IMG/VR virus record: IMGVR_UViG_3300033146_001759
Coordinates: 1-64,000 of that record
Reading direction: 5' to 3' (one strand)
DNA: 64,000 nt
Source of the DNA: a virus
Under the pieces are notes generated by a model. That model was not told the DNA's origin. It was given only the letters and a program-made list of their open reading frames with translations, and did no database searches. Of this stretch, positions 1 through 64,000 are shown piece by piece. The translations under genes and the position numbers were made by a program. Each line of letters opens with the position of its first letter. Positions within the stretch are counted from its first letter, which is position 1.

Positions 1-8
1 TTAAATGA

Positions 9-509
9 ATGGAAAATAAACACAAAAACAGAAAAAAGTATTTAAATATGGAAGATAAAGATCTAGTAGAATTATGTATAAATAAACCAAATATCGGTTA
101 TAATAAATTTTATAAAAAATATTATACTAACTTTTATAATTTTGCAAAAAAATATACAATAAATTCTCAAAATTTAGATGAAATCATATCTATTTCATTT
201 ATAAAAATATTTAAAAAAATACACACACTAAATGATCCAAAAAAATTAAAAAGTTGGTGCAAAATAATCATAAAAAATACATCATTAAATTTTATCCGTG
301 AAAATAAAAAACACGAACATTTAGAATTTTTAGATTATATGGATTTTAATGATGATGAAATTTATGTTGATGAATATAAAGGCATTTCAAACGAAAAATT
401 ACATAAATTAATAAATGAATTAGCCCCAAGATATAGAGAAGTTATGATAATGTATTATTTTAATGGATATTCACACCAAGAAATATCAGATATTTGTCAA
501 TTATCATAA
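9..509 (+). CDS. ECF-type RNA polymerase sigma factor, C-terminally truncated
   Basis: 166 aa. The order of motifs fits a group 4 (ECF) sigma factor: a region-2-like N-terminal half with the segment LDEIISISFIKIFKKI, then a region-4 start with LINELAPRYREVMIMYYFNG and YSHQEISDI. The protein stops at ICQLS, in the turn of the region-4 helix-turn-helix, so the recognition helix expected to read the -35 element is missing. The last 6 bases overlap the convergent gene that ends at 504. Start at 9 is the first ATG; an ATG at 48 is an alternative. It could redirect host RNA polymerase, act as a decoy or be decaying. Confidence 0.7.
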   Translation: MENKHKNRKKYLNMEDKDLVELCINKPNIGYNKFYKKYYTNFYNFAKKYTINSQNLDEIISISFIKIFKKIHTLNDPKKLKSWCKIIIKNTSLNFIRENKKHEHLEFLDYMDFNDDEIYVDEYKGISNEKLHKLINELAPRYREVMIMYYFNGYSHQEISDICQLS

Positions 510-1136
510 TACCTCTTTATTTAATATCATTCTAACTGTGGATTCAACACTACCCCCATGATAACTATCTAGTACACCCACAACATCTATAATATCTACA
601 CTAAACATATTACCTAGTGCAGCAATCATATCAGTTTTAATTTTGGTTTTATCTGATAAATAAAAATTCATTTTTTTTAAATTCATATCAAACACATCTT
701 CATCAACACCATACTCAATAAACCCCTTTTTTACAACACTTGTATCTATAAATCTAAATCGTTTACCTTTTGCATATATAATTAATACATCATTAGTATT
801 CATATCAAAATCATATACTTTTTCTTTCGAATTTTGATAATCAAATGCTCTATTTGAATCAGCATATGTATTTGCTACATTATATTTATCTGTTAAAAAT
901 AATGGTTTAGGATAAACATATGTAGTTTTAAAATTAGATACATCATTTAATAATTTGAAATATTCATCACTCAATCTTTCACTTTTTGATAATTCATCCA
1001 TATGATTATAATAACCATCAACATCTTTTAATATTTCAACAGATGTTTTTTCACCCCCATAATTAAATGAGTTTGCTTCTGGTGTTCCATGATACCATTT
1101 TTTTTCACTAATATAATATTTAAAATTCTTTATCAT
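504..1136 (-). CDS. putative ADP-ribosyltransferase-fold protein with capsid-targeting-like leader
   Basis: 210 aa. The N-terminus MIKNFKYYISE resembles the T4 head-targeting peptide and contains I-S-E, a gp21-type cleavage triad. Directly after it comes WYHGTPEA, the H-G-T signature of many H-Y-[EDQ] ADP-ribosyltransferase folds, then LFLTDKYNVANTYAD, which fits the second ART motif (substrate lid, A-x-x-Y). The end has a striking VVGVLDSYHGGS segment. The ART reading is family-pattern inference; catalytic residues are not proven. A TATATA-rich box lies just upstream of the ATG, as for the virion genes. Likely role if correct: packaged and injected protein that modifies a host target using NAD+. 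Confidence 0.55.
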   Translation of the reverse strand: MIKNFKYYISEKKWYHGTPEANSFNYGGEKTSVEILKDVDGYYNHMDELSKSERLSDEYFKLLNDVSNFKTTYVYPKPLFLTDKYNVANTYADSNRAFDYQNSKEKVYDFDMNTNDVLIIYAKGKRFRFIDTSVVKKGFIEYGVDEDVFDMNLKKMNFYLSDKTKIKTDMIAALGNMFSVDIIDVVGVLDSYHGGSVESTVRMILNKEVL

Positions 1137-1157
1137 ATACTATATATTAAAAATTAA

Positions 1158-2336
1158 TTATAATAAATCTTTTAAATATTGATTAAATACAATATTAACT
1201 TCTTCTTTATATTTCATGGGGAAACATATAGAATCATGTATTGTAAATAATTTGATTTTTGGAAATTCTTTTTTTATTGTTGTTACAACTTTATTATAAA
1301 TAAAATCAGATTCTATTTTTTGTAATTTATGGGATAATGATTTATAATCATCGTGTAAATATTTATATTCTTTTATATATGAATATACTGTTGGATATAC
1401 TTTTTTAAACAATATATTTTCTAATTTTTTATCAATATTTTTTCCGAATAATACCTTATACATCATCACCTTCGCATCATTCCTAGTAGATAATATTTTA
1501 GGATATTTTTCTAATAATTGTTCATATATTAACCCATTTTTCACAACATCAAGAAATTCAATAATATCATCAGTATAATCTTCTTCATTAATTTCATTTT
1601 TTAAATATACAGCAAAAAAATATGGTTGAGAATTAGGTAAATCTATTTCTCCAATTTCATCACCATTAATCGACAAAAAATTATTTCTAATATGCTTTTT
1701 TAATACCGTATAATTTGTATGTAATCTACCATATGAATCAAACTTAAAAAATATATGACCAGTATTAATACCATCTATTGATGCTAAATTTTTAAAATAT
1801 TTTTTTAGTTCTATGGTTTTATTTTTTTTCTCACCTTTTAACCACACTAATGATAAATCATAATCTATATTAACATAATATAAATCATCGATCAAAATTT
1901 TTCTTAATTTCATACTTATTGGTGAATCTTGCATTGCTGTAAATGACCTAATAAGATATTCTTTTTTATGCTTTTTTAATAATATTTTATCTGTTATTTT
2001 GGTTCTCATTACATCCAATCCAGTAATATTCATTTTATATGTTTTTGCTTTCTTACCAACATAATAAGACGATACTAAATACATAAAATCATAATCCAAT
2101 AAATACGAAATATAATAATTATAATATTTACCATATTTTTTTTTCAATATCACCGACCACAAATTATGTTCCACATCATCCAATAAAAAATATTTTAATA
2201 TTAATTCATGCATTATATTAATCAAATATGCTGTTTTTATAGTTATTCCCTTATATTGAATTTTTTCTATATTCGTTAAATATTCGTATTCTTTTGGTAT
2301 AAATTGATATAAATACCCCTTGTCTGTTCTACACAA
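1158..2336 (-). CDS. compact family-A-polymerase-like protein (DNA or RNA polymerase palm)
   Basis: 392 aa. Three spaced motifs look like the palm and fingers of family A DNA polymerases and T7-type RNA polymerases. These are SYGRLHTN near residue 205 followed by IDLPNSQPYFF near 233 (motif A, Asp), NDAKVMMYKVLFG near 290 (motif B, Lys with aromatic) and TIHDSI near 367 (motif C, His-Asp). No 3'-5' or 5'-3' exonuclease domain fits in the N-terminal 200 residues. The phage also has a B-family polymerase, so this is more likely a specialised polymerase, primase-polymerase or RNA polymerase than the main replicase. It is separated from its neighbours by short AT-rich gaps. Confidence 0.55.
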   Translation of the reverse strand: MCRTDKGYLYQFIPKEYEYLTNIEKIQYKGITIKTAYLINIMHELILKYFLLDDVEHNLWSVILKKKYGKYYNYYISYLLDYDFMYLVSSYYVGKKAKTYKMNITGLDVMRTKITDKILLKKHKKEYLIRSFTAMQDSPISMKLRKILIDDLYYVNIDYDLSLVWLKGEKKNKTIELKKYFKNLASIDGINTGHIFFKFDSYGRLHTNYTVLKKHIRNNFLSINGDEIGEIDLPNSQPYFFAVYLKNEINEEDYTDDIIEFLDVVKNGLIYEQLLEKYPKILSTRNDAKVMMYKVLFGKNIDKKLENILFKKVYPTVYSYIKEYKYLHDDYKSLSHKLQKIESDFIYNKVVTTIKKEFPKIKLFTIHDSICFPMKYKEEVNIVFNQYLKDLL

Positions 2337-2388
2337 ATTTTATTGATTATTTTTTCTTTTATATTTTTATAATATTTTAAGAAAAAGT

Positions 2389-2748
2389 TTACAAAAAATC
2401 TTTATAAATCTCAATTATTTTTGAAATTATCACTTTTTTATTATCAACCCAATATTTAAAGAGTATTTTCCTATTAGATATATCCATAACCATATAATTA
2501 ATTGCATTTTCTTTACTCATTTTAAATACATCAAACAAAACACCATTTAATATATCTTTATATATTTCATCATCTATTATATCAAACGGAAAAATATATT
2601 TTATATTTTCACTATATGTTTCATTAAAATATCTATCATAATTAAATATTTTATTATTTAATGTAGATTTATATACAACAATAGATAACTGTTGTATTAC
2701 ATCAAATAATTTTGTTTCAATATAAAATATTATTTTTTGTTTACTCAT
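2389..2748 (-). CDS. hypothetical protein
   Basis: 119 aa, not recognised. Mixed hydrophobic/charged sequence without membrane segment or signal peptide; rich in Ile, Lys and Tyr like most proteins here. It lies 2 bases downstream of the gp15-like gene on the same strand, so it is probably co-transcribed with that tail gene and may be a late protein. Confidence 0.6.
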   Translation of the reverse strand: MSKQKIIFYIETKLFDVIQQLSIVVYKSTLNNKIFNYDRYFNETYSENIKYIFPFDIIDDEIYKDILNGVLFDVFKMSKENAINYMVMDISNRKILFKYWVDNKKVIISKIIEIYKDFL

Positions 2749-2750
2749 TA

Positions 2751-3722
2751 TTATTTCTTTTTGCTTTTACCTGGCTCAATTCCATCAAAATCTTCTTTAT
2801 CCCAATGCTCTGGTTTCCAATCTGGATTATTATCCTTATATTTATATTTATCCATTTCTCTATATAAATTATACCAATATACTTTTCTTATTTCAGTTTT
2901 CCCCTCTATTGTTTTATTATTTTCATCCTTTACATCACCACCAACATAAGCAGTTTGACCAAATCCCTCATTATACCTCTTTAAACTATCCTTAAAATCT
3001 AATGTTGGTCTTGGAACACCAATCTTATCCCAATCAAAATCTCCATCATTATCACACACAATCAAATCATCTGAATCAATCATAAATATTGGGAAATTTG
3101 TTTTTATTTCTAATGTAAATGTCATCTTTCTTTTTCTATCAGATTGCATATCAACATCTCTTATAAACTCAAACCCTTTATCATCTGGTAAAATAAACTG
3201 TGCATCTATTTTTATACCATAATAATCAAAATTAAAAAATTGATAATTAAAAAATGTATTCATTAATTTTTGAGTTACTTTATCTATTTCATTAGCAGTA
3301 GCTAATTGTATAGTAACGTCATATGTCAATGTAATAGGAACAGCTTTTACTTTACTAATTATTTTCTTAATAACTCCATTTATCGTCTCTTTCTGTGCTA
3401 AATATTGATTAGGGTTTGAAAATTCTTCTGAATTTGAACTAATAGAATTTAGTGTTATATGACCACGTTGATATTGATCAGTATTCATAGATACCCTTTT
3501 ATCTACAATATCATCAATAAACGCATCAAAAACAAATCTTTCATCTCCGGTTAATGATGTATAAAATGGTAAGAAAACTCTTTTATATCCAGTCTCATTA
3601 TCATTTTCTGGGGTATATTTATTAATCCATCTTACTCGTTTACTTAATGTGTTTGCCAATGATACTGTAACCATTCTAAAAAATTGATCATCAAAATCAT
3701 AAACGTGTCCTATTTCTTTCAT
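2751..3722 (-). CDS. T4 gp15-like tail completion/sheath stabilizer protein
   Basis: 323 aa (T4 gp15 is 272 aa). The middle segments TYDVTIQLATANEIDKVTQ and FNYQFFNFDYYGIKIDAQF, followed by RKRKMTFTLEIKTNFPIFM, match the order and character of T4 gp15 (a strand-rich core with a two-acid aromatic stretch and a basic-aromatic strand). In T4 this protein forms the ring that caps the contracted-tail sheath and joins it to the head. The C-terminal 80 residues are acidic and Asp/Lys-rich. A strong TATATAATAAAA box lies 13-31 bases before the ATG, consistent with late expression. Confidence 0.6.
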   Translation of the reverse strand: MKEIGHVYDFDDQFFRMVTVSLANTLSKRVRWINKYTPENDNETGYKRVFLPFYTSLTGDERFVFDAFIDDIVDKRVSMNTDQYQRGHITLNSISSNSEEFSNPNQYLAQKETINGVIKKIISKVKAVPITLTYDVTIQLATANEIDKVTQKLMNTFFNYQFFNFDYYGIKIDAQFILPDDKGFEFIRDVDMQSDRKRKMTFTLEIKTNFPIFMIDSDDLIVCDNDGDFDWDKIGVPRPTLDFKDSLKRYNEGFGQTAYVGGDVKDENNKTIEGKTEIRKVYWYNLYREMDKYKYKDNNPDWKPEHWDKEDFDGIEPGKSKKK

Positions 3723-3734
3723 TATATAATATTA

Positions 3735-3753
3735 TTTTTATTATATATAAAAA
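3735..3753 (-). promoter_or_regulatory. candidate phage late promoter (gp15-like gene)
   Basis: On the minus strand this reads TTTTTATATATAATAAAAA, 13-31 bases upstream of the ATG at 3722. Nearly the same 17-mer (TTTATATATAATAAAAA) precedes the capsid gene and other genes. It resembles the T4 late box TATAAATA; a gp55-like sigma factor is encoded in this window. Confidence 0.5.
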
Positions 3754-3767
3754 TCAACATAACTCAA

Positions 3768-4598
3768 TTAAATTTTTTTCTTCTTTATTGTATTATTAGA
3801 TGTATCATATAAATAAAAGTTAATATCATATAGATCTATTATTTCATTGAAATATTTTTCTATACTATTAATATTACCAATATCATCATCACTAAAACCT
3901 AATTTAACTTTCATATTAACTCTTTGTCCAAATTTATTTATTTTTTTAGAAAATTCATTAATTGCATATTTTTTACCAAGTTCTGGATTCTTAATATTTA
4001 TATCCATATCATATTTTTTCATAAACTCAGGCGAAGTTACACCAAAAAAATCACAACTATCTAAATATTTATCTATCAACAAATCATCATTATTTATGTT
4101 TTCATTAAATAATTTTTTAAACCACATTAAATTTTCCAACATTAAATAGTGTTGTTCTGGTGTTAAATATTCATAAATTATTGTTTCTACCCCTCTTCTT
4201 AATATATCCACAGAGGATGCTCTAGCAGTAATAATAGCAAATAATTCACCTTTAACTAGTGTATCAATAAACATATCAAATGATGGACCAAACAATTCTT
4301 CTTTTAAAGAATCTCTAATATTTTTTATAAAATATTCATCATCTCTAAATTCAATAAATGATTCTTCTGGATCACCATTAACATATTTATATTCACCTAT
4401 TTGTGGTGTATCTTTTATATCATTTCTAATTTCAGCAAACTTAGAAGTTGAAATAGCAATTCTATCATAACCACCTATTGTTTTTTTATCTAAATGTATT
4501 TTTGTTGGCATAAATAATATATTATCATCCCAATCATACGCATAAAAATGTAACTCATTTTTTATACCAATATCATTAAATGTTTTATATTTTTTCAT
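3768..4598 (-). CDS. HAD-like hydrolase-type protein with capsid-targeting-like N-terminus
   Basis: 276 aa. The segment FYAYDWDDNILFMPTKI (about residues 18-34) carries a D-x-D pair like the nucleophile motif of HAD phosphatases (a DWDD core); a later FAIITARASS is in the position of the HAD Thr/Ser motif, and GFSDDD near the end suits the final acidic motif. Substrate unknown. The first 15 residues (MKKYKTFNDIGIKNE) resemble the leader shared by candidate head-packaged proteins, with K-N-E rather than the ideal I/L-x-E. Short AT-rich gaps separate it from its neighbours. Confidence 0.55.
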   Translation of the reverse strand: MKKYKTFNDIGIKNELHFYAYDWDDNILFMPTKIHLDKKTIGGYDRIAISTSKFAEIRNDIKDTPQIGEYKYVNGDPEESFIEFRDDEYFIKNIRDSLKEELFGPSFDMFIDTLVKGELFAIITARASSVDILRRGVETIIYEYLTPEQHYLMLENLMWFKKLFNENINNDDLLIDKYLDSCDFFGVTSPEFMKKYDMDINIKNPELGKKYAINEFSKKINKFGQRVNMKVKLGFSDDDIGNINSIEKYFNEIIDLYDINFYLYDTSNNTIKKKKI

Positions 4599-4690
4599 AT
4601 TACTTATATAATAATAATTACCAATTGTTGTTATTTTTTTATTATATACACATTATTATAAATTTTTCTTTTTTATATTAATATTTTATT

Positions 4691-4698
4691 TATCTTTG
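4691..4698 (+). promoter_or_regulatory. Bacteroidota-type promoter (-7 TATCTTTG)
   Basis: TATCTTTG fits the Bacteroidota -7 consensus TAnnTTTG, 38 bases before the ATG at 4737. It probably drives the hypothetical-NadE-nicotinamidase unit with the host housekeeping sigma factor. Confidence 0.7.
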
Positions 4699-4736
4699 CA
4701 AATGAATAATATAAAAATAATATAAAAATATACGTT

Positions 4737-5165
4737 ATGAAATATCTTGAAAAAACTATAACCTATCTGGTTAAAACAAAATTAATTAAAACAGATGCAA
4801 TAGAAAAAAGTGAAGACATTGAACATAATATCAATTCTGGATATTATAATCAAAAAAAATATGTTTATCTTAATTCTAAATCACTACTTGAAGAAATAGA
4901 AGAAATAGTAAACAATATCTCTATACCAAGAGAATACACAACTAACTTAACATCAGCAAAAAAAATATTAACAAGAAAATTAAATAAATATAATTATATT
5001 ACTCAAAATGATGATACTTGGTACACGGATTGGCAACACCTAAACAATGTTCCAGATGATGTTATGTCTAAAATTTCCAATATTATATATGATATGAGTA
5101 TTGATGAATACAACAAACCAAGTACTGCTGATGAACTACTAAGTCTATATCAATTAAATAGATAA
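4737..5165 (+). CDS. hypothetical protein, first gene of the NAD unit
   Basis: 142 aa, not recognised. Soluble, charged, largely helical in appearance; contains DDTWYTDWQHLNNVPDD in the C-terminal half. It is the first gene behind a host-type promoter and is followed 48 bases later by nadE, so it is probably expressed early with the NAD enzymes. Confidence 0.6.
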   Translation: MKYLEKTITYLVKTKLIKTDAIEKSEDIEHNINSGYYNQKKYVYLNSKSLLEEIEEIVNNISIPREYTTNLTSAKKILTRKLNKYNYITQNDDTWYTDWQHLNNVPDDVMSKISNIIYDMSIDEYNKPSTADELLSLYQLNR

Positions 5166-5213
5166 TTATATAAACTATTTATAATATAATAACTAAAATA
5201 ATTTTTTAAAAAC

Positions 5214-6116
5214 ATGAAGAAATTAAACTACACAAAAACAGTAGAAAATATACAAAATATAATGAAAGATTACATCATCAAAGCAAATCTAAAATCTTTA
5301 GTTATAGGGATTTCTGGTGGGATAGATTCTGCATTAGTTGCTGTTTTAGTAAAACCAGTTTGTGATGAATTGGGAATCCCACTCATTGGTCGTTCAATCA
5401 CCATTGGTACAAATTCACCAGAAGAAATAGCAAGAGCAAAAGCTATTGGAGATTTATTTTGTACCAATTTTGCAGAAATTGAGTTAACAAAATATTATAA
5501 ACATATTGAGGATTTTGATGTGATGGAGAATGGTGATAGAGAGGACGAAAAATCACACAAGATTCGATTAGGAAATTTCAAAGCAAGAATGAGAATGATG
5601 TATCTATATAATATTGCATCTAATACAAAAGGTCTTGTATTATCAACTGATAATATGACTGAATTACTTCTTGGTTTTTGGACATTACATGGTGATGTTG
5701 GTGATTTTGGTTTAATTCAAGAATTATGGAAAACTGAAGTCTATGATTTATCTGAATGGTTATCAAAACAATTCAATGATACCGAAAAAGAAACAGCAAT
5801 AATGGACTGTGTTAATGGTGATGCAACAGATGGATTAGGTATAACATCAACAGACTTAGACCAAATATTACCAGATTGGAAAAATCGACACACAACTACT
5901 CGATCAGGGTATTCCGAAGTTGATGAGATTTTAATTAATTATTTTAATTTAGCAGAAACCTTAATCAACACTAACATGAGTGTAAATGAACACATTAAAG
6001 TGTCAAACGAAATATTAAATATTAGAGAACACGATGTTATTAAAAGACATTTCAACTCACAATTTAAACGAGAAAACCCATACAACATCAATAGAGATGA
6101 TTATGTTGTATATTAA
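5214..6116 (+). CDS. nadE: NAD+ synthetase
   Basis: 300 aa, close to the usual length of the ammonia-dependent single-domain enzyme. It converts nicotinic acid adenine dinucleotide to NAD+ with ATP. The ATP-pyrophosphatase P-loop SGGIDS is at residues 34-39; LSTDNMTELLLGF and HGDVGDF correspond to the deamido-NAD and metal-binding region; a KTEVYDL segment follows as in the family. No glutaminase domain, so free ammonia is the expected nitrogen donor. Nicotinamidase follows after 19 bases; NadD is at 13.6 kb. Confidence 0.95.
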   Translation: MKKLNYTKTVENIQNIMKDYIIKANLKSLVIGISGGIDSALVAVLVKPVCDELGIPLIGRSITIGTNSPEEIARAKAIGDLFCTNFAEIELTKYYKHIEDFDVMENGDREDEKSHKIRLGNFKARMRMMYLYNIASNTKGLVLSTDNMTELLLGFWTLHGDVGDFGLIQELWKTEVYDLSEWLSKQFNDTEKETAIMDCVNGDATDGLGITSTDLDQILPDWKNRHTTTRSGYSEVDEILINYFNLAETLINTNMSVNEHIKVSNEILNIREHDVIKRHFNSQFKRENPYNINRDDYVVY

Positions 6117-6135
6117 ATCATAAAAAATTAGAAAC

Positions 6136-6777
6136 ATGGTAAATATAGATTTCAATAAAACTATTAGTTTTGATGTAGATTCTCAAAATGGATTTACTCC
6201 AAATTGTCCAGGTGAACTACCAGTAAACGATGGTCACAATATCGTTGATGAATTAAACAACCAGGCAAAATTTGCTAAATATAGATTTATGAGCAAAGAT
6301 GCACACCCACAAAATGGATTATGGACATCAAATTCAAAAAATAAACAATTTTCTCCTGTCATTGATATTAAAGATGTAGATATACATTGGAATCAACATT
6401 GTGTTGTTGGTACATATGGTTTTGAATTAATCAATGGATTACCACACCCAAGTGAATATGATTATTTAGTATATAAGGGAGTTGAAAGAGATATGCACCC
6501 ATATAGTCCAATTTATCACAACTTGAAAAAAACCATATCCACTGGTGTTATTGAAATGGCAAAAGCATTAAAAGTAGAAACTTTTATTGTTGGTGGTTTA
6601 GCAACAGATTATTGTGTATCTGAAGCAGTATTAGATTTAAAAAAAGCTGGATTTAATGTTATATTAAATCTAGCAGCATCAAGAGGAATAAATAATGACT
6701 TATCTCATAATATCCAATTATTCCAAAATAATGATATAATAATAATAACCAACACAAATTCATTAAAATTAATTTAA
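6136..6777 (+). CDS. pncA: nicotinamidase (isochorismatase family)
   Basis: 213 aa, normal family length. It hydrolyses nicotinamide to nicotinic acid and ammonia. The catalytic triad is visible: Asp in FDVDSQNGF (residues 13-15), Lys114 in LVYKGVE and Cys160 in GLATDYCVSEAV. Metal-binding residues are suggested by DAHPQN. It is co-transcribed with nadE and ends just before a hairpin terminator. It can feed the deamidated (Preiss-Handler) route using nicotinamide released by ADP-ribosylation; the intermediate nicotinate phosphoribosyltransferase is not in this window. Confidence 0.9.
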   Translation: MVNIDFNKTISFDVDSQNGFTPNCPGELPVNDGHNIVDELNNQAKFAKYRFMSKDAHPQNGLWTSNSKNKQFSPVIDIKDVDIHWNQHCVVGTYGFELINGLPHPSEYDYLVYKGVERDMHPYSPIYHNLKKTISTGVIEMAKALKVETFIVGGLATDYCVSEAVLDLKKAGFNVILNLAASRGINNDLSHNIQLFQNNDIIIITNTNSLKLI

Positions 6778-6800
6778 AATAATACCCACCATAAAATTCA

Positions 6801-6833
6801 AAAAAGTATCAATTTATTGATACTTTTTTTTTT
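6801..6833 (+). terminator. rho-independent terminator after the NAD unit
   Basis: A 12-bp perfect stem (AAAAAGTATCAA with TTGATACTTTTT), 4-base loop and T-run, 24 bases after the nicotinamidase stop. Confidence 0.85.
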
Positions 6834-6888
6834 ATTTAAACATTTTTTATTTTTTCGCATATATTAATCAAATATAAAGAAGAAAAAT

Positions 6889-7347
6889 ATGATAACACTA
6901 AAATATTTTGCATATGGCAGTAATATGTCTAAAAGTAGAATGATTAAAAGAGGATTACCAATAAGCAATAGACAAACAGGAATATTAGAAGACTACAAAT
7001 TTATTATAAATAAAAAATCATATAAAAACCCAAACATTGGGTTTGCTAATATCATACCATCGAATAAAGATGTTGTGGAGGGAATATTATATGATGTAAC
7101 CGAAGAAGATATTAAAAAATTAGATAAATTTGAAGGATACCCAAAACATTACGATAAAAAAATATTAACAATAAAACTATCCACTGGCGATTTAACCCAT
7201 GCAATAGTTTATGTTGCAAAAGACGATTGGGTATCAGAAACTACACTAAATTCAACCATAGACTATAAAAATTTCATATTAGAAGGTGTAAATTTTTTAT
7301 CAGCAAAATACTTTTATTTTCTTAAAGAAAATATAAAAACTAATTAA
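6889..7347 (+). CDS. gamma-glutamylcyclotransferase-like protein
   Basis: 152 aa. The start LKYFAYGSNMS is the conserved Y-G-S-N-L/M motif that binds the gamma-glutamyl group. EGILYDVTEEDIKKLDKFEG supplies the E-G-x-L-Y-D and helix with the D-x-x-E-G catalytic acid region (Glu of FEG). Members release 5-oxoproline from gamma-glutamyl amines or peptides; some phage and toxin-linked members act on modified side chains. Substrate is not predictable. The HNH gene follows after 7 bases. Confidence 0.85.
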   Translation: MITLKYFAYGSNMSKSRMIKRGLPISNRQTGILEDYKFIINKKSYKNPNIGFANIIPSNKDVVEGILYDVTEEDIKKLDKFEGYPKHYDKKILTIKLSTGDLTHAIVYVAKDDWVSETTLNSTIDYKNFILEGVNFLSAKYFYFLKENIKTN

Positions 7348-7354
7348 AAAACAT

Positions 7355-8467
7355 ATGAAATTATATAGATTTAGCATAAATGTTAAAAACAAAACTAATT
7401 CACGACAAAAATTAAATGCAACAGTAACATATATTGTAGTAATAGATAATGAAAAATATTATTTGATACACGAAGATATGTACTTTAATTTTAGTTTAAA
7501 TATAATAAAAGATAAAAAAAGATACGGTAAAGCATATAAAAAATTATCATATTTCAAATTTAGGGAAAAAATCATCAAACTATTAAAAGACAATAAAACA
7601 CCATATACATACGACAATAGGAAAAATAAATTATATAAAATCCCAAAACACATTCAAAACATAATCAATCAAGAATTAAACTCAAACGTACACACTATAT
7701 CAGCACTCGAAGGATTTCTTAGAGGATCAAATATAACTGGTGCAGATTATGATATAAAACGAACAGCTATATTTATAACGAATAGTAATTATGAAAATTA
7801 TAGATTTACAAATTTATTTAAACATAAAATAAAAAAAATAAAAATAAACTATAAAGTTGATGACGTAATAGATATATCATTTGAAGAATTTTTAGAATTA
7901 ACAAACACCAAAGAATCATTTTTATTAATAAATAGAGATGTCGAAGACATTAAACAAAATAAACCAGCATCTAGTGAATGGTTAGAATTAGTAAACAATA
8001 GTAAATTAAAGAAAAAAATAGAAATAAAAAACAATTTATATTCTAACCGGAAATATAATAAAAGCGAAAGAACACAACTTAGACCAAATATTTTAAAATA
8101 TTCTAATCAATTAAATTATTGGGATATTCAAGAAAAACGATTAGAAGCAGCACATATAGTCGATGTTAGACACTTATCCATAGACAAAGATGGTAAATAC
8201 ACTTGTGAACTAATATCACACAACAATGGACTTTTATTACCACACGATGTTCATATAGATTTTGATAATTATATATTTGTAATAAATGAAAATGGAGATA
8301 TAATATATGACACAAATTCATCATACATAACACAAATAATTAAACAATTAGATGAAAATTACAATTTATTGAATATTGATTTTAAATCAATGATTAAAAA
8401 TCACAGTGGTATGAAAAAATATTTAAAAGAAAGAGTTAATATATATTATGATAAAAACAAAATATAA
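7355..8467 (+). CDS. HNH_2-type endonuclease-like protein
   Basis: 370 aa. The C-terminal third has the layout of restriction-like HNH_2 domains: LEAAHIVDVRHLS, then SHNNGLLLPHDVHIDFD and a final VINENGDI strand. This gives A-H-I, N-G-L-L-L and H-x-D-x-H blocks for metal binding. The N-terminal 230 residues are Lys/Asn-rich and not recognised; they may bind DNA. It may degrade host or competitor DNA, or be a homing or restriction-type nuclease. It follows the gamma-glutamylcyclotransferase on the same strand. Confidence 0.6.
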   Translation: MKLYRFSINVKNKTNSRQKLNATVTYIVVIDNEKYYLIHEDMYFNFSLNIIKDKKRYGKAYKKLSYFKFREKIIKLLKDNKTPYTYDNRKNKLYKIPKHIQNIINQELNSNVHTISALEGFLRGSNITGADYDIKRTAIFITNSNYENYRFTNLFKHKIKKIKINYKVDDVIDISFEEFLELTNTKESFLLINRDVEDIKQNKPASSEWLELVNNSKLKKKIEIKNNLYSNRKYNKSERTQLRPNILKYSNQLNYWDIQEKRLEAAHIVDVRHLSIDKDGKYTCELISHNNGLLLPHDVHIDFDNYIFVINENGDIIYDTNSSYITQIIKQLDENYNLLNIDFKSMIKNHSGMKKYLKERVNIYYDKNKI

Positions 8468-8484
8468 TTTTTATATATACATTT

Positions 8485-8820
8485 ATGAAATATATTAAAA
8501 AAATATCAGAAGATAAAGTTTTTAAGTTCAATGATTATAATCCAACAAAATATAATGGGAATATAATAGTAACAAATATAATGGAGTGGTTAAGAGCACA
8601 CCTATTAGATAATGATAAAAACAAAGAAACAATTAATGTTCCACTTAATCAATTTTTAGCGGAAACACAAATTGATATTAATAAACTTAAAACATTTATT
8701 AATGAACAAAACAAAACAGATAAACTTGAATCATTTAAAATAAAAATAGAAAATAATTATATTATATTCTATGATTTCAAGAAAAACACACACGCATTAG
8801 AAGACATCAATACTATATAA
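8485..8820 (+). CDS. small protein with capsid-targeting-like leader
   Basis: 111 aa, not recognised. Begins MKYIKKISED, with I-S-E at residues 7-9 as in the putative head-targeting peptide. A TTTTTATATATACATTT box lies directly before the ATG, matching the candidate late promoter. The rest is soluble and charged, possibly a small helical DNA-binding or packaged protein. Confidence 0.55.
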   Translation: MKYIKKISEDKVFKFNDYNPTKYNGNIIVTNIMEWLRAHLLDNDKNKETINVPLNQFLAETQIDINKLKTFINEQNKTDKLESFKIKIENNYIIFYDFKKNTHALEDINTI

Positions 8821-8832
8821 AAAACACACAAC

Positions 8833-9268
8833 ATGGATAAAATTTTTTATGATAATAAAACATACGATGCCAACATCACAAACTTAACCATACACGATAT
8901 TCAACATATAAGTGTAGTCCAATCAATAAATATTGAAATATATATGGATATTTTTAATTTATCCACCACATTAAATAACCCAAGTGAAATAAAGCTAAAC
9001 ACCATCAATAATATATTTGATCAAGAAACTCATATAAAAAACTTCAGTATATTAAAAGATGATGTTTTTTTTTTATATAGCAGAAGCATCAATACAACAC
9101 CACAATTGGATTTATGAAGATATAGGGGTAAAAATAATATGTTTTATTAAAGCATTTAAAATATTAAATTATAATAATTTAAAATATGAAATACCACAAA
9201 AAGAAATAGATATTTACAAACAATATATTAGAACTGAAAAACTGAAAACAATTTTAGAAATTCGCTAA
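8833..9268 (+). pseudogene. hypothetical protein split by a frameshift at a T10 run
   Basis: Two overlapping frames (8833-9117 and 9059-9268) join into one 144-residue protein if one T is removed from the T10 run at 9065-9074; the junction then reads DDVFFYIAEASIQHHNW. The downstream part ends EKLKTILEIR, a C-terminal tail shared by several small proteins here. As read, translation stops 14 codons after the run. It may be a true decay event, a slippage-controlled gene or a homopolymer sequencing error. Confidence 0.6.
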
Positions 9269-9293
9269 AAAATAGAACTCTGCTTATCCATTT

Positions 9294-9455
9294 AAACTAT
9301 TTTTCAACTTTGCACATACTTAATTAGGCTACACCAACACTATTATTGATTGTTATGTATTTTAATCTAGTGTCTTTCCCATTATTATATATCTACTGCA
9401 TCTTCAACGATCAGAGTAATAAGTCAATAATCATCTACTCAGTATAGTTTTTAAT
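9294..9455 (-). ncRNA. candidate structured RNA, class unknown
   Basis: No ORF covers this stretch and its composition is less A/T-monotonous than its surroundings. On the minus strand a host-type -7 box TACCTTTG (9463-9470) sits where it would start a transcript near 9455. The RNA would close with AAACTAT (near 9450) pairing to ATAGTTT (near 9294), with inner stems GAGTA/TACTC and ACACTA/TAGTGT. No known family recognised. Confidence 0.4.
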
Positions 9456-9462
9456 TATGTTA

Positions 9463-9470
9463 CAAAGGTA
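9463..9470 (-). promoter_or_regulatory. Bacteroidota-type promoter for the 9.3-kb RNA
   Basis: Minus-strand TACCTTTG (TAnnTTTG) with a TTG about 15 bases further upstream. There is no coding start downstream on this strand, which is why a non-coding transcript is proposed. Confidence 0.55.
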
Positions 9471-9518
9471 ATACTTTTTTTTATACAAAATATATTTATT
9501 TTATGTTTAATTTTTATT

Positions 9519-9526
9519 TATCTTTG
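9519..9526 (+). promoter_or_regulatory. Bacteroidota-type promoter (TATCTTTG)
   Basis: TATCTTTG, 29 bases before the ATG at 9556. It forms a divergent pair with the minus-strand box at 9463-9470. Confidence 0.65.
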
Positions 9527-9555
9527 TGGAATATTAATCAATAAAATATTTTGTT

Positions 9556-10227
<672 letters not shown>

Positions 10228-10256
10228 TTTAACATATACAATAACCATCTAAATAA

Positions 10257-10300
10257 AATAAACTACACTAATTCCAGTTGATTAATGTAGTTTATTTTTT
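10257..10300. terminator. bidirectional terminator between convergent genes
   Basis: Stem AATAAACTACA (10257-10267) with TGTAGTTTATT (10286-10296), extended inward by TAAT/ATTA, with T-runs outside. It overlaps the 3' end of the thioredoxin gene. Confidence 0.7.
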
Positions 10301-10616
10301 GTTGTATAAACTGTTTTCCTATCGTTCCATTCATTCTAATTGTATCTTGGTTATTAGAACACAATATTAATGTTGGTAAATTTTTAATAGAAAATAATTC
10401 TGCTAATTCATATTCTTCTTCAATATCAACCATATAAAAAATAATATCTTTATTTATTTTTTCTAACTCTATCAAATCTTGTTTTATTTTATCACATGGT
10501 TTACACCATGTTGCATAAAAATCAATTATACATGGTATATTTGATTTATATACACATTGATTATTTTCTGAGATTATAAAATTATTTAATAGCTCCTTTG
10601 TTGTTATTTTTACCAT
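10263..10616 (-). CDS. thioredoxin-like protein
   Basis: 117 aa, normal thioredoxin length. The redox motif WCKPC is at residues 37-41 within IDFYATWCKPCDKIK; the later segment SIKNLPTLIL contains the cis-Pro loop. Cytoplasmic (no signal peptide). It may keep phage ribonucleotide reductase or host proteins reduced, or serve as a polymerase processivity partner as in T7; neither is shown here. An AATATATAAAAAA box lies upstream of the ATG. Confidence 0.9.
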   Translation of the reverse strand: MVKITTKELLNNFIISENNQCVYKSNIPCIIDFYATWCKPCDKIKQDLIELEKINKDIIFYMVDIEEEYELAELFSIKNLPTLILCSNNQDTIRMNGTIGKQFIQQKINYINQLELV

Positions 10617-10921
10617 TGTTTATGAATTATTTTTTTGTTTTTTTATATATTTAATGAAAAAAATCAAAAAATAAATCTATTTTTTATACCCTGATTTATG
10701 GCTTATAATTGACGTATTATTTTAAGATATTTATTTTTTTTTCATAAAAATAATTAACTTGAATGTAATATTCCCAAGATATTATAAAAAAAAAAATATA
10801 AATTATAAAAACTTTTATAAAAAAATAAAATATAACCTATATTCATGAGATATATACCATTTATAGATTATAGTTTTAATATATAAATTATATTTAAGAA
10901 AAAAAAAACAATGTCAAAAAT
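10617..10921. other. 305-base divergent intergenic region
   Basis: Extremely AT-rich spacer between the thioredoxin and M16 peptidase genes. TTAAATATATAAAAAAA (minus) and TTTTAATATATAAATTA (plus) boxes lie toward the two gene starts and look like the candidate late promoter. A short ATG at 10911 opens only six codons and is not considered a gene. No RNA structure was recognised. Confidence 0.5.
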
Positions 10922-12055
10922 ATGTCAGTAATAAATTTAAAAAGTCAAACAGATTTATCAGGTTTTTATATCATATATAAAGGTTCAGTACAAAATGAAA
11001 AATCAGGGAATTTTGGAATTTCACATTTAATGGAACACCTAGTATATAAAAGTATTGATTATTTAATGGATGATTTTGATCGATATGGTATAGCAAACAA
11101 CGCATATACATCAGACACAGAAATCGTTTTTTATATAACAGGGTTAGATGAATATATAAACAAATATAAATCTGAAATTTTAGAAAAACTATTAAAATTC
11201 CAAATAACAGAAGAACAGTTTATAAACGAAAGACAAATCGTATTACAAGAATATGATATGTATTTTGGACAACGAACTGAAAACCATTCTTTAAATTTAA
11301 ATAGAAAATTATTTAATACATATGATGCTATTGGTTATAAACAAGATTTAGAATCATTATCATATAAAGACATTAAAGATTATTTTGAATTACAATTCAC
11401 TAAACCACACACCATAATCAATGTTTCCAAACATAATGATTTTAAAACAGATATTGAATTTTCAAATGCAACATATTCCAATATCATATCATATCAAGAA
11501 ACTCCAAAACAAGAAACTATATATGAACCAATTAACTTAACACCAGGTAAAGTTAGCTTAATTAATGTCAACAAAAATGTTATAATACAAGATTTCCCAT
11601 ATATATCATTCATAACTAGAATGTTAGGACATGGACTTCAAAGTCCACTATACCAAGAAATAAGAGAGAAAAAGGGGTTAGTATATTACGTTAGATGTAG
11701 TTTAGATAGAATGAGCGACAATTCTGGAATATTACATTTTTCTAGTGAAACATCCGAAGATTTAGTTGAAGAATTTCAAAACACATTAAAAGAAATATTA
11801 GACAACCCCAAAAAATATATGACACAAGAAAGGTTTGATATTATATATGATGCCATAAAAATATCTTTAAAAACATCTAAAATAAATAGATATAGTAATG
11901 TAAATAAATACATAACACCAAAAGAATGGCAATCAGAATATATATTACCTAATTTAACATTAAATAAAATAATGGATTATTACGTTAAATATTTTAATTT
12001 TGATGATTTATATTTAAGTATTGATTCTAACGAAACATTTAATAATAAAGCATAA
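10922..12055 (+). CDS. M16-family zinc metallopeptidase-like protein
   Basis: 377 aa, about one half of a two-domain pitrilysin/insulinase repeat, as in bacterial M16B subunits. The inverted zinc motif HLMEH is at residues 35-39 and a third ligand Glu is available in ERQIVLQEYDMY (Glu103 or Glu110). A second half with LYQEIREKKGLVYYVRCS matches the conserved R/Y substrate-binding segment (usually ...LR-E-K-x-G-L-x-Y). It probably cleaves peptides or small proteins. Phage-borne M16 peptidases are uncommon; the target could be a host or scaffold peptide. The ankyrin gene starts within its stop codon. Confidence 0.75.
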   Translation: MSVINLKSQTDLSGFYIIYKGSVQNEKSGNFGISHLMEHLVYKSIDYLMDDFDRYGIANNAYTSDTEIVFYITGLDEYINKYKSEILEKLLKFQITEEQFINERQIVLQEYDMYFGQRTENHSLNLNRKLFNTYDAIGYKQDLESLSYKDIKDYFELQFTKPHTIINVSKHNDFKTDIEFSNATYSNIISYQETPKQETIYEPINLTPGKVSLINVNKNVIIQDFPYISFITRMLGHGLQSPLYQEIREKKGLVYYVRCSLDRMSDNSGILHFSSETSEDLVEEFQNTLKEILDNPKKYMTQERFDIIYDAIKISLKTSKINRYSNVNKYITPKEWQSEYILPNLTLNKIMDYYVKYFNFDDLYLSIDSNETFNNKA

Positions 12056-12609
12056 TGATTACGAAACTAAAAATATTTGAAATGAACCACATATCGGAAT
12101 TTGATTTCAATTCATTAGATGATATTAAATATTTTGTGGAAAAAGAAAATGGTGATATTAATAATTTTAATACTCCACTAATTATATATTTTATAAATAA
12201 ATTTAGTTTGAAAGATGATGAAGAGGAAATTTATAAAATAACCAAATACCTATTAAAAAATGGTGCTAACATAAACGCTCAAACCAATTTACACACACCA
12301 TTAATATGTACACTAATTAATGGATTTCATAAAGTTTCAAATTTTTTAATTGATAATGGTGCAGATCCAAACACAAAACCATTAGGAAATGGCACTGATA
12401 CCCCACTACTAAAAGCATTAGTTATTAATAAATTACACAAAACTAAAATAGATCACACCATAATCAAACTAATAAGAAAAGGATCAAAATTACATCATAA
12501 TGAGGTAAAACTTTTAACACCAACACTATTAAAATACATTAAACACATTTTCAGAAAACAATGGAATAAATACGAAAAAGAAAATACTTTAGATAATTTT
12601 AATATTTAA
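12055..12609 (+). CDS. ankyrin-repeat protein with leader-like N-terminus
   Basis: 184 aa. Two ankyrin-type units are visible: YLLKNGANINAQTNLHTPL and FLIDNGADPNTKPLGNGTD followed by TPLLKAL. Ankyrin repeats mediate protein binding. It starts MITKLKIFEMN, with I-F-E at residues 7-9, similar to the candidate capsid-targeting peptide, and ends DNFNI, an ending shared with several other proteins. Its ATG overlaps the M16 peptidase stop, suggesting translational coupling. Confidence 0.7.
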   Translation: MITKLKIFEMNHISEFDFNSLDDIKYFVEKENGDINNFNTPLIIYFINKFSLKDDEEEIYKITKYLLKNGANINAQTNLHTPLICTLINGFHKVSNFLIDNGADPNTKPLGNGTDTPLLKALVINKLHKTKIDHTIIKLIRKGSKLHHNEVKLLTPTLLKYIKHIFRKQWNKYEKENTLDNFNI

Positions 12610-12633
12610 TTTGTATATTGAAATAATTAATTG

Positions 12634-12641
12634 TATCTTTG
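12634..12641 (+). promoter_or_regulatory. Bacteroidota-type promoter for the 12.6-kb RNA
   Basis: TATCTTTG with a TTG about 20 bases upstream. The predicted start is a few bases downstream, at the 5' side of a long fold-back RNA; the nearest coding start is almost 190 bases away. Confidence 0.6.
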
Positions 12642-12643
12642 CA

Positions 12644-12800
12644 AAGGAAATCGAAACCACATTAGTTCAGGTAAGGTCCTGATATAAGTGATGAAAAAAA
12701 CATCATCATCTCAGGTCTATGGGAAGTAAATTTATTGATAACCCTAACCCGGTGGTTTAATCAGAATATAACTGAAAAAAACATGTAGGTTCGAGTCCTT
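12644..12800 (+). ncRNA. candidate structured RNA of about 157 nt, class unknown
   Basis: Gene-free stretch behind a promoter. The two ends fold back: AAGGA (12644) with TCCTT (12796), TCGAA (12651) with TTCGA (12790), CC with GG, and ACAT (12659) with ATGT (12783). TTCAG (12666) can then pair with CTGAA (12772). Internal hairpins CAGG/CCTG and GATG/CATC are also possible. A TTCGAGT heptamer looks like a tRNA T-loop but no acceptor stem or D-arm fits. A 6S-like, riboregulatory or degenerate tmRNA role is possible; smpB lies 2.5 kb downstream. Confidence 0.5.
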
Positions 12801-12825
12801 CTATGACAACAAAATATTATATCAT

Positions 12826-12978
12826 ATGACAAATAATTTATACCAATACTTAAAAAAAGAATGGATATATTGCAACCACAAAAAATATCATCACTATTTT
12901 GATGGTTGGGTAAATAATTTAACAGAAAACCAAATATATTACTTTAAAATTTATATGAATAAAAATATAATCACATGA
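12826..12978 (+). CDS. small hypothetical protein
   Basis: 50 aa, MTNNLYQYLKKEWIYCNHKK start, rich in Tyr, His and Asn. It directly follows the structured RNA and precedes the membrane protein by 10 bases, so it may be translated from the same transcript. Not recognised. Confidence 0.45.
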   Translation: MTNNLYQYLKKEWIYCNHKKYHHYFDGWVNNLTENQIYYFKIYMNKNIIT

Positions 12979-12988
12979 AAAAAAAAAC

Positions 12989-13405
12989 ATGAAAATAACC
13001 GATGCTATTGATTACTTAAATGGAACAATTTTAGTGAATGAAAAAACATTAGACGAAATAAATCTAATTAAACCAAAAAATTTCGAATTTAAAAAATATA
13101 TTGGTACTTTTTCTACAATATTAATTATTGGGATTATACCTACCGTAACTATATCATTATTTATGACTGATATGTTTATAAAAATTATGATATTATCATT
13201 ATCATTTACATTTTTTACATCATTCTTATCAACAATAGATAATTCGAATGGGTTCATGTTTAATTATATCAGCAATAGCTTAAATATTAATAAATATATC
13301 AACCTATTAGATTATAAGAGGAAAATAGAAAAAGAACTACTTTCAGAAAAAGCACAAATTGATGTATTAAATCATATGTTAAATCACCACCAAACGACAA
13401 TATAA
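12989..13405 (+). CDS. small membrane protein
   Basis: 138 aa. Two adjacent hydrophobic segments, about residues 38-58 (TILIIGIIPTVTISLFM) and 62-80 (FIKIMILSLSFTFFTSFL), flanked by charged ends, suggest an integral inner-membrane protein with cytoplasmic termini. Function unknown; perhaps superinfection exclusion or lysis control. Confidence 0.65.
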   Translation: MKITDAIDYLNGTILVNEKTLDEINLIKPKNFEFKKYIGTFSTILIIGIIPTVTISLFMTDMFIKIMILSLSFTFFTSFLSTIDNSNGFMFNYISNSLNINKYINLLDYKRKIEKELLSEKAQIDVLNHMLNHHQTTI

Positions 13406-13407
13406 AT

Positions 13408-13590
13408 ATGGAAAACAATATACCAGATAAATTAATATTAAACAAATTCACTATCAACAAACCATTTGATTGGGAGTTAGACACAGTACAATTAGAGATA
13501 AATAGTTATGTTTATGATTCAACTAATATTAGCTTAGATGATTTAAAACTATTACACGATTATATAGGAAAAATACTCAAAATTTATTAA
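13408..13590 (+). CDS. small hypothetical protein
   Basis: 60 aa, soluble, not recognised. It lies between the membrane protein and NadD with gaps of 2 and 1 bases, so it belongs to the same operon. Confidence 0.55.
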   Translation: MENNIPDKLILNKFTINKPFDWELDTVQLEINSYVYDSTNISLDDLKLLHDYIGKILKIY

Positions 13591-13591
13591 T

Positions 13592-14173
13592 ATGGGAAAA
13601 ATAGGATTATTTATGGGTTCATTTAATCCAATCCATATAGGTCATATGATTATTGCTAATTATATGTTAGAGTTTACTGATTTAGATGAAATATTATTCA
13701 TAGTCAGCCCACAAAACCCATTTAAAGAAAATTCAGAACTTTCTCCTGAACAACACAGATTAGAAATGGTAAAAATAGCAATATCCAACTCAAAAAATAT
13801 GAGTGTGTCAGATATTGAGTTTAAAATGAAAAAACCATCTTATACAATAGATACATTAAAAAAATTAATAGGAGATTCATTAGATGAATATTTTTTAATT
13901 ATAGGATCTGATAATTTAATAATTTTTGAAAATTGGCATAAATATAAAGAAATTTTAAAATTAGTTGACTTATATGTTTATAATAGAAAAGGATATAATT
14001 ATATTAACATTGATTTTATCAATAAATATAATATTAAAATCTTCAATAATTGCCCTGAAATAGAAATGTCGTCAACTTTCATAAGAAAAAACACTATAAC
14101 TAAAAATCTTAAATATTTCCTTCCTGGAAATGTTTATGAATATATGAATAAACACAACTTATATAAAAAATAA
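13592..14173 (+). CDS. nadD: nicotinate-nucleotide adenylyltransferase
   Basis: 193 aa, typical NadD length. It makes nicotinic acid adenine dinucleotide from nicotinate mononucleotide and ATP, the step before NadE. The nucleotidyltransferase signature GSFNPIHIGH is at residues 9-18. FIVSPQNPFK matches the nicotinate-site loop and SSTFIRKN matches the C-terminal S-S-T-x-I-R motif. Together with nicotinamidase and NadE it gives three of the four enzymes of the deamido NAD+ salvage route. Confidence 0.92.
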   Translation: MGKIGLFMGSFNPIHIGHMIIANYMLEFTDLDEILFIVSPQNPFKENSELSPEQHRLEMVKIAISNSKNMSVSDIEFKMKKPSYTIDTLKKLIGDSLDEYFLIIGSDNLIIFENWHKYKEILKLVDLYVYNRKGYNYINIDFINKYNIKIFNNCPEIEMSSTFIRKNTITKNLKYFLPGNVYEYMNKHNLYKK

Positions 14174-14182
14174 TTAAAAAAC

Positions 14183-15010
14183 ATGAATATATTTAAAAAA
14201 TATTTAGCGAACAACTTAGCAATAGCATATAAAAATAAAAATTATATTGATTTTATTAAACTATATAAAAGAATAACTAAATTAGATAATAATTTCTATT
14301 ATAGATTATTTGATATGAAAGAAGATGAAATATCAATATTATTAAATATTGATGTGAAATTTGTAATAAATAATATAGATAATTTTATGTGTAAATATAA
14401 CAGACTTATCATCACCTCTGCATTAAAATACAATAAGATAAAATATAATTATTTATTATCTAATACATCATTAACAATAAATGATTTTTATCAAATATTA
14501 CTCGAATTAGACGACAAAGAATATTTTGATGAAAATATTAGTTTAATCCAAATTAAAGACGTAACCGAAGATAGTTCATATATTTCACTAAAATACTATT
14601 TTGATAATATAGTATATTTTGATAGTTGGGAAAATAAAACATTATTTATATACAATAAACTTCTACATAATAGACAATTTTTAGAATGGTTTATATTACC
14701 AGAAGATATTATAAAAATTGAAAATTTTGAAAATTTAAATAAATGTTCATTATATTGTGATGCATATAATGAAAAACATATTATACAATTTTTAAAATCT
14801 TTAACACACCAATCACTATACAATAAATATCTTTTAAAAAAAATAAAAAAAATAGACATGGATAATATTCAAATTTATGGCATTGTTATGGATATTTTGA
14901 ATTGTACACCAACAGAATGTTTAGCAACTATTTTAGTTAAAACAGATTTAACAATAAAAGAAAAACAAGAAATATTATTATTAAAAACAAGAAAATCATG
15001 TTCAATATAA
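14183..15010 (+). CDS. hypothetical protein
   Basis: 275 aa, Asn/Ile/Leu-rich, predicted mostly helical with repeating hydrophobic helices (for example LLNIDVKFVINNIDNF) that could form a helical-repeat or ankyrin-like scaffold, but no repeat is clear enough to name. It lies 9 bases after nadD and overlaps the next gene by 13 bases. Confidence 0.6.
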   Translation: MNIFKKYLANNLAIAYKNKNYIDFIKLYKRITKLDNNFYYRLFDMKEDEISILLNIDVKFVINNIDNFMCKYNRLIITSALKYNKIKYNYLLSNTSLTINDFYQILLELDDKEYFDENISLIQIKDVTEDSSYISLKYYFDNIVYFDSWENKTLFIYNKLLHNRQFLEWFILPEDIIKIENFENLNKCSLYCDAYNEKHIIQFLKSLTHQSLYNKYLLKKIKKIDMDNIQIYGIVMDILNCTPTECLATILVKTDLTIKEKQEILLLKTRKSCSI

Positions 15011-15339
15011 AACCTATATTTTATTTATATTTAAGTATATTTTCGTTAATATTATTTATTGGATTTCTCACATATGATCAAAAATATACATATATAATAT
15101 TTATTAGTTTTTTAACTACAATTTTATTTGGTAATTTACATGGTTATTCAACAGAAAAATTAAAATGGAACAATGGTATTTGTAAAAAAACCAATAAACC
15201 ATGGGAATTTATAGATTATGATGAACTACAAGATGAATCATATATTTTTACATTTAAATCAGAAACTCATACATATTCTTCACAATATTTACATTATGAT
15301 TTATTAAAAAAACAATACAAAGGAAAAAACAAATTATAA
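14998..15339 (+). CDS. membrane-anchored small protein
   Basis: 113 aa. Two hydrophobic segments (about residues 8-25 and 30-47) precede a soluble tail with NNGICKKTNKPWEFIDYD. The tail matches a widespread small family of the form N-G-I-C-x-x-[CT]-G/N-x-P-W-x-x-[FI]-D, often with a Cys pair; here only one Cys remains. It starts within the previous gene and is followed one base later by smpB. Confidence 0.6.
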   Translation: MFNIKPIFYLYLSIFSLILFIGFLTYDQKYTYIIFISFLTTILFGNLHGYSTEKLKWNNGICKKTNKPWEFIDYDELQDESYIFTFKSETHTYSSQYLHYDLLKKQYKGKNKL

Positions 15340-15340
15340 T

Positions 15341-15805
15341 ATGGGAAAATTAAAAATAAAAAACGAAATTTCATTAAAAAATAAAAAAGCATTTTTTAAT
15401 TATGAAATATTAGAGGTATTTGAAGCAGGAATAGTATTAGTTGGTTCTGAAGTAAAATCCATTAGAAATAGTAATGTTAGTTTTACAGATTCATATTGTA
15501 TTTTTAATAATGATACAGAATTATTTTTAAAAAATCTACATATAGACACATATAAAAATACATCATATAATGAACATGATCCAAAAAGAGAAAGAAAGTT
15601 ATTACTAACCAAAAAAGAGTTACTTAAACTTAATGAAAAGGTCAAAAAACAAGGAATAACAATACTACCACTAAAAATATATTTTAAAAATGGAAAAGTA
15701 AAAATAAATATAGGTCTAGCCAGAGGTAAAAAACAACACGACAAAAGAGAATCAATTAAAGAAAAAGACATTAAACGAGAATTAGATAGAAATATTAAAC
15801 GATGA
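15341..15805 (+). CDS. smpB: SsrA (tmRNA)-binding protein SmpB
   Basis: 154 aa, normal SmpB length. The conserved blocks are all present in order: NKKAFFNYEILEVFEAGIVL, GSEVKSIR, a HIDTYKNTSYNEHDP block, RERKLLLTKKEL, ITILPLKIYFKNG, LARGKKQHDKRESIKEKD. The basic tail that enters the ribosomal mRNA channel ends in KRELDRNIKR. SmpB delivers tmRNA to stalled ribosomes. No tmRNA gene was recognised in this window. A phage copy could recruit host tmRNA or act with a divergent RNA. Confidence 0.95.
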   Translation: MGKLKIKNEISLKNKKAFFNYEILEVFEAGIVLVGSEVKSIRNSNVSFTDSYCIFNNDTELFLKNLHIDTYKNTSYNEHDPKRERKLLLTKKELLKLNEKVKKQGITILPLKIYFKNGKVKINIGLARGKKQHDKRESIKEKDIKRELDRNIKR

Positions 15806-16128
15806 TACCAACAACATTCACATTAAATATTTTCCATGAAGATAAGCAACAAATAATAAACCACATATCTGATCATTATGATTTATCTATATTCAAAAAT
15901 ATTAATAAATAAGAAAAAATTATAAACCAAGTAACAATTTTTTTGATTTTTTTCAATAATAATAATATTTTTAATGATAAATTAACAATATACATAAAAA
16001 ACAATAAATATAATGGGTTTGATAAAGACTTCTTAAACACAGAACAATTAGAAACCATTATCAACAGTAAAACATTTATCAATAAATTAAGAGTACTAAA
16101 ATTAAAATCTATTTTAAAATATGATTAA
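15802..16128 (+). pseudogene. small ORF interrupted by an in-frame TAA
   Basis: A 36-codon ORF starts inside the smpB stop (ATGA overlap) and ends at TAA 15910-15912. The same frame continues open to 16128 for another 71 codons, including LETIINSKTFINKLR and ending LKLKSILKYD, the tail motif seen in other small proteins. The two halves therefore look like one 108-codon gene broken by one nonsense codon. Alternatively the second half starts at the TTG at 15943. Confidence 0.5.
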
Positions 16129-16402
16129 TAATACAACATTAAATACATTACAATCAAAAATGAATATTTTTGATAAAAACATTAAACTATTATTAATAGA
16201 TGAAGATACATCTTTAATAGCATTATATAGAAATAAAATATATCAAACAAATATTAGAACATTAAATAGTTCAGACAATAATTATATATTAAATAGTAAT
16301 ATAAATATAATAGAAAAATTAATCAACATAATTAAAAATGATCAATTTTATTTAAGAAGTAATAAATTAAGAACAATTTTAAAAAAAAACAAAAACATTT
16401 AA
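16121..16402 (+). CDS. small hypothetical protein with KIKTIL-type tail
   Basis: 93 aa. It begins 8 bases inside the previous frame and ends NKLRTILKKNKNI, matching the recurrent C-terminal motif [IL]-[KR]-[ST]-I-L-K. The rest is Asn/Ile-rich and not recognised. Confidence 0.55.
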   Translation: MINNTTLNTLQSKMNIFDKNIKLLLIDEDTSLIALYRNKIYQTNIRTLNSSDNNYILNSNINIIEKLINIIKNDQFYLRSNKLRTILKKNKNI

Positions 16403-16406
16403 TATC

Positions 16407-16691
16407 ATGAATATAAAAAATACTAAAAACAATATAGAAAAGTATATATCATTATCAGATAAACCACTTGACTATAAAACAATAAATTCTACTGATTTCT
16501 TTATAAGACAATATAAAAAAACAAACAACTAACAAAAACATTCCATAATAATGATGGTGATGTACTTGATATTATTATTAGTTTAGATAATTTAATAACA
16601 ACAATAGCAAATTATAGATATGATATTGTTAGAAACATTAAATTATGAAGAAGATGATAAATACCACATTGCACACAAATTTTTAAAATAA
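16407..16691 (+). pseudogene. decayed small gene with two frameshifts
   Basis: An intact 41-codon start (MNIKNTKNNIEKYISLSDKP) stops at 16532. One extra A in the A7 run near 16514 would join it to KTFHNNDGDVLDIIISLDN. A second shift near 16620 would join that to ILLETLNYEEDDKYHIAHKF and a stop at 16689. The collinear fragments indicate one former protein of about 93 residues. It lies directly upstream of the methyltransferase. Confidence 0.55.
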
Positions 16692-16707
16692 AATAAAACA
16701 TATAATT

Positions 16708-17568
16708 ATGAACGTATTAAGCTTATTTGATGGTATGAGTGGTGGCCAAATAGCACTCAATCAATTAAACATTAAAGTAGATAAATATTTCTCTTCTGAA
16801 ATAGATAAATTTACTATCAAAGTCACACAAGAAAATTACCCTAACACAATACAAATTGGTGATATTAAAGATGTTGATACCAACAAATTACCGAAAATTG
16901 ATTTATTGATTGGTGGTTCACCATGTCAAGGTTTTTCATTTGCTGGAAAACAATTAAATTTTGAAGACCCAAGAAGTAAATTATTTTTTGAATATGCTAG
17001 AATACTTAAAGAAATAAAACCAAAATATTTTTTACTCGAAAATGTTAAAATGAAAAAAGAATATCAAGACATTATCACTGAATACTTAGGAGTTGAACCA
17101 ATTTCAATAAATAGTGAATTTTTTTCTGCACAACGAAGAGAACGATTATTTTGGACAAATATTAAAATAAATGAATTACCAAATGAAAATAAAACCACAA
17201 TTTCCGATATATTAGAACCAAAATTCAGTAATAATCTTTTAATAGATAAATGTAGAATAAAAAACTATTGGATAACTAAAAATTATTTTCAATATGATAT
17301 TAGTGGAAAAAAACACAAATCACAAGATCAACGAGCATACTTTGAATATAGTAAACATGGTACTCTTCAAGCACATGGTGCAAGTAGTAAAGTGAAAGTT
17401 TATTATAATAATGGATTTATTCGAAAATTAACACCAATAGAATGTGAGAGACTACAAACAGTACCAGATAATTATACTAACTTTGTATCAAACTCACAAA
17501 GATATAAAATGTTAGGTAATGGTTGGACTATTGAAGTCATTAAACATATTTTAAAAAATATTAAATAA
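16708..17568 (+). CDS. C5-cytosine DNA methyltransferase
   Basis: 286 aa. The main motifs are visible: SLFDGMSGGQ (I, SAM binding), SPCQGFSFAG with catalytic Cys73 (IV), LLENVKM (VI), QRRERLFW (VIII), KLTPIECERLQTVPDNYT (IX) and RYKMLGNGW (X). The target-recognition region between VIII and IX is short, as in compact phage or DNMT3-like enzymes. No partner restriction enzyme is adjacent. The likely role is self-protection of phage DNA against host restriction or epigenetic control; the recognised site cannot be read from sequence. Confidence 0.93.
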   Translation: MNVLSLFDGMSGGQIALNQLNIKVDKYFSSEIDKFTIKVTQENYPNTIQIGDIKDVDTNKLPKIDLLIGGSPCQGFSFAGKQLNFEDPRSKLFFEYARILKEIKPKYFLLENVKMKKEYQDIITEYLGVEPISINSEFFSAQRRERLFWTNIKINELPNENKTTISDILEPKFSNNLLIDKCRIKNYWITKNYFQYDISGKKHKSQDQRAYFEYSKHGTLQAHGASSKVKVYYNNGFIRKLTPIECERLQTVPDNYTNFVSNSQRYKMLGNGWTIEVIKHILKNIK

Positions 17569-17604
17569 ATAATAAATAAATATATATCGTAATGATTTTT
17601 TATT

Positions 17605-17612
17605 TACCTTTG
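17605..17612 (+). promoter_or_regulatory. Bacteroidota-type promoter (TACCTTTG)
   Basis: TACCTTTG, 25 bases before the ligase ATG at 17637; probably starts the ligase to 19.7-kb transcript. Confidence 0.65.
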
Positions 17613-17636
17613 TATCACATTAAACAAGTATAAAAT

Positions 17637-18878
17637 ATGAATATAAAACAACAGTGTGAACAATATTTAAAATACAAATATGAATATTACATTATTGGTG
17701 AATCTAGTATTAGTGATTATGAATTTGATGTATTTGAACAAGACTTAATTAAAACCAATGATAGTTTAGCACTACAAGTAACAAATCTTGTTGATTTCCC
17801 ATCATTAAAAACAATAAAAAGTATTGGTTTAAATATTGAAAATATAGCACCCACATATAAAGTAAAACGTGATGATGCTGATTATAAACACTCAACATTG
17901 ATGCTTTCAACACAAAAAATTCAAGTTAACGATGAAGACAATTTACCATTACACGAAGTTAATCTATTTTTAAATAGAACACAATCACCTTATTATGAAT
18001 GTGGACCAAAATATGATGGAAATGGATTAGATGTTTTATATATAAATGGTAAATTAGAAAAAATATTAACTCGTGGGGATAAATTATATGGTAAAGATAA
18101 AACTAAAAAACTTAGCTTATTAGTACCATCAACAATCCCAATGAAAGGTAATATTGAAGTTAGAGGGGAAGTTGTAGTAAATGAAAAATATTGGAAAGAA
18201 TTTTTCTCAAGAAATGACCCAAATAATCCTGATAATGCAAGAAATTGGGTTGCTGGAATAATATCCAAAGAAAATTATTATATTGAGGAATTAAATGAAT
18301 TAGTTTTTGTTGCGTTTTCTATGGTTGAAGTTAAAAACGAAAAACCAAACTATATAGAAAATGAAATAATAAAATTAAAGGAAAATGGATTCAACAAAAA
18401 CCATGATCCATTCATGATTAAAATCAAAGGAATTAATGATTTTAAAGATATGTATTTTAAATATAAAAAATATAGAGATGATTGTGAATTTATGTTAGAT
18501 GGTATTGTTATTAAATACCCAGAACATATAAGAAATAGTCTTGGTGTAAACAATAAGTATCCTAAATGGTCTGTTGCTATAAAATTCATCCCAGATGTAG
18601 TTAAGACAATGATTAAAGAGATTATTTGGTCATTGGGTAAAGATGGTCATTTAACCCCAATCGCTATCTTAGAGCCAGTAGAATTACTTGGTACAATGGT
18701 TAGAAAAGCAAGTTTAGCAAACTTAGGTAATATTCAAAGACGTGGTGCTTATCCTGGTGCAATAGTTTCCCTTAAAAAAAGTGGAGAAATCATACCAATG
18801 ATTATAGATGTTTTAGTTAAAAGTCCAAAACACGATATATACGAAAAAGAATTAAATGATTATTTATTAACACATTAA
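17637..18878 (+). CDS. ligA: NAD+-dependent DNA ligase, minimal form
   Basis: 413 aa. An N-terminal Ia-like helical NAD-binding part (YYIIGESSISDYEFD) is followed by the adenylation core: KYDG with nucleophile Lys125, RGDKLYGKDKT, EVRGEVVV, NPDNARNWVAGII, LDGIVIKYP and KWSVAIKFIP. Then comes an OB-fold start (GHLTPIAILEPVELLG and RRGAYPGAIVSLKKSG). The zinc finger, HhH and BRCT domains of cellular LigA (about 670 aa) are absent, as in other viral LigA forms. It seals nicks during replication and releases nicotinamide mononucleotide, another NAD+ sink in this phage. Confidence 0.9.
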   Translation: MNIKQQCEQYLKYKYEYYIIGESSISDYEFDVFEQDLIKTNDSLALQVTNLVDFPSLKTIKSIGLNIENIAPTYKVKRDDADYKHSTLMLSTQKIQVNDEDNLPLHEVNLFLNRTQSPYYECGPKYDGNGLDVLYINGKLEKILTRGDKLYGKDKTKKLSLLVPSTIPMKGNIEVRGEVVVNEKYWKEFFSRNDPNNPDNARNWVAGIISKENYYIEELNELVFVAFSMVEVKNEKPNYIENEIIKLKENGFNKNHDPFMIKIKGINDFKDMYFKYKKYRDDCEFMLDGIVIKYPEHIRNSLGVNNKYPKWSVAIKFIPDVVKTMIKEIIWSLGKDGHLTPIAILEPVELLGTMVRKASLANLGNIQRRGAYPGAIVSLKKSGEIIPMIIDVLVKSPKHDIYEKELNDYLLTH

Positions 18879-18888
18879 AATCATCAAT

Positions 18889-19200
18889 ATGCCATATCTT
18901 AGTGAAAAAATAAAAATCTCTGGTACGAAACACGACAGAAGAATAAAATTAACACAAGAAGAAAGAATTGAGATATTTAATAGTAATTTATCTCAACGCA
19001 AACTTGCTGCAATTTATAATGTCAGCAGAAGCCTTATTCGGTTTATAAAAGACCCAGAAAAAGCTAAAAGAAATTATCAACTCAGATTACAACGAGGTGG
19101 ATCCAAACAATATTATAATAAAGAATATTCTACATTAAAAACAAGAGAACATAGACAATATAAACAACAATTATTTATAAACAACGAAATATCTAATTAA
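18889..19200 (+). CDS. helix-turn-helix DNA-binding protein
   Basis: 103 aa. LTQEERIEIFNSNLSQRKLA and AIYNVSRSLIRFIKDPEKAK form a homeodomain-like helix-turn-helix (resolvase or transposase type). The basic, Tyr-rich end (REHRQYKQQLF) is typical of small phage regulators in Bacteroidota. It lies 10 bases after ligA in the same operon; a transcription-regulator role is inferred. Confidence 0.65.
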   Translation: MPYLSEKIKISGTKHDRRIKLTQEERIEIFNSNLSQRKLAAIYNVSRSLIRFIKDPEKAKRNYQLRLQRGGSKQYYNKEYSTLKTREHRQYKQQLFINNEISN

Positions 19201-19202
19201 AT

Positions 19203-19454
19203 ATGAAAAATAAAATAGACCGTGCTGTTGACACTTATTTCAAAAATAATGAAATAAACTCAAATGATTTATCTCACGTAAAAGATATAGCAAAATCTAT
19301 ACTATATGATAAATTTAATGTAATGCACGGTGGTGGATTCGTAAAAGCTTTTAATTTAAATAATTTATTGATGACTTTTCAAAAAGCTGATTTAACAATA
19401 TTAGATGCTATACCATACTTAGTAAAAATGACACAAAATATAGAAATCAAATAA
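19203..19454 (+). CDS. small hypothetical protein
   Basis: 83 aa, not recognised; VMHGGGFVKAFNLNNLLMTF is its most conserved-looking stretch. Two bases after the HTH gene, same operon. Confidence 0.6.
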   Translation: MKNKIDRAVDTYFKNNEINSNDLSHVKDIAKSILYDKFNVMHGGGFVKAFNLNNLLMTFQKADLTILDAIPYLVKMTQNIEIK

Positions 19455-19476
19455 TAAACTTTAAATAATATAAATT

Positions 19477-19734
19477 ATGGGAAAATACATTAACACAAAC
19501 AGTAAAGGTGAAGTACTACCAACAATCAACAAAGCAAAAGAGTTAATTAAAGATGGTGCAAAAATGGTTAGTGATGAAAAATTTTTAGAAAATATGGTAT
19601 GTGTTGTTGAAAATGCATGGTTTGATGCAGCAGCATATGCTTATAGTGAAAAAGAATTTTTATTATTTAAAGAACCAGATGGAAGGAAAAAAACGTGGTT
19701 AATATATCCACTCGCACCTAAATTAGCACAGTAA
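19477..19734 (+). CDS. small hypothetical protein
   Basis: 85 aa. Contains the well-ordered core ENMVCVVENAWFDAAAYAYS followed by DGRKKTWLIYPLA, unusually rich in Ala, Trp and Tyr for this genome, which suggests a conserved folded domain. I do not recognise the family. Last gene of the ligase operon. Confidence 0.6.
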   Translation: MGKYINTNSKGEVLPTINKAKELIKDGAKMVSDEKFLENMVCVVENAWFDAAAYAYSEKEFLLFKEPDGRKKTWLIYPLAPKLAQ

Positions 19735-19754
19735 TTTTTATAGTAGTAAAAGAT

Positions 19755-19976
19755 TTATTTCAATGTAATTATAGCAGAAATTATTTTTTTACTACTATAT
19801 TTTTTTATTTCCAAAATATTATCATATTTGGTTTTTTTAATATCTTCTATTATGAAATCTATTGCTAAATATGATTCAAAAAATATTTCAACATAATTTT
19901 CATCTTTACTATCCATTTTATATGCTTTTATATCAAACCCAGCATCCTTTAAATATTTTTTGACTATCTCCTTCAT
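19755..19976 (-). CDS. small hypothetical protein
   Basis: 73 aa, convergent to the ligase operon. MKEIVKKYLKDAGFDIKAYK start; alternating hydrophobic and charged residues suggest a small alpha-beta fold. Function unknown. Confidence 0.55.
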   Translation of the reverse strand: MKEIVKKYLKDAGFDIKAYKMDSKDENYVEIFFESYLAIDFIIEDIKKTKYDNILEIKKYSSKKIISAIITLK

Positions 19977-20016
19977 CTTTTTTATTCTTTTTTATGGCTA
20001 TGTTTATCATAACCAA

Positions 20017-20142
20017 TTAACTCGTAGCATAATTAACAATATTTTTCAATAAATTCACTTCATCAAATAATAAGACATATAATACATTAATAGATTTATG
20101 TTCAACGTTTTTAAATAACTGTTTATTTGCTGCTTGTTTCAT
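20017..20142 (-). CDS. small hypothetical protein
   Basis: 41 aa, MKQAANKQLFKNVEHKSINV start. A TTTAATATATATTA box lies directly before the ATG, like the candidate late promoter. Its small size makes it tentative. Confidence 0.4.
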   Translation of the reverse strand: MKQAANKQLFKNVEHKSINVLYVLLFDEVNLLKNIVNYATS

Positions 20143-20185
20143 AGTAATATATATTAAATAAATAAATCATTTATTTATATACATA

Positions 20186-21535
20186 TCAATTATTATACCA
20201 TTCATTTTCATATTTCTTAATAACTAAATACATTTCATCTTGTAAAAATTCTCCTAAATCATAAAGAAAAAACTTTATAGTATCAGATATATCATCTTTC
20301 CATATCTCTGTTCCATCTATAAGATCAAATATTTTATCAAAATCTATTATTTTTAAAAAATTATCATTACTTTTTAAATTATAAATATAATTATATTTAA
20401 AGAACTCATTATCTGATATTATCATTTCACTGAGCTTAGTTTTTATAGCTGAAAATGTTGATTTTAAATATTTTTTTATTTCTGGTATATTATAATAATT
20501 ATTAATAAAATCACCATTTTTATCATATGAATTATATTTACTACTACTTAATATTTTATTAAGATAATCATCAACATACTTTTTCATTTTTTTATTAATA
20601 TCATCATTAAATTGTTTTTGTGTTGTTTTACCAATATATAATTTATATTCTAAATATTCTTTAATTGTTTTCGTATTATGCTTAACCATATCATCAGATA
20701 ACATCTTTAAAATATTTCGAGAGATTATGTTTGTAGTAGATCTCATATTATGTATATCAGCACCAATACTATTTTCTAAATCTCTTGCAAAAACCCTATT
20801 TTGATATTTAATATGTTTTTCATAATCAATTATCCTATTTTTTATAGAATATAACTCTTTATCAGAATATTCACCTGTTAAATAATCATATAATTTTTTT
20901 TCATTTTCTATATCTTTTACTATATATAATGCCCCAATTTTATATATATAATCTAATGATTTATAGTCATCATCATCAATAATTTCTTTTGGTGAAATTT
21001 TTCTATTTTTATTACCACTATTAAAATATTTTTCATCATCATAAAAATTTATTTCAATGTTTAACTTTTTTGCATTTTCAATAATATCTTTATATAATTC
21101 TTTCTTTGAATTTAATATATCAATAGATATTATATATTCATTAATATTTTTTATTTCATCTTTATTAGATATTAATCTTTCTTCCATTTCATCAAGACTA
21201 GTATTATTTATCATTGATTTAACATCTCTTGGAGCATTCCAATAATCTATATTTATTATTTTATTATTATAATTTAATTTTTTTCCATCAAATTTAATTC
21301 TAACAGCACCATCAAATGAAAACCTATTTCCATATCCATGTTTTATAGATTTAGTTCTAGTCAAAGAAAAAAAGTACATCTTATTATTATTTTTATTATT
21401 ATCTGCAACAGATCCTATTGAACTTGTTAAATATAATTTATTTGTTTCAAGAATATTCTTCAATCTTCTAATATTTGTAAAATGATATAATATATCAGTC
21501 GCTTTTTCTAATATAAAATTATTAAATTTTTTCAT
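20186..21535 (-). CDS. putative ADP-ribosyltransferase-fold effector with capsid-targeting-like leader
   Basis: 449 aa. The leader MKKFNNFILEK is the best match here to the T4 head-targeting peptide and ends in I-L-E. It is followed at once by ATDILYHFTNIRRLKNIL, an H-F-T start as in ART-fold toxins and antitoxins. Then come a YFFSLTRTKS strand, an INIDYW loop and LDEMEERLIS, whose Glu pair would fit the catalytic acid. The C-terminal 270 residues are helical and charged, of unknown role. A TATATA box precedes the ATG. Interpretation: a late, packaged, injected NAD+-using effector; the enzymatic call is pattern-based. Confidence 0.55.
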   Translation of the reverse strand: MKKFNNFILEKATDILYHFTNIRRLKNILETNKLYLTSSIGSVADNNKNNNKMYFFSLTRTKSIKHGYGNRFSFDGAVRIKFDGKKLNYNNKIINIDYWNAPRDVKSMINNTSLDEMEERLISNKDEIKNINEYIISIDILNSKKELYKDIIENAKKLNIEINFYDDEKYFNSGNKNRKISPKEIIDDDDYKSLDYIYKIGALYIVKDIENEKKLYDYLTGEYSDKELYSIKNRIIDYEKHIKYQNRVFARDLENSIGADIHNMRSTTNIISRNILKMLSDDMVKHNTKTIKEYLEYKLYIGKTTQKQFNDDINKKMKKYVDDYLNKILSSSKYNSYDKNGDFINNYYNIPEIKKYLKSTFSAIKTKLSEMIISDNEFFKYNYIYNLKSNDNFLKIIDFDKIFDLIDGTEIWKDDISDTIKFFLYDLGEFLQDEMYLVIKKYENEWYNN

Positions 21536-21586
21536 ATCCTATATATAATTTTTTCATATCATTTTTTAAGAAAAAACAGATTTTTA

Positions 21587-21609
21587 TTTTAATATATATA
21601 ATAAATAAA
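21587..21609 (+). promoter_or_regulatory. candidate phage late promoter (tail sheath)
   Basis: TTTTAATATATATAATAAAT about 35-57 bases before the sheath ATG, similar to the box before the capsid gene. Confidence 0.45.
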
Positions 21610-21643
21610 CTTAAAAAAGTAAAAAAAAAATAATTTTAAAATT

Positions 21644-24600
21644 ATGCCAATACAAAATAAAGATTTAGGTAAATATGATAGACCAGATATATTTATCAAT
21701 GAAATCAACGATTCTTTTATTGATTTACCACAACAAGATACATTAATAAACTTAGTTCCTGGATTTTCAAAAAATGGACCGGTTATGACACCAGAAAAAG
21801 TATCTACACCAGATGAATTTAAAAAAATATTTGGAGATATAGATAAAGGACTTGAAAGAAAAGGTTCATTTTTTCACAGAACATGTTTAAAAATGTTAGA
21901 ATCTGGACCAATATACGCATTAAATTTATTATTAACAAATGATGATAGAGATAAAGCAAATTGGAAATCAATATCTTGTGCATCAAATTATAAAAATGAC
22001 ATAACTAAAAATATGCCATATTCAAGATTATTTAATAGACAAGATTTTTGGAAAAAAGATTCTGAAACATTCTTAGATTATGTTAATGATCCACAAGTAG
22101 ATTATGATAGAGTTTTACATTTATCTAACTTAGGTAATAAAGTAACTACTACATTTATTTTCAAATCAAAAATAAAGGGGTTTGATATAACTGCTGAAGA
22201 TTGGTATAATGGTAAAACTAATGTACCACAATATATTAACAATAAAGATTGGGTATCTGATTATATCGTATCTGTATTAGTATTAGATGGTGATTGGACA
22301 CAATATGATAATTTATCTTCTGATCAACGTTGGGGGAATTATTTTACAAAAGATGGTTTAGATAAAAATAAAGTACAAAATTTTGTTGATGAACCAACTG
22401 TTAATACATTAGCTTATTATGATGCATCATTAATACCTTACTTTAAAGATTTTAGTGATAGAGATATGTATATTAAAAATTTAATTAATAATGACACAAA
22501 TAAAACTGGTCTTTTTTGTGCATATTTTGAAGATGAAATTTTAGATGCTGATTTTCCAATTGGTAAAATAGATTTAATTGGACAAAACTTAGTAGGAGAG
22601 AATATATCAACTGATATTAATTTCTTATCATATAAAGAATCAATAGCCGAAAATATCACATATAATGAAACAGATTTAGATGATATAGGAAACGTTTTCG
22701 GTAATTATGCTATTTTAAAAGATGAATTTGTTGCTGGTTCAAATAGAACTGCAAGATATACAAACCATTATGTAAATGGTATGACAATCGGAAATACTGG
22801 TAGTATGATATTTAAAGAAGTTATTAGTTTTTCAGCACCATCTACAATAAGTTTAGCTAGTGCTGGTGCTAATATAAATGATAAAATATTCTTTAATAAA
22901 GATTATGATTCAATAATTGGATTCAATGAAACAAAAGCATATTATATCAAATCTATATCTGGTAGTGAGATAACAATATCTGAATCTATTGGTGGACCAA
23001 CATTAACATTTGTTAGTGGAACTAAAAGTGATATGTATGTAACAAGCATTAAACACGATTACACTGCAACCGGAACACCATCGGATCCAGCATATTTTAA
23101 TATTTCTAATACATCATATAGTATTTTAAGTGGAGCATCATTAAATATACAATTAGATCCTATATATTTTGATGATAATATACAATCATTTGAAAGATAC
23201 GATATATTATATTTATCAAGAGAAAATGATGCTAAAATACACATATTAAAAGGTGACCAATCAGAAGAAAATTCAACTGCACAAAAACCATATTTCACTT
23301 TAGATTATAATGAACATATAATACTAGGTGTTATAAAAATCAGTTTAGTTAGTGGTGTATTAAATACTTCATATAATGGCATAACAATAAGTAATACTGG
23401 ATATATACCATTTAATCTAAATATATCTAGTGGGACAACAACATCAAATTATATATCAATCGAATTTAATGGTACTAATGGGGTAACTGATTATACTAAT
23501 TATATGCAAATAAGAAATAGAAATAAATATGATGAAATAGAAAAAAACCTATTAAATGGTAAAGGAGTATTAATATCAAATAATGATGCAAGTAAATATT
23601 ATATAACAAATACAAATTTAACTACAATTGATTATAATAATACATCAAATGCTACAATAAAAATTTATGGTATGGATAATGCATCTGATTATTATTCAAC
23701 TAGTGATCTATTATTATATTATATTGATAATGAATTTAATACACCAAATTCATTTAAATACATCAAATCATTAACAGTTAATACATCAGCAGATACTGCT
23801 ATTATTGGTAAATATTCTAATTTATATCAAGATTATTACAATGGACAAATAAACAATGGTGATATTATTTATTTAAATAATAATACTGGGACTACTATTT
23901 CTAATAATAATATTCCAATAAATGGTTATTTTATAGATGATTTATTATCAATTGATTTAGATTCATTTATAATTGATTTTGATACTACTTATGATAAAAA
24001 AATAATCATAAAATCAAATAATTCATCATATAAACAAACTGTTGAAATTGAAAAAACTATACCGGCTGATATATTAAACCCAATGGAAACAACATATTCT
24101 ATTAAAGTTGATAAAAATAGATATAATGAATTAATTAGGGGTGAATTTTTAGAAGCATATTACAATGTTAATGATTTAGTATATGGTGAATCACCAAAAA
24201 CATTAACTAGAATTATTAAAGTACAAAATGATTTAGATGATGAATCACTAAAAATATTAACTTGTGATGCACCAATAAATTTAACAGAATATCCTATTGG
24301 TAGTAGAAAATTTAATACTATGACATATCCAACAATTGATAAATATGTTAAAACATATAAAGGTATTAAATTAACACCATTTATAATTAGTCCAGAATCT
24401 ATACCTAACGGTACAGAAGAAAGACAATCTAATATTTTAAATTTATTACACCCTAACACTAATTTAGGTAAAGGATTAATAAATAAAAATAAAATACAAT
24501 GGAGATATTTAATTGATAGTTTTGGACTTGGTTTAACATCAAACTCAAAACAACAATATGCTGATTTATTAGGTAAAAAATTAAATTCATTTGGATTTAT

Positions 24601-25399
24601 TTCTGCACCATCTGTAAAAACATTTAAAAAATCAACAAACCCAAGTTTTATAAATGATGATAAAACATTAAACACAAATTATTTGAAAACTGGTGGAGAT
24701 GAATTAAAAAACCCATCATTTTTATATAGTTTTGCAACCGGTGTAGGTAAATCAACAATAGGTTACTTCTTCCCATATATTAATGTTAATAATGATGGTA
24801 TTCCTAGTGATGTACCACCTGCAGCATATGTTGCAACAACATATATGCAAAAGTTCTTAACATCATCATCAGCAATCCAACCTTGGACAATAGCTGCTGG
24901 TATTAGTAATGGTAGATTAAATGGTGTTGGGGATGTTGAAATGGACTTCACTGATGAAGATTTATCAAATTTATATGGTATGGGATTAAATCCAATCGTT
25001 AAAAAAGCAAAAGCTGGATATTGCATAAATTCTGAATCAACAGCAGCAGTATTCCCATATTCTTCATTATCTGTTATACATTCAAGAGAAGTCTTAATAG
25101 AATTAGAAAATGCATTATATGATATGCTATTAAGATACCAATGGAGATTTAATACTGGAGCAATTAGAGCAGAAATAAAATATAAAGCTGATAAGATTTG
25201 TCAAGATATTGAAAATAGAGATGGTTTATATTATTATAATAATGTTATTGATGAAACTAACAATACTAATTATATTATTGATTTACAAATGGGTGTATTA
25301 TATACATACATAGAAATAATTAAAGGTATGGGTATCATCGTAAATAACATTACTATTTTAAAGAAAGGTGATATTCAATCTGGTGGATTTTCATCTTAA
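21644..25399 (+). CDS. contractile tail sheath protein (T4 gp18-like)
   Basis: 1251 aa, about twice T4 gp18 (659 aa). The N-terminus (KYDRPDIFINEINDSF, LVPGFSKNGPVMTPEKV) and the C-terminal 350 residues are typical of sheath subunits. The latter include YVATTYMQKFLTSSSAIQPW, the core GRLNGVGDVEMDFTDEDL, the handshake-forming end TNYIIDLQMGVLYTYIEIIK and an Ile-rich last strand. The extra length sits between about residues 380 and 830 as Ser/Thr/Asn-rich strand-rich insertions, probably surface domains. Own promoter-like box and terminator. Confidence 0.85.
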   Translation: MPIQNKDLGKYDRPDIFINEINDSFIDLPQQDTLINLVPGFSKNGPVMTPEKVSTPDEFKKIFGDIDKGLERKGSFFHRTCLKMLESGPIYALNLLLTNDDRDKANWKSISCASNYKNDITKNMPYSRLFNRQDFWKKDSETFLDYVNDPQVDYDRVLHLSNLGNKVTTTFIFKSKIKGFDITAEDWYNGKTNVPQYINNKDWVSDYIVSVLVLDGDWTQYDNLSSDQRWGNYFTKDGLDKNKVQNFVDEPTVNTLAYYDASLIPYFKDFSDRDMYIKNLINNDTNKTGLFCAYFEDEILDADFPIGKIDLIGQNLVGENISTDINFLSYKESIAENITYNETDLDDIGNVFGNYAILKDEFVAGSNRTARYTNHYVNGMTIGNTGSMIFKEVISFSAPSTISLASAGANINDKIFFNKDYDSIIGFNETKAYYIKSISGSEITISESIGGPTLTFVSGTKSDMYVTSIKHDYTATGTPSDPAYFNISNTSYSILSGASLNIQLDPIYFDDNIQSFERYDILYLSRENDAKIHILKGDQSEENSTAQKPYFTLDYNEHIILGVIKISLVSGVLNTSYNGITISNTGYIPFNLNISSGTTTSNYISIEFNGTNGVTDYTNYMQIRNRNKYDEIEKNLLNGKGVLISNNDASKYYITNTNLTTIDYNNTSNATIKIYGMDNASDYYSTSDLLLYYIDNEFNTPNSFKYIKSLTVNTSADTAIIGKYSNLYQDYYNGQINNGDIIYLNNNTGTTISNNNIPINGYFIDDLLSIDLDSFIIDFDTTYDKKIIIKSNNSSYKQTVEIEKTIPADILNPMETTYSIKVDKNRYNELIRGEFLEAYYNVNDLVYGESPKTLTRIIKVQNDLDDESLKILTCDAPINLTEYPIGSRKFNTMTYPTIDKYVKTYKGIKLTPFIISPESIPNGTEERQSNILNLLHPNTNLGKGLINKNKIQWRYLIDSFGLGLTSNSKQQYADLLGKKLNSFGFISAPSVKTFKKSTNPSFINDDKTLNTNYLKTGGDELKNPSFLYSFATGVGKSTIGYFFPYINVNNDGIPSDVPPAAYVATTYMQKFLTSSSAIQPWTIAAGISNGRLNGVGDVEMDFTDEDLSNLYGMGLNPIVKKAKAGYCINSESTAAVFPYSSLSVIHSREVLIELENALYDMLLRYQWRFNTGAIRAEIKYKADKICQDIENRDGLYYYNNVIDETNNTNYIIDLQMGVLYTYIEIIKGMGIIVNNITILKKGDIQSGGFSS

Positions 25400-25414
25400 A
25401 ATTTAAGTTTATAT

Positions 25415-25455
25415 AAAAAAAAAAGAGTGATTTTTTAATTACTCTTTTTTTATTG
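25415..25455 (+). terminator. terminator after tail sheath
   Basis: Stem AAAAAAGAGT with ACTCTTTTTT, followed by T-run, 16 bases after the sheath stop. Confidence 0.8.
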
Positions 25456-25466
25456 GTTTTTTTTTG

Positions 25467-25474
25467 TACCTTTG
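25467..25474 (+). promoter_or_regulatory. Bacteroidota-type promoter (TACCTTTG)
   Basis: TACCTTTG, 30 bases before ATG 25504. Its position excludes the upstream in-frame start at 25453. Confidence 0.65.
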
Positions 25475-25503
25475 CATTAAATATAAATATAAATATAAAT
25501 ATT

Positions 25504-25755
25504 ATGAAATTATCAGATTGGATTATAATTGATGGTTACTGTGCAACAAAAGTATTAGAAGGTACAGATCACAATAATGTAGAAAATAGAGTTGCTTTTA
25601 TAGAAAAAAGCCCACGTATTAGAGTAGCACCATTTAACGGTGATGAAGATTGGAAAAACTGGAAATATGGAGACAAAGGAAGTGAATACGGTAAAGATAT
25701 AGAAAGTAGAGAATGGTGTGACAATGAACTCATAAAACTTGGATATACACTTTAA
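25504..25755 (+). CDS. small hypothetical protein
   Basis: 83 aa, start MKLSDWIIIDGYCATKVLEG. The ATG at 25504 is chosen because the promoter lies upstream of it and inside any longer reading. Contains EDWKNWKYGDKGSEYGKD; Trp-rich and acidic. Unknown function; likely early. Confidence 0.6.
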   Translation: MKLSDWIIIDGYCATKVLEGTDHNNVENRVAFIEKSPRIRVAPFNGDEDWKNWKYGDKGSEYGKDIESREWCDNELIKLGYTL

Positions 25756-25789
25756 AAAAATTAACAACAACAAACTAAATAATATAAAT

Positions 25790-26005
25790 ATGAATATTGA
25801 ATTAAGTGATAAATTAATTGCAATTTTTTCAACACCTAATACTATAAAAATTGAAAAAGTGAAAAGAACCCATGGTGAAAAAAAGTTTTTTAAATATATA
25901 TGGGAAATCAATGGAGTAAAAACAACAAATTGGGGTGGATTTGATACATTGGAAAGCTGTATTGATAATTGTTTAGAATGGATAGTTATTAAATCATTAC
26001 AATAA
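25790..26005 (+). CDS. small hypothetical protein
   Basis: 71 aa from ATG 25790 (MNIELSDKLIAIF). Contains KYIWEINGVKTTNWGGFDTL followed by a Cys-x3-Asp-x-Cys segment. It follows the previous gene after 34 bases and precedes a hairpin terminator. Confidence 0.6.
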   Translation: MNIELSDKLIAIFSTPNTIKIEKVKRTHGEKKFFKYIWEINGVKTTNWGGFDTLESCIDNCLEWIVIKSLQ

Positions 26006-26025
26006 TGATAAGAACATATACACAA

Positions 26026-26058
26026 AAAAAGAGAGTTATTAAAAACAACTCTCTTTTT
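26026..26058 (+). terminator. terminator, first copy of a near-duplicate pair
   Basis: AAAAAGAGAGTT stem with AACTCTCTTTTT. Almost the same hairpin recurs at 26536-26568 on the other side of the ART-like gene. Confidence 0.8.
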
Positions 26059-26095
26059 ATTTATATATATAGAAAATATTATATATACTTTAAAA

Positions 26096-26512
26096 ATGAG
26101 AAAACAAATTAATAATTTTACACAATGGACAAAGAAACAATTAAATGAAATTAATAACTCACATTTAATAGAAGTAATACCCAATAAATACATATATCAT
26201 ACATCAAATCCTATATTTAGAGATAAAATTAGAGAGATGGGATTAATACCAAAAAATAAGAGTGAAACTTGGTTATCAGACACAAAGATAAACGGTAAAG
26301 TTATATTTGCAGTTAATAGTGATAATAAAGTTGAGTGGTGGGATTCAACATATGATGATGATATTTATCAAATAGATACCGACTTACTCAATAATAAATG
26401 GTATAATGACCCTAATTTCGGTTTAGATAATAAGCGTATTATCACATTTAATTCTATACCAATTAATGCAATTAAACTAATATATAGGGGGTCATATTCA
26501 AATAACATATAA
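26096..26512 (+). CDS. putative ADP-ribosyltransferase-fold protein in a single-gene cassette
   Basis: 138 aa. After a charged start (MRKQINNFTQWTKKQLNEIN) comes NKYIYHTSNPIFRDKIREMG with LIPK, the Y-H-T-S...I...G-L pattern of ART-fold proteins such as KptA-like and DUF3990-like families. Then SETWLSDTKINGKVIFAVN corresponds to the second motif. The start resembles, but does not cleanly match, the capsid-targeting leader. It has its own TATATA box upstream and is bracketed by two near-identical terminators, so it looks like an inserted moron-type unit between sheath and capsid genes. Confidence 0.5.
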   Translation: MRKQINNFTQWTKKQLNEINNSHLIEVIPNKYIYHTSNPIFRDKIREMGLIPKNKSETWLSDTKINGKVIFAVNSDNKVEWWDSTYDDDIYQIDTDLLNNKWYNDPNFGLDNKRIITFNSIPINAIKLIYRGSYSNNI

Positions 26513-26535
26513 CCTTTTTATAAAGTTATAATAAA

Positions 26536-26568
26536 AAAAAGAGAGTTATTAAAAATAACTCTCTTTTT
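26536..26568. terminator. bidirectional terminator, second copy of a near-duplicate pair
   Basis: AAAAAGAGAGTTATT stem with AATAACTCTCTTTTT between the convergent ART-like and major capsid genes; serves both strands. Confidence 0.85.
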
Positions 26569-26588
26569 ATATTATTAGTGATTAACTA

Positions 26589-28283
26589 TTAAATTAATAC
26601 ACCACCATTATCAGTAACTTTGATACTCATATATTGCTTCCAAGGGAAGAATCCTATATCAGATATAGCATATCTACTTCTGATTAACATTCTTGGAGCC
26701 CAAGTTGCTTCAGAAATTAAGCTAATTGATTGTGCCATTAAATAAGGAATAAATACTAAACCTGGTTGATCAACACTATTCTTTCTTCCTAAGAAGATTC
26801 TGTTATCATCCCATCTCATATATGGATCAACATATATTGCAATTTGACCAATTGAACCCATTGGGTATAATTGTCCGTTTGTATTCATTTTACTCATTGT
26901 TGGAGGGTTTAAAGTATAACCAGCAACATCTTGTAATACAGATGCCATGTTACCATTAGTAACTAAATATTGTGCTGGACCTACTCTACCATCAGTAGCA
27001 ATAAAGTTAGATGCATTATTAATCTTAGCGATTAATTTTCTTTGAATTGAGTGATAAGTTTCACCACCTGGTGCATTTCCACCTAATGATGTATAAGCAT
27101 CAACATCAAAATCAAATTTTGAATTACCTGCAGCATCTTTTGGTGCAGTATGAGAATTTCTATTTTCCTCAGCTAAAACTTCAATTTTAGCAACGATTTG
27201 TTTAGAAATTGTTTGTGTTAGTTCGTTAATTAAAACTGATTCTAATTTTTGAACAATATCCATACCAGTTGAAGCTTTAATATCTTCAATCTGAGTTCTT
27301 TTAAGTGTTGAAGAAATTTCAATATCACCTACTTTTACAGATTTAGTGAATACGTCTGGTCCTATAACTCCTGGATATGTATTTTCGTCTTGCTCTCTTG
27401 ACATTGGATCATTGTTGTTCCAACCAGCAGAGAAACCTGGTAATTGGTCTTCCATTGTTGATACTAATTCAATATCAGTCATTGTTAATGCAACAGTATC
27501 ACCTGATAATAACATTGAACTACCACTTAATTGTGCTAATGCAGATGAACCAGGTAAGAATGTATTTCTTGCTTGATTATAATCATATGCAGCAACATTT
27601 GAATGTGCAGCCATTTGTCTAAATGTTCTAAACATTGGTTTACCATCTACTCTTGAGAATCCTAAGAACTCTAACCAACCTTTTTTAGAATCTTTAATTG
27701 GATTTAAAGTAACATCTACCATTGCAGCAGTACCACCAGAGAAATCTAAGAATAATCTCTTATCAATTCCACCAATTAATTCGTGAATTTTTTGCTCTTC
27801 TAATTCTTGCATAATAGCATCAACTAAAACTTTTTGTTCTGCTGGTGTATTAAATTTGAATTTGAATACTAATGGTTTTTCATCAGCTTCTTCTGGGTGT
27901 CCGTGACCTTCTGGATTATTATCATATTTAAAATCTACGAATAATAATTCAATTCTTGGAGATGAAGATGGCTTAACAGCTACTAAATCTAAACCGATTG
28001 TTTGTGCAGCAATTTTCATTGATACTGGTAAAAGGTTTTGAGCTACATCACCTGAACCTTGTACAGAACCTCTCATATCACCTGGTGTAGTTGACATAAC
28101 TGGTGCTTGAACAGCTCCCATTCCATAAGTGTTACCTAATGTAGAATAAGCTACGTTCTCATTCATTTGGTGCATTTCTGCATACTCTGATAACCATGCT
28201 TGTTTCTCAGTATCCATCACATTTAATGATTCTAATACTAATTTCCATTTTTTTTGTGCTTTCGCATTATCTACTATAAACAT
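26589..28283 (-). CDS. major capsid protein (T4 gp23-like)
   Basis: 564 aa, near T4 gp23 (521 aa). The N-terminal region with WLSEYAEMHQMNEN fits the segment removed by the prohead protease. Downstream, STLGNTYGMGAVQAP is typical of gp23 (G-N-x-x-G-M-G). The long HK97-like core includes GDIEISSTLKRTQIEDIKAS and the C-terminal strand KQYMSIKVTDNGGVLI. Its codon use is visibly less A/T-extreme than that of its neighbours, as expected for the most abundant protein. A strong candidate late promoter precedes the ATG. Gene order MCP-protease-portal is the reverse-strand T4 order. Confidence 0.9.
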   Translation of the reverse strand: MFIVDNAKAQKKWKLVLESLNVMDTEKQAWLSEYAEMHQMNENVAYSTLGNTYGMGAVQAPVMSTTPGDMRGSVQGSGDVAQNLLPVSMKIAAQTIGLDLVAVKPSSSPRIELLFVDFKYDNNPEGHGHPEEADEKPLVFKFKFNTPAEQKVLVDAIMQELEEQKIHELIGGIDKRLFLDFSGGTAAMVDVTLNPIKDSKKGWLEFLGFSRVDGKPMFRTFRQMAAHSNVAAYDYNQARNTFLPGSSALAQLSGSSMLLSGDTVALTMTDIELVSTMEDQLPGFSAGWNNNDPMSREQDENTYPGVIGPDVFTKSVKVGDIEISSTLKRTQIEDIKASTGMDIVQKLESVLINELTQTISKQIVAKIEVLAEENRNSHTAPKDAAGNSKFDFDVDAYTSLGGNAPGGETYHSIQRKLIAKINNASNFIATDGRVGPAQYLVTNGNMASVLQDVAGYTLNPPTMSKMNTNGQLYPMGSIGQIAIYVDPYMRWDDNRIFLGRKNSVDQPGLVFIPYLMAQSISLISEATWAPRMLIRSRYAISDIGFFPWKQYMSIKVTDNGGVLI

Positions 28284-28295
28284 ATTATTTATTTT

Positions 28296-28313
28296 TTTTT
28301 ATTATATATAAAC
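28296..28313 (-). promoter_or_regulatory. candidate phage late promoter (major capsid gene)
   Basis: Minus strand GTTTATATATAATAAAAA, 13-30 bases before the ATG at 28283. The core TTTATATATAATAAAAA is identical to the boxes at 3735 and 37139. Confidence 0.55.
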
Positions 28314-28356
28314 TCAAAAAATCAACTTTTTTCCATTTTTTGACTATATATAAGAT

Positions 28357-30951
28357 TTATCTCTCCAAATTTTTAAATTTAGCGATAAATGAATCAATTT
28401 CCTCGTCAGTTAAACTTGAATTATCAATTACATTATCATTTAAAATAGTTTTGGTTTCGTTAATCATTGTATAATTTACAAGATTTCTACTTTCCCAAAA
28501 TTTTTCCATTTTTAATGAATTATTCATTGATGGATAAAGTTTTGCTTGACTAAGAATACTTACTTTCATCTTTTCATCTATTTTTTCCCATGCAGGAATT
28601 AATGAAGATGGAATATTTGATATTAATTCTTCTTCAAATGATATAGATGGTGTAAGTGTTTCGTTGATTGCAACTAATAATTGTGCTTCAGAATAGATTG
28701 GTGTTTTGCTTTCGTTTATTGCAAAGATAACTTTCTCTTTATCTTCTTCTGCTAAATCATGCCATGCTTTCTTTTTGTTCTCTGTTAAAAATTGAACAAA
28801 ATGTGGATCTTTAACCTCAGACGCTTTTCGTTTCTTAGTTTCTAAAATTAATTTCTCTATTTGTGTTGTTAATTGTTTTGTATTTTCTAATGAATCATCT
28901 CCTGTAAAATTAATTTTACTTTCATGAACTTCTTCCATATCACCAGTATTTACTTTTATTGTATAAAAACCAGTTTCTGGATTTGATGCTACTATTTCAC
29001 CCATTGTTCCATCATCTCCAAAGGATACAACAGAATTATTAGCATATTTTGTTGGATTTAAATCATCACCTTCAACAGAATTTGGCATTTCTGCGTTTGG
29101 TAATTGTGCTTGAATATTATTATCTATTGGTGCATCTTCTAAACCAACTAGCTGCACATCATCAACTGACTGCACACCATCAACTGGTTCACCTACTACA
29201 CCATCAACTGGCGCATCTTGAACACCATCAACTGGAGCTTGTACTTGTGTATCTTGAACATCATCAACTGGTGCATCTTGAACACCATCAACCGGAGCTT
29301 GTACTTGTGTTTGTACTTCACCAGCTACTTGAACAGGTGCATCTACACCATCAACTAATGCTTGTACATCACTACCATTAACTTGTGCTTGTGCTTGAAC
29401 ATTTGGTTTAACAAAATCATCATCTTCATCATAATATTTTGTATAATCATCTATTTGTGTCATATTAGGAACACTTACTGGTCCACCAGCACCCTCAGTT
29501 AACATATTATTATTAATAGCATCCACAGTATTATCTAATGATTCAGCTATATAGTTCATATATGCTTTACTATCTGATACATTTTCTGCGATATACTCAG
29601 AATATGCGATATTATTATCAACGTGTTCTGCGATATATTCAGAATATGCGATATTATTATCAACGTGTTCTGCGATATACTCAGAATAATCAATTGTTTT
29701 ATCTAAATTTTCTGCTAAGTATTCAGAATATGCAATATTATTATCTAAATTTTCTGCTAAGTATTCAGAATATGCAATATTATTATCTAAATTTTCTGCG
29801 ATATATTCAGAATATGCGATATTTTTATCTAAATTTTCTGCGATATACTCAGAATAATCATTTGATTTTTCAATAGATTCTGCTAAATAATCTGAATATT
29901 TAATATTACTATCAACGTGTTCAGCTATATATTCAGAAAAATCAATATTTTTATCTAGTGTTTCAGCTATATATTCAGAATAATTAATATTCTTATCTAA
30001 TTCTTCAGCTAAATATTCAGAATAATTAATATTCTTATTTAAATTTTCAGTTAAATGATCACTATGCGTAATTAATTTTTCTGTTGTTTCTTTCAAAGTA
30101 ATATTTTCATTAACTACAAACTGAATTTGTTCAGTAAGATAATTTAAATATTGTGTTACTTTTTGTTGTTGTTCTTGTAATAATTCTTGAGTTTCTGCTA
30201 AAGTTCTTATTTGCTCTGGTGAAACTTTTCCATTTTTTACACTTTCGTTGATTTGAATACTAATTTTATTCATTTCTCCATTTAAATACTCTGAGTATTC
30301 GTCTAATTGTTTTCCGGTAACATACTCATTGTTGTTATTCTCCATGATTAATTCATTAAATTTTGACTCGTTTGTTAACTCATATATTCTATAATTAGAA
30401 TTATTTGTTGACAAACCAAGTGATTCATTTATAGATGTCATTTTTGCAGTTCCAAAACCTGGATCGGCAACAGCATCATAAGTGAAAAGTTTCTTTACAG
30501 AAACATGTCCATTACTTTCAGTTACCCCAGCAGCTCTTGAAGAAACAAAAATAGGCAAACCATCATTGATAATTGCCTGTGCTTCTTTACCCCAGCGAGT
30601 ATTAAGTAATCTAATTTGACCATCAATTCTATTTGCTTCTTTATTATACCATACATTCTCAATAATGTGAGAAGCTCTTGATAATGAAGTATCAAATACA
30701 TCAGGATGATCAAACTCACCAAATATAACCCCAAGAGTATTTTTTCTCTCGATAAGCTCATTTAAATGAGGTACAAATTTATCAGCAGTATAAATTCTAT
30801 CATTACGGTTCATAACATCAAATTCAGTGAAGATACCACCAAGTAAATATTGTGGTTGTCCCTGTGCGTTTAATTTAGTTGCACTTTCATTTAATTTTAA
30901 ACCGGATAAAGAATTTTCTATGATAAGAACGTGTTTATTAACCTGATTCAT
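28357..30951 (-). CDS. prohead protease fused to a scaffold-like region with tandem cleavage-site repeats
   Basis: 864 aa; T4 gp21 is 212 aa. Residues 1-180 are a gp21-type (S78) protease with GEFDHP (His82) and SSRA (Ser137/138), matching the spacing of the T4 catalytic His and Ser. A coiled-coil-like linker follows (about 200-290). Then about twelve 14-residue repeats of the form NIAYSEYIAENLDN (about 296-475), each containing Y-[IL]-A-E, which itself fits the gp21 cut rule [IL]-x-E. An acidic VDGVQDAP repeat region and a helical C-terminal domain resembling scaffold proteins complete it. The polypeptide therefore appears to be protease plus scaffold (gp21 plus gp22 roles) in one chain. Confidence 0.85.
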   Translation of the reverse strand: MNQVNKHVLIIENSLSGLKLNESATKLNAQGQPQYLLGGIFTEFDVMNRNDRIYTADKFVPHLNELIERKNTLGVIFGEFDHPDVFDTSLSRASHIIENVWYNKEANRIDGQIRLLNTRWGKEAQAIINDGLPIFVSSRAAGVTESNGHVSVKKLFTYDAVADPGFGTAKMTSINESLGLSTNNSNYRIYELTNESKFNELIMENNNNEYVTGKQLDEYSEYLNGEMNKISIQINESVKNGKVSPEQIRTLAETQELLQEQQQKVTQYLNYLTEQIQFVVNENITLKETTEKLITHSDHLTENLNKNINYSEYLAEELDKNINYSEYIAETLDKNIDFSEYIAEHVDSNIKYSDYLAESIEKSNDYSEYIAENLDKNIAYSEYIAENLDNNIAYSEYLAENLDNNIAYSEYLAENLDKTIDYSEYIAEHVDNNIAYSEYIAEHVDNNIAYSEYIAENVSDSKAYMNYIAESLDNTVDAINNNMLTEGAGGPVSVPNMTQIDDYTKYYDEDDDFVKPNVQAQAQVNGSDVQALVDGVDAPVQVAGEVQTQVQAPVDGVQDAPVDDVQDTQVQAPVDGVQDAPVDGVVGEPVDGVQSVDDVQLVGLEDAPIDNNIQAQLPNAEMPNSVEGDDLNPTKYANNSVVSFGDDGTMGEIVASNPETGFYTIKVNTGDMEEVHESKINFTGDDSLENTKQLTTQIEKLILETKKRKASEVKDPHFVQFLTENKKKAWHDLAEEDKEKVIFAINESKTPIYSEAQLLVAINETLTPSISFEEELISNIPSSLIPAWEKIDEKMKVSILSQAKLYPSMNNSLKMEKFWESRNLVNYTMINETKTILNDNVIDNSSLTDEEIDSFIAKFKNLER
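29160..29350 (-). repeat. repeats encoding VDGVQDAP-type units
   Basis: Imperfect tandem units in the protease-scaffold gene (QVQAPVDGVQDAP, then VDDVQDTQVQAPVDGVQ), acidic and Gln/Val/Pro-rich; probably a flexible linker. Confidence 0.7.
29535..30050 (-). repeat. about twelve 42-bp repeats encoding 14-residue units with Y-[IL]-A-E
   Basis: Direct repeats of 42 bases inside the protease-scaffold gene. Consensus unit N-I-x-Y-S-E-Y-[IL]-A-E-x-[VL]-D-[NK]. Several central units are nearly identical in DNA, which suggests recent expansion; edge units are degenerate. Confidence 0.9.
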
Positions 30952-31037
30952 ATTTTTTTTTTTCTTTTATATATTAAGATAAAAAACACTTTTTTTTCTA
31001 TTTTATAATATGATTCAAAAGCTTTATAAAACGAACA

Positions 31038-31979
31038 CTATATCCAATCACTAGGAATAGAAGACCAATTTGTTATATTACTAATACCACCTGGCTCACA
31101 TTCGGTAAAACATTCTTCATGATTACTCACATTTGGCCAAAATATTGAATTCCAAAATTCTGGAACATCACCATTTAAATTATCACAAAACCTAAATATT
31201 TGATGAAAATTATTTATATTCGTATTATTTGAAAATAATGTACTTGATATTGTTGTTAAATTACGACAATTATTAAACATACTATCTACATTTTCTAAAT
31301 TATTATAGTATTTAAATAAATCTTGTGGTATTGTTAATATACCACTTGAACTAAATATCGCAAACATATTCGTTATATTTGATAACCCTTTAAATGCTGT
31401 TGAATCAACACTAATTAATTCTGAACAATCTTGAAAACATTGTTTAATATCTGTCAATAAAGTACAACCTTTAAATAAATCTGCTGGAATACTTGTTATT
31501 TTTGTACTAGCAAATCCCTTATCATAATAACCAAATGATTCAGATGCATCATCAATATATTTAAAACTACTATTTGGATTATTTGGTGGTAACTCATTTA
31601 ATGCCGATTCAGTAAAATTTATATATTTTAATTTTGATACATTTGGGTATCCAAAAGATATAACTTTTCTTATTTTATTATCATTATATCCAAATTTTAG
31701 TGCTTCCCATTTACCTCTAATACTTACTCTTTTTATTCCAAAAATTATATATGTATGACCAATACTATTATTTGAACCTATTTGATTAATATATTCACTT
31801 GAACCATCACCCCAATCAATTATCGCATCAAACTCATATCCATTTAATAATAACATAGATAACTCTAAATCATTTGATGGGATTTCAAATTCCAACTCAA
31901 TTTTAAAATCATCTTTTGTTAGAAAAGCACCACCAAGACCAACGAACCCACTACCTATTTTTAATCTACTAAAAATCAT
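31038..31979 (-). CDS. BspA/DUF285-type leucine-rich repeat protein in the head gene cluster
   Basis: 313 aa. A short N-terminus (RLKIGSGFVGLGGAFLTKDD) is followed by a domain with DAIIDWGDGSSEYINQIG, the W-G-D-G-S motif of PKD-like or bacterial surface domains. Then come repeats of the form F-x-[GD]-C-x-x-L-T/L-x-x-I (LFKGCTLLTDIKQCFQDCSE, FNNCRNLTTI) ending in EFWNSIFWPNV and IPSDWI, typical of BspA-like surface proteins. Placed between portal and protease and behind a TATATA box, it is probably a virion surface decoration or adhesion protein that binds host or mucus. Confidence 0.75.
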   Translation of the reverse strand: MIFSRLKIGSGFVGLGGAFLTKDDFKIELEFEIPSNDLELSMLLLNGYEFDAIIDWGDGSSEYINQIGSNNSIGHTYIIFGIKRVSIRGKWEALKFGYNDNKIRKVISFGYPNVSKLKYINFTESALNELPPNNPNSSFKYIDDASESFGYYDKGFASTKITSIPADLFKGCTLLTDIKQCFQDCSELISVDSTAFKGLSNITNMFAIFSSSGILTIPQDLFKYYNNLENVDSMFNNCRNLTTISSTLFSNNTNINNFHQIFRFCDNLNGDVPEFWNSIFWPNVSNHEECFTECEPGGISNITNWSSIPSDWI

Positions 31980-32016
31980 ATTCTCTGTTTTTTATGTATA
32001 TAAAAAAAAGTAAAAA

Positions 32017-32050
32017 AAAAAAGTAACACAATAAGTATTACTTTTTTTTT
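32017..32050 (-). terminator. terminator after portal gene
   Basis: AAAAAAGTAA with TTACTTTTTT and flanking homopolymers, 17 bases beyond the portal stop. Confidence 0.7.
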
Positions 32051-32066
32051 ATTTTTTTTTAATTTA

Positions 32067-33809
32067 CTAAAAATCCAAACCAGCATCATCTCCACCAGCA
32101 TCATCTCCACCAGAACCATCTCCACCAGCATCATCTCCACCAGCATCATCTCCACCGAAATCATCTCCACCGAAATCATCTCCACCGAAATCATCTCCAC
32201 CGAAATCATCTCCACCAGAACCATCTCCACCAGAACCATCTCCACCAGAACCATCTCCACCAGAACCATCTCCACTAGAACTATCACCAAGCTTATATTT
32301 ATTATTTTCAGCAATATCATCATCACTCAATTTCATAATATTTCTAACTAACCATTCTACATGAAACCAAGAATTTCCTTCTGAATCAACCAAATTAGAT
32401 GATAATGTAGAAACAATCTCTGCACGTTTTGCTAAATTATTTAAATATTTCCACTCTTCAAATAAAGCATTACTATTAAAGACTAATCTATATTTTGAAT
32501 GAAATAAATTATCATCTTTTAATTCTGGAAAATCTAAAATCATTTGAATTTTATGTGGTTTAACTAATATTTCTTTATATATTGTTTGTAATCTTTTAAT
32601 ATAATTACCAAATTTTATTTCATCTCTTGTAATTTCTGTTGAGTCATTATATATATTACCACCACCACTATCTTCATCAAATCTTGAAAATGGTAATTTA
32701 CTTGCTCTTTTTAATATTTTATAGAACCATTGTAACATAGTATCTTCATTTAAATCTGTTCCTTGTGCTGCCATTATTTCAATATCTGGTGTTCCTAAAT
32801 CAGAATTAGGAAACCAAAAATCTTTTGAATGTGGAATATCAGTTGCACCATTAATAGATACTGTACCCATAGTATCATCCCATTGAACATCTTCATGATA
32901 TTCAGACATCAACTCATAAATTTGTTGTTCTGCTTGTTGTCTTGTTAAACCATTTGTTGGTATTATGAATTTCTTATATATTGCAGCTTGATTAATATTA
33001 TATAATAACCTAGTTTGTTCTAACATCTTTAATTGATTATATGGTCTAATTAAATTTTCAACATAACTCGTTTCAGCATAGTCATTATTATTAGAATATG
33101 ATATGTACACAATCTGTGAATCTAATAAAACTCTTCTTTGTTGTGGGTTATCTGGATATTGAACCCATACAATAGTAGATGTACCAGGGTCATTTGCAAC
33201 AACAATAGTCATTGGGTCAATTGGACTCAATTCAATAATATTTTTTTGCTTATTATCATAAACTATTTCATATGCAATAAATCCATCAATCAAAAAGTTT
33301 TTAAAATAATTCCATGCAGTTAATCCATCAGCAAATCCAAAATTTCTATATAATGTTTTAAATGATTCTTGGTATCTTTGTTTAATAGTATTATCAAACT
33401 CGTCTGGTAAATCAACTAAACTACAAAAATAATTATTATCATCATATATTATTGTTTCATCTGCAATTTGCGTTAAAAAATCTTTAATTTCGTCTTTAAT
33501 AGCATATTGTCTAAGTATTTTTCTTTTATCTTCATATGCTCTATCTAAATATGCTATGGATTTTCTATTTAATACTTTTGATAGTATTTTTTTAGTAAAT
33601 ATATCATAGGTTGATGTACCCCCAATTTCTCCATCTGGATCTTCATGTATTCCTTGTGAATATGTATTTTTAATAATTAAATTATCATAATCCATTCCCC
33701 AATTTGATAAATTTCTAAGTTGTTTATTAAAAAACCCTCTATTCTCAACACTTGATTGTAATGATGATTGATTTTCTTTATTATTATTATATCTATTATA
33801 TGATGCCAT
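32067..33809 (-). CDS. portal protein (T4 gp20-like) with GGD-repeat tail
   Basis: 580 aa, near T4 gp20 (524 aa). Typical portal segments: AYEDKRKILRQYAIKDEIKD, FFNKQLRNLSNWGMDYDN at the start, and RYQESFKTLYRNFGFADG. The core includes QAAIYKKFIIPTNGLTRQQA, FDEDSGGGNIYNDSTEITRD (the conserved loop before the crown) and YFPELKDDNL-like strands. The last 70 residues are about fourteen G-G-D-x-x units in blocks (GS, DF, DA types), absent from T4. The portal is the DNA entry ring and nucleates the prohead. Own promoter-like box and terminator. Confidence 0.88.
   Translation of the reverse strand: MASYNRYNNNKENQSSLQSSVENRGFFNKQLRNLSNWGMDYDNLIIKNTYSQGIHEDPDGEIGGTSTYDIFTKKILSKVLNRKSIAYLDRAYEDKRKILRQYAIKDEIKDFLTQIADETIIYDDNNYFCSLVDLPDEFDNTIKQRYQESFKTLYRNFGFADGLTAWNYFKNFLIDGFIAYEIVYDNKQKNIIELSPIDPMTIVVANDPGTSTIVWVQYPDNPQQRRVLLDSQIVYISYSNNNDYAETSYVENLIRPYNQLKMLEQTRLLYNINQAAIYKKFIIPTNGLTRQQAEQQIYELMSEYHEDVQWDDTMGTVSINGATDIPHSKDFWFPNSDLGTPDIEIMAAQGTDLNEDTMLQWFYKILKRASKLPFSRFDEDSGGGNIYNDSTEITRDEIKFGNYIKRLQTIYKEILVKPHKIQMILDFPELKDDNLFHSKYRLVFNSNALFEEWKYLNNLAKRAEIVSTLSSNLVDSEGNSWFHVEWLVRNIMKLSDDDIAENNKYKLGDSSSGDGSGGDGSGGDGSGGDGSGGDDFGGDDFGGDDFGGDDFGGDDAGGDDAGGDGSGGDDAGGDDAGLDF
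32080..32280 (-). repeat. 15-bp tandem repeats encoding GGDxx units in the portal tail
   Basis: About fourteen 15-base units. Four GGDGS units, four GGDDF units and alternating GGDDA/GGDGS units lie in blocks, which indicates slippage or recombination. Open reading in another frame across this block is an artefact of the repeat. Confidence 0.9.
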
Positions 33810-33865
33810 AATTTAAATTAATTTATTTCAATATATATTAATTACTAATAGTCTAAAAAAATAAA

Positions 33866-34582
33866 TTAAAATTTAATCAATTTTAATGATTTTTCAAAAT
33901 TCGCAACTTGTTTATGATAACCAATAGAATCTTCTTGATATTTATCCACCAATTCATCAAATTCTTCTATTATTTCTTTTAAATGAGATTTTTCATCTGA
34001 ACTAGGTAAATTAATAAATAATTCTTTCATTGATTTAGAATTATACCTCTTTGGATCACACATTATAATTTCTGGAGCTATTTTAATAGATATTAAATAT
34101 GAATCAACGATTTTTTCATAATCATATGCAGTTAATGCATAATTCATATTACCATTTGATTTTAATGTTTTATAAATATATTCGAATGATAATGGTAATG
34201 TTCTTTCTTCAACCAATTTATTTGCTTCTGATATTTTTTCTAATTGTGTACTAATTTTTGAAAATAATAAATTAAAATATTTTATTTTATATCTTGGAGG
34301 TAAATATTCTAAGTTTATTGCATATAATATATTTTTATTATTATGTACCTTATAATCCAACGCAAGAATAGGACACCATATTTTATTCCCATTATAATTA
34401 TATCTTATCAAATAAAAATGATTTGGTATAACCCTATTTAAAGACACATTTTCTATTTCTGTAAAATTTGGTGATCTCTTTAATTCAAATAATTTATTTG
34501 TTTTATCATATATAAATTTTTGCATTGAACCACTTTCTAACCCCAAAGAACCATACAAATAATTCTCAAAATCATTATACAT
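33866..34582 (-). CDS. putative virion structural protein
   Basis: 238 aa. The block NHFYLIRYNYNGNKIWCPIL followed by LYAINLEYLPPRYKIKYFNL is a pattern I associate with a T4-like phage structural family (F-Y-x-I-x-Y...P-I-L...L-N-L-x-Y-L-P), but no T4 gene name can be fixed. It overlaps the gp4-like gene by one base and precedes the portal gene, so a head or neck role is inferred. Confidence 0.6.
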   Translation of the reverse strand: MYNDFENYLYGSLGLESGSMQKFIYDKTNKLFELKRSPNFTEIENVSLNRVIPNHFYLIRYNYNGNKIWCPILALDYKVHNNKNILYAINLEYLPPRYKIKYFNLLFSKISTQLEKISEANKLVEERTLPLSFEYIYKTLKSNGNMNYALTAYDYEKIVDSYLISIKIAPEIIMCDPKRYNSKSMKELFINLPSSDEKSHLKEIIEEFDELVDKYQEDSIGYHKQVANFEKSLKLIKF

Positions 34583-35106
34583 TATAAAATTTTATTTTCT
34601 TTTAAGTGCCCCTCGTGTATTATTCTAAATTTCATTTGGTGGGCAATACACCATTTTTTTGCTGCATCCCATTTCAATAAGTTTTTTTGAAAAGTCTTTA
34701 ATTGATATTCATAAGTTTCTACTGATTTAACTGTAAATTTTTTTGGTGCTGTTGGATATTGTGTTTCTTTATATGGCTTTATTTCAGCAACTATTCTTTC
34801 AAAATTATTAGGATCATTATTTACCATAATCTCATAATATAAATCTGGATAATATCTATGTGATTTACTTATACCATTTTTATCTGCTTCATAATATATT
34901 ATACTTAATGTTTCTGACCCCCATCTTAATATTTTATTGTTTCTATCTAAAAACATAAATGTTTTTAATTCCCATCCACTACGATATATACATTTTTGTG
35001 GATCTCCCATATATTTTTGTGGATTTATTAATGTATAAAATCCTTGATGATAACGTTTTTTACCATTTCTTTTCCTATTACTACTCGGTTTTCTTGTATT
35101 TCCCAT
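34582..35106 (-). CDS. head completion protein (T4 gp4-like, nuclease-fold)
   Basis: 174 aa (T4 gp4 is about 150 aa). QGFYTLINPQKYMGDPQKCI, YRSGWELKTFMFLDRN, ILRWGSETLSIIYYEAD and HRYYPDLYYEIMV follow the T4 gp4 motif order. The PD-(D/E)xK-type core includes the E-x-K in VAEIKPY. In T4 this protein is needed to finish DNA-filled heads before tail joining. A TTTTTATATATATAAGTT box lies before the ATG. Confidence 0.82.
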   Translation of the reverse strand: MGNTRKPSSNRKRNGKKRYHQGFYTLINPQKYMGDPQKCIYRSGWELKTFMFLDRNNKILRWGSETLSIIYYEADKNGISKSHRYYPDLYYEIMVNNDPNNFERIVAEIKPYKETQYPTAPKKFTVKSVETYEYQLKTFQKNLLKWDAAKKWCIAHQMKFRIIHEGHLKENKIL

Positions 35107-35120
35107 AACTTATATATATA

Positions 35121-35154
35121 AAAAAAAAGAGTAAAATAATTTACTCTTTTTTTT
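35121..35154 (-). terminator. terminator after late sigma gene
   Basis: AAAAAAAAGAGTAAA stem with TTTACTCTTTTTTTT, overlapping the stop of the gp55-like gene. Confidence 0.8.
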
Positions 35155-35530
35155 AAAAATTATGCAACCCATTACCATCATTACTTGAATCCAATGAAAC
35201 AAACTTAATATAATTTTTTTGGTGTGATCTTCGTCCTCTTAATTCATTAAATTGATATGTCATTCCTCGTTTAGCTATTTCAGTATAATATGGTAATGCT
35301 GTTTTATATTTTTTTTCATCAAAACCATACCAATGTTCAAACATAACTAATAAACCATATTGTTCACAATCTTTTTCTTCATCAATGTTTTTAAATCTAT
35401 ATGAAAATCTCCTAATTAATTTAGATGCTATTAAAGTTAAATATTTTTCTGCTTTTCTAGTCAGTTTCCCCTTACCCTTTGAAACAACCATTTCATAAAA
35501 TAATTCAGAATCTGTTAAATAATTCGCCAT
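35153..35530 (-). CDS. late sigma factor (T4 gp55-like)
   Basis: 125 aa; T4 gp55 is 185 aa. It fits the minimal sigma-2-like layout of gp55: NYLTDSELFYEMVVSKGKGK (LLxx start), KYLTLIASKLIRRFSYRF, then DCEQYGLLVMFEHWYGFDEK and TALPYYTEIAKRGMTYQF with NELRGRR. gp55 directs host RNA polymerase to TATAAATA late promoters and binds the sliding clamp through its C-terminus; here the end is SLDSSNDGNGLHNF. It is placed beside the head genes, and the TATATAATAAA boxes of this window are its likely targets. Confidence 0.72.
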   Translation of the reverse strand: MANYLTDSELFYEMVVSKGKGKLTRKAEKYLTLIASKLIRRFSYRFKNIDEEKDCEQYGLLVMFEHWYGFDEKKYKTALPYYTEIAKRGMTYQFNELRGRRSHQKNYIKFVSLDSSNDGNGLHNF

Positions 35531-35671
35531 AAATTGGTTAAATACATTATTTTTTGTAGTATTAAATACTAGTTATTAATGCCTTTAATCTATTTTCTTT
35601 AATTCAATTGCCTTTAATTATTATAAATGTAAAATTAATTACAAGATATATACCCATTTAAAAAATAAAGT
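35531..35671. other. short gene-free gap
   Basis: AT-rich spacer between two minus-strand genes; contains repeated TGCCTTTAAT-like words (TTAATGCCTTTAAT and AATTGCCTTTAATTA) but no promoter or RNA that I can name. Confidence 0.4.
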
Positions 35672-35929
35672 TTATTTTTTATGTATTTCTAATATTTCTT
35701 CAACAAAATTTAACATTTCGTTAATAGTATATATAATTTCTTGTTCATATTTAATATGTATCAACACTATTGGTAAAAATAAAAAACTCAACAAATATAT
35801 TATAAAATTATGAACATAATATGCTGGTGTAATTAAAAATCTTCCAATTGGTGTTAAATCTTGTAATGAATCATCACTAATATAATTATTTAGTATAAAT
35901 AACATAAATATTGCTATTTGTTTTTTCAT
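35672..35929 (-). CDS. small membrane protein
   Basis: 85 aa. An N-terminal hydrophobic stretch (IAIFMLFILNNYI) and a second long one (FIIYLLSFLFLPIVLIHI) suggest two membrane segments, with a helical C-terminus NEMLNFVEEILEIHKK. A TATATA-type box lies upstream. Possibly an envelope-associated or lysis-related late protein; unknown. Confidence 0.6.
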   Translation of the reverse strand: MKKQIAIFMLFILNNYISDDSLQDLTPIGRFLITPAYYVHNFIIYLLSFLFLPIVLIHIKYEQEIIYTINEMLNFVEEILEIHKK

Positions 35930-35969
35930 AAATCTTTTTATTTTTTATATACTATTTTTATATGAAAGT

Positions 35970-36479
35970 TTATTTTTTATTATTCCAAATATAATAAGTA
36001 TTATATTTATTATCATATTTAAATCCAGTAACTCCACTTATTATATCTATTATTGATTTTTCAGGAAGTTGACCATTAAAAACATCTCTTAATTCATCTT
36101 TATTTATAAATGATGATGGATTCATCACATTACCAAACACATCAATAGTATTTGGTAATGAATTATAAAATTCACCAATAGAATAATCTACTGTATTTTT
36201 TATTATTGTCTGTAAATCAGCTTCATCAAAAATCATAACATCATAACTAATTCTATTATTATTTAACACATCTCCAGTCATATCATTAACTCTAAATATA
36301 TGTTTTGTTTTATCTGTTAAATCTATATATTCCATATATGTTTTATAATATGCAACCAACACAGACTTTAATGTATTATTTGATATTTTTGACACTTCAT
36401 CTAACAATTCATCTAATTTCATTATTGGTAATTTCATTTCATTGATTACATCAAACTCTGAGAACTTTATTATTTTCAT
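35970..36479 (-). CDS. hypothetical protein with capsid-targeting-like leader
   Basis: 169 aa. Starts MKIIKFSEFDVINEMK with I-N-E at residues 12-14, a leader-type N-terminus. The body (KLDELLDEVSKISNNTLKSV and later DIISGVTGFKYDNKYNTYY) is not recognised. The preceding small gene ends 20 bases upstream, so it may be co-transcribed from the box at 37139. Confidence 0.6.
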   Translation of the reverse strand: MKIIKFSEFDVINEMKLPIMKLDELLDEVSKISNNTLKSVLVAYYKTYMEYIDLTDKTKHIFRVNDMTGDVLNNNRISYDVMIFDEADLQTIIKNTVDYSIGEFYNSLPNTIDVFGNVMNPSSFINKDELRDVFNGQLPEKSIIDIISGVTGFKYDNKYNTYYIWNNKK

Positions 36480-36498
36480 TTTATTTCATTGTTTTTTT

Positions 36499-36609
36499 TT
36501 ATTCATTCATAAACATATCAAATATTTTATTAATAAATTGTTTTGGTTCTAATACCTCTTCTTCATCAAAGACAAACCCATCTATTTCTAACATATTCTT
36601 ATGTTCCAT
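36499..36609 (-). CDS. small acidic hypothetical protein
   Basis: 36 aa, MEHKNMLEIDGFVFDEEEVL start. Its ATG overlaps the stop of the upstream gene (translational coupling), which supports it as real despite its size. Unknown function. Confidence 0.45.
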   Translation of the reverse strand: MEHKNMLEIDGFVFDEEEVLEPKQFINKIFDMFMNE

Positions 36610-37120
36610 ATTTATATTTAATTTCAACAACCCCTATTGTTACTACCGTTGTTACATCTTTTCCAATAAACTCAATATCACCAAGTATATTATTCTCATT
36701 TATTTTATTATACTTTTCAAATGTTATTATTTCTCTTTCCATTATTTTATTATTTTTTTTATCCTTTTCTAATGCAATTCTATCTTTAATTATTTTATTA
36801 AAGATATTTTTTATTAAAGAATGATATTTTTCTTCTATTTCATTATCATCAATATCTTTATATTCTTTTTTAAATAATTGAAATCCAGGAAATCTCATAT
36901 CTTTAATCAATAACTTAATATTTTTCTTTTTATTATATAACTTTTTAGCATCTTTCAATGTTGGTTTTTTATCATCAAAATATTGTTCAAAATCAGCTTT
37001 CGTTAATACTTCCCTAGCGTGTCGTGTACCAAATGTTTTTCCATCCAAAAATTGATCTAATATATCATTTATTGATTTATAAATCTGTTTCTCAATTTCA
37101 TTTTTTATATTATAATTCAT
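36599..37120 (-). CDS. hypothetical protein
   Basis: 173 aa. LDQFLDGKTFGTRHAREVLT lies in the N-terminal half. A coiled-coil-like middle follows (LIKNIFNKIIKDRIALEKDK). The end contains ITFEKYNKINENNILGDIEF, which looks like a capsid-targeting leader placed internally after a Met. Translation from that internal Met would give a 47-residue leader-bearing product. Strong candidate late promoter upstream. Confidence 0.55.
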   Translation of the reverse strand: MNYNIKNEIEKQIYKSINDILDQFLDGKTFGTRHAREVLTKADFEQYFDDKKPTLKDAKKLYNKKKNIKLLIKDMRFPGFQLFKKEYKDIDDNEIEEKYHSLIKNIFNKIIKDRIALEKDKKNNKIMEREIITFEKYNKINENNILGDIEFIGKDVTTVVTIGVVEIKYKYGT

Positions 37121-37138
37121 TTTTTATTTCATTACATT

Positions 37139-37158
37139 ATTTTTATTATATATAAATT
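37139..37158 (-). promoter_or_regulatory. candidate phage late promoter
   Basis: Minus strand ATTTATATATAATAAAAATA, 19-38 bases before ATG 37120; shares a 17-base core with the boxes of the capsid and gp15-like genes. Confidence 0.5.
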
Positions 37159-37159
37159 A

Positions 37160-37924
37160 TTAATTATATATATTTGTAATATAATTAGTGACATCACCAA
37201 ACATTATTATTTCCTTTTCAGTACCACCAATAACCATTTTTATATCTGAATACTTTACTTCTATTTCAACAACTTCAGAATATTTAGCATAAATTGGACT
37301 CTGATACCCACCAGTAAATACATATTTAGAAAATCGTTTAGCTTCTTTTAACTCTGTTGTCCAACAACTAAATCCATTTTTTGGTTTATATTTATCTTTT
37401 AATCCTCTATATAATATTATTTTATCTGGTATATCACCACCATAAATATCCATTATATTTTTATAATTCCATTTACCAAGATTCCTCATTTTTAATATTC
37501 TATTTAATATTCTTGGACTACACGTTTGTGAGTTAAAATGATCAACAGACATATCATCTAATAAATCAAATGATTTTTCAACGTTGTTATTAGTAATTAA
37601 ATATAAATCATAAGGTATTTTTTTTAATGGATATTTAACATTATCATTATCATCCTTATATTTATATTTAATAACATCTTCAAAATTTTTATATGGAAAA
37701 TATATAGAAAAATATTTTTCATACCCATCATCTATTTGATATGTATTATGTTTTTTATTATACTTAACACAATCAAATTTTTCTAGTGATTCAACATATC
37801 CAACACCCATTCTAGTATCATTTTCCCACATAGATATTATCATTTCTCTATGTATATATAACATATATAACCAAGCAACATTATATATTGTAATATTATC
37901 ATAATCTTCAAATTTTTTAATCAT
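37160..37924 (-). CDS. putative mono-ADP-ribosyltransferase (R-S-E type) with leader-like start
   Basis: 254 aa. The C-terminal half shows the R-S-ExE layout of arginine-type ADP-ribosyltransferases, the class of T4 Alt. Arg173 is in IILYRGLK, Ser186 in FSCWTT followed by ELKEAKRFS, and the ExE turn Glu236-x-Glu238 in GTEKEIIMFG, preceded by a VVEIEVKYSDI strand. The N-terminus MIKKFEDYDN is a weaker version of the shared leader. A TATATATATAAAT box precedes the ATG. In T4 the equivalent enzyme is packaged in the head and injected to modify host RNA polymerase; target here unknown. Confidence 0.68.
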   Translation of the reverse strand: MIKKFEDYDNITIYNVAWLYMLYIHREMIISMWENDTRMGVGYVESLEKFDCVKYNKKHNTYQIDDGYEKYFSIYFPYKNFEDVIKYKYKDDNDNVKYPLKKIPYDLYLITNNNVEKSFDLLDDMSVDHFNSQTCSPRILNRILKMRNLGKWNYKNIMDIYGGDIPDKIILYRGLKDKYKPKNGFSCWTTELKEAKRFSKYVFTGGYQSPIYAKYSEVVEIEVKYSDIKMVIGGTEKEIIMFGDVTNYITNIYN

Positions 37925-37942
37925 ATTTATATATATATAAAT

Positions 37943-37977
37943 AAAAACCTCAAATATTTAAAATTGAGGTTTTTTTT
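37943..37977 (-). terminator. terminator after RNA repair unit
   Basis: AAAAACCTCAA stem with TTGAGGTTTTT directly after the phosphoesterase stop. Confidence 0.8.
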
Positions 37978-38745
37978 CTATAATGATACTATCTTTTGTT
38001 TGAAATGAATATCATCAAAAACATCAGACCAAACATACCCAAACTGATTTGTTATAATTTTAGTACCATTAATTTCACCATCAATATTTTCGTGTGTATG
38101 ACCATATAACCAATAATCAATATCATTATCAAATATAAATGGATGCAACTCTACACAAAATGCATCATTAATAGCACTATGTTTATTAAACTCAGAAATA
38201 ACCAATTTTGTTGGTGCATGATGTGTAACAACAAATATTTTTTCTTCTATATTTTCTAATACTGTTTTCTTTATATATTTATATGATTCTAAATGTATAT
38301 TATTTAAATCATTTGGAGTAATATTATACTTACCATTTTTTATAAATGTATAATCTTTTACATTAGAACGAATACCGTATTCTTTATCTGGTGATATATG
38401 TGTCCACATAGTCGAAAAAATAAAATTAATACCCCCATAAATAATATTTTGATTATTTAATAATGTTATATTATCTCTTATTTTTTCATTAATATATGGT
38501 TTCATTATCAAATCTAATTTTTGAATACCATAATATTCGTGATTACCAGGGACCATAAATACTTGGTCAAATTTTTTGGATATATCATCAAAAAATTCAT
38601 CTGCATAAAATAAATTAGAATATTTAGTCACATCCCCAGCTAAAATTAAAATATCTCCAATTTTCTCTATTGGGTTATTATGAAAATATTCTGAATTTAA
38701 TGTTTTCTCCAAATGTAAATCTGATAAATATTGTATTTTCAACAT
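37978..38745 (-). CDS. calcineurin-like metallophosphoesterase
   Basis: 255 aa. All metal-binding blocks are present: YLSDLHLEK (D-x-H), ILAGDVTKYS (G-D-V), MVPGNHEYYG (G-N-H-E), VTHHAPT (H) and YGHTHENID (G-H-x-H). The RNA ligase gene ends 2 bases upstream of its ATG, so the two are co-expressed. This suggests a role in healing RNA ends (phosphate removal or cyclic phosphate opening) before ligation, though other nucleotide phosphatase roles are possible. Confidence 0.88.
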   Translation of the reverse strand: MLKIQYLSDLHLEKTLNSEYFHNNPIEKIGDILILAGDVTKYSNLFYADEFFDDISKKFDQVFMVPGNHEYYGIQKLDLIMKPYINEKIRDNITLLNNQNIIYGGINFIFSTMWTHISPDKEYGIRSNVKDYTFIKNGKYNITPNDLNNIHLESYKYIKKTVLENIEEKIFVVTHHAPTKLVISEFNKHSAINDAFCVELHPFIFDNDIDYWLYGHTHENIDGEINGTKIITNQFGYVWSDVFDDIHFKQKIVSL

Positions 38746-38747
38746 AA

Positions 38748-39437
38748 TTATATATTTTTTATTAATAAATTATCCCCATTAACTTCTGCTAATAATTTTT
38801 CTTCACCAAATATTCCTTTGATTTTTTGTAACCACTCATTTGTTTTTATTTTTACCATCCAAACATTCTCGATATTCTTTCTTTTAGTTAACATGATACC
38901 CTTCACAACAACACCTTCTTTAAGTCCATATACATTATTCTTAACATCTTCCACCAAAGACTTATTATATTGACCCTCAAATACTATTTCTGGAATACCT
39001 AAATGTTGAAATAAATTAATAAATTCTCTTGGTTTAATATACCCTTTTTGATAAACATCAATATCAAATAAAGTCAATTGCATATTTCCTTTTTCTTCTG
39101 GATCATGCCAACCAGCAAATGAATTTTCACCATAAAACTCTGCAAACGATGTTATTTTTTTTGAATTTCTAAATTGCTTATTAGACCTAAAAATTTTATC
39201 TAACTCCATTGCATATTTATTCATAAATATATTCACACCCTCACCCCACTGTTCATCACCAGGACCAATTATTTGATTTCGTGTTCCAAATTTAGTGAAA
39301 CCATAATTATTATTTTTTTTAGAATCTTTTTGTGTCCAAGAAAAACGAAGATTGCTTCCATCAAGTTTATCAAATGCGAAAACATTTGTACCCATTACCC
39401 CTTTATTCCAATATGGTATTGTATGATATTGCTTCAT
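38748..39437 (-). CDS. RNA ligase (nucleotidyltransferase superfamily)
   Basis: 229 aa. Motif I FDKLDGSN with nucleophile Lys24; FGTRNQ after it; motif III AEFYGENSFAG; IIIa LFDIDVY; motif IV EGVVVKG; motif V WMVKIKT. This is the catalytic core of Rnl-type ATP-dependent RNA ligases without a long C-terminal domain. It probably repairs tRNA or other RNA cut by host anticodon nucleases, with the adjacent phosphatase. Host-type promoter upstream. A truncated copy of its first codons lies at 42.0 kb. Confidence 0.88.
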   Translation of the reverse strand: MKQYHTIPYWNKGVMGTNVFAFDKLDGSNLRFSWTQKDSKKNNNYGFTKFGTRNQIIGPGDEQWGEGVNIFMNKYAMELDKIFRSNKQFRNSKKITSFAEFYGENSFAGWHDPEEKGNMQLTLFDIDVYQKGYIKPREFINLFQHLGIPEIVFEGQYNKSLVEDVKNNVYGLKEGVVVKGIMLTKRKNIENVWMVKIKTNEWLQKIKGIFGEEKLLAEVNGDNLLIKNI

Positions 39438-39453
39438 TATTTCTTATTTTTTG

Positions 39454-39461
39454 CAAAGATA
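39454..39461 (-). promoter_or_regulatory. Bacteroidota-type promoter (RNA repair unit)
   Basis: Minus strand TATCTTTG, about 17 bases before the ligase ATG; short leader. Confidence 0.65.
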
Positions 39462-39480
39462 ACTAAAATTATCATATAAA

Positions 39481-39642
39481 TTACTCTTTAATATTATTAT
39501 TAATCAGTTTTTCAATAAATACTGATTGATTATCTATATCATTTTCTTCACAATATTTTATCCATAGTTCATACACTTTTGGATCAATTGTAAATGATAT
39601 TTTTTTCTTTTTGTTTTCTTCTTTTTTTCTTGGTCTTGCCAT
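39481..39642 (-). CDS. ribbon-helix-helix DNA-binding protein
   Basis: 53 aa. A basic arm MARPRKKEENKKKK is followed by ISFTIDPKVYELWIKYC and DIDNQSVFIEKLINN: one beta strand and two helices as in CopG/Arc-type repressors. Likely an autoregulating repressor for the adjacent promoter at 39454 or for the divergent gene at 39737. Confidence 0.6.
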   Translation of the reverse strand: MARPRKKEENKKKKISFTIDPKVYELWIKYCEENDIDNQSVFIEKLINNNIKE

Positions 39643-39736
39643 GATTTTATTTCTTTATATACAAAAAATATGATTTTGTTTTTAGAAAAAAATGAGTTTT
39701 TATATTTAATATATAGTATAAAAATAAGATTATAAT

Positions 39737-39907
39737 ATGAGAAAAAATAAAAAATCAATATCCATTACACTAACAAAAAAGTTATGTGACATAATGAATA
39801 AAACTGTAGAAAATAAATCAAAATATATTGAGTATTGTATAATTGAAGAATTATGTAAAAATACAGAATATAAAATAATACTAAAAAAAGAAAAAATAAT
39901 ATGGTAA
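39737..39907 (+). CDS. small ribbon-helix-helix-like protein
   Basis: 56 aa. RKNKKSISITLTKKLCDIMN and KSKYIEYCIIEEL give a strand-helix-helix pattern similar to the divergently encoded 53-residue protein. A TTTAATATATAGTATAAAAA box lies upstream. Its stop overlaps the start region of the endonuclease-like gene, so it may regulate it. Confidence 0.5.
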   Translation: MRKNKKSISITLTKKLCDIMNKTVENKSKYIEYCIIEELCKNTEYKIILKKEKIIW

Positions 39908-39908
39908 T

Positions 39909-40670
39909 ATGATTAAAGAAAAAATAATAAAAATTAAGATAAATAGCAGAACATTAAAACATTATTTAGAAAAAGGGTATAATGGGAAAATAAATGATAA
40001 TATATTTGTTGATGTGTTGGATTTACCAAATGGTTCTCACACCATAATAACTGGGATTTGTGATATTTGTGGCATGGAGAAAGAAATACAATATAAGACA
40101 TATCTACGTAATTATAATAAATATAACATATATACTTGTCATAAATGTTGTATAATAAAGAAAGAAAAAACTAGTCTAGAAAATTATGGAGTTACACATG
40201 CATCAAAAAATAAGAATTTTCAAAAAAAGATGCAAGATTATAATTTAGAAAAATATGGGAAGAAATCATTTTTCCAAACAGATATATTTTTAAATAATAG
40301 TGGAATCACATTAAAACGGAAAGAAACAAGAATAAAGAATGGGTTTTCAATAGATGATAAATATAAAACTGAATGGGAACTTTATAAAAATAAAATTAGA
40401 AATAAAACAAATAAAAATAAAAAAATATTAATAGAAAAATGGGATGGTTATGATTATTATGATGGTGAATATATTAAAGATAATTTTAAAAAATATAAAC
40501 CTCGTTCATCAAAATATCCATCATTTGATCATAAAATATCACTATATTATGGGTTTATTAATAATATAGATGCTGATATAATTTCAGATATTTCTAATTT
40601 ATGTATAACAAAAACAATAATTAATAATATTAAAAAGACAAGAACTGAGGATGAATATTATAAAAAATAA
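39909..40670 (+). CDS. putative homing-type endonuclease
   Basis: 253 aa. Two C-x2-C pairs (CDICGME and YTCHKCC) suggest a zinc ribbon; TSLENYGVTHASKNKNFQKK with LEKYGKKSFF is a repeated E-x-Y-G motif frequent in phage endonuclease-like proteins. The C-terminal SFDHKISLYYGFINN could supply an HNH-like His. Located in a cluster with a second HNH gene and gene debris, which supports a mobile-gene interpretation. Confidence 0.5.
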   Translation: MIKEKIIKIKINSRTLKHYLEKGYNGKINDNIFVDVLDLPNGSHTIITGICDICGMEKEIQYKTYLRNYNKYNIYTCHKCCIIKKEKTSLENYGVTHASKNKNFQKKMQDYNLEKYGKKSFFQTDIFLNNSGITLKRKETRIKNGFSIDDKYKTEWELYKNKIRNKTNKNKKILIEKWDGYDYYDGEYIKDNFKKYKPRSSKYPSFDHKISLYYGFINNIDADIISDISNLCITKTIINNIKKTRTEDEYYKK

Positions 40671-40701
40671 TATATAATATTGTACTTATAAAAAAAAGTA
40701 T

Positions 40702-40709
40702 TATCTTTG
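40702..40709 (+). promoter_or_regulatory. Bacteroidota-type promoter (TATCTTTG)
   Basis: 28 bases before ATG 40737. It overlaps the longer in-frame TTG reading at 40707, so translation must begin at 40737. Confidence 0.65.
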
Positions 40710-40736
40710 TATCACAATAATTTAAAAATTTGTTAT

Positions 40737-41843
40737 ATGGAAAAAAGAATTTGTCAAAACACAGACTGCAAAATACATTTTATACACAAAGTACATAATC
40801 AAATATATTGTTGTGTTGAGTGTAAAGATGCAACATATAAAAAAGACAAAAAAAGTAGTTATATAAAAAAAGAACCAAAAAATCTATTACCATATGACAA
40901 ATTAAAAAAAGTAGTAAATGAATATCCATTTGAAAAAATAGACCAAAGAAAAAAATATGAAAGAATACAAAAAAAATATAGGAATTGGGTTTCAATCCCA
41001 CATGATTATTATGATGAATGGGTATCTTGGGATGTTTTTTTAGGTAATGATACTATTATCTTTTTAACTTTAAAAGAATTAAAAGAAGAAGTAAATCAAA
41101 TCAAGTCAATTAATAGTGGAGAAAGTTACAGAAAAGAACAAAAGAAACATAAAAATTGGATTTATAACCCGGCTCAATTAAATGACTGGGTTTCATGGTT
41201 TCATTTTCTTGAAAATGAAAAACCAACATTTCTATTATATGAAGAACATATAAAAGAAATAAAAGAAATAAAATATGTTGTATCTAGAAGGACATATGAA
41301 ATAGAACGGGGAAAACATGATGATTGGGTTTCATCCCCATGTAGAAAATTTAAAAATGAATGGATATCGTGGAAGGTTTTTTTAAGTAAACCTGAAAGAT
41401 ATTGTGAATCATGTGGTGTGAAATTATTAAAAAATCAGAAAAAAACATGTGGTGATGATAGATGCAAAAAAGATTATCGTAATAAAAAAATACATGAAAG
41501 AAAAGATAATGACCCATTGTTTAAATTAAGTATGGATATACGTAGATTGATATTAAATAGTCTAAAAAGTGGTGGATGGGAGAAAAAATCAAGAACACAT
41601 GAAATACTTGGTTGTTCTTATGAAGAATTTTTATCTTATATTGAATCTCAATTTAAACCCTGGATGAATTGGGATAATCATGGTAAATATACAGGTTGTT
41701 ATAATGAAACATGGCAATATGATCATATTATTCCTATTGCATCTTGTATGACAGAAGAAGAAGTATTAACTCGAAATCATTATACTAATTTTCAACCATT
41801 ATGTTCAAAGGAAAATAATATCAAAAGTGATAAATTAATGTAG
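40737..41843 (+). CDS. HNH endonuclease with integrase-type W-repeats and zinc fingers
   Basis: 368 aa from ATG 40737. An N-terminal Cys-rich finger (CQNTDCKIHF ... YCCVECK) is followed by three repeats of the phage-integrase repeat type, each W-[VI]-x-x-P ... [ED]W-[VI]-S-W-x-x-F-L (near residues 80, 140, 200). A second finger CESCGVKL ... CGDDRC follows, then a C-terminal HNH core: WQYDHIIPIAS and HYTNFQPLCSKENNIKSDK. Probably a homing or mobile endonuclease; repeats likely contact DNA. Own host-type promoter. Confidence 0.82.
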   Translation: MEKRICQNTDCKIHFIHKVHNQIYCCVECKDATYKKDKKSSYIKKEPKNLLPYDKLKKVVNEYPFEKIDQRKKYERIQKKYRNWVSIPHDYYDEWVSWDVFLGNDTIIFLTLKELKEEVNQIKSINSGESYRKEQKKHKNWIYNPAQLNDWVSWFHFLENEKPTFLLYEEHIKEIKEIKYVVSRRTYEIERGKHDDWVSSPCRKFKNEWISWKVFLSKPERYCESCGVKLLKNQKKTCGDDRCKKDYRNKKIHERKDNDPLFKLSMDIRRLILNSLKSGGWEKKSRTHEILGCSYEEFLSYIESQFKPWMNWDNHGKYTGCYNETWQYDHIIPIASCMTEEEVLTRNHYTNFQPLCSKENNIKSDKLM

Positions 41844-41848
41844 AAAAA

Positions 41849-41983
41849 TTATTTTTTCTTTTGATCTTTTTTTTTTTCTTGATTTTTTTTCTCTTTTTTA
41901 ATTCTATTAGTATTTTTAGATCTTGATTCACTTGGATTTTGTGTTGAACATGCACTTAAATCTATTTTTATGTTTTTTGTCAT
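41849..41983 (-). CDS. small basic protein
   Basis: 44 aa, MTKNIKIDLSACSTQNPSES start and a Lys-rich end (EKKNQEKKKDQKKK). Convergent with the HNH gene, 6 bases apart. Could be a nucleic-acid-binding peptide or spurious. Confidence 0.35.
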   Translation of the reverse strand: MTKNIKIDLSACSTQNPSESRSKNTNRIKKEKKNQEKKKDQKKK

Positions 41984-41999
41984 AATAATTTATATGTTT

Positions 42000-42098
42000 T
42001 TATATTGTAGTGCAAAAACATAAAAAAGTTTTATATGTTCTGTTTTTTGTTCCCATCACACCTTTATTCCAATATTCTATACTATGATATTGTTTCAT
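42000..42098 (-). pseudogene. truncated duplicate of the RNA ligase 5' end
   Basis: The ORF starts MKQYHSIEYWNKGVMGTK, matching the ligase start MKQYHTIPYWNKGVMGTN in 15 of its first 17 residues, then diverges and stops at 32 codons. A host-type promoter remains upstream (42122-42129), as for the intact gene at 39437. It is a remnant of a duplication or recombination event. Confidence 0.8.
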
Positions 42099-42319
42099 AA
42101 ATATTCTTTTTATATAATATACAAAGATAACATAAAATACTATACAAATAAAAAAAAATTATATATTAATTTATTTTTTATTAAACAACAACCTAATAAG
42201 TAAATATATTTCACCAAAAAACACCTATATAAATATAAAAATGATAATAATTAATGATAATGGAATCTTCCATAATAAATTTAAAAATATCATATTTTAA
42301 TTTATTCCTTTGTTATTTT
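42099..42319. other. gene-free debris region
   Basis: AT-rich stretch holding one minus-strand promoter box and a 19-codon open frame at 42241 too short to support. Looks like degraded sequence between the ligase remnant and the frameshifted gene. Confidence 0.45.
42122..42129 (-). promoter_or_regulatory. Bacteroidota-type promoter of the ligase remnant
   Basis: Minus strand TATCTTTG, 24 bases before the remnant ATG; orphan promoter that now drives a 32-codon peptide. Confidence 0.55.
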
Positions 42320-42595
42320 TTAATTATATATTAATTCACGAAACCAATTTATTTCAGCATCTATATCTTTAACTATTATATTATACTTCTTTATCCTAAT
42401 ATAATTATTAATTATTTTATTATTTATTTCATCTGCTTCTGTATTAGTTATCTTATTAGAATTTATAATTAGATAAAACATCTCTCTATTATTATCAAAA
42501 ATATCTAATACATCCTCTATTTGGTTTTTTTTTTATCTTCTGTTCTATAACAACAAATATTTTTTCAAAATTTCTTAAAAAAGTATCAACAATTT
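42320..42595 (-). pseudogene. frameshifted remnant of a small gene
   Basis: Collinear fragments in two frames: IVDTFLRNFEKIFVVIEQKI upstream of a T10 run (42525-42534) and QIEDVLDIFDNNREMFYLII downstream, ending WFRELIYN at 42320. No ATG is visible at the start; it may once have continued from the preceding membrane protein gene. Homopolymer slippage is the likely cause. Confidence 0.5.
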
Positions 42596-42817
42596 TTATT
42601 TTTTTTTATTATTTGTTTCCAACCATCGTGCAAATTTTTTATTACTTAATTTAAATAAAACTAATATACTTATTAACATAGTCCAAATAATATTAGATAT
42701 ACCTATACCATAATCATGATCTACATAATATCCAATAATACTTGTTAATATCCATAAAAATATTATCAACATAAATATATAATCTTTTCTATTTTTTCCA
42801 ATCATACTAATTTTCAT
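42596..42817 (-). CDS. small membrane protein
   Basis: 73 aa with two membrane segments (IFMLIIFLWILTSIIGYYV and GISNIIWTMLISILVLFKL) and a basic end. It overlaps the next gene upstream by 11 bases and belongs to a three-gene membrane protein unit. Confidence 0.65.
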   Translation of the reverse strand: MKISMIGKNRKDYIFMLIIFLWILTSIIGYYVDHDYGIGISNIIWTMLISILVLFKLSNKKFARWLETNNKKK

Positions 42818-43064
42818 TACTATTATTTTGTTTAATATTTACTAAAGGTGGAATTAAGGTTTTAATTAATTTTCCAACAAATCCAACAAATAAGAAAAAA
42901 CCAATTGCTGTACCCCAAGAAACATGCGTCACTGGTAATGGTACTCCCCAACTAACAAAATCTACTGCCATAACATTAAAAACTATCATAGCAACCAATG
43001 CATCAACAATGGTATAACCAATCCAAAAAAAGTTCTTAATAAATCCTAAAAGTGCTCCTAACAT
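42807..43064 (-). CDS. small membrane protein
   Basis: 85 aa. Two to three hydrophobic segments (FIKNFFWIGYTIVDALVAMI, GTAIGFFLFVGFVGKLIKTL) around a short loop FVSWGVPLPVTHVSWG. Function unknown; probably inserted with its neighbours. Confidence 0.65.
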   Translation of the reverse strand: MLGALLGFIKNFFWIGYTIVDALVAMIVFNVMAVDFVSWGVPLPVTHVSWGTAIGFFLFVGFVGKLIKTLIPPLVNIKQNNSNEN

Positions 43065-43103
43065 AATTTTTATTTTTAAAGTTTATATTAATTATTTAAT
43101 TAT

Positions 43104-44300
43104 TTAATTATCAATTCCATTTTTAACGATATATATACCTAAACCTACACACACCATCAAAGTAAAAACATATGCCATAACAACTGCCCATAATGGGGGT
43201 TCAACTGTTAAATAATCGAATTGTTCAAACGATAACCTCTCCCAACGGTTATTAACTTCACCCTTTACATATGATGCTATATCTAGCATATCTTTTTCAT
43301 TTAATTTTTTACCTTGAATATATTTATGAATATTACTTACCATTCCAGCAGAATTAGACCAAGTAAAAACCCTATTCCAAACAATATTATTTTCACCATC
43401 AACACCAATATTAATAACCAATTCATTTTTATTTCCACCTACCCAATAATTTTCTTGCATATCTCCAATAGTTTCATCTGTGGTTTTATGAATAAGTACC
43501 CAAATTCTTACTTGTTTATCATAACCCAATGCACCATTTATTTTTTGATATTCTTTTTGTACTTTTTTATTATTCCAACCTAAAACACTAGGGTATGTGA
43601 AATAATCTCGATCAAATATTGGATATTTAAATAGTTTTAATGAATCTGCTTTTTCATCAGTAACTTCAATAAAATTAAAAACAGTATAATCTGATGATTT
43701 AATTCTATTTTCATATGTATGAATAGTTACAATTGGCTCTTGTGTATCATACATTTTATCCCAATTCACCCTCCAAACATAAGACATATTACCAACACGT
43801 TGTCCTTGGAATTTAGTCCCACTTGAACTAACACATCTATCATTTTTTGAATAATTTCTTCTTGTTTTTGTTTTTACTCTATTCCCACCAAATTGTTTTT
43901 TTAATTTTTCATATTTATTTTCACTAATACCAATATATATTCCTAATTTAGTCATAACATACCATTTTGGTCCTACATCATCTTGATATGAACAATCATA
44001 CGTTCTTGTACAATATGTTGTATTTCCTTTTGAATCTGTACCACAAGGATACGATTCACTACAAGTCTGAGAAACCCACTCATTCCATGGTTCTTCCTCA
44101 ACAACATAAGCAACTTCATCACCCCAATATTCAGTAAATGACACACTAGCTATATCAACTAATGCTTTTTCACCAAATGATAAAATCGTTGGCACTAAGA
44201 TAATAAGTAATATTTCCCACCAAACAACATATTTCTTAAAAAACATTAATAATATAATAGCTGTTATTATTGCGATACCAATTGTTCCAAATATTATCAT
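43104..44300 (-). CDS. membrane-anchored protein with Cys-rich external domain
   Basis: 398 aa. Two N-terminal membrane segments (residues 1-21 and about 26-45), a large domain, and one C-terminal segment (VVMAYVFTLMVCVGLGIYIV). Near residues 80-105 there is a Cys-rich block (SQTCSESYPCGTDSKGNTTY then CTRTYDC) that could bind zinc. Large phages carry related membrane proteins of unknown function. First gene of its unit, behind a host-type promoter, so likely made early and acting at the host envelope. Confidence 0.7.
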   Translation of the reverse strand: MIIFGTIGIAIITAIILLMFFKKYVVWWEILLIILVPTILSFGEKALVDIASVSFTEYWGDEVAYVVEEEPWNEWVSQTCSESYPCGTDSKGNTTYCTRTYDCSYQDDVGPKWYVMTKLGIYIGISENKYEKLKKQFGGNRVKTKTRRNYSKNDRCVSSSGTKFQGQRVGNMSYVWRVNWDKMYDTQEPIVTIHTYENRIKSSDYTVFNFIEVTDEKADSLKLFKYPIFDRDYFTYPSVLGWNNKKVQKEYQKINGALGYDKQVRIWVLIHKTTDETIGDMQENYWVGGNKNELVINIGVDGENNIVWNRVFTWSNSAGMVSNIHKYIQGKKLNEKDMLDIASYVKGEVNNRWERLSFEQFDYLTVEPPLWAVVMAYVFTLMVCVGLGIYIVKNGIDN

Positions 44301-44341
44301 TTCTTTTTTATTTTTAAGATTATTAATTTATTAAATATATA

Positions 44342-44349
44342 CAAAGATA
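44342..44349 (-). promoter_or_regulatory. Bacteroidota-type promoter (membrane unit)
   Basis: Minus strand TATCTTTG, 41 bases before ATG 44300. Confidence 0.65.
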
Positions 44350-44391
44350 ATAAATATATATATATTAAACACATATATTTTTAATATTTTT

Positions 44392-44598
44392 TTATTTTAT
44401 CTCTTGTTCTTCTAAATACCATTCAGCAAACATTTTAAATCGATCCATTGGAATATTTATTGTTGTGTGACCCATTGTTAAAATAACAATATTAGGTTTA
44501 ACCATTATACTTTGGTCATTAAAGCCTATTCCTTGTTCATTTAATCGTTTTGCTGTATCTATATCATTACAGTCACATGGTTTAATTTTTGTTTTCAT
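44392..44598 (-). CDS. small hypothetical protein
   Basis: 68 aa. Contains CDCNDIDTAKRLNEQGIGFN and VILTMGHTTINIPMDRFKMF; the compact alpha-beta pattern is conserved-looking. Overlaps the upstream gene by 4 bases. Confidence 0.6.
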   Translation of the reverse strand: MKTKIKPCDCNDIDTAKRLNEQGIGFNDQSIMVKPNIVILTMGHTTINIPMDRFKMFAEWYLEEQEIK

Positions 44599-44786
44599 AA
44601 TCCTTCTATCATTCCATTTTGAATATCTTCATCTGCTAATAATAGTAATATAGCTGAAATTTCATATGCACCTTCTGGACCAAACTTACTTAAAATTTTC
44701 TTCCCTTCAGAAATATACATATCTTTTAATTTTTCTAATTCTTCCACATCAAATGATTTTTTATTCATATTCTCGTTATAATCCAT
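44595..44786 (-). CDS. small hypothetical protein
   Basis: 63 aa, acidic and helical (VEELEKLKDMYISEGKKIL; AYEISAILLLLADEDIQNG). ATG overlaps the upstream gene's end; MNKKSF at codon 7 is an alternative start. Confidence 0.6.
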   Translation of the reverse strand: MDYNENMNKKSFDVEELEKLKDMYISEGKKILSKFGPEGAYEISAILLLLADEDIQNGMIEGL

Positions 44787-45099
44787 AATATTCCTCTCTT
44801 TTAATTTCTTTATTTATTTTCATTTTTTGTGCTAATACCCACACTCCACCTTGAGATTTTGGTCTATTATAATATTCAATATCTTCTACTTCTACTTCTA
44901 CCCATACTCTATTTTTTTCACTTAAATGTGGTGCATTTGGTTCTAATGTACAATGCCAACCTTGTCTAACAACAAATCCCTTAGTTGGGTGATTTTCAGC
45001 ATCCATCCACACCCCAATATCCATCCGGGATTTCTTATTTATAAATAATGGACTCAATTTACCATCTTTCATTTTTCTTATTAATTTATATACTATCAT
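44776..45099 (-). CDS. hypothetical protein
   Basis: 107 aa from ATG 45099 (MIVYKLIRKMKDGKLSPLFI). The core MDIGVWMDAENHPTKGFVVR followed by WHCTLEPNAPHL and RVWVEVEVEDIEYYNRPKSQ is well ordered and resembles a small family common in Bacteroidota phages whose role is unknown; the title residues W-H-C-T-x-x-P-x-A-P-H are distinctive. The longer reading from 45156 has no supporting signals. Confidence 0.6.
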   Translation of the reverse strand: MIVYKLIRKMKDGKLSPLFINKKSRMDIGVWMDAENHPTKGFVVRQGWHCTLEPNAPHLSEKNRVWVEVEVEDIEYYNRPKSQGGVWVLAQKMKINKEIKREEYYGL

Positions 45100-45121
45100 A
45101 TATATTTTTTTTATTTTTTTT

Positions 45122-45389
45122 TTAAAAAAACCAAACATCAGATATATCACCATCATATACTTTGCTTACATTTTCTTGTGCTTTTTTTAATGCATTACGA
45201 CTACAATATTCTGTAATAATATATGGTTTATCCAACCATTTAATAGTAGAAGTTATTTCAGCATTAACAACACAACCATTTATACCTAAATATATAAATG
45301 GCTCATATACATATGTTTTTTTTATTAAAAAAAAACCACATTCATATATTTTTGAAATTTTATCTATAATTTTTTTTTAAAATAACCAT
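45122..45389 (-). pseudogene. hypothetical gene with a one-base deletion in an A9 run
   Basis: ATG at 45389 reads MVILKKK and stops. With one more A in the run (45370-45378 on +), the frame runs open for 89 codons: DKISKIYECGFFLIKKTYVY, then INGCVVNAEITSTIKWLDKP and ENVSKVYDGDISDVWFF. The coherent downstream frame shows a real protein. Decay, slippage control or sequencing error are all possible. Confidence 0.55.
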
Positions 45390-45400
45390 AATTTATATTT

Positions 45401-45592
45401 TTAATATGTTGAATTTAATCTAACTACACTTTCTGATTCTACATAAAAATCCAACGGATAACTTTCCTCAGATATAATTAAATTTTCATCAATCATAACT
45501 TCTTTTACAGTATGTACATCAACTGTTTTTTCGTGTGTTTGAATAACTATCAAATCACCTTTTTCTATTTCTTCTATACTAACAATTTCCAT
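45401..45592 (-). CDS. small beta-barrel-like hypothetical protein
   Basis: 63 aa. IEEIEKGDLIVIQTHEKTVD looks like the first strands of an SH3- or Hint-like small barrel. Follows the zinc-binding protein gene after 4 bases. Confidence 0.55.
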   Translation of the reverse strand: MEIVSIEEIEKGDLIVIQTHEKTVDVHTVKEVMIDENLIISEESYPLDFYVESESVVRLNSTY

Positions 45593-45596
45593 ATTT

Positions 45597-45971
45597 TTAT
45601 TTTATAAAATGTATATCTTTTATCCAAAAACCATCATATTTCGATAATATATTCGAGTGTTGTTGTTTTTTAAAACACTTTCGACAAACTCTATGTTGTT
45701 TTGTTGCTGATCCAAAACACCAATATACCCAGTTATGTACACAAAAAATTTTTTTTATTTCTACACGATTAAGAAATCCCATCAATACATCTTTATCAAC
45801 ATCTTTACTTATAGGAGTATAATCATTTTTTTTTAGACGACTATTTATCACCATATTATCTTTTTTATTATCAATATTACCTTCCATTAATATTTTTATT
45901 AAAGTATATGCTTGATGTTTTGTTAGTTTATGTTCATCTAAATCACTTAAAATACTTTTTAAATTTTCCAT
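45597..45971 (-). CDS. putative zinc-binding hypothetical protein
   Basis: 124 aa. The C-terminal half has C-x-H-x-W ... C ... H-R-V-C-R-K-C-F (FCVHNWVYWCFGSATKQHRV then CRKC), a zinc-ribbon pattern seen in small phage proteins. N-terminal half is a helical hairpin (LTKHQAYTLIKILMEG). The upstream TAGGAGAAATAATATG has an unusually good Shine-Dalgarno sequence for this genome. Confidence 0.6.
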   Translation of the reverse strand: MENLKSILSDLDEHKLTKHQAYTLIKILMEGNIDNKKDNMVINSRLKKNDYTPISKDVDKDVLMGFLNRVEIKKIFCVHNWVYWCFGSATKQHRVCRKCFKKQQHSNILSKYDGFWIKDIHFIK

Positions 45972-46014
45972 ATTATTTCTCCTAAATATTTTTTATATTA
46001 AATATTTAAACATA

Positions 46015-46054
46015 AATTAGGATGATACTAACAATTATTAATATCATCCTAATT
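46015..46054 (-). terminator. hairpin after the LemA-like gene
   Basis: 13-bp perfect stem AATTAGGATGATA with TATCATCCTAATT just after the stop at 46060; weak T-run, so possibly an mRNA-end stabiliser rather than a strong terminator. Confidence 0.5.
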
Positions 46055-46059
46055 CTAAT

Positions 46060-46836
46060 TTATTTAATTTGGTTTCCAGTCGCTAAAACAACCTCTGGAT
46101 GTTCTTTTAATACTTTAGACACTTTATCTTTTTTCATTTGGTCAGATGATACATTTTTATTATCTGATTTAGAGTCTGATTTAGATTCTGATTTAGATAC
46201 ATTTTTATTATCTGATTTAAATAAATCAATATCATCATCTACACCTTTTTCAAATACATCTTCTGTTGACGTTGATGTCACTGGTTTATATGATAAAATT
46301 TCCCAAACTTCTTCGGTTTCCATTGTTAATTTTAAATGTTTAATTTCTTCTTTTGAAAATCGTCTATCAAAATAATCTTTACCATCTAAAATTTCATCAT
46401 TAATAAACCAAGTCTGTGGTTTTGTCTTAATATATGTAGCGTATTCTCTTGATACATCAATACAAATATCTTGTGCTCTTTTAAATTTTGCCCTTTCTGT
46501 TTTAATTGATACCATTAATTCTTTATACATATCCGTAGATAATTGTGGATTAAACCCAGATACAAGCTGTAACATTGCATCATCACTCATTAAATCTCCA
46601 GCAATTTTACTAAATACATCCTCAAAATCATTTGAAAATTTATCTGTAACTTGTGCATTTTGTGATATAACTTTAAACATGTTATCACGAGCAGTTTTAC
46701 CTACTTTATATTGCCCTTTAAAACGCTCTCTTAAAGCCATTTCTTTGTTATCTATCCCCATATCATAGATAAACAACCCAACACCAACTGCTGCAATCAC
46801 AGCAATCACAGCAATCACTAATACTAATTTTTTCAT
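46060..46836 (-). CDS. LemA-like membrane-anchored protein
   Basis: 258 aa. N-terminal membrane helix (LVLVIAVIAVIAAVGVGLFI) followed by YDMGIDNKEMALRERFKGQY and a long helical bundle (QNAQVTDKFSNDFEDVFSKI) in the LemA layout; the tail is a low-complexity Ser/Lys/Asp segment (KSDNKNVSKSESKSDSK). LemA proteins are helical inner-membrane proteins of unclear role; phage copies are known in large phages. Host-type promoter upstream. Confidence 0.7.
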   Translation of the reverse strand: MKKLVLVIAVIAVIAAVGVGLFIYDMGIDNKEMALRERFKGQYKVGKTARDNMFKVISQNAQVTDKFSNDFEDVFSKIAGDLMSDDAMLQLVSGFNPQLSTDMYKELMVSIKTERAKFKRAQDICIDVSREYATYIKTKPQTWFINDEILDGKDYFDRRFSKEEIKHLKLTMETEEVWEILSYKPVTSTSTEDVFEKGVDDDIDLFKSDNKNVSKSESKSDSKSDNKNVSSDQMKKDKVSKVLKEHPEVVLATGNQIK

Positions 46837-46873
46837 ACTTAATTTATTTTTTTAATTTATAATTATTGAATTG

Positions 46874-46881
46874 CAAAGATA
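46874..46881 (-). promoter_or_regulatory. Bacteroidota-type promoter (LemA-like gene)
   Basis: Minus strand TATCTTTG, 38 bases before ATG 46836. Confidence 0.65.
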
Positions 46882-46921
46882 ATACTTTTTTTCCTTAAAA
46901 CCCAAACAATATATTAATATA

Positions 46922-47242
46922 TTATTCTTTTTTTATATATTCTCTAGCATATCCTCTTATCGTTGTTTCTTTTACAGGATTATTATCCTCTTTTTTATTT
47001 TTTTTAGATTCTATTTCGTCAATTAATTTATAATTCACTAATTGTATATAATTCTGTTCAATAAATTCATCAAAATATTTTTCTTTTATTTCATAATCAT
47101 AATATGGTTCTTCACTTTTTTGACCATTTTTAATCATACTATAATCACCACTCCCTATCAATTTTGCATCAATAGGTAAAATACACCCCACACACGTTCT
47201 AACTATAATAAAACTTTCTGTTTCTTTTCTCATTTTAATCAT
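46922..47242 (-). CDS. hypothetical protein
   Basis: 106 aa. FIIVRTCVGCILPIDAKLIG contains C-V-G-C and could bind metal; basic end IRGYAREYIKKE. It lies between the 47.3-kb tail-motif protein and the LemA promoter. Confidence 0.55.
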   Translation of the reverse strand: MIKMRKETESFIIVRTCVGCILPIDAKLIGSGDYSMIKNGQKSEEPYYDYEIKEKYFDEFIEQNYIQLVNYKLIDEIESKKNKKEDNNPVKETTIRGYAREYIKKE

Positions 47243-47257
47243 ATTAAAATAACAATA

Positions 47258-47590
47258 TTAATCTTTTTTTAATATTGTTTTTATTTTTTTTATCCTTATT
47301 CTATTGTTCAATATCATATCAACTAAATCAGACTTATTTACATTTTTATGAAAAATAACAGTAAAATAGATTTCTGTCAATATACCCATATCTGTTTCAA
47401 TATAATAAGAGCTAATATGTGATACGTGACTATAAATATTTTCACCATCATAATATATCACATTATAAATATTATTAAATTCATACTCACCACATAATAC
47501 TATTGATTCTATTATATTCTTTTTTTCATTAAATATAATTGAAGAAATTTTATAATAAATTTTATCTATCAATATTATATTATCTAACAT
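47258..47590 (-). CDS. small hypothetical protein with KIKTIL-type tail
   Basis: 110 aa. Ends RIRIKKIKTILKKD, the clearest copy of a C-terminal motif shared by six or more unrelated small proteins here. The body is strand-rich (IVLCGEYEFNNIYNVIYYDG). It follows the clamp gene after 2 bases in the same transcript. Confidence 0.6.
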   Translation of the reverse strand: MLDNIILIDKIYYKISSIIFNEKKNIIESIVLCGEYEFNNIYNVIYYDGENIYSHVSHISSYYIETDMGILTEIYFTVIFHKNVNKSDLVDMILNNRIRIKKIKTILKKD

Positions 47591-47592
47591 AA

Positions 47593-48390
47593 TTATATAC
47601 TAAATTCTACACTAATTAATAAATTTGATGTCTCACCCAAAACCAATAAATATGTTTCGGCAACATAAACAATCATATTTTTATCAACATCATAATTTAT
47701 ACAATTAAAATATTTTTTTGGAAAAGATACAGTCTCATCCGGCATATCAATATTACATACATTAAAATCCCACCTATTCTCTCCAATTGATAATTGTTCA
47801 TTTTTAATATTCATATACAATACATCATTATCCTTTTCTATACCTGCTTTACTTTTTATATATCTAAAATCATCTTCTTTTAATGAAAAATTAAACATCG
47901 TTAAATCTATATCCATTAAATTATCAATCTGATCAGTATCAATATCTTGTTCGTTTGAAGGTTTTGCACCTGGTGTTTCTTCTTTACTTTTACTATTTTT
48001 AATCAATAATTTTTCACATATATTTGATTCAGGATAATATGTTAACTGAAACACAACATCATCAAATATCTCTTGTGATCTCATATATTTTATAAACATT
48101 GATATTGAATTAGTAAATCGCTTACCATCATCTATTTTATATAATATTTCATCATCTAACTTATCTTTAATAATTGAAAATGTTTCACTAATTACTTGTG
48201 TATGTGATTTAAATGAATGAATATTCACACCCTTTCCAACTATCGAATATATTAATAAATCATTATTATTTAATTTCAAGTAAACAGATTTATCTAATTT
48301 TGTTAAATCTTTCATTTTCTTAATCAACTCTTCTAATTTATCCAAACTGATTTTATAATTTGCTTTTTTTGTATTAATTCTTTTTGCCAT
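47593..48390 (-). CDS. putative sliding clamp (T4 gp45-like)
   Basis: 265 aa (T4 gp45 is 228 aa). Size, two similar halves joined by an acidic linker (SKSKEETPGAKPSNEQDIDT), and strand patterns fit a PCNA-fold clamp. FNFSLKEDDFRYIKSKAG starts the second domain, and NIDMPDETVSFPKKYF with YDVDKNMIVYVAETYLLVLG ends it. Sequence identity with T4 is too weak to see directly, so this rests on layout and on being beside replication genes. It would tether the polymerase and, as in T4, activate late transcription with gp55. Confidence 0.5.
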   Translation of the reverse strand: MAKRINTKKANYKISLDKLEELIKKMKDLTKLDKSVYLKLNNNDLLIYSIVGKGVNIHSFKSHTQVISETFSIIKDKLDDEILYKIDDGKRFTNSISMFIKYMRSQEIFDDVVFQLTYYPESNICEKLLIKNSKSKEETPGAKPSNEQDIDTDQIDNLMDIDLTMFNFSLKEDDFRYIKSKAGIEKDNDVLYMNIKNEQLSIGENRWDFNVCNIDMPDETVSFPKKYFNCINYDVDKNMIVYVAETYLLVLGETSNLLISVEFSI

Positions 48391-48628
48391 TTAATATTGT
48401 TTTTATTTTTTCAACTCTAATACTATTTTTTATAATATTTAGTGATTCTAAACATTCTTTCATATTTTTACCTAAAACATATTTAGGTTCACCATCAACA
48501 TATAATATCAATGATGTATAATTAAGTACCTCATTTTCTTTTATTTCAGATTTTTTAAAAATATTTAGAAATAATCTAGTTAATTCATCAATTTCATCTT
48601 TCATCCAATTATTAGTAAATGTATTCAT
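48374..48628 (-). CDS. small hypothetical protein with KIKTIL-type tail
   Basis: 84 aa, ends SIRVEKIKTILNGKKN. Its 3' end overlaps the clamp start by 17 bases. Middle segment TSLILYVDGEPKYVLGKNMK. Unknown function. Confidence 0.55.
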   Translation of the reverse strand: MNTFTNNWMKDEIDELTRLFLNIFKKSEIKENEVLNYTSLILYVDGEPKYVLGKNMKECLESLNIIKNSIRVEKIKTILNGKKN

Positions 48629-48709
48629 ATTTTATATAGTTGTAATTTTTAATTTTGTTTATTTATACAACCAAATATTTATTCGTTATTTGTAGCTCAC
48701 CCACAAATG

Positions 48710-48747
48710 AAATGTGGCTCATATATTTGAATATATGAGCCACATTT
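48710..48747. other. 17-bp perfect inverted repeat
   Basis: AAATGTGGCTCATATAT, loop TTGA, and the exact complement, in the gap between two minus-strand genes. A second small hairpin (ATTTGT/ACAAAT with loop GGGTGAGCT) follows on the minus strand. Lacks a clean T-run; could be a terminator, an RNA-processing site or a protein-binding palindrome. Confidence 0.7.
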
Positions 48748-48762
48748 ATAATTTTAATTAGC

Positions 48763-49713
48763 TTATTTTTTAATTTCTTCTAAATATGGTGAAATTAATT
48801 CCGAAAATGTTTTCTTAACATCTTCAATATACTCTTTACCTATTGATGTTATCTTATTAGTTAATGGGTTAAAATCATCACCTATTTCTTTTGCTGGTGT
48901 TTTTGCTTCAGCATCATCATTAGAACTTATTCGTTTAGCTGTTACTTCACCACGATCATTCACATCTGATATAACTATTTTTTCTTTTTTACCATCTTTT
49001 GTTTCATAATTATAAACATCACCTTTTTTTAATTCTTTATTATGATCTTCATTTTTAGCTAATTCTTCATCTAATTTTTTCATTGATTCTTTTTGCTTAT
49101 TTTGAATTTTTTTCATTTTATCTGAATATTCATTATTTGCATCTTTTTCACTCATTTTTAAACCATTTACTAAAAAATCTATTTTTTTCTTAATTATATC
49201 TTCTTCCAACTCAACCATTTTTAATTGAGCATACATTTTAGCAGTAAATATTTCTTCACCTTTTTTATTTTTTATATATGGTTCTATTTTTTTGTGAGTT
49301 AATTTTATTTTTGTATTTATAGCTTTATCTAATTCATTTTCTGCTTCCTTTGAATCTTTTGTTGATGTATCCTTTGTTTTTGTGTGCTCTTCCATATTAT
49401 CAACAATACTTTCTTCTATAACATTATCTTCTTTATCTTTATCATCGGAATGATTCTCACTATCAATATTTTTTTTATCATTTATTGATTTTTTAAAATC
49501 TTCAACTAAATTTTTCTGTTTAAATAAGCTTTCTATATCTTCTTTTGCAGAAGCAATAATAGGATCTATTTTTTTAGCCACTTTTATTTTTTTTGCATAA
49601 TCTAACAATTTACCCCCCAAAAACTTAAACATTTTTCCTAATATACTTTCATTTATATTATTATTTTTCTCATTTAAAAAATCATCATATGTTTTTATAT
49701 TTTTTAATTTCAT
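48763..49713 (-). CDS. highly charged protein with capsid-targeting-like leader (core/scaffold candidate)
   Basis: 316 aa. Starts MKLKNIKTYDDFLNEKNNN with L-N-E at residues 13-15. The rest is Lys/Glu-rich and predicted helical/coiled (LKMVELEEDIIKKKIDFLVN; MKKIQNKQKESMKKLDEEL) with a KOW-like strand segment (LKKGDVYNYETKDGKKEKIV). Composition suits an internal core or head-packaged protein such as T4 gp22, gp67 or an internal protein. TTAATATATAAATAAAA box upstream. Confidence 0.55.
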   Translation of the reverse strand: MKLKNIKTYDDFLNEKNNNINESILGKMFKFLGGKLLDYAKKIKVAKKIDPIIASAKEDIESLFKQKNLVEDFKKSINDKKNIDSENHSDDKDKEDNVIEESIVDNMEEHTKTKDTSTKDSKEAENELDKAINTKIKLTHKKIEPYIKNKKGEEIFTAKMYAQLKMVELEEDIIKKKIDFLVNGLKMSEKDANNEYSDKMKKIQNKQKESMKKLDEELAKNEDHNKELKKGDVYNYETKDGKKEKIVISDVNDRGEVTAKRISSNDDAEAKTPAKEIGDDFNPLTNKITSIGKEYIEDVKKTFSELISPYLEEIKK

Positions 49714-49731
49714 TTCATTTAATTATTTTAT

Positions 49732-50046
49732 TTATATATTAATAATATAATACGACATTGTTTCTTTATCACCAGCAATAGATGTTTTATTTGATTTTTC
49801 TATAAAATTTTCTTTTTCTAAAACTGTTATTATTTTTTCATCAACTCCAGGATTTATAAAAAATTCATGTTTTCCTAATAAATCTGTATCTGGAATAGTT
49901 ATAGATAATGCTTGATATATTTCTCCACCCATCATAATATATATTTCATCGGAATATAATAATGTAAATACAATTTTTTCTCCCAATAAATTAACCGAGA
50001 AAATACCACTTTCCTTTTTTTCAAAAACATTAAAACTTATTATCAT
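49732..50046 (-). CDS. hypothetical protein
   Basis: 104 aa, strand-rich (IFSVNLLGEKIVFTLLYSDE; YQALSITIPDTDLLGKHEFF), no recognised family. TATATAAAAG box upstream of the ATG; same strand block as two leader-bearing genes. Confidence 0.55.
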   Translation of the reverse strand: MIISFNVFEKKESGIFSVNLLGEKIVFTLLYSDEIYIMMGGEIYQALSITIPDTDLLGKHEFFINPGVDEKIITVLEKENFIEKSNKTSIAGDKETMSYYIINI

Positions 50047-50062
50047 AATCTTTTATATATTT

Positions 50063-50557
50063 TTATTTCATAAATATATTTCTTATTAATTCTGCAATAT
50101 ATTTTAATATTGCATATATTTTATTTTTTGGACTTAATTTTGGAGATTCTTCTTCTACTCTTTTTTTAGCATATTCTAATATTTCATCATAATTCAAAAT
50201 CTCAGAATGTAAACTACCATCATAATCAACAAAATCACCATCTTCAAAAAATATTTTAATATAATCAAAATCTAATTTATACATTGCTTCATCTTCTGGT
50301 TCTAATTCATATGGGTTAATATCATCATCAATACCATCTAATTCAAACCCAACAATTGGTGAATTATTATTTATAAAACTAAAATCTGTACCAGTAAATT
50401 CTAATTCAATATTTGGTAATTCTTCAAATTTAGTATCTAACCTTAAAAATACTTTATTTTTTGTATATTCAGAGGATATTATATCCATATTCATATTCCC
50501 AGAAAAATCAAATTCATACCTTGATTCAAATTTTTTAAAATTATCTATATATCTCAT
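50063..50557 (-). CDS. hypothetical protein with leader-like N-terminus
   Basis: 164 aa from ATG 50557 (MRYIDNFKKFESRYEFDFSG); this start is preferred because the late-type box lies at 50571-50588. K-F-E at residues 9-11 is a weaker cut site. The body is acidic and strand-rich (IDDDINPYELEPEDEAMYKL) and ends in a hydrophobic basic helix (YIAELIRNIFMK). Confidence 0.55.
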   Translation of the reverse strand: MRYIDNFKKFESRYEFDFSGNMNMDIISSEYTKNKVFLRLDTKFEELPNIELEFTGTDFSFINNNSPIVGFELDGIDDDINPYELEPEDEAMYKLDFDYIKIFFEDGDFVDYDGSLHSEILNYDEILEYAKKRVEEESPKLSPKNKIYAILKYIAELIRNIFMK

Positions 50558-50570
50558 TTTTTTATTTTTT

Positions 50571-50588
50571 TTTTTATTATATATAAAA
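50571..50588 (-). promoter_or_regulatory. candidate phage late promoter
   Basis: Minus strand TTTTATATATAATAAAAA, 14-31 bases before ATG 50557; shares the 17-base core. Confidence 0.5.
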
Positions 50589-50600
50589 TATCCTAAACAA

Positions 50601-50632
50601 AAAAAAAAGGTTAGCATAAACTAACCTTTTTT
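50601..50632 (-). terminator. terminator after clpP
   Basis: AAAAAAGGTTAG stem with CTAACCTTTTTT, 20 bases after the ClpP stop. Confidence 0.85.
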
Positions 50633-50651
50633 AACACTATTTTATTCAATA

Positions 50652-51416
50652 CTATTTCTGAGCTTCTAAAATATTATTATAATATGTATCAAACCCTTCT
50701 AATTGTTCAGTAATAGATTTAACATCACCCCCAATACCGATAACATTATCCATTATTCCAAATTTAACTGCTTCATCTGAATTTAACCAATTATCTCGTT
50801 TAGACACTTCTAATATTTCATGTACTGATTTATTTGTATATTTTCCTAACCTTTTAAATAAAAGATAATTCGCTTTTTCTGCTTCTTTTTGTGTAATTCT
50901 AACATCTTGAATATTACCCTGAGCACCATATGATACTTGGTGTGTCATAACCTTAGAATTAATCAAACCTCTACGTTTTCCTTTCTCACCAGCACCAAGT
51001 AATACTGATCCCATAGATGCACACATACCTAAATTGATTGTACTTATTGGTGGTTCAACAAATTCCATAGTATCAATTATACCTAATCCAGCATCAACAC
51101 TACCACCAGGAGTATTTAAATACATTTTTATTTCTAGTGATGTATCAACTGATTCCAAAAACAACAATTGTGCTTGAATTATATCAGACATTTGAGAATT
51201 AACTACACCAGATAACCACAAAATTCTATCTTTCATCAATCTATCAAAAACTGACATAGTAATCATATTCATCTCTCTTTCCTCAACAATATGTGGAGTA
51301 TAAAGACCACTCACAGAATTTTGTTGTTTAATTACTTGGTCAACCACAAGACCATTATAACCAAGATGTTTAACAGCATAATCTCTAAATTCTTTTTCAT
51401 TATTCATTTTATTCAT
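50652..51416 (-). CDS. clpP: ClpP-type serine protease
   Basis: 254 aa with an N-terminal extension of about 50 residues relative to cellular ClpP. Catalytic triad visible: Ser134 in GMCASMGSVLL, His159 in SKVMTHQVSYG and Asp208 in SKRDNWLNSDEAVKFGIMD. Also present are the YLNTPGGSVDAGLGIIDTM oxyanion region and NIQDVRITQKEAEK handle. Could form mixed complexes with host ClpX/ClpA to redirect proteolysis, or process virion proteins. MNN at codon 4 is an alternative start. Own terminator. Confidence 0.92.
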   Translation of the reverse strand: MNKMNNEKEFRDYAVKHLGYNGLVVDQVIKQQNSVSGLYTPHIVEEREMNMITMSVFDRLMKDRILWLSGVVNSQMSDIIQAQLLFLESVDTSLEIKMYLNTPGGSVDAGLGIIDTMEFVEPPISTINLGMCASMGSVLLGAGEKGKRRGLINSKVMTHQVSYGAQGNIQDVRITQKEAEKANYLLFKRLGKYTNKSVHEILEVSKRDNWLNSDEAVKFGIMDNVIGIGGDVKSITEQLEGFDTYYNNILEAQK

Positions 51417-51457
51417 ATTTTAAAATATTTAATTTTTATTTATTTTATATCTAATTT

Positions 51458-51619
51458 TTAATTTAGTTTATATTTTTTATAAACATCTTCAGTTATTTCA
51501 TTATTTTTATATAACTCATCTATCATATCACTTTTACCACTATTATATTGATTATATAAAAAATATATAATAACTATTGTTAATATTAAAATACTTATAA
51601 GTATTGCATATGGATTCAT
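51458..51619 (-). CDS. small single-pass membrane protein
   Basis: 53 aa. One membrane segment (YAILISILILTIVIIYFLY) and a SHOCT-like tail (IDELYKNNEITEDVYKKYK). Not recognised further. Between clpP and the nucleotidyltransferase gene. Confidence 0.5.
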   Translation of the reverse strand: MNPYAILISILILTIVIIYFLYNQYNSGKSDMIDELYKNNEITEDVYKKYKLN

Positions 51620-51697
51620 ATTTCTTTTTTTTTTAATTATTAATTTATCTTGTATTTATCTTGTATGTGAGATATTTAATTCAGTAAAAACCATATT

Positions 51698-52408
51698 TTA
51701 TTCTTTTAATTGTTTAATAATTCTATTTCTATATAAAAAATCAACTTTTAATATAAATTTTTCCTTATATAATTCTAACATATCCAAATTTTCCCCACTT
51801 CTATTTATCATACTTTTTAATTCTGGATAATATTCAGATATACTCTCTTTTGTATATAACTCAACACCATCAATCAATGATAATGTTTACCCTAATTGAA
51901 ATGACATAGTTTTCAAATAATCCTCCCATAATACATTTCTTGTTCCCAAATTTTTTACACCACTTAAATCAATATTACACAAAACATCTAATTTTTCTAT
52001 TAAATCTGATTTCAATGCATTTTTAACCTCTTTTCTATATATTGTTCTTGATAAAAAAGATAATAATACCCTAGCTGTTCTTAAAATTTTAATAGTTACA
52101 TCTCTTTCTATCACCCTTTTTATTTGAAGTGGGTGTTTTTGTTCGTGATATGAATAAGTTAAATATAATGCATTATTTACTTCATCAAAAGTACCCTTAA
52201 AAACATCTACTACAATTCCATTTTTAATAATACATAAATTAGAATTTATCGTTTTATCTACATATATATCTGAATACATCTTATCTAATTTTGAAATTAA
52301 TTCGTGTGATTCTTGTATCGTCCCCAACGAATCTACAAAAAACATAATATCATAATCTGTTGAAGATTTTGACCCAAATATTTGATATACTTCTTCTATC
52401 ATATTCAT
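51698..52408 (-). pseudogene. nucleotidyltransferase-like gene interrupted by an in-frame TAA
   Basis: The first 173 codons (52408 to TAA at 51887) begin with IFGSKSSTDYDIMFFVDS, a G-S-x(n)-D-x-D pattern of polymerase-beta-type nucleotidyltransferases. Beyond the TAA the same frame stays open for 62 codons (TLSLIDGVELYTKESISEYY and LDMLELYKEKFILKVDFLYR), ending at 51698. The junction FQLG-stop-TLSLIDG reads like a Gln CAA turned TAA. Either a nonsense mutation or read-through; the truncated product may still be functional. Confidence 0.6.
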
Positions 52409-52420
52409 TTTTTATTTATA

Positions 52421-52428
52421 CAAAGGTA
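52421..52428 (-). promoter_or_regulatory. Bacteroidota-type promoter (TACCTTTG)
   Basis: Minus strand, 13 bases before the ATG at 52408, giving a nearly leaderless transcript. Confidence 0.55.
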
Positions 52429-52435
52429 ATAAAAA

Positions 52436-52774
52436 TTATTTTATTCCCATTTTTTTCTTTATTTTTTCTTTAAGCATAAAAATATCATCATCTTTTGAAA
52501 TATCTCTCCAAGGATCATCATCATTCAACTCACTCCATCCAAATGGATTTACACTCACCGTAGATTTAATCTCACGAAAATTATAGTTTTCTTTTAATAT
52601 TTTTATTATATCATTTAAGATAAATTCAAATGAACTACAAACACCAAATTCAATCATTAAAATAATATCCACAACCAAATCATCAAATTCTTCTTTTGTG
52701 TATATTTTTTCATTTGTTAATAATATTTTTGGTGCTTCATGATGTGACCAATAACCAATCTCATATATCTCCAT
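52436..52774 (-). CDS. hypothetical protein
   Basis: 112 aa. EIGYWSHHEAPKILLTNEKI start and VNPFGWSELNDDDPWRDISK segment; soluble. Its ATG touches the stop of the upstream gene (1-base overlap). Unknown. Confidence 0.6.
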   Translation of the reverse strand: MEIYEIGYWSHHEAPKILLTNEKIYTKEEFDDLVVDIILMIEFGVCSSFEFILNDIIKILKENYNFREIKSTVSVNPFGWSELNDDDPWRDISKDDDIFMLKEKIKKKMGIK

Positions 52775-53097
52775 TATAATTCTTTTTTTATTTTTTTCAA
52801 CCGTTTTAAATGATACTCCATTTCATTAATAAATGTATCTATTACCCAATCACTCTTAGCATCATATACATCAATAACAGTATTACCACCATGCAGATAT
52901 AACGTATTATCATCAGCGTGTCTGGGTTTTTGTAACGTTAGTAAATTTGCATTACTACCTAAACTATCATAGTTTCTACCATCCATAATCTGTGTACCAC
53001 AACACGCATTATATAATTTATCTGCTAAATCATTAGCATTTGATTTCAATGAATCTGCACCATCATTATAAATAGTCACTGTTGTTAAAAATCCCAT
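52774..53097 (-). CDS. hypothetical protein
   Basis: 107 aa. VTIYNDGADSLKSNANDLAD and YNACCGTQIMDGRNYDSLGS, then LYLHGGNTVIDVYDAKSDW; compact conserved-looking alpha-beta fold. Ends KRLKKIKKEL, a weak version of the shared tail. Behind a host-type promoter, so likely early. Confidence 0.6.
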   Translation of the reverse strand: MGFLTTVTIYNDGADSLKSNANDLADKLYNACCGTQIMDGRNYDSLGSNANLLTLQKPRHADDNTLYLHGGNTVIDVYDAKSDWVIDTFINEMEYHLKRLKKIKKEL

Positions 53098-53125
53098 TAT
53101 TTTCTATTTTAAATTATTATTTTTG

Positions 53126-53133
53126 CAAAGATA
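53126..53133 (-). promoter_or_regulatory. Bacteroidota-type promoter (TATCTTTG)
   Basis: Minus strand, 29 bases before ATG 53097. Confidence 0.65.
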
Positions 53134-53155
53134 TAAAAAAAAATCAATATAAATA

Positions 53156-53431
53156 TTATAAATATATATATTCATCATCAATAAAAATTTTTTTTTTATT
53201 TTTTAAGAAATCAACTACTACCTTAGCTATCTCAAGTTCATCAGTCATAAAAATTTCATCATTATCATTATATGATAAACATACATCGTGAATATTTTTT
53301 GAATATACTACTTTATCTGAATAAATATATTTAATTAAGACACCAACCCAATTACTGTTTCCCCCTTTTTTAACTTCTGGAATATATATTTTTTTATTTT
53401 TATTAACTGATACAATTCTTATTCTATACAT
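53156..53431 (-). CDS. small hypothetical protein
   Basis: 91 aa, strand-rich start MYRIRIVSVNKNKKIYIPEV, later LEIAKVVVDFLKNKKKIFID. Unknown. Divergent to the gene at 53539; the gap carries TATATAAATTATA-type sequence. Confidence 0.55.
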   Translation of the reverse strand: MYRIRIVSVNKNKKIYIPEVKKGGNSNWVGVLIKYIYSDKVVYSKNIHDVCLSYNDNDEIFMTDELEIAKVVVDFLKNKKKIFIDDEYIYL

Positions 53432-53538
53432 CTTTCAAATATTTAAGTATTTCATTATTATATTATATATAAATTATATTTGAAAGTTTATTATTTATAT
53501 ATAATATAATAAATTTTTAATAAAATAATAATAATATA

Positions 53539-54009
53539 ATGAAAATTGGAGAGAAAATTCTAAAAAATGGTGGATTGAAATTATATATGGAAAATAACCA
53601 ATCTATATTTGGAAATATCAGATTAGAAGATAAATTATACGAGATAAGATTTTGGTATAAAAACATCTTTCAAAACACATATCATGAAAACACATTAATA
53701 GATGCTAAAACAAAATTAAAAGAATTAATTATTAACGCATATCAACATGAAAAAATAGATGAAAAAAAATTAAACAATATGGAAAATTTTAATATTTTCA
53801 ATGAATCAAAAAACGAGAAAAAAAACATAAATATAAAAAATATCATTAATACTGGGGAGATATATGAAAAAACATTTTTTGCTTTTTTAAAAGATCAAAA
53901 CATATGGTATATACAAAACGAAAAATCACCAGAATTAATAAGATTATATAATGATGATTTTTTATATTTAAAAGAAACAAATTGGGGTAGATTCATATCA
54001 TTAATCTGA
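53539..54009 (+). CDS. hypothetical protein
   Basis: 156 aa. The N-terminal part resembles a small strand-rich domain (YEIRFWYKNIFQNTYHENTL). The middle NNMENFNIFNESKNEK looks like the capsid-targeting leader (F-N-I-F-N-E) in an internal position. The C-terminal part (ELIRLYNDDFLYLKETNWG) is not recognised. TATTTATATATAATATAATA box upstream. Overlaps the convergent gene by 9 bases. Confidence 0.55.
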   Translation: MKIGEKILKNGGLKLYMENNQSIFGNIRLEDKLYEIRFWYKNIFQNTYHENTLIDAKTKLKELIINAYQHEKIDEKKLNNMENFNIFNESKNEKKNINIKNIINTGEIYEKTFFAFLKDQNIWYIQNEKSPELIRLYNDDFLYLKETNWGRFISLI

Positions 54010-54894
54010 TAACCGATAATCATCATTACCAGGTTTATCTTTCTTTTTAAAATATTTAGATAAATTAATTTTCTTCTTTTTCTTTAATTTTATAACCTCT
54101 TGCTCCTTTTCACTTAAAATATCTTCCATATTCTTATGGGGGGTTTTTATATCATTTTCTCTCAAATTTGGATATTCTTCTTTTAATTGTATTCGAGATA
54201 ATTTTTCTAAAAATGATGATTTTGGAAAAAATGCATCAATTAATGCTATTTTCTCTTCAATCGTTTTTGTTTTTATTTCTATATCCATTAAATTATCTAA
54301 AAATTCATTATAATAACTCAAATTATTTTCATAATAATAATCTATTTTTTTAAAACTATCCTTTGTAAATAATAATTTACTATAATATGATGCATTATAT
54401 ATGAAATTATATATACTATGTTCAGTTGGAAATCCATTTGTTATTAAATGAAACGGTAAATCAAAAAAATCATAAACATCTTTCAAATTTTTAGTTATAA
54501 ATATTTTTTTATCATTATACTTATAATATAACCCAGTTCTTTCATATGATAAATTAAAATCTAATGTCAATATATTCATTAAAATATGTAAAATATCCCA
54601 AGAATAATAATATAATGTATATACCCATAAATCATCTCTGGTTTTTATAAATCTTATATCAAAACCATCTAAATCTACATATATTATACTTTCTTTTTCT
54701 TTAATATTCGATGGATTTAATATATTTGAAATATCATATGATGTTATAAAATCTGGGATAATTATATTTATATAATTCCATTCCATTTTATCAATATGAC
54801 AAAATGGTATTTCATGTTTAATTTCAGCTTTATCTAATAATAGTGAAATCCCTTGTAAATATTTAATAAAATCATTTTTAATATATTTTTTCAT
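54001..54894 (-). CDS. hypothetical protein, possible nucleotidyltransferase-like
   Basis: 297 aa. IIYVDLDGFDIRFIKTRDDL, YSWDILHILMNILTLDFNLS, ERTGLYYKYNDKKIFITKNL and FDLPFHLITNGFPTEHSIYN form a layout that I associate with a protein family in large viruses (Y-S-x-D-L...G-L-x-Y...T-x-D). The acidic strand pairs suggest a nucleotidyltransferase fold, unproven. The C-terminus is Lys-rich and charged. Confidence 0.5.
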   Translation of the reverse strand: MKKYIKNDFIKYLQGISLLLDKAEIKHEIPFCHIDKMEWNYINIIIPDFITSYDISNILNPSNIKEKESIIYVDLDGFDIRFIKTRDDLWVYTLYYYSWDILHILMNILTLDFNLSYERTGLYYKYNDKKIFITKNLKDVYDFFDLPFHLITNGFPTEHSIYNFIYNASYYSKLLFTKDSFKKIDYYYENNLSYYNEFLDNLMDIEIKTKTIEEKIALIDAFFPKSSFLEKLSRIQLKEEYPNLRENDIKTPHKNMEDILSEKEQEVIKLKKKKKINLSKYFKKKDKPGNDDYRLSD

Positions 54895-54899
54895 AGTTC

Positions 54900-55082
54900 T
54901 TATTTCGTTGGTTGAATTATATTTATTCCTTTATAATTTGGTATATTATAATTATTAATATATGTTTCTTGTTTTAAAATTGTTGATTGTAATGTTTTAA
55001 TATTTTCTTGTGTTAAATAAAAACCATCTTCGGTGCTCATCCATATTATATTATTGATTTTTATCATATTATACTTTACCAT
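54900..55082 (-). CDS. small hypothetical protein
   Basis: 60 aa, MVKYNMIKINNIIWMSTEDG start; the end IPNYKGINIIQPTK is unremarkable. Five bases upstream of the 54.9-kb gene, same strand. Confidence 0.5.
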   Translation of the reverse strand: MVKYNMIKINNIIWMSTEDGFYLTQENIKTLQSTILKQETYINNYNIPNYKGINIIQPTK

Positions 55083-55131
55083 AATATATTTTTTGTTTAT
55101 TTTTTATTTTATAGTAATATATTTTTTTTGT

Positions 55132-55464
55132 TTATTTTTTATAATCATCTTCAAAAAACCATAATTCATCAATATCAAATAAACTAATTTCTAAATTAGT
55201 AAACATACCAATATCTTCATTATACTTATCCGTTGAAACAAACATATAACACCATTCCTCAATCGTTGAAATATCCCAATTAGATATAATATATTCAAAT
55301 GTATTACCTTTTTTAAACATCCTCATTAAACTAGGTTTATGATTTATAAAGAAATATTTATTAAATTTTTTTATAAAAATTCTTTTACGATTATCAAAAG
55401 TATATGCTATTTTTGACATATATTTATAATTATATATATCCTTTATTTTTTCTTCCCTAGTCAT
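55132..55464 (-). CDS. hypothetical protein
   Basis: 110 aa, aromatic-rich (FIISNWDISTIEEWCYMFVS-like segment, ends LWFFEDDYKK). Its ATG overlaps the stop of the small tail-motif gene (ATGA). Unknown. Confidence 0.55.
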   Translation of the reverse strand: MTREEKIKDIYNYKYMSKIAYTFDNRKRIFIKKFNKYFFINHKPSLMRMFKKGNTFEYIISNWDISTIEEWCYMFVSTDKYNEDIGMFTNLEISLFDIDELWFFEDDYKK

Positions 55465-55583
55465 TTTTTAAATATTCTCAATATTGTTTTTATTTTTTTT
55501 ATCCGTTCCTTATTTAAATCAACCCATATTACATCTAATTTATATGGCTTTTTTTTTATATACATATATTCATTTTTCATCAT
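55461..55583 (-). CDS. 40-residue protein with KIKTIL-type tail
   Basis: MMKNEYMYIKKKPYKLDVIW start, ending ERIKKIKTILRIFKK. ATGA overlaps on both sides tie it into an operon with the ankyrin gene and the next gene, which supports it as a real gene. Confidence 0.55.
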   Translation of the reverse strand: MMKNEYMYIKKKPYKLDVIWVDLNKERIKKIKTILRIFKK

Positions 55584-55936
55584 ATATTAAATTCAGTTAT
55601 TATTTTATTATCTAAAAAATCATCATATTCTATTTTATATTTCATTTTTAATTTTTCTATTATATCTTCTTCTAAATAATCTATAAAATAATCACCATGC
55701 TTATCTTTAATATACCAATTAGCACCATTATCTATTAAAAAAAATAAATCACCTTTATTTGCTAAATTATATTTAATCTTTCTCGCTAACCACGTTATTA
55801 CTGGCTCATTATTACTATTCATACTATTAATATCTGCACCATTTCTGATAGCCATTCTAACTTGCTGTATATTATTATTAAACATACCAACTTGTAAATC
55901 GTTATCTTTATTGAATTTTTTCTGTTCTTTAATCAT
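55580..55936 (-). CDS. ankyrin-repeat protein
   Basis: 118 aa. VRMAIRNGADINSMNSNNEP and FFLIDNGANWYIKDKHGDYF are ankyrin units. Ends ITEFNI, as other proteins here end in FNI. A TTTTTTATATATAATGT box precedes the ATG; the RNase P RNA lies immediately upstream. Confidence 0.65.
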   Translation of the reverse strand: MIKEQKKFNKDNDLQVGMFNNNIQQVRMAIRNGADINSMNSNNEPVITWLARKIKYNLANKGDLFFLIDNGANWYIKDKHGDYFIDYLEEDIIEKLKMKYKIEYDDFLDNKIITEFNI

Positions 55937-55953
55937 ACATTATATATAAAAAA

Positions 55954-56208
55954 TAAATCACATGAACGTAATCAGGATTCTGTTTTATGTTATCATTTAA
56001 CTAAGATTTTTAAATCTTCTCATAATATTGATATTACTATCAACGAGTGCCACAACCCAACTATTATAAAATTGCTCACCTTCTAAGTTTGTTTGTGTTG
56101 CATCCTTGGAAGTACTAATGATATAATATCTCCTTCCGTAAGCAAAGATGTCCTGAATTTCCTCAACACCAATAAAATAGTGCAGCGATAACTCTTCTTT
56201 GTAATTTA
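55954..56208 (-). ncRNA. rnpB: RNase P RNA, compact phage form
   Basis: Non-coding stretch of about 255 nt carrying the catalytic-core signatures in order on the minus strand. GAGGAAATTCAGGACATC (56164-56147; bacterial GAGGAAAGTCCGGGC) is followed by GGATGCAACACAAACAAAC (near 56104; bacterial GTGCAACAGAGAGCAAAC). A hairpin AAGATT/AATCTT (56018-56003, P18 position) precedes TTAGTTAAATGATAAC (bacterial CTAGATGAATGACTG), then ACAGAATCCTGATTACG (55983-55967; bacterial ACAGAACCCGGCTTA). P4 is kept with compensated changes (TCAGGA pairs TCCTGA), and P1 pairs TAAATTAC with GTGATTTA at the ends. Much shorter than the usual 350-400 nt, so much of the specificity domain seems lost. It would process RNA 5' ends, with or without host protein. 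Confidence 0.85.
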
Positions 56209-56523
56209 CTTTTTAACTTTATTAACTATTTCAAATATTGGTAATTCCATTAAATTATCCTTTAATGTATCATTATGTATTGATATAATATGCTCATGAT
56301 ATAATTTATCTTTTGACATAAATTCATCAACATGTACTATTTTTGATCCTATAACCAATTTACCATCATCGGAATAAACTACTCTATAATCATCACCTTT
56401 TTTTATAGCATCCATTACAGTTTTATATGAAAAAATAAATTCTATTTCTTTATATTCTGGACTAAATATCAATTTAAAATTTTTATTGTCTTTTGTTTTT
56501 GCTATAATATAATATGTTACCAT
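56206..56523 (-). CDS. hypothetical protein
   Basis: 105 aa, strand-rich (VTYYIIAKTKDNKNFKLIFS; GDDYRVVYSDDGKLVIGSKI). Its stop codon lies inside the P1 helix of the RNase P RNA, so the RNA is probably cut out of a common transcript. GrpE is 43 bases upstream. Confidence 0.6.
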   Translation of the reverse strand: MVTYYIIAKTKDNKNFKLIFSPEYKEIEFIFSYKTVMDAIKKGDDYRVVYSDDGKLVIGSKIVHVDEFMSKDKLYHEHIISIHNDTLKDNLMELPIFEIVNKVKK

Positions 56524-56566
56524 CTTTTTATTTTTTATTCTTTATAGTTATAAAAATTTCATTTGT

Positions 56567-56983
56567 TTATTTTTTATTCACTATAACTTTTGAGTATCTT
56601 ATAATCACACCATTCAACATATATCCTTTTTTAAGTATCCTCACAACGACATTTTCTGAATAATTATTATCCCAAATTGTTGATATTGCTTCATGATATT
56701 CTGGATCAAATATTTCACCAATTTCACCAAATTCTTCAACATTATGTTTTTTTAAAAATAATATAAATTTATTATAAATATATTTTAAACCACCATCATT
56801 AATAGATTGTTGTTTTAACGACAATTCAAAATCATCAACAATTTCTAAAATTTCTGTTATAAAAACTTCTTCAACCGTTTTCACAAAAAGTGTTTTTTCT
56901 TTATCTATTCTTTTTTTATAATTTTCAAAATCAGAATATAATCTCAGATATTGATCAGATAAATTTTTATATTTTTTTTCCAT
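56567..56983 (-). CDS. grpE: GrpE-like nucleotide exchange factor
   Basis: 138 aa from ATG 56983 (MEKKYKNLSDQYLRLYSDFE); a longer reading from 57019 overlaps the upstream gene by 53 bases and is less likely. The long N-terminal helix continues FENYKKRIDKEKTLF. ILEIVDDFELSL follows, then GLKYIYNKFILFLKKHNVEE, FDPEYHEAIS and the C-terminal beta domain VVRILKKGYMLNGVIIRYSK with VIVNK; these are the core GrpE blocks. GrpE releases ADP from DnaK. A phage copy suggests tuning of host DnaK for capsid or replication-complex work. Confidence 0.88.
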   Translation of the reverse strand: MEKKYKNLSDQYLRLYSDFENYKKRIDKEKTLFVKTVEEVFITEILEIVDDFELSLKQQSINDGGLKYIYNKFILFLKKHNVEEFGEIGEIFDPEYHEAISTIWDNNYSENVVVRILKKGYMLNGVIIRYSKVIVNKK

Positions 56984-57284
56984 TATTGTTATTATTTTTA
57001 AATCTTTTTGGGTGTGCATCTTTCATCACATTAAAGATAAACCCTTCTGCAACAATTTCACCATATTCACATATCGGTTCTGCCATACTTTCACAACCAA
57101 GAAACACATTTACACCATTTATTTTTATATCTATCCCTAATAATCCTATTTTTTTTTCATTAGTAGGAGATAATCTATACATATCATCTCCAATTATTTC
57201 TATTTTAGTACCACCAAAACAACGCTCCATTATATTTATTGCACCATATATAATTGGTGATATTTCTTTATTTTTTTCTTTCAT
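56967..57284 (-). CDS. hypothetical protein
   Basis: 105 aa. IIYGAINIMERCFGGTKIEI, GLLGIDIKINGVNVFLGCES and GEIVAEGFIFNVMKDAHPKR indicate a small folded domain. Three bases after the polymerase fragment and overlapping grpE. Unknown. Confidence 0.55.
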   Translation of the reverse strand: MKEKNKEISPIIYGAINIMERCFGGTKIEIIGDDMYRLSPTNEKKIGLLGIDIKINGVNVFLGCESMAEPICEYGEIVAEGFIFNVMKDAHPKRFKNNNNNGKKI

Positions 57285-57287
57285 ATT

Positions 57288-58745
57288 TTAATAATCTATT
57301 ATTGATGATTCTAATTCTTCTATTTCTTTTTCAGTATGAAAAATCTCTACGTTTTTTTCTTTCATTATACCTTTATAAACTTTTCTTTCAGCATATATAT
57401 CTGTTAATACTTGATTTACTACACCAATTTCATTTCTAAAAACAGCACCAGAAACCGTAACTATATCTGTTTCATTTATCTCTACTTGTTGACCATTAAA
57501 CAACGAATATTTTTTTCCTTTTATTTTTTGTCCTTTATATGAATCTGCACTAATATTAAATTGTCTCATTGTTGTAGGGTATAATGATGCAAAATCATAA
57601 CACGCAGTCCACGTAGCCATACCCCTAATTGGTTCTTTTACCCAACCACCCTTTACTGCAGATGCTTCTGATATATCGTTTTTTACTAATTTAATATTTT
57701 TTAAATCAATAAGTTTTTTTCTTAAAATACCCTCCGTAACATTTAATGTAGATAATGCTTTATTAACAGTAGTTCTACTTAAAGTAGCAATACCATACAT
57801 AATATCAGCTAACTTAGTTTTTTCATGTATTAACTGAACCAATATACTATCAATAGCATTATAGTATATAAATTTCTTAAAGTCTTGACTATATAATGTT
57901 TTCAAATTACCATCATAATCAACTTTCTTCAACTTCAATACTGTTTCTGCAACAAAATTTAATGCATTTGATTCTTTAATCTTTATAGATTGATCCCATT
58001 TTTCAAAAATTTCCATATAATCAAATAATAATCTATGTTTTGGTAATTCTGCAAAATTCCGTGGATCTCTTTCATTTAATGGTTCTAATTTATTTGTGAA
58101 AGATGATACATCTGGATTTATTCCAATTTTTCTTGCCCTTGCAACTAAATATACCCAATCAAAATGAATAAAATTCCAACCAGTTAATACTGGCATTTTT
58201 GGGACCATATTAATGAAAAAATTCTTCAACATTTCAAATTCAGACTTATATTGGATATATTTAAAATCCCATTGTGTATTAAACTTATCACCATAATCAT
58301 TATTAATATCATTACCTATTGCTTTTACTTCTTTTTTTGTTAATGGGTCAGTACCAATAACTAATACTTTATCTTTAACAACAATTGAAATAGATATTAC
58401 TCTTGTTCTTGCTAATTCTGGTTGTAATTTTTCTGTGGAAATCTCAGTTTCAATATCAATAAAAAATATATTTGGTTCATTATAATCAAATATTTCTCCT
58501 TGTATATCTTCTGGTAAACTTTCTAAATAATCATAAATAGAATATTTATTAGGATATTTCGTATAAATTTCTTTTGTTGGTTTGCCATCCCAAGTAACAT
58601 ATTTTTCGTGCCTTTCTGGGTCATCTAAACTTGTAGCTATAAACTTAGTTGGTGTCCAAGGAAAATATTTTAATTTTATATTTCCTCTCTTATCAAAATG
58701 TGATACTATTAAGTTATGATTTGAATATTCGTAATCTATTATCAT
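57288..58745 (-). CDS. DNA polymerase family B, N-terminal part of a split enzyme (T4 gp43-like)
   Basis: 485 aa; T4 gp43 is 898 aa. The 3'-5' exonuclease is complete: FFIDIET (Exo I, Asp97/Glu99), TGWNFIHFDWVYL (Exo II, Asp196) and FIYYNAIDSILV (Exo III). Polymerase motif A DFASLYPTTMRQFNIS is near residue 385. The protein ends in the fingers (EKEIEELESSIIDY), before motif B (KxxxNSxYG) and motif C (DTD). The following gene is unrelated, so the rest must be elsewhere in the genome, as in some other T4-like phages with split gp43. Confidence 0.9.
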   Translation of the reverse strand: MIIDYEYSNHNLIVSHFDKRGNIKLKYFPWTPTKFIATSLDDPERHEKYVTWDGKPTKEIYTKYPNKYSIYDYLESLPEDIQGEIFDYNEPNIFFIDIETEISTEKLQPELARTRVISISIVVKDKVLVIGTDPLTKKEVKAIGNDINNDYGDKFNTQWDFKYIQYKSEFEMLKNFFINMVPKMPVLTGWNFIHFDWVYLVARARKIGINPDVSSFTNKLEPLNERDPRNFAELPKHRLLFDYMEIFEKWDQSIKIKESNALNFVAETVLKLKKVDYDGNLKTLYSQDFKKFIYYNAIDSILVQLIHEKTKLADIMYGIATLSRTTVNKALSTLNVTEGILRKKLIDLKNIKLVKNDISEASAVKGGWVKEPIRGMATWTACYDFASLYPTTMRQFNISADSYKGQKIKGKKYSLFNGQQVEINETDIVTVSGAVFRNEIGVVNQVLTDIYAERKVYKGIMKEKNVEIFHTEKEIEELESSIIDY

Positions 58746-58805
58746 TTTATATATTTTAATTATTTATTTTTATAGATAAAATGAAAAAAAAGTTATATAA
58801 AAATA

Positions 58806-58838
58806 AAAAAACCACATTATTAATAATGTGGTTTTTTT
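58806..58838 (-). terminator. terminator between the 58.9-kb gene and the polymerase
   Basis: AAAAAACCACATTA stem with TAATGTGGTTTTTT, about 22 bases beyond the stop of the upstream gene. Confidence 0.85.
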
Positions 58839-58860
58839 AATTATTTCAAATATTTAATAT

Positions 58861-59442
58861 TTACAACACAATACCCAATTCTTCTAAATTTTTATTAAAG
58901 ATAACCTCACCATCTTTAAGTTTAGATTTAGTTTCATTATATAATTCTTGTAATGCTTTAACACCAAGCTTTGGATGTGCAACAATTACTGCTAATGTCA
59001 CCTTTTTCCAACCAATATAACTATAATTTGTTGGTGTACCATATACAATATTACTTAAACACAATTTATTTATTTTTTTCTCAGCTTTGGCAATTTCTTT
59101 AATATCTATTGCTATCTCTACAACAGCAATACCTTGAGAACTTAAATCAATTTTATCAACACTTTCATAAAAATCCCAACCAAACTTATTATACATAATT
59201 TCAGCAACACCAATAGATGTTAAATATGTTTCAAAATTTAACTTTACATCATCATTTTCATACGTTACATCAACTGGACCACCCCAACCATCATCATTAA
59301 CATATCCAACTTTTTTATTATCAAGATACACATCACAATAATATCCTCCCAAATCGTGACCAAAACCAGTTTTTAATTTTTTAATAGTTACTCTACTAAT
59401 TTTTTTTAATTCTTCTTTTGATAATTTCTTTAAATCTCTCAT
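58861..59442 (-). CDS. hypothetical protein
   Basis: 193 aa from ATG 59442 (MRDLKKLSKEELKKISRVTI); the promoter at 59471 rules out the longer reading from 59493. LGGYYCDVYLDNKKVGYVND with DGWGGPVDVTY and YTLAVIVAHPKLGVKALQEL-like segments suggest a folded domain of unknown role. Likely early. Confidence 0.6.
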   Translation of the reverse strand: MRDLKKLSKEELKKISRVTIKKLKTGFGHDLGGYYCDVYLDNKKVGYVNDDGWGGPVDVTYENDDVKLNFETYLTSIGVAEIMYNKFGWDFYESVDKIDLSSQGIAVVEIAIDIKEIAKAEKKINKLCLSNIVYGTPTNYSYIGWKKVTLAVIVAHPKLGVKALQELYNETKSKLKDGEVIFNKNLEELGIVL

Positions 59443-59470
59443 AACAATATTTTTAAGTTTAACAACACTG

Positions 59471-59478
59471 CAAAGATA
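59471..59478 (-). promoter_or_regulatory. Bacteroidota-type promoter (TATCTTTG)
   Basis: Minus strand, 29 bases before ATG 59442. Confidence 0.7.
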
Positions 59479-59518
59479 ATTAAAAAAAAACAATATAACC
59501 TAATTTTTATAAAAAAAT

Positions 59519-59677
59519 CTAACATTCTTCTTTTGGTATAATAATATATTCATCAACTTCTGGTATTAAAGATAATGATGAACCATTATCCCACGCTACT
59601 GCGATATACCCTAAATCATCTATATGCTTTATAATACCTCTATCACCACGTATTAATTTAGTATATTTATCAACCAT
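59519..59677 (-). CDS. DUF4314-like small protein
   Basis: 52 aa. LIRGDRGIIKHIDDLGYIAV and AWDNGSSLSLIPEVDEYIII follow the DUF4314 pattern (G-x-x-G-x-V-x-x-I-D-D-x-G-x-I-x-V-x-W-D-N-G). A small beta-barrel of unknown function, common in phages and plasmids. Confidence 0.6.
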   Translation of the reverse strand: MVDKYTKLIRGDRGIIKHIDDLGYIAVAWDNGSSLSLIPEVDEYIIIPKEEC

Positions 59678-59720
59678 ATTAATTAATTCAACACATTATC
59701 CACTATGTAAATATTGGGTA

Positions 59721-59984
59721 TTATTTTTTTTGGAAATTCTCATTCACAAAATCACCAAATTTTAACACTTTTCTTTCATTAGGAATATCTATCGTCATCA
59801 TATCTTCTATTGTTGCTATTCTTCTTTTACCTTTTCTATTAGCTTCAAATGGGTCGTGATCCCACAACCCATTAGCAGCAGTTTTTTCACTTGGTACACT
59901 TAAATCAATCGCACCACCTTCTTTTTTTATTTCTTTATTAATCCTATTCATTTGATCAATTGTACTCTGTCTCATTAATGCCAT
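59721..59984 (-). CDS. small hypothetical protein with leader-like C-terminus
   Basis: 87 aa. IDLSVPSEKTAANGLWDHDP and FEANRKGKRRIATIEDMMTI are well ordered; the end VLKFGDFVNENFQKK resembles the shared leader, but at the C-terminus. A TTTTAATATATAAATAAAAA box precedes the ATG. Confidence 0.55.
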   Translation of the reverse strand: MALMRQSTIDQMNRINKEIKKEGGAIDLSVPSEKTAANGLWDHDPFEANRKGKRRIATIEDMMTIDIPNERKVLKFGDFVNENFQKK

Positions 59985-60004
59985 ATTTAAAGTATTATTT
60001 TTAT

Positions 60005-61015
60005 TTATATATTAAAATCATACACCAATATTAATTCTTCAAATTCATTTTCAATATCACTATTCATGATTTTTATTTTTCTTAATATTTTATATCTTTC
60101 TATTTGTTTTTCTTCATTATTTTTTTTATATTCATTACTATATATATCCAAAGTATATAAAATATAATTTTTTTGCCACTCACTCGATTTAATCATCTTT
60201 TCAAAATCACCACCACATTTAAATATTTTTTTTAATTGCCAATCTTGTTCAGTAAGTATAGACATCAATATATTTTCTTTATTATCATTTATTTTATTTT
60301 TTAAGCTTATTAATATATCATTTATATCTTTATATAATTGCTCTTTTTTATTTTCGTTTACTTTATATAAATCATCAAAATTTTCAATCTTAACCACTTC
60401 GGATCCATATTGTTTTAAATATGATAATATATTTGAAATACCACCTTCATTTAATTTTTTTAAATCTATTATTATTTCAACATCATCACCATCAAATTCA
60501 AATTCAAATGGAATATTTACATTATTAGCATATAATACTTTTGCGCTTTGTAAAACATATCCTATATTATATCCTATATTCTCAACAAAAGTATGCAATT
60601 TTGTATATCCTAATAATTCAAATAATGTTTCAAATCTATCATCTTCATCATATTTTAAATTAAACAACGCATTTATTTCTTTGGAGGTTTTCATAGCATC
60701 ACCATTAAAATAATCTACATATTCTGTGTTTTCCACTGATTCATCTGGTGGATCCATAGACAAATAATCATTATACATCTTTATACTATAATCTTCTGCA
60801 TCAAAATCAAAAAAATCATTCAAATCCCCAATATCCATAAATAATGAAATTTTCTTTTCAGTTAAATCTATTACATATTCTTTTACATCATCTATACCAA
60901 TTAATTTTTTTATATGTTCTTTATCACCAAATTCAAATTCATATATTATATCATCTCCCAATGGGATAGTATCACCATTTTTTTCTTCTTTTATAAAATT
61001 ATTAAATTTTTTCAT
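60005..61015 (-). CDS. leader-bearing paralogue 1 of 3
   Basis: 336 aa. Leader MKKFNNFIKE. The body is a helical, acidic protein with a central strand domain (IPFEFEFDGDDVEIIIDLKK) and a C-terminal block CGGDFEKMIKSSEWQKNYIL shared with the next two genes; it ends VYDFNI. TTTAATATATAATAATT box upstream. Probably a head-packaged protein; no enzymatic motif seen. Confidence 0.6.
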   Translation of the reverse strand: MKKFNNFIKEEKNGDTIPLGDDIIYEFEFGDKEHIKKLIGIDDVKEYVIDLTEKKISLFMDIGDLNDFFDFDAEDYSIKMYNDYLSMDPPDESVENTEYVDYFNGDAMKTSKEINALFNLKYDEDDRFETLFELLGYTKLHTFVENIGYNIGYVLQSAKVLYANNVNIPFEFEFDGDDVEIIIDLKKLNEGGISNILSYLKQYGSEVVKIENFDDLYKVNENKKEQLYKDINDILISLKNKINDNKENILMSILTEQDWQLKKIFKCGGDFEKMIKSSEWQKNYILYTLDIYSNEYKKNNEEKQIERYKILRKIKIMNSDIENEFEELILVYDFNI

Positions 61016-61023
61016 ATCAATTA

Positions 61024-62064
61024 TTATATATTAAATTCATCTGCTGCTACCAAATATTTAAATTCTAAAACAATATCATCATTAATTAAATTATTACTTT
61101 TTAATTCATTATATTTATCTAACATAGTTAATTTCTCACTATATTCATTTTTAGTTCTCCCATTCACAAGATATTCTTTTTGCCATTCATATGATATAAT
61201 ATTATCATAAAAATCACCACCAATTTCTTTTATATAAAAACTATGTTTTGGTAATAAATCGTTTGCTATTTTTTCTGTATTTTTTTTCATATATTCATAA
61301 ATAGTTTCCAATTGTTTTTTAATTTTACTATCAAATATATTTTTTTCTTTTTCATTTATATCAACATCTGTATCTATGTCATCTATTTTTGAAATATTTT
61401 TACTCATATTATCTAATGCACTCTTAATATCATTAAAATCATCAGCCATTATAGTTAAATTAAATGTCATTCTAACTTTATCCCCAACTATATTAAAATA
61501 TAAATATGTTAATGATTCATCTATTTTTTTAGCTACTATTTGCATTAATTGTGTATATATAGATTCAATATATGATATTATTTCATCTAGAGTATCTTCT
61601 ATTATTTTATGTTTACTATAAAATATAACTTGTTTTATCATATCAACAAAAGTATCTTCATCTGGTGATTTAATATTAAACAATTTATATATTTTTGTTA
61701 ATATTTCTTCATGTTCAGTATTCAAATATGCATTTAATCTAAATTCTGAAAATTTATATTCATTATCTAACAATTCAATATATTCTCTTAACATAGTATC
61801 ATCTATTTCTAAATAATTACTAATATCATCTTCATCAACATCAATATCAACATATGTTCTATTATGTAAATCACGATGAGTATAACTACAATCATAAACC
61901 ATATATGATTCTAATTTAACTAATTTATCTATTTCTTCTTCATACCTATTTTTTTCATCATCTGACAATTTTTTAAATTCTTCTTCAGTTAAATAAATAG
62001 AATAAAACTTGTCTGCTAGTATTAATTCCTTATTTTCAAACAAAAACGTATTATATCTTTTCAT
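61024..62064 (-). CDS. leader-bearing paralogue 2 of 3
   Basis: 346 aa. Leader MKRYNTFLFE (L-F-E). Shares with paralogue 1 the layout and the block GGDFYDNIISYEWQKEYLV, and ends AADEFNI. The central strand domain reads YFNIVGDKVRMTFNLTIMAD. TATATAAG box upstream. Role unknown. Confidence 0.6.
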   Translation of the reverse strand: MKRYNTFLFENKELILADKFYSIYLTEEEFKKLSDDEKNRYEEEIDKLVKLESYMVYDCSYTHRDLHNRTYVDIDVDEDDISNYLEIDDTMLREYIELLDNEYKFSEFRLNAYLNTEHEEILTKIYKLFNIKSPDEDTFVDMIKQVIFYSKHKIIEDTLDEIISYIESIYTQLMQIVAKKIDESLTYLYFNIVGDKVRMTFNLTIMADDFNDIKSALDNMSKNISKIDDIDTDVDINEKEKNIFDSKIKKQLETIYEYMKKNTEKIANDLLPKHSFYIKEIGGDFYDNIISYEWQKEYLVNGRTKNEYSEKLTMLDKYNELKSNNLINDDIVLEFKYLVAADEFNI

Positions 62065-62067
62065 AGC

Positions 62068-63114
62068 TTATATATTAAAATCTCCAATTACAATAAATTT
62101 TTCTCCATCTTCTTTTATTTGTGGGTGAATTATATCTTTATATTTAAACATAAACTCCTTATAATTTTTTTCAATATCATTATTCCTAAAGATATATGAT
62201 TTTTGTTCATCATATTTTTTTAATTCATCAAGGAACAATCCTCCCATATTATAAATATCACCATAAAATTTATATGTAATTCTATTAAGAATATCTTCTT
62301 TATTATTTAAAATATCAACATATAAATTATCTAATTCATTTGATACATAATCATTAAATTCTTTAGATTCATCATTTGATAGTTTAATATTTTTATATGT
62401 ATTTATTTTCTCAAAATTATCTTTATTATATTTTAAAACATCACTTATATTTTTTATATCATTTGGTAATATTTCAATATCTATTTTAATATTTATATTT
62501 AATTCATCCAATTCAATCGTCATATATTTAAAGTCATTATTTATATTTTCTACATTTTTTTTTACTAAATCTCTACTAATATTATTCATTCTATTGATTA
62601 TATTAGCATAATTTTTAAACCAAGTATAAATTAACATTTCATTTAATACTAAAAAATAAATTCCTATTTTTTGTTCATTTTTATCAATATTAAATATATC
62701 TAATATCTTTACTATTTTATTTTTATTATCATCAGTTAAAAACTCAAATAATGTTTGTTGAGTTATTAGTTTTTCACCTTCTAAAATATCAAAATAGTTA
62801 TATAAAAACCATTTTTTAATTTCCAATAAATCCGCAAATATACTAGAATCACTAATAATATTAATTATATTAGGTTTTTCATATTCTACTAAAAGTTTTT
62901 CTTGATACTTAATATTATTACTTTTTATAATATCTTTCATTTTTCTATAATTAAATCTATTTTCATTTGATATTTTTTTCACATAATCATAATCAATATC
63001 CATTAATATTGATGCTTTATTCTTCAATGATAAATTACTAAATTCGGTTAATGATAACAATTCCCAATTTTTTATTGATTCTAATATAAAATTATAATAT
63101 TTCTTCATCTTCAT
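62068..63114 (-). CDS. leader-bearing paralogue 3 of 3
   Basis: 348 aa. Leader MKMKKYYNFILE (I-L-E). The related C-terminal block reads GGLFLDELKKYDEQKSYIF and the end is VIGDFNI; the strand domain is FKYMTIELDELNINIKIDIE. Most diverged of the three. A TATATATATA box lies just before the ATG. Confidence 0.6.
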   Translation of the reverse strand: MKMKKYYNFILESIKNWELLSLTEFSNLSLKNKASILMDIDYDYVKKISNENRFNYRKMKDIIKSNNIKYQEKLLVEYEKPNIINIISDSSIFADLLEIKKWFLYNYFDILEGEKLITQQTLFEFLTDDNKNKIVKILDIFNIDKNEQKIGIYFLVLNEMLIYTWFKNYANIINRMNNISRDLVKKNVENINNDFKYMTIELDELNINIKIDIEILPNDIKNISDVLKYNKDNFEKINTYKNIKLSNDESKEFNDYVSNELDNLYVDILNNKEDILNRITYKFYGDIYNMGGLFLDELKKYDEQKSYIFRNNDIEKNYKEFMFKYKDIIHPQIKEDGEKFIVIGDFNI

Positions 63115-63155
63115 ATATATATAAAATCAATTTCTTCTTTTTAATATATACTTTT

Positions 63156-63503
63156 ATGAAATTATTAAAAACATATAATCAAATATTTGAAAACACTAAT
63201 ATAAATAATATTTCTGTTGGATATTTTGTAATATTAAAATCACCAAAACATATTCCCGGTTTTAGTAAAAAACAATATTCTATATCTGAATATTTCTTCA
63301 AAAATAATATTGGTGTAATAACAAAAATAAACGGTGGTGATATTTATGTTAAATATTACAATACTCCATCATTAATATCATCAAATTTATTTAATGATGA
63401 TAATGAAGTAATTGCTGATAATAATGATATTATGTATTATAACAAAGATTTAGATATTTTAAATAATAAACATATTAACATTATAAAAAATAAATTTATA
63501 TAA
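63156..63503 (+). CDS. leader-bearing small protein
   Basis: 115 aa. Leader MKLLKTYNQIFE (I-F-E) followed by a small barrel-like domain: VGYFVILKSPKHIPGFSKKQ and NIGVITKINGGDIYVKYYNT. TTTTTAATATATACTTTT directly before the ATG. Its stop overlaps the next ATG. Confidence 0.6.
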   Translation: MKLLKTYNQIFENTNINNISVGYFVILKSPKHIPGFSKKQYSISEYFFKNNIGVITKINGGDIYVKYYNTPSLISSNLFNDDNEVIADNNDIMYYNKDLDILNNKHINIIKNKFI

Positions 63504-63655
63504 TGAAAATTTTAAAATATTATAATCACTTTTTTAACGAAGATACTTACATTGAAAATAGTATTGAAGATGAATTATGGTATATGATACACCACAATTC
63601 AAATATAAATACAATTAAAGAAGTAATTAAAAATGATGTTGATTTTAATATATGA
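63503..63655 (+). CDS. leader-bearing 50-residue protein
   Basis: MKILKYYNHFFNEDTYIENS start (F-N-E), end IKEVIKNDVDFNI, which looks like half an ankyrin unit. Overlaps neighbours at both ends (TAATGA, ATGA), supporting a real operon member; probably a truncated relative of the following ankyrin gene. Confidence 0.55.
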   Translation: MKILKYYNHFFNEDTYIENSIEDELWYMIHHNSNINTIKEVIKNDVDFNI

Positions 63656-64000
63656 AAATAATAAAAACATATAATGAATTATTTGAAAATGATTCAAATA
63701 ATAGTCGATTCTTAAATTTAAAACATTATTTAACTAATGATAACTTATACGAAGTCAAAAAAATTATTGATGGATATGATTTCAATAAAATATTCATTGG
63801 GATATTAAAACAAACTATTTTATGTTATGCTACAAAATATAGTTTTGAAATAATGAATTATTTATTAGAAAATGGTGCAGACCCAAATCTAACACACAAA
63901 GAATATATAGATTATCCCATAATCCAAGCAACAAAATCAAGAAACAGTAAAAAAGTAAAATTATTATTAAAATATAATGCTGATGTTAATGTTATTCATA
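63652..64000 (+). CDS. leader-bearing ankyrin-repeat protein, 3' end outside window
   Basis: At least 116 residues. Leader MKIIKTYNELFE (L-F-E), then ankyrin units EIMNYLLENGADPNLTHKEY and KLLLKYNADVNVIH reaching the window edge. Candidate packaged protein-binding effector. Confidence 0.65.
   Translation, partial: MKIIKTYNELFENDSNNSRFLNLKHYLTNDNLYEVKKIIDGYDFNKIFIGILKQTILCYATKYSFEIMNYLLENGADPNLTHKEYIDYPIIQATKSRNSKKVKLLLKYNADVNVIH

What the first reader, a model, noticed from the sequence alone, without database searches (positions are those of the whole stretch)
504..64000. A shared capsid-targeting-like leader marks some fifteen candidate head-packaged proteins
Otherwise unrelated proteins start with near-identical peptides ending in [ILF]-x-E: MIKNFKYYISE (504), MKYIKKISE (8485), MITKLKIFE (12055), MKKFNNFILE (20186), MKIIKFSEFDVINE (35970), MKLKNIKTYDDFLNE (48763), MKKFNNFIKE (60005), MKRYNTFLFE (61024), MKMKKYYNFILE (62068), MKLLKTYNQIFE (63156), MKIIKTYNELFE (63652). 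Weaker forms occur at 3768, 37160, 50063 and 63503. T4 internal proteins start MKTYQEFIAE, are sorted into the prohead by it and cut by gp21 after [IL]-x-E. Most genes listed also have the TATATA late-type box.
Basis: partly seen in the sequence, partly recalled or inferred. Interest (0 to 1): 0.92.

Follow-up and report, generated by a model that had tools for sequence, protein, structure and literature searches.

The report
Megaphage head-sorting leader resembles scaffold repeat
A giant phage related to the largest known phage puts the same short start peptide on many unrelated proteins, probably a ticket that sorts them into the virus head for injection into the host, and that ticket looks like one unit of a repeat in the phage's own head scaffold.

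Summary
The leader is real but narrower than listed. The loose rule [ILF]-x-E is not enriched (23 of 109 proteins, 16 expected); the core [FY]xx[FYI][ILF]xE is (9 of 110, 1.1 expected). Seven of the 15 listed genes pass a profile trained on two other phages; two more lie just outside the window. The contig's capsid protein is closest to those of 634-735 kb uncultured phages. The profile marks 61 of 1011 proteins of the 735-kb one (about 2 expected) and puts T4 IPII and IPIII at ranks 2-3 of 256, but misses IPI and probably Alt. Conserved positions equal those that matter in the T4 capsid targeting sequence. The window encodes a T4-type capsid and an S77 protease fused to a scaffold with 12 tandem 14-residue units that resemble the leader core; such arrays occur in 12 of 12 close relatives. 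A late-type box precedes 8 of 11 leader genes, 11 of 96 others. Best reading: T4-style capsid targeting, greatly expanded, leaders resembling the scaffold repeat. Packaging, cutting and injection are inferred. Unexpected: phage-specific C-terminal tails.

The parts
28357..30951 (-). Prohead protease (S77, T4 gp21-type) fused to a long scaffold-like domain, 864 aa
   Evidence: PF03420 1.2e-9 and phrog_207 7e-28; H and S at T4 positions 85 and 140 and an N-terminal L-x-x-E invariant in 7 of 7 aligned
29542..30024 (-). Scaffold array: 12 units at exact 14-residue spacing (residues 310-470), core [YF]S[ED]Y[IL]AE in 11 and YMNYIAE in the last
   Evidence: lag-14 self-identity 0.45 against 0.04 and 0.05 at lags 13 and 15
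26589..28283 (-). Major capsid protein (gp23-type); conserved M-N-E ends at residue 42, a candidate cut site
   Evidence: PF07068 8e-26; MNEN or similar in the relatives' capsid proteins
32067..33809 (-). Portal protein
   Evidence: phrog_213 1.6e-62
34582..35106 (-). Head closure protein
   Evidence: phrog_218 7e-39
21644..25399 (+). Tail sheath protein
   Evidence: phrog_34521 2e-91
504..1136 (-). Leader protein MIKNFKYYISE
   Evidence: profile 8.6; box at 1141-1150
20186..21535 (-). Leader protein MKKFNNFILE; possibly ADP-ribosyltransferase-like
   Evidence: profile 20.2; Tox-ART-HYD1 at E 0.013, below its cut-off; homologs in two Vibrio phages begin with a leader-like peptide
48763..49713 (-). 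Leader protein MKLKNIKTYDDFLNE
   Evidence: profile 17.7; box at 49733-49742
60005..61015 (-). Leader protein MKKFNNFIKE, ends DFNI
   Evidence: profile 21.1; homologous to 61024, E 3e-7; box at 61025-61034
61024..62064 (-). Leader protein MKRYNTFLFE, ends EFNI
   Evidence: profile 8.4; homologous to 62068, E 8e-7; box at 62069-62078
62068..63114 (-). Leader protein MKMKKYYNFILE, ends DFNI
   Evidence: profile 19.7; box at 63116-63125
63503..63655 (+). Leader ORF MKILKYYNHFFNE (50 aa), ends DFNI
   Evidence: profile 13.1
63156..63503 (+). Second-form N-terminus MKLLKTYNQIFE
   Evidence: profile 3.6; second form; box at 63141-63150
63652..64000 (+). Second-form N-terminus MKIIKTYNELFE; ankyrin repeats; the gene runs to 64233 of the contig
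   Evidence: PF12796 5.7e-12; no late box within 40 nt
12055..12609 (+). Second-form N-terminus MITKLKIFE; ankyrin repeats; no late box
   Evidence: PF12796 5.2e-7; profile -8.8
3768..4598 (-). No good leader here; homologs in the 735- and 634-kb phages carry one
8485..8820 (+). Borderline leader MKYIKKISE
   Evidence: profile 5.4; box at 8470-8479
37160..37924 (-). Borderline leader MIKKFEDYDNI
   Evidence: profile 5.8; box at 37932-37941

Best explanation
The core leader, M-(K)-x-[FY]-x-x-[FY]-[IL]-x-E, is a capsid targeting sequence of the T4 kind. Proteins made late carry it; the aromatic residues bind the scaffold core of the growing prohead, so the protein is built into it. The phage's S77 protease then cuts after [IL]-x-E, which frees the protein inside the head, from where it would be injected with the DNA. 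In this clade the scaffold is fused to the protease and is itself an array of 14-residue units with nearly the same core, so the leader most likely works as a loose copy of a scaffold unit: it joins the scaffold helices, and the same enzyme cuts both. Shown here: the motif, its enrichment, the match to T4 IPII and IPIII, the protease, the array, the late box. Inferred: binding, cutting, packaging, injection.
For: Leader core in four array-bearing phages: 9/110, 43/1011, 20/480, 15/526 against 1.1, 3.0, 2.2, 1.9 expected. A profile trained on two phages marks 61 of 1011 proteins of a third (2.0-2.4 expected), in 49 families, and ranks T4 IPII and IPIII 2-3 of 256. Conserved positions = T4 residues 4, 7 (targeting), 8, 10 (processing). 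Codons vary synonymously, so the peptide is conserved. Scaffold array in 12 of 12 close relatives; the leader profile's richest interior target is that protein in 4 of 4 array-bearing genomes. Late box, leader v other genes: 8/11 v 11/96, 21/61 v 107/912, 11/31 v 49/433, 13/26 v 78/484. Best cross-genome homologs of leader proteins carry a leader in 11 of 33 v 32 of 696 for others, with 24-44% identity in the rest. In the 735-kb phage an 84-aa protein has a leader (..YLNE) and, six residues on, a stretch like the capsid protein from two residues after its MNE.
Against: No virion proteomics. 22 of 33 best homologs fall below the threshold, and the 33 include reciprocal pairs and repeat-protein families. 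8 of 15 listed genes fail the profile. Two of the four known T4 proteins are not caught: IPI scores 2.7 (rank 6) and the ORF I take for Alt -11.2 (rank 185 of 256). Lak-A2 and PTm1, with the same capsid type, show few (2/420, 3/303; 0.6-1.2 and 0.6-0.7 expected), so it is not general. The 462-kb phage has leaders without a clean array and without this late box. Some marked proteins carry metabolic domains (PPK2, RNase H, poly-A polymerase). The late sigma family phrog_234 was not found in this contig, the 735-kb phage or G001-G003.
Confidence: 0.83

Rival explanations
1. The leader is a targeting signal to some other place (a phage compartment, the membrane, the tail), not to the head core.
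For: No packaging data; the marked set is functionally mixed (LRR, PPK2, NUDIX, ART); a different shared C-terminal tail also exists in these phages.
Against: The four key positions are those of the T4 head signal, a similar core is arrayed in the scaffold, and T4 IPII and IPIII are recovered by the profile.
Confidence: 0.08
2. The shared N-termini are a by-product of an A/T-rich genome and of start-codon context, with no protein function.
For: 23% G+C; lysine-rich starts; the loose [ILF]-x-E rule is indeed not enriched.
Against: The core exceeds shuffled first residues of the same proteins and interior methionine starts; synonymous codon variation; Lak-A2 (25.9% G+C) and PTm1 (29.7%) are more A/T-rich than the 735-kb phage (32.2%) yet show few leaders.
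Confidence: 0.03
3. The leaders spread by recombination of a promoter-plus-leader cassette, and only some copies are functional packaging signals.
For: Leader genes lie side by side in parts (LR756500: 7 adjacent pairs, 0.9 by shuffle; LR756501: 8, 3.7 by shuffle); the late box often abuts the leader; leader present on one PPK2 and absent on another in the same phage.
Against: Adjacency is not above chance in the window contig, G001 or LR745206. This concerns origin more than function and is compatible with the best explanation.
Confidence: 0.06

Closest known systems
Capsid targeting sequence of T4 internal proteins IPI, IPII, IPIII and Alt (Mullaney and Black 1996, as told in PMC9026906, passages)
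   Same: Length about 10 residues, aromatic at 4 and 7, Ile/Leu at 8, Glu at 10 (spacing to Met looser here), diverse mature parts, S77 protease in the genome, late-type box
   Different: Tens of marked proteins instead of four; the scaffold is fused to the protease and made of 14-residue units resembling the leader (no such array in T4 gp22); a second N-terminal form and phage-specific C-terminal tails
Ejection proteins of SPN3US and phiKZ (PMC5694885, PMC7411985, passages)
   Same: Giant phages that pack many proteins, several cut by a homologous protease
   Different: In SPN3US propeptides are mostly over 100 residues (one, gp45, has 20) and the cut motif is A-x-E; phiKZ sites quoted are S-x-E
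Injected polyvalent proteins and ADP-ribosyltransferases of jumbo phages (PMC7824862, abstract and passages)
   Same: Similar enzyme classes; 69996 matches ART-PolyVal
   Different: The passages seen mention no shared leader

Membership tests
T4-type capsid targeting sequence | N-terminal 10-20 residues with aromatic 4 and 7, hydrophobic 8, Glu 10 | tested here: met
   7 of 15 listed genes and 9 of 110 proteins of the contig; 8 of the 15 listed do not meet it; the Glu lies at residue 10 in 27 of 148 leaders, later in the rest
T4-type capsid targeting sequence | S77 (gp21-type) prohead protease with conserved His and Ser in the same phage | tested here: met
   that H85 and S140 are the catalytic residues is recalled, from no call
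T4-type capsid targeting sequence | Attached to unrelated mature proteins | tested here: met
   61 leaders in 49 families in LR756501; 9 in 7 in the contig
T4-type capsid targeting sequence | Late expression | tested here: inconclusive
   box association; no expression data; phrog_234 late sigma not found in this partial contig nor in LR756501
T4-type capsid targeting sequence | Removed by the prohead protease; protein found in the virion and injected | not testable with these tools
   no virion data
ADP-ribosyltransferase (ART-PolyVal, PF18760) | Profile match over cut-off | tested here: met
   69996 only: 72.5 bits, cut-off 31.2; its leader is weak (7.9) and lacks the Glu
ADP-ribosyltransferase (Tox-ART-HYD1, PF15633) | Profile match over cut-off | tested here: not met
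   20186: 16.6 bits, cut-off 25

The most novel reading that the evidence does not exclude
In the clade of the largest known phages the head scaffold is a repeat array of a sorting code, and dozens of accessory proteins carry one loose copy of that code as their leader, so that almost any gene could become a packaged, injected effector by gaining some ten residues. A second, phage-specific C-terminal tail marks another, partly overlapping set. The phage head would then be a programmable delivery vehicle with an injected arsenal far larger than that of T4.
Probability: 0.4. Interest if true: 0.88.

Novelty: new variant of a known kind. Interest (0 to 1): 0.72.

Why it matters
It would let sequence alone list the proteins that giant phages inject at the first moment of infection, a set now unknown for uncultured phages and possibly rich in counter-defence enzymes. 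It also offers a simple answer to how T4-type leaders recognise the core: they imitate the scaffold. Both are testable with T4 packaging assays and with proteomics of one cultured relative.

Tried and rejected
Loose [ILF]-x-E as the mark: rejected, not clearly enriched. That ARTs dominate the cargo: not upheld; PF18760 was found in 1 of 11 records and in 1 of 150 leader proteins (where 57 of 82 families are not shown); motif resemblances that I saw in 504, 65284 and 37160 were not confirmed. Structures: the model of 504 alone is useless (pLDDT 29.6); the 60005-family model is weak (57.9) and Foldseek gave no match with E <= 0.001. Relatives of 504 and 20186 in viral contigs: none; of 504 in phages: none. 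PDB sequence searches with 504, 69996, 37160 and 3768: no useful match. C-terminal DFNI as a mere promoter by-product: not settled; 64237 and 12055 keep the peptide with other codons. T4 gp22 as a bearer of the same array: no. A 1691-aa protein of LR756501 (21458) also holds 6-7 core matches at 58-61 residue spacing; perhaps a tape measure, set aside. Adjacency of leader genes as evidence: above chance in 2 of 5 genomes only. Earlier reports: nine paper searches; none of the listings, nor the passages opened, mentions this leader in huge phages; most subscription papers are not held, so absence is weak. Dropped before counts: ORFs under 50 aa; ORFs overlapping a longer one by 25% or more; two TTG-started ORFs, and from then on all ORFs without ATG. 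LR745206, LR756500 and Lak-A2 were read over their first 381 kb only, G001 over 343 of 344.6 kb. The core pattern and the late-box pattern were chosen after looking at the list; the profile is the independent check for the former, the three relatives for the latter. In one search a homolog counted as having a leader at score >=6, with an alternative Met in its first 30 residues allowed, for both groups.
Full report
What the window is. The window is bases 1-64,000 of a 72,957-bp IMG/VR contig, 23.3% G+C. It holds a T4-type head and tail module: sheath, major capsid protein, prohead protease with scaffold, portal, head closure. The nearest capsid proteins are those of the uncultured phages LR756501 (735 kb, 63% identity; LR756503 has the same length and match), LR745206, LR756502 and LR756504 (634-642 kb, 48-53%), then LR756500 (462 kb, 33%), Lak phages and Tenacibaculum PTm1 (28-29%). 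PMC7162821 (passages) reports genomes of 634, 636, 642 and 735 kb, places its largest genomes in a clade Mahaphage and predicts Bacteroidetes hosts; that these are the same records is my inference from the lengths. The contig is thus probably a small part of a very large phage.

Is the leader there and beyond chance? All 15 listed peptides can be read. The rule as given, [ILF]-x-E near residue 10, is not clearly enriched: 23 of 109, 16.3 expected from interior stretches. The core [FY]xx[FYI][ILF]xE is: 9 of 110 (1.08 expected; shuffle maximum 4 in 200), and in relatives 43 of 1011 (2.96; LR756501, W01), 20 of 480 (2.17; G001), 15 of 526 (1.86; LR745206, W02) and 19 of 484 (1.74; LR756500, W04). 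It is at chance in Lak-A2 (1 of 420, 0.93) and PTm1 (1 of 303, 0.78); in T4 it finds 4 of 256 (0.69). The core was chosen after seeing the list, so I trained a profile on 35 hits of W02 and G001 and scored the rest: 61 of 1011 in W01 (2.0-2.4 expected), 9 of 110 in the contig (0-0.55), 21 of 484 in W04 (1.3-1.8), 2 of 420 in Lak-A2 (0.6-1.2), 3 of 303 in PTm1 (0.6-0.7), 3 of 256 in T4 (0.3). The T4 three are gp61.1, IPII and IPIII; IPI ranks sixth at 2.7, and the 683-aa ORF I take for Alt (by recall of its start, not looked up) ranks 185 at -11.2. So the profile finds two of the four known T4 signals. Counts for W02 and G001 (26 of 526, 31 of 480) include training members. With ORFs of 100 aa or more only, the excess remains (W01 57 of 708, 1.5 expected; contig 8 of 80, 0.4).

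Which listed genes hold up. Seven of 15 pass: 504, 20186, 48763, 60005, 61024, 62068, 63503. 8485 and 37160 are borderline. 12055, 63156 and 63652 fit a second form, [ILVM]Kx[YF] at residues 3-6, found in 11 of 110 (1.5 expected) here and in excess in the four other phages with leaders (39/1011, 40/480, 44/526, 25/484 against 10.3, 6.0, 4.5, 5.7), little or not in Lak-A2, PTm1 and T4 (9, 5, 2 against 4.3, 3.0, 2.1). What this second form does is unknown. 35970, 3768 and 50063 are not supported by their own sequence.

Match to the T4 signal. PMC9026906 (passages) reports that the first ten residues of IPIII suffice for targeting, that targeting lies mainly in residues 4 and 7 and processing in 8 and 10. 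Of 148 leaders scoring 8 or more in five phages, the aligned positions are Y 86 or F 56; F 108 or Y 30; I 77 or L 50; 133 have Glu at the last one. That position falls at residue 10 in 27, 11 in 43, 12 in 14 and 13 in 48 of 148, so the spacing to Met is looser than in T4. Codons at these positions vary synonymously (TAT/TAC, TTT/TTC, ATA/ATT/ATC, GAA/GAG), so the peptide, not the DNA, is kept.

The scaffold array. The protease gene continues into a scaffold-like part with 12 units at exact 14-residue spacing, core [YF]S[ED]Y[IL]AE in 11 and YMNYIAE in the last. Arrays of the same spacing occur in 12 of 12 close relatives (L002-L013; not all independent: L002 lies in G001, and L010 and L011 look like one phage). 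The 462-kb phage has a degenerate one. PTm1 showed none; Lak-A2 showed none among the proteins of its first 381 kb, where its protease match lies. Scanned over all interior positions, the leader profile hits this protein more than any other in 4 of 4 array-bearing genomes (15 of 55 hits in the contig; 12 of 251, 11 of 178, 11 of 166); in the 462-kb phage and T4 the top protein is another. The likeness is of the core only; the units have A where leaders often have N or K.

Cutting. His and Ser at T4 positions 85 and 140 and an N-terminal L-x-x-E are invariant in 7 of 7 proteases aligned (that these are the catalytic residues is recalled). A capsid protein was read in 12 of 16 sequences: MHQMNEN in the window and 8 relatives, SINEN in L012, LYEN in L014, INEN in PTm1, each shortly before a conserved GMG. 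That the cut lies there is inference. After the Glu, Asn is commonest in leaders (26 of 133) and in scaffold units (50 of 150). In W01, an 84-aa protein (730457) has a leader ending YLNE and, six residues further on, sequence like the capsid protein from residue 45, two residues after its MNE (50% over 38 residues). This suggests, but does not show, one common cut rule [ILM]-x-E.

Timing. TTAATATATA or TTTATATATA lies within 40 nt upstream of 8 of 11 leader genes of the contig (score >=7) against 11 of 96 others (p 2.8e-5), with the same trend in W01, G001 and W02, but not in W04, T4 or PTm1. It also lies within 45 nt upstream of the window's capsid, protease, portal and head-closure genes; not of the sheath gene. 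The late sigma family phrog_234 was found in W02, W03, W04, W05 (weakly), W06 and T4, not in the contig, W01 or G001-G003.

Cargo. 150 leader proteins against 150 length-matched others: the leader set matched 82 Pfam families, the control 141; among the 25 shown for the leaders are LRR proteins (5), PPK2, a SMODS-associated NUDIX, PNK3P, ART-PolyVal, RNase H and poly-A polymerase domains. The NUDIX sits in W02 at 340824 with leader MILDFLSFINE. PPK2 of W01 (152222) and W02 (143761, from an internal Met) carry leaders; a second PPK2 in W01 (447796) does not. In the contig, 69996 is an ART-PolyVal protein with a weak leader lacking the Glu. 20186 is ART-like only weakly; its homologs in two Vibrio phages read, one filed under Straboviridae, begin MKKFNEFAxELxEA, while the homolog in the 108-kb Sen-NF phage starts at the domain itself and that of Salicola phage SCTP-2 with a short start without the core. 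Best cross-genome homologs of leader proteins carry a leader in 11 of 33 cases against 32 of 696 for others; 22 of 33 fall below the threshold.

Verdict. T4-type capsid targeting, on a far larger scale than in T4, with a scaffold built of similar units. Packaging, cutting and injection remain to be shown.

Noticed in passing
LR756501 (W01), pieces L017-L055: 40 proteins in 39 families carry DPYGEExW at or near the C-terminus. They were picked by DPYGE; the following Glu and the Trp are present in 40 of 40, and third codon positions vary synonymously, so the peptide is kept. Not tied to the leader (4 of 61 leaders; 36 of 917 with neither N-terminal form).
   Followed up: partly
G001 pieces L056-L073; LR745206 pieces L075-L094: Other phages have their own C-terminal tails: K[ML]GLL in G001 (51 matches to a broad pattern; 50 to a tighter one in 35 families), RDxKIxxIL in LR745206 (55 matches to a broad pattern, some spurious). 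Reminiscent of cargo-loading peptides; a recalled likeness only. No comparable C-terminal signal in Lak-A2, PTm1 or T4.
   Followed up: partly
window 12055, 55580, 60005, 61024, 62068, 63503, 63652 and L001 4237, 4766: Nine proteins (4 families) end in [DEN]FNI; 7 of 9 have one of the two N-terminal forms. In most the tail coincides with a TTTAATATA-type box, but two keep the peptide with other codons. In LR756500, 12 proteins (4 families) end in NADDFGFFDN-like tails, 10 of 12 with an N-terminal form.
   Followed up: partly
LR756501 11386-11787 (minus): A second, short S77-protease match (181-aa frame), and another in LR756500 at 154951-155127.
   Followed up: no
T4 18966-19130 (L074): gp61.1 begins MKTFKEFIKE and ranks first of 256 T4 ORFs on the leader profile: a candidate further packaged protein.
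   Followed up: no
window 10922-12055: An M16-type peptidase gene directly before the ankyrin protein 12055.
   Followed up: no

Follow-up and report, generated by a model that had tools for sequence, protein, structure and literature searches.

A single gene of this phage joins a gp21-type prohead protease to a long scaffold-like region, and that region contains an array of 14-residue units that match, in register, the capsid-targeting sequence (CTS) of phage T4. We think it probable that this one precursor releases itself and does the jobs that T4 divides between gp21 and gp22, with its array of CTS-like modules being cut after each Glu. The gene lies in the window, the whole 64,000-nucleotide stretch analysed here, which is part of a 72,957-base IMG/VR record.

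The fusion gene, its neighbours and its protease

The fusion ORF stands directly before the capsid gene, with the portal gene upstream:

32067..33809 (-): portal, T4-type (PF07230, E=6e-65)
31038-31979 (-): 313-aa gene between portal and fusion, LRR-like, phrog_9915
30960..30980 (-): TTAATATATAA element before the fusion gene, late-promoter-like, common to the portal and capsid genes
28357..30951 (-): protease-scaffold fusion gene, 864 aa, ATG start (ORF call; same layout in relatives)
26589..28283 (-): major capsid protein, Gp23 family (PF07068, E=8e-26)
28158-28160 (-): codon of E42, predicted capsid propeptide cut MNE42/N, after E42 ([LIM][NH]E-N conservation)

The T4 order 20-21-22-23 is mirrored by portal, fusion and capsid gene, plus the extra 313-aa ORF; in many relatives a small MILTREI..KINES ORF, which may encode a homing endonuclease, fills that slot. 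An element of the form TTwATATATAAtA lies 23-38 nt before the portal (33809), fusion (30951) and capsid (28283) genes, both in the window and in relatives, and is likely a late promoter. A similar element is found before 21644 (+). The C-terminus of the portal is encoded by a 15-bp tandem repeat (32079-32280, (-); 13.5 copies, 94%) that specifies GDGSGGDDFGGD-like units, and the portals of relatives likewise end in Gly-rich tails. The head-closure protein at 34582-35106 (-), phrog_218, also matches the TnsA-like endonuclease PF08722 (E=5.6e-14).

A profile scan finds relatives of the fusion at no fewer than 556 IMG/VR loci. Its nearest matches in annotated collections are uncultured huge phages of 635-735 kb, which have been placed, together with Lak, in the Mahaphage clade (PMC7162821). 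The first-pass annotation had proposed a single ORF running from protease through repeats and an acidic stretch to a scaffold-like end, and had pointed out that protease and scaffold are separate genes in T4. The ORF is real and its layout is kept in the relatives, and the two functions are encoded separately not only in T4 but also in five other T4-like phages (PAU, Vibrio 2.275.O, 121Q, S-WAM1 and Mosig). The parts of the fusion, all on the (-) strand, are as follows:

30424..30951 (-): prohead protease domain, residues 1-176, with H82, S137 and D159 (PF03420, 5JBL fold, triad alignment)
30421..30432 (-): predicted protease-release site I-N-E176/S, cut after E176 (motif conservation; alignment with T4 Glu187)
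30349..30396 (-): embedded nucleotide-conserved element, codons 186-201, degenerate in the window phage with GAGTCAAAA kept
30343..30345 (-): Met203, a conserved internal Met and putative start site for a scaffold-only product
30076..30315 (-): residues 213-292, helical stretch leading into the array, with degenerate units (AF2 helices)
29530..30075 (-): 13 contiguous 14-residue units, residues 293-474, no indel
29530-30033 (-): the 12 units with Y[IL]AE, residues 307-474
29032..29493 (-): low-complexity acidic region, residues 487-640, with 24- and 60-bp DNA repeats
28906..29031 (-): small Tudor/SH3-like beta-barrel, residues 641-682 (AF2 strands, pLDDT about 80)
28357..28896 (-): C-terminal helical domain, residues 686-864 (AF2)

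The protease half belongs to the gp21 family. Its match to Peptidase_S77 (PF03420) scores 38.4 bits against a curated cut-off of 27, the PHROG match of the fusion N-terminus is 'head maturation protease', and T4 gp21 (5JBL) is the best solved structure by sequence and by fold alike (Foldseek, AF2 model versus 5JBL: E=1.7e-7, TM(target) 0.70). AF2 structure prediction was run on sequences of the window and of IMG/VR. The residues H82/S137/D159 align with H85/S140/D168 of T4. The domain and His82 had been called correctly at first, and the nucleophile had been placed at Ser137/138; because S137 aligns with T4 S140, the nucleophile is S137 and not S138. The motif [ILVM]NES at E176 is kept in 25/25 homologues; in alignment E176 falls on Glu187 of T4 gp21, and Lak, PAU and 121Q retain it. 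This invariance, together with the match to Glu187, makes E176 the likely protease-release site. It had been missed by the first-pass annotation, as had the CTS match of the unit and the element before the internal Met.

The 14-residue array and the N-terminal tags

Twelve 14-residue repeats with Y-[IL]-A-E had been counted at the outset. All twelve are present, and a first unit with HLTE in place of Y[IL]AE brings the number in register to 13; a further unit-like segment is seen at residue 265. The motif [LI]xE occurs 13 times in the repeat block, against 4.6 in composition-preserving shuffles (0/2000 reach 13), and 35 times in the whole fusion protein, against 13.2 in shuffles. The repeats fit the gp21 cleavage rule, L/I-X-E (PMC9026906), as had been claimed, and since fusion, repeats and fit are conserved across the huge-phage clade, the claim that the protein carries its own cut sites is supported.

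How strictly is the Glu kept? A unit search that gave no score to position 10 located 886 in-register units in 79 distinct homologues; Glu occupies that position in 876 (Gly in 8, Thr in 1, Lys in 1, Asp in 0). The codons of this Glu, GAA 664 times and GAG 212 times, occur in nearly the proportion seen for Glu throughout these genes. At position 6, the other acidic site, Glu is found in 81% of units, and among the polar positions of the unit Glu10 is less variable than the rest. Val at P3, in 12% of units, is off the strict T4 L/I rule. The longest run of units is 9-14 in 76 homologues, and the array is split 6+5 in two. Lak phages have the fusion, with the array absent. What speaks most against a universal cut-site rule is LR756500 (L006), the most divergent homologue, which scores poorly in the unit search and in which, judged by eye, the 14-residue register is kept with Glu in 7/12 units. 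Homologues with repeats that lack Glu had been named beforehand as the observation that would count against cut sites; LR756500 is in part such a homologue, whereas 876 of the 886 units in the 79 homologues carry Glu.

The unit resembles a known tag. T4 IPII and IPIII share the N-terminus MKTYQEFIAE, in which residues 4 and 7 serve targeting and residues 8 and 10 processing, and in which Asp at position 10 stops processing and leaves targeting intact (PMC9026906). The unit is in register with this tag at Y4, Y7, [IL]8 and E10 (Y4xxY7[IL]8xE10), and its composition fits the CTS criterion of aromatics at 4 and 7, an aliphatic residue at 8 and Glu at 10. When the unit profile was scored against T4 windows, IPII ranked 3rd and IPIII 7th of 9229, a result that is suggestive only. 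On our reading, the array is a tandem series of targeting/cut modules.

Tags of the same kind are found at the N-termini of other ORFs. The motif [YF]xx[YFWL][LIV]xE, tested per gene, occurs at 8/92 ORF N-termini in the window phage (0.39 expected, p=7e-7), at 21/209 in the 735-kb relative LR756501 (1.27 expected, p=1e-15), at 5/107 in LR756500 (0.38 expected, p=2e-4) and, weakly enriched, at 5/264 in LR745206 (0.93 expected, p=0.006). With D or K in place of the final Glu, the motif shows no significant enrichment in any of these four phages; among the other control residues at that position, Leu is enriched in LR745206 and Gly in the window phage. Enrichment of a plain N-terminal [LI]NE was set aside, being mostly due to one recurring ORF family (MILTREI..KINES). 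The tagged ORFs likely encode packaged internal proteins:

20186-21535 (-): tag MKKFNNFILEK
60005-61015 (-): tag MKKFNNFIKEE
61024-62064 (-): tag MKRYNTFLFEN
62068-63114 (-): tag MKMKKYYNFILES
48763-49713 (-): tag KTYDDFLNEK
504-1136 (-): tag FKYYISEK
L104 1284-2207 and 2729-3451 (+): two further tagged ORFs, beyond the window

The first of these, 20186-21535 (-), has a weak ADP-ribosyltransferase-like match (Tox-ART-HYD1, below cut-off), and 26096-26512 (+) has a weak RNA 2'-phosphotransferase-like match (PHROG E=0.0015). Their products may be counterparts of Alt, a packaged protein of T4.

Might the array serve above all to dock CTS-tagged cargo, as a ladder or assembly interface, with its cleavage a secondary matter? 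The targeting residues, the aromatics at 4 and 7, are common to unit and cargo tags, and tags stand on about 9-10% of sampled ORFs in two of these phages. As the principal function, docking is possible and in our view rather doubtful, for it leaves the near-invariant Glu10 unexplained, a residue that in T4 matters for processing and not for targeting. Docking and cutting are, of course, compatible and not exclusive. A purely structural array is a different matter. Here the 14 residues would be two heptads of a rod, Glu would serve packing or salt bridges, and cuts would be made only at the [LI]NE-S sites outside. One might think so from the register, which is without indel in most homologues and kept even where Glu is lost, as in LR756500, from the AF2 prediction of helix, though at low confidence (pLDDT 37-54), and from the hydrophobic residues that recur at unit positions 2, 4, 7, 8 and 12. 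A mere rod does not account, however, for a Glu10 that varies less than its polar neighbours and is never Asp, nor for the surroundings of Glu10, which are the processing half of the T4 CTS and of these same phages' N-terminal tag, and we consider it unlikely.

Predicted processing of the precursor and a possible nested product

Does the non-protease part act like a scaffold? The case for the 'scaffold-like end' of the first-pass annotation is made by its helix content and by where the gene lies. The acidic region and the helical end are there; gp22 homology is not, for hhalign gives the C-terminal domain a probability below 1% against T4 gp22 and the 121Q, Vibrio, S-WAM1, Mosig and PAU proteins. 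The candidate that this domain is a homologue of gp22 or of other annotated scaffolds was therefore rejected, no homology being detectable by hhalign. The domain is common to L006 and L016 (hhalign probability 99), and the barrel before it matches Tudor domains weakly in Foldseek (E about 0.01-0.05). No separate scaffold gene was found between fusion and capsid gene, though other T4-like phages have one there, and the scaffold part of the fusion fits this gp22-type position. We infer that the non-protease part acts like a scaffold, and it is not demonstrably a gp22 homologue.

Conserved [LIVM]xE sites are found at 22, at 176, in the array (302-470), and at 486, 704 and 747. Residues 475-680 hold one [LI]xE, at 486, the acidic stretch being nearly free of such motifs. 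Capsid N-termini carry [LIM][NH]E/N, with Glu and Asn invariant in 65/65, and the cut is predicted to fall after the Glu. Cuts at all of the mapped sites are predictions, read from conserved motifs.

What course of events would such a protein follow? The one precursor would do the jobs of T4 gp21, the protease, and gp22, the scaffold, and the protease domain, joined to the scaffold, would be taken along into the prohead core. A long helix bearing 11-14 tandem copies of the phage's own targeting/processing module, Y-x-x-Y-[IL]-A-E, would form the middle of the protein. Upon shell closure, the protease would free itself by cutting after INE176, before S, and the freed enzyme would cut the array after each Glu, probably in trans. 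The same protease would cut the capsid propeptide after MNE42, as well as packaged proteins at their matching N-terminal tags. This would break the scaffold rod into peptides of some 14 residues that could exit because they are small, and tagged cargo, which may bind the core through mimicry of the scaffold unit, would lose its tie to the core when cut. The earlier picture of an enzyme in the core shredding its own scaffold agrees with the fusion and the motifs, and is better read as cutting in trans, inside the prohead, after self-release.

The junction of protease and scaffold holds a conserved nucleotide element, with the family consensus AACTTTAGGATATATGAnnTrTCCGAyGAGTCAAAAAT, just upstream of the internal Met. 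Of the 10 strongest codon biases in 290 columns conserved at the amino-acid level, 7 fall in residues 186-198, and the codons concerned include AGG and the rare TCC (4% usage; 51 of the Ser193 codons). The internal Met is at the aligned column in 74/77 homologues, and that of the window phage stands two alignment columns earlier. An internal late promoter was rejected, as a matrix built from 29 sites upstream of portal, fusion and capsid genes does not select the element. A hairpin at the element can be formed by 55/62 sequences, with a mean folding z of -2.5 versus -1.0 to +1.0 elsewhere. The RNA hairpin was nevertheless set aside as unsupported, since pair counts are without covariation beyond shuffles and alifold on all 62 gives no structure. 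The hairpin is absent from the window phage, where the element is only partial. The element matches no Rfam family and does not recur elsewhere in the records searched.

Our best guess is that the element is a signal for a scaffold-only product, and an internal start is known in T4 gp21. Such a nested product would also mend the 1:1 ratio of protease to scaffold. That the C-terminal part is instead just a long propeptide of the protease, the main scaffold being a separate, unrecognised gene, seems very unlikely, for although it would suit the want of gp22 homology and the T4 copy numbers of about 100 gp21 to about 576 gp22 (PMC5694885), which are unlike a 1:1 fusion, there is no separate scaffold gene between fusion and capsid gene, the length, helicity and conserved cut-like sites resemble those of a scaffold, and the nested product could mend the ratio. 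A bolder version of the preferred reading, the self-releasing precursor, is a gene within a gene, in which the element drives the scaffold-only product and the scaffold is a polymer of targeting tags that loads cargo like-with-like, one protease and one motif then serving both to release the cargo and to destroy the scaffold. This we offer as speculation that may well prove wrong. A nested product, if real, would give the herpesvirus protease-scaffold gene a counterpart among phages.

Comparison with known systems

The fusion is like T4 gp21 and gp22 in protease fold, triad, L/I-X-E motifs, gene order and the equivalence of Glu187 and E176, and gp22 is also a scaffold rich in cut motifs, with 16 [LI]xE. 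It differs in that the T4 proteins are encoded by separate genes and that the gp22 motifs are irregularly spaced, with neither a 14-mer array nor C-terminal homology. The T4 CTS (IPII/IPIII, MKTYQEFIAE then A) is alike at positions 4, 7, 8 and 10 and in the style of the N-terminal tag. In T4, however, it is a single tag on cargo, whereas here 11-14 tandem copies are also found inside the scaffold.

Fusions of protease and scaffold are known elsewhere. Phage P2 gpO is, by description, alike in having an N-terminal protease and a C-terminal scaffold and in cutting itself and the capsid protein, but it is a protein of 284 aa for which no comparable repeat array is described (PMC7552001). Herpesvirus UL26/UL26.5 is a protease-scaffold precursor with a release site; UL26 differs in its few described sites, R and M, and the in-frame nested scaffold gene UL26.5 is the model for a hypothetical product from the internal Met of the fusion (PMC4498786). 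In the Lak megaphage prohead protein, too, this protease is followed in the same chain by an acidic middle part and a helical end. That protein lacks the 14-mer array, and its C-terminal similarity is marginal (hhalign E=0.04). Given the P2 gpO and UL26 fusions and the 16 motifs of T4 gp22, the architecture is less unprecedented than the first-pass annotation suggested. Fusion and multiple cutting each have a precedent; for the tandem targeting/cut array none was found in the literature searched.

The fusion is a concrete candidate in the clade with the largest genomes, and it suggests that one and the same module serves as targeting tag and as scaffold unit. With a readable rule for the cut sites, packaged proteins of uncultured phages would become predictable from their N-termini.

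Two minor observations concern other parts of the window. Sites like TATCTTTG, which we take to resemble the Bacteroidetes TAnnTTTG promoter, lie upstream of 4737, 9556 and 17637 (+) and of 39437 (-). Bacteroidetes hosts have been reported for Mahaphages, and the sites are consistent with such hosts. A perfect (ATG)11 microsatellite is present at 10175-10208, at the end of ORF 9556-10227.
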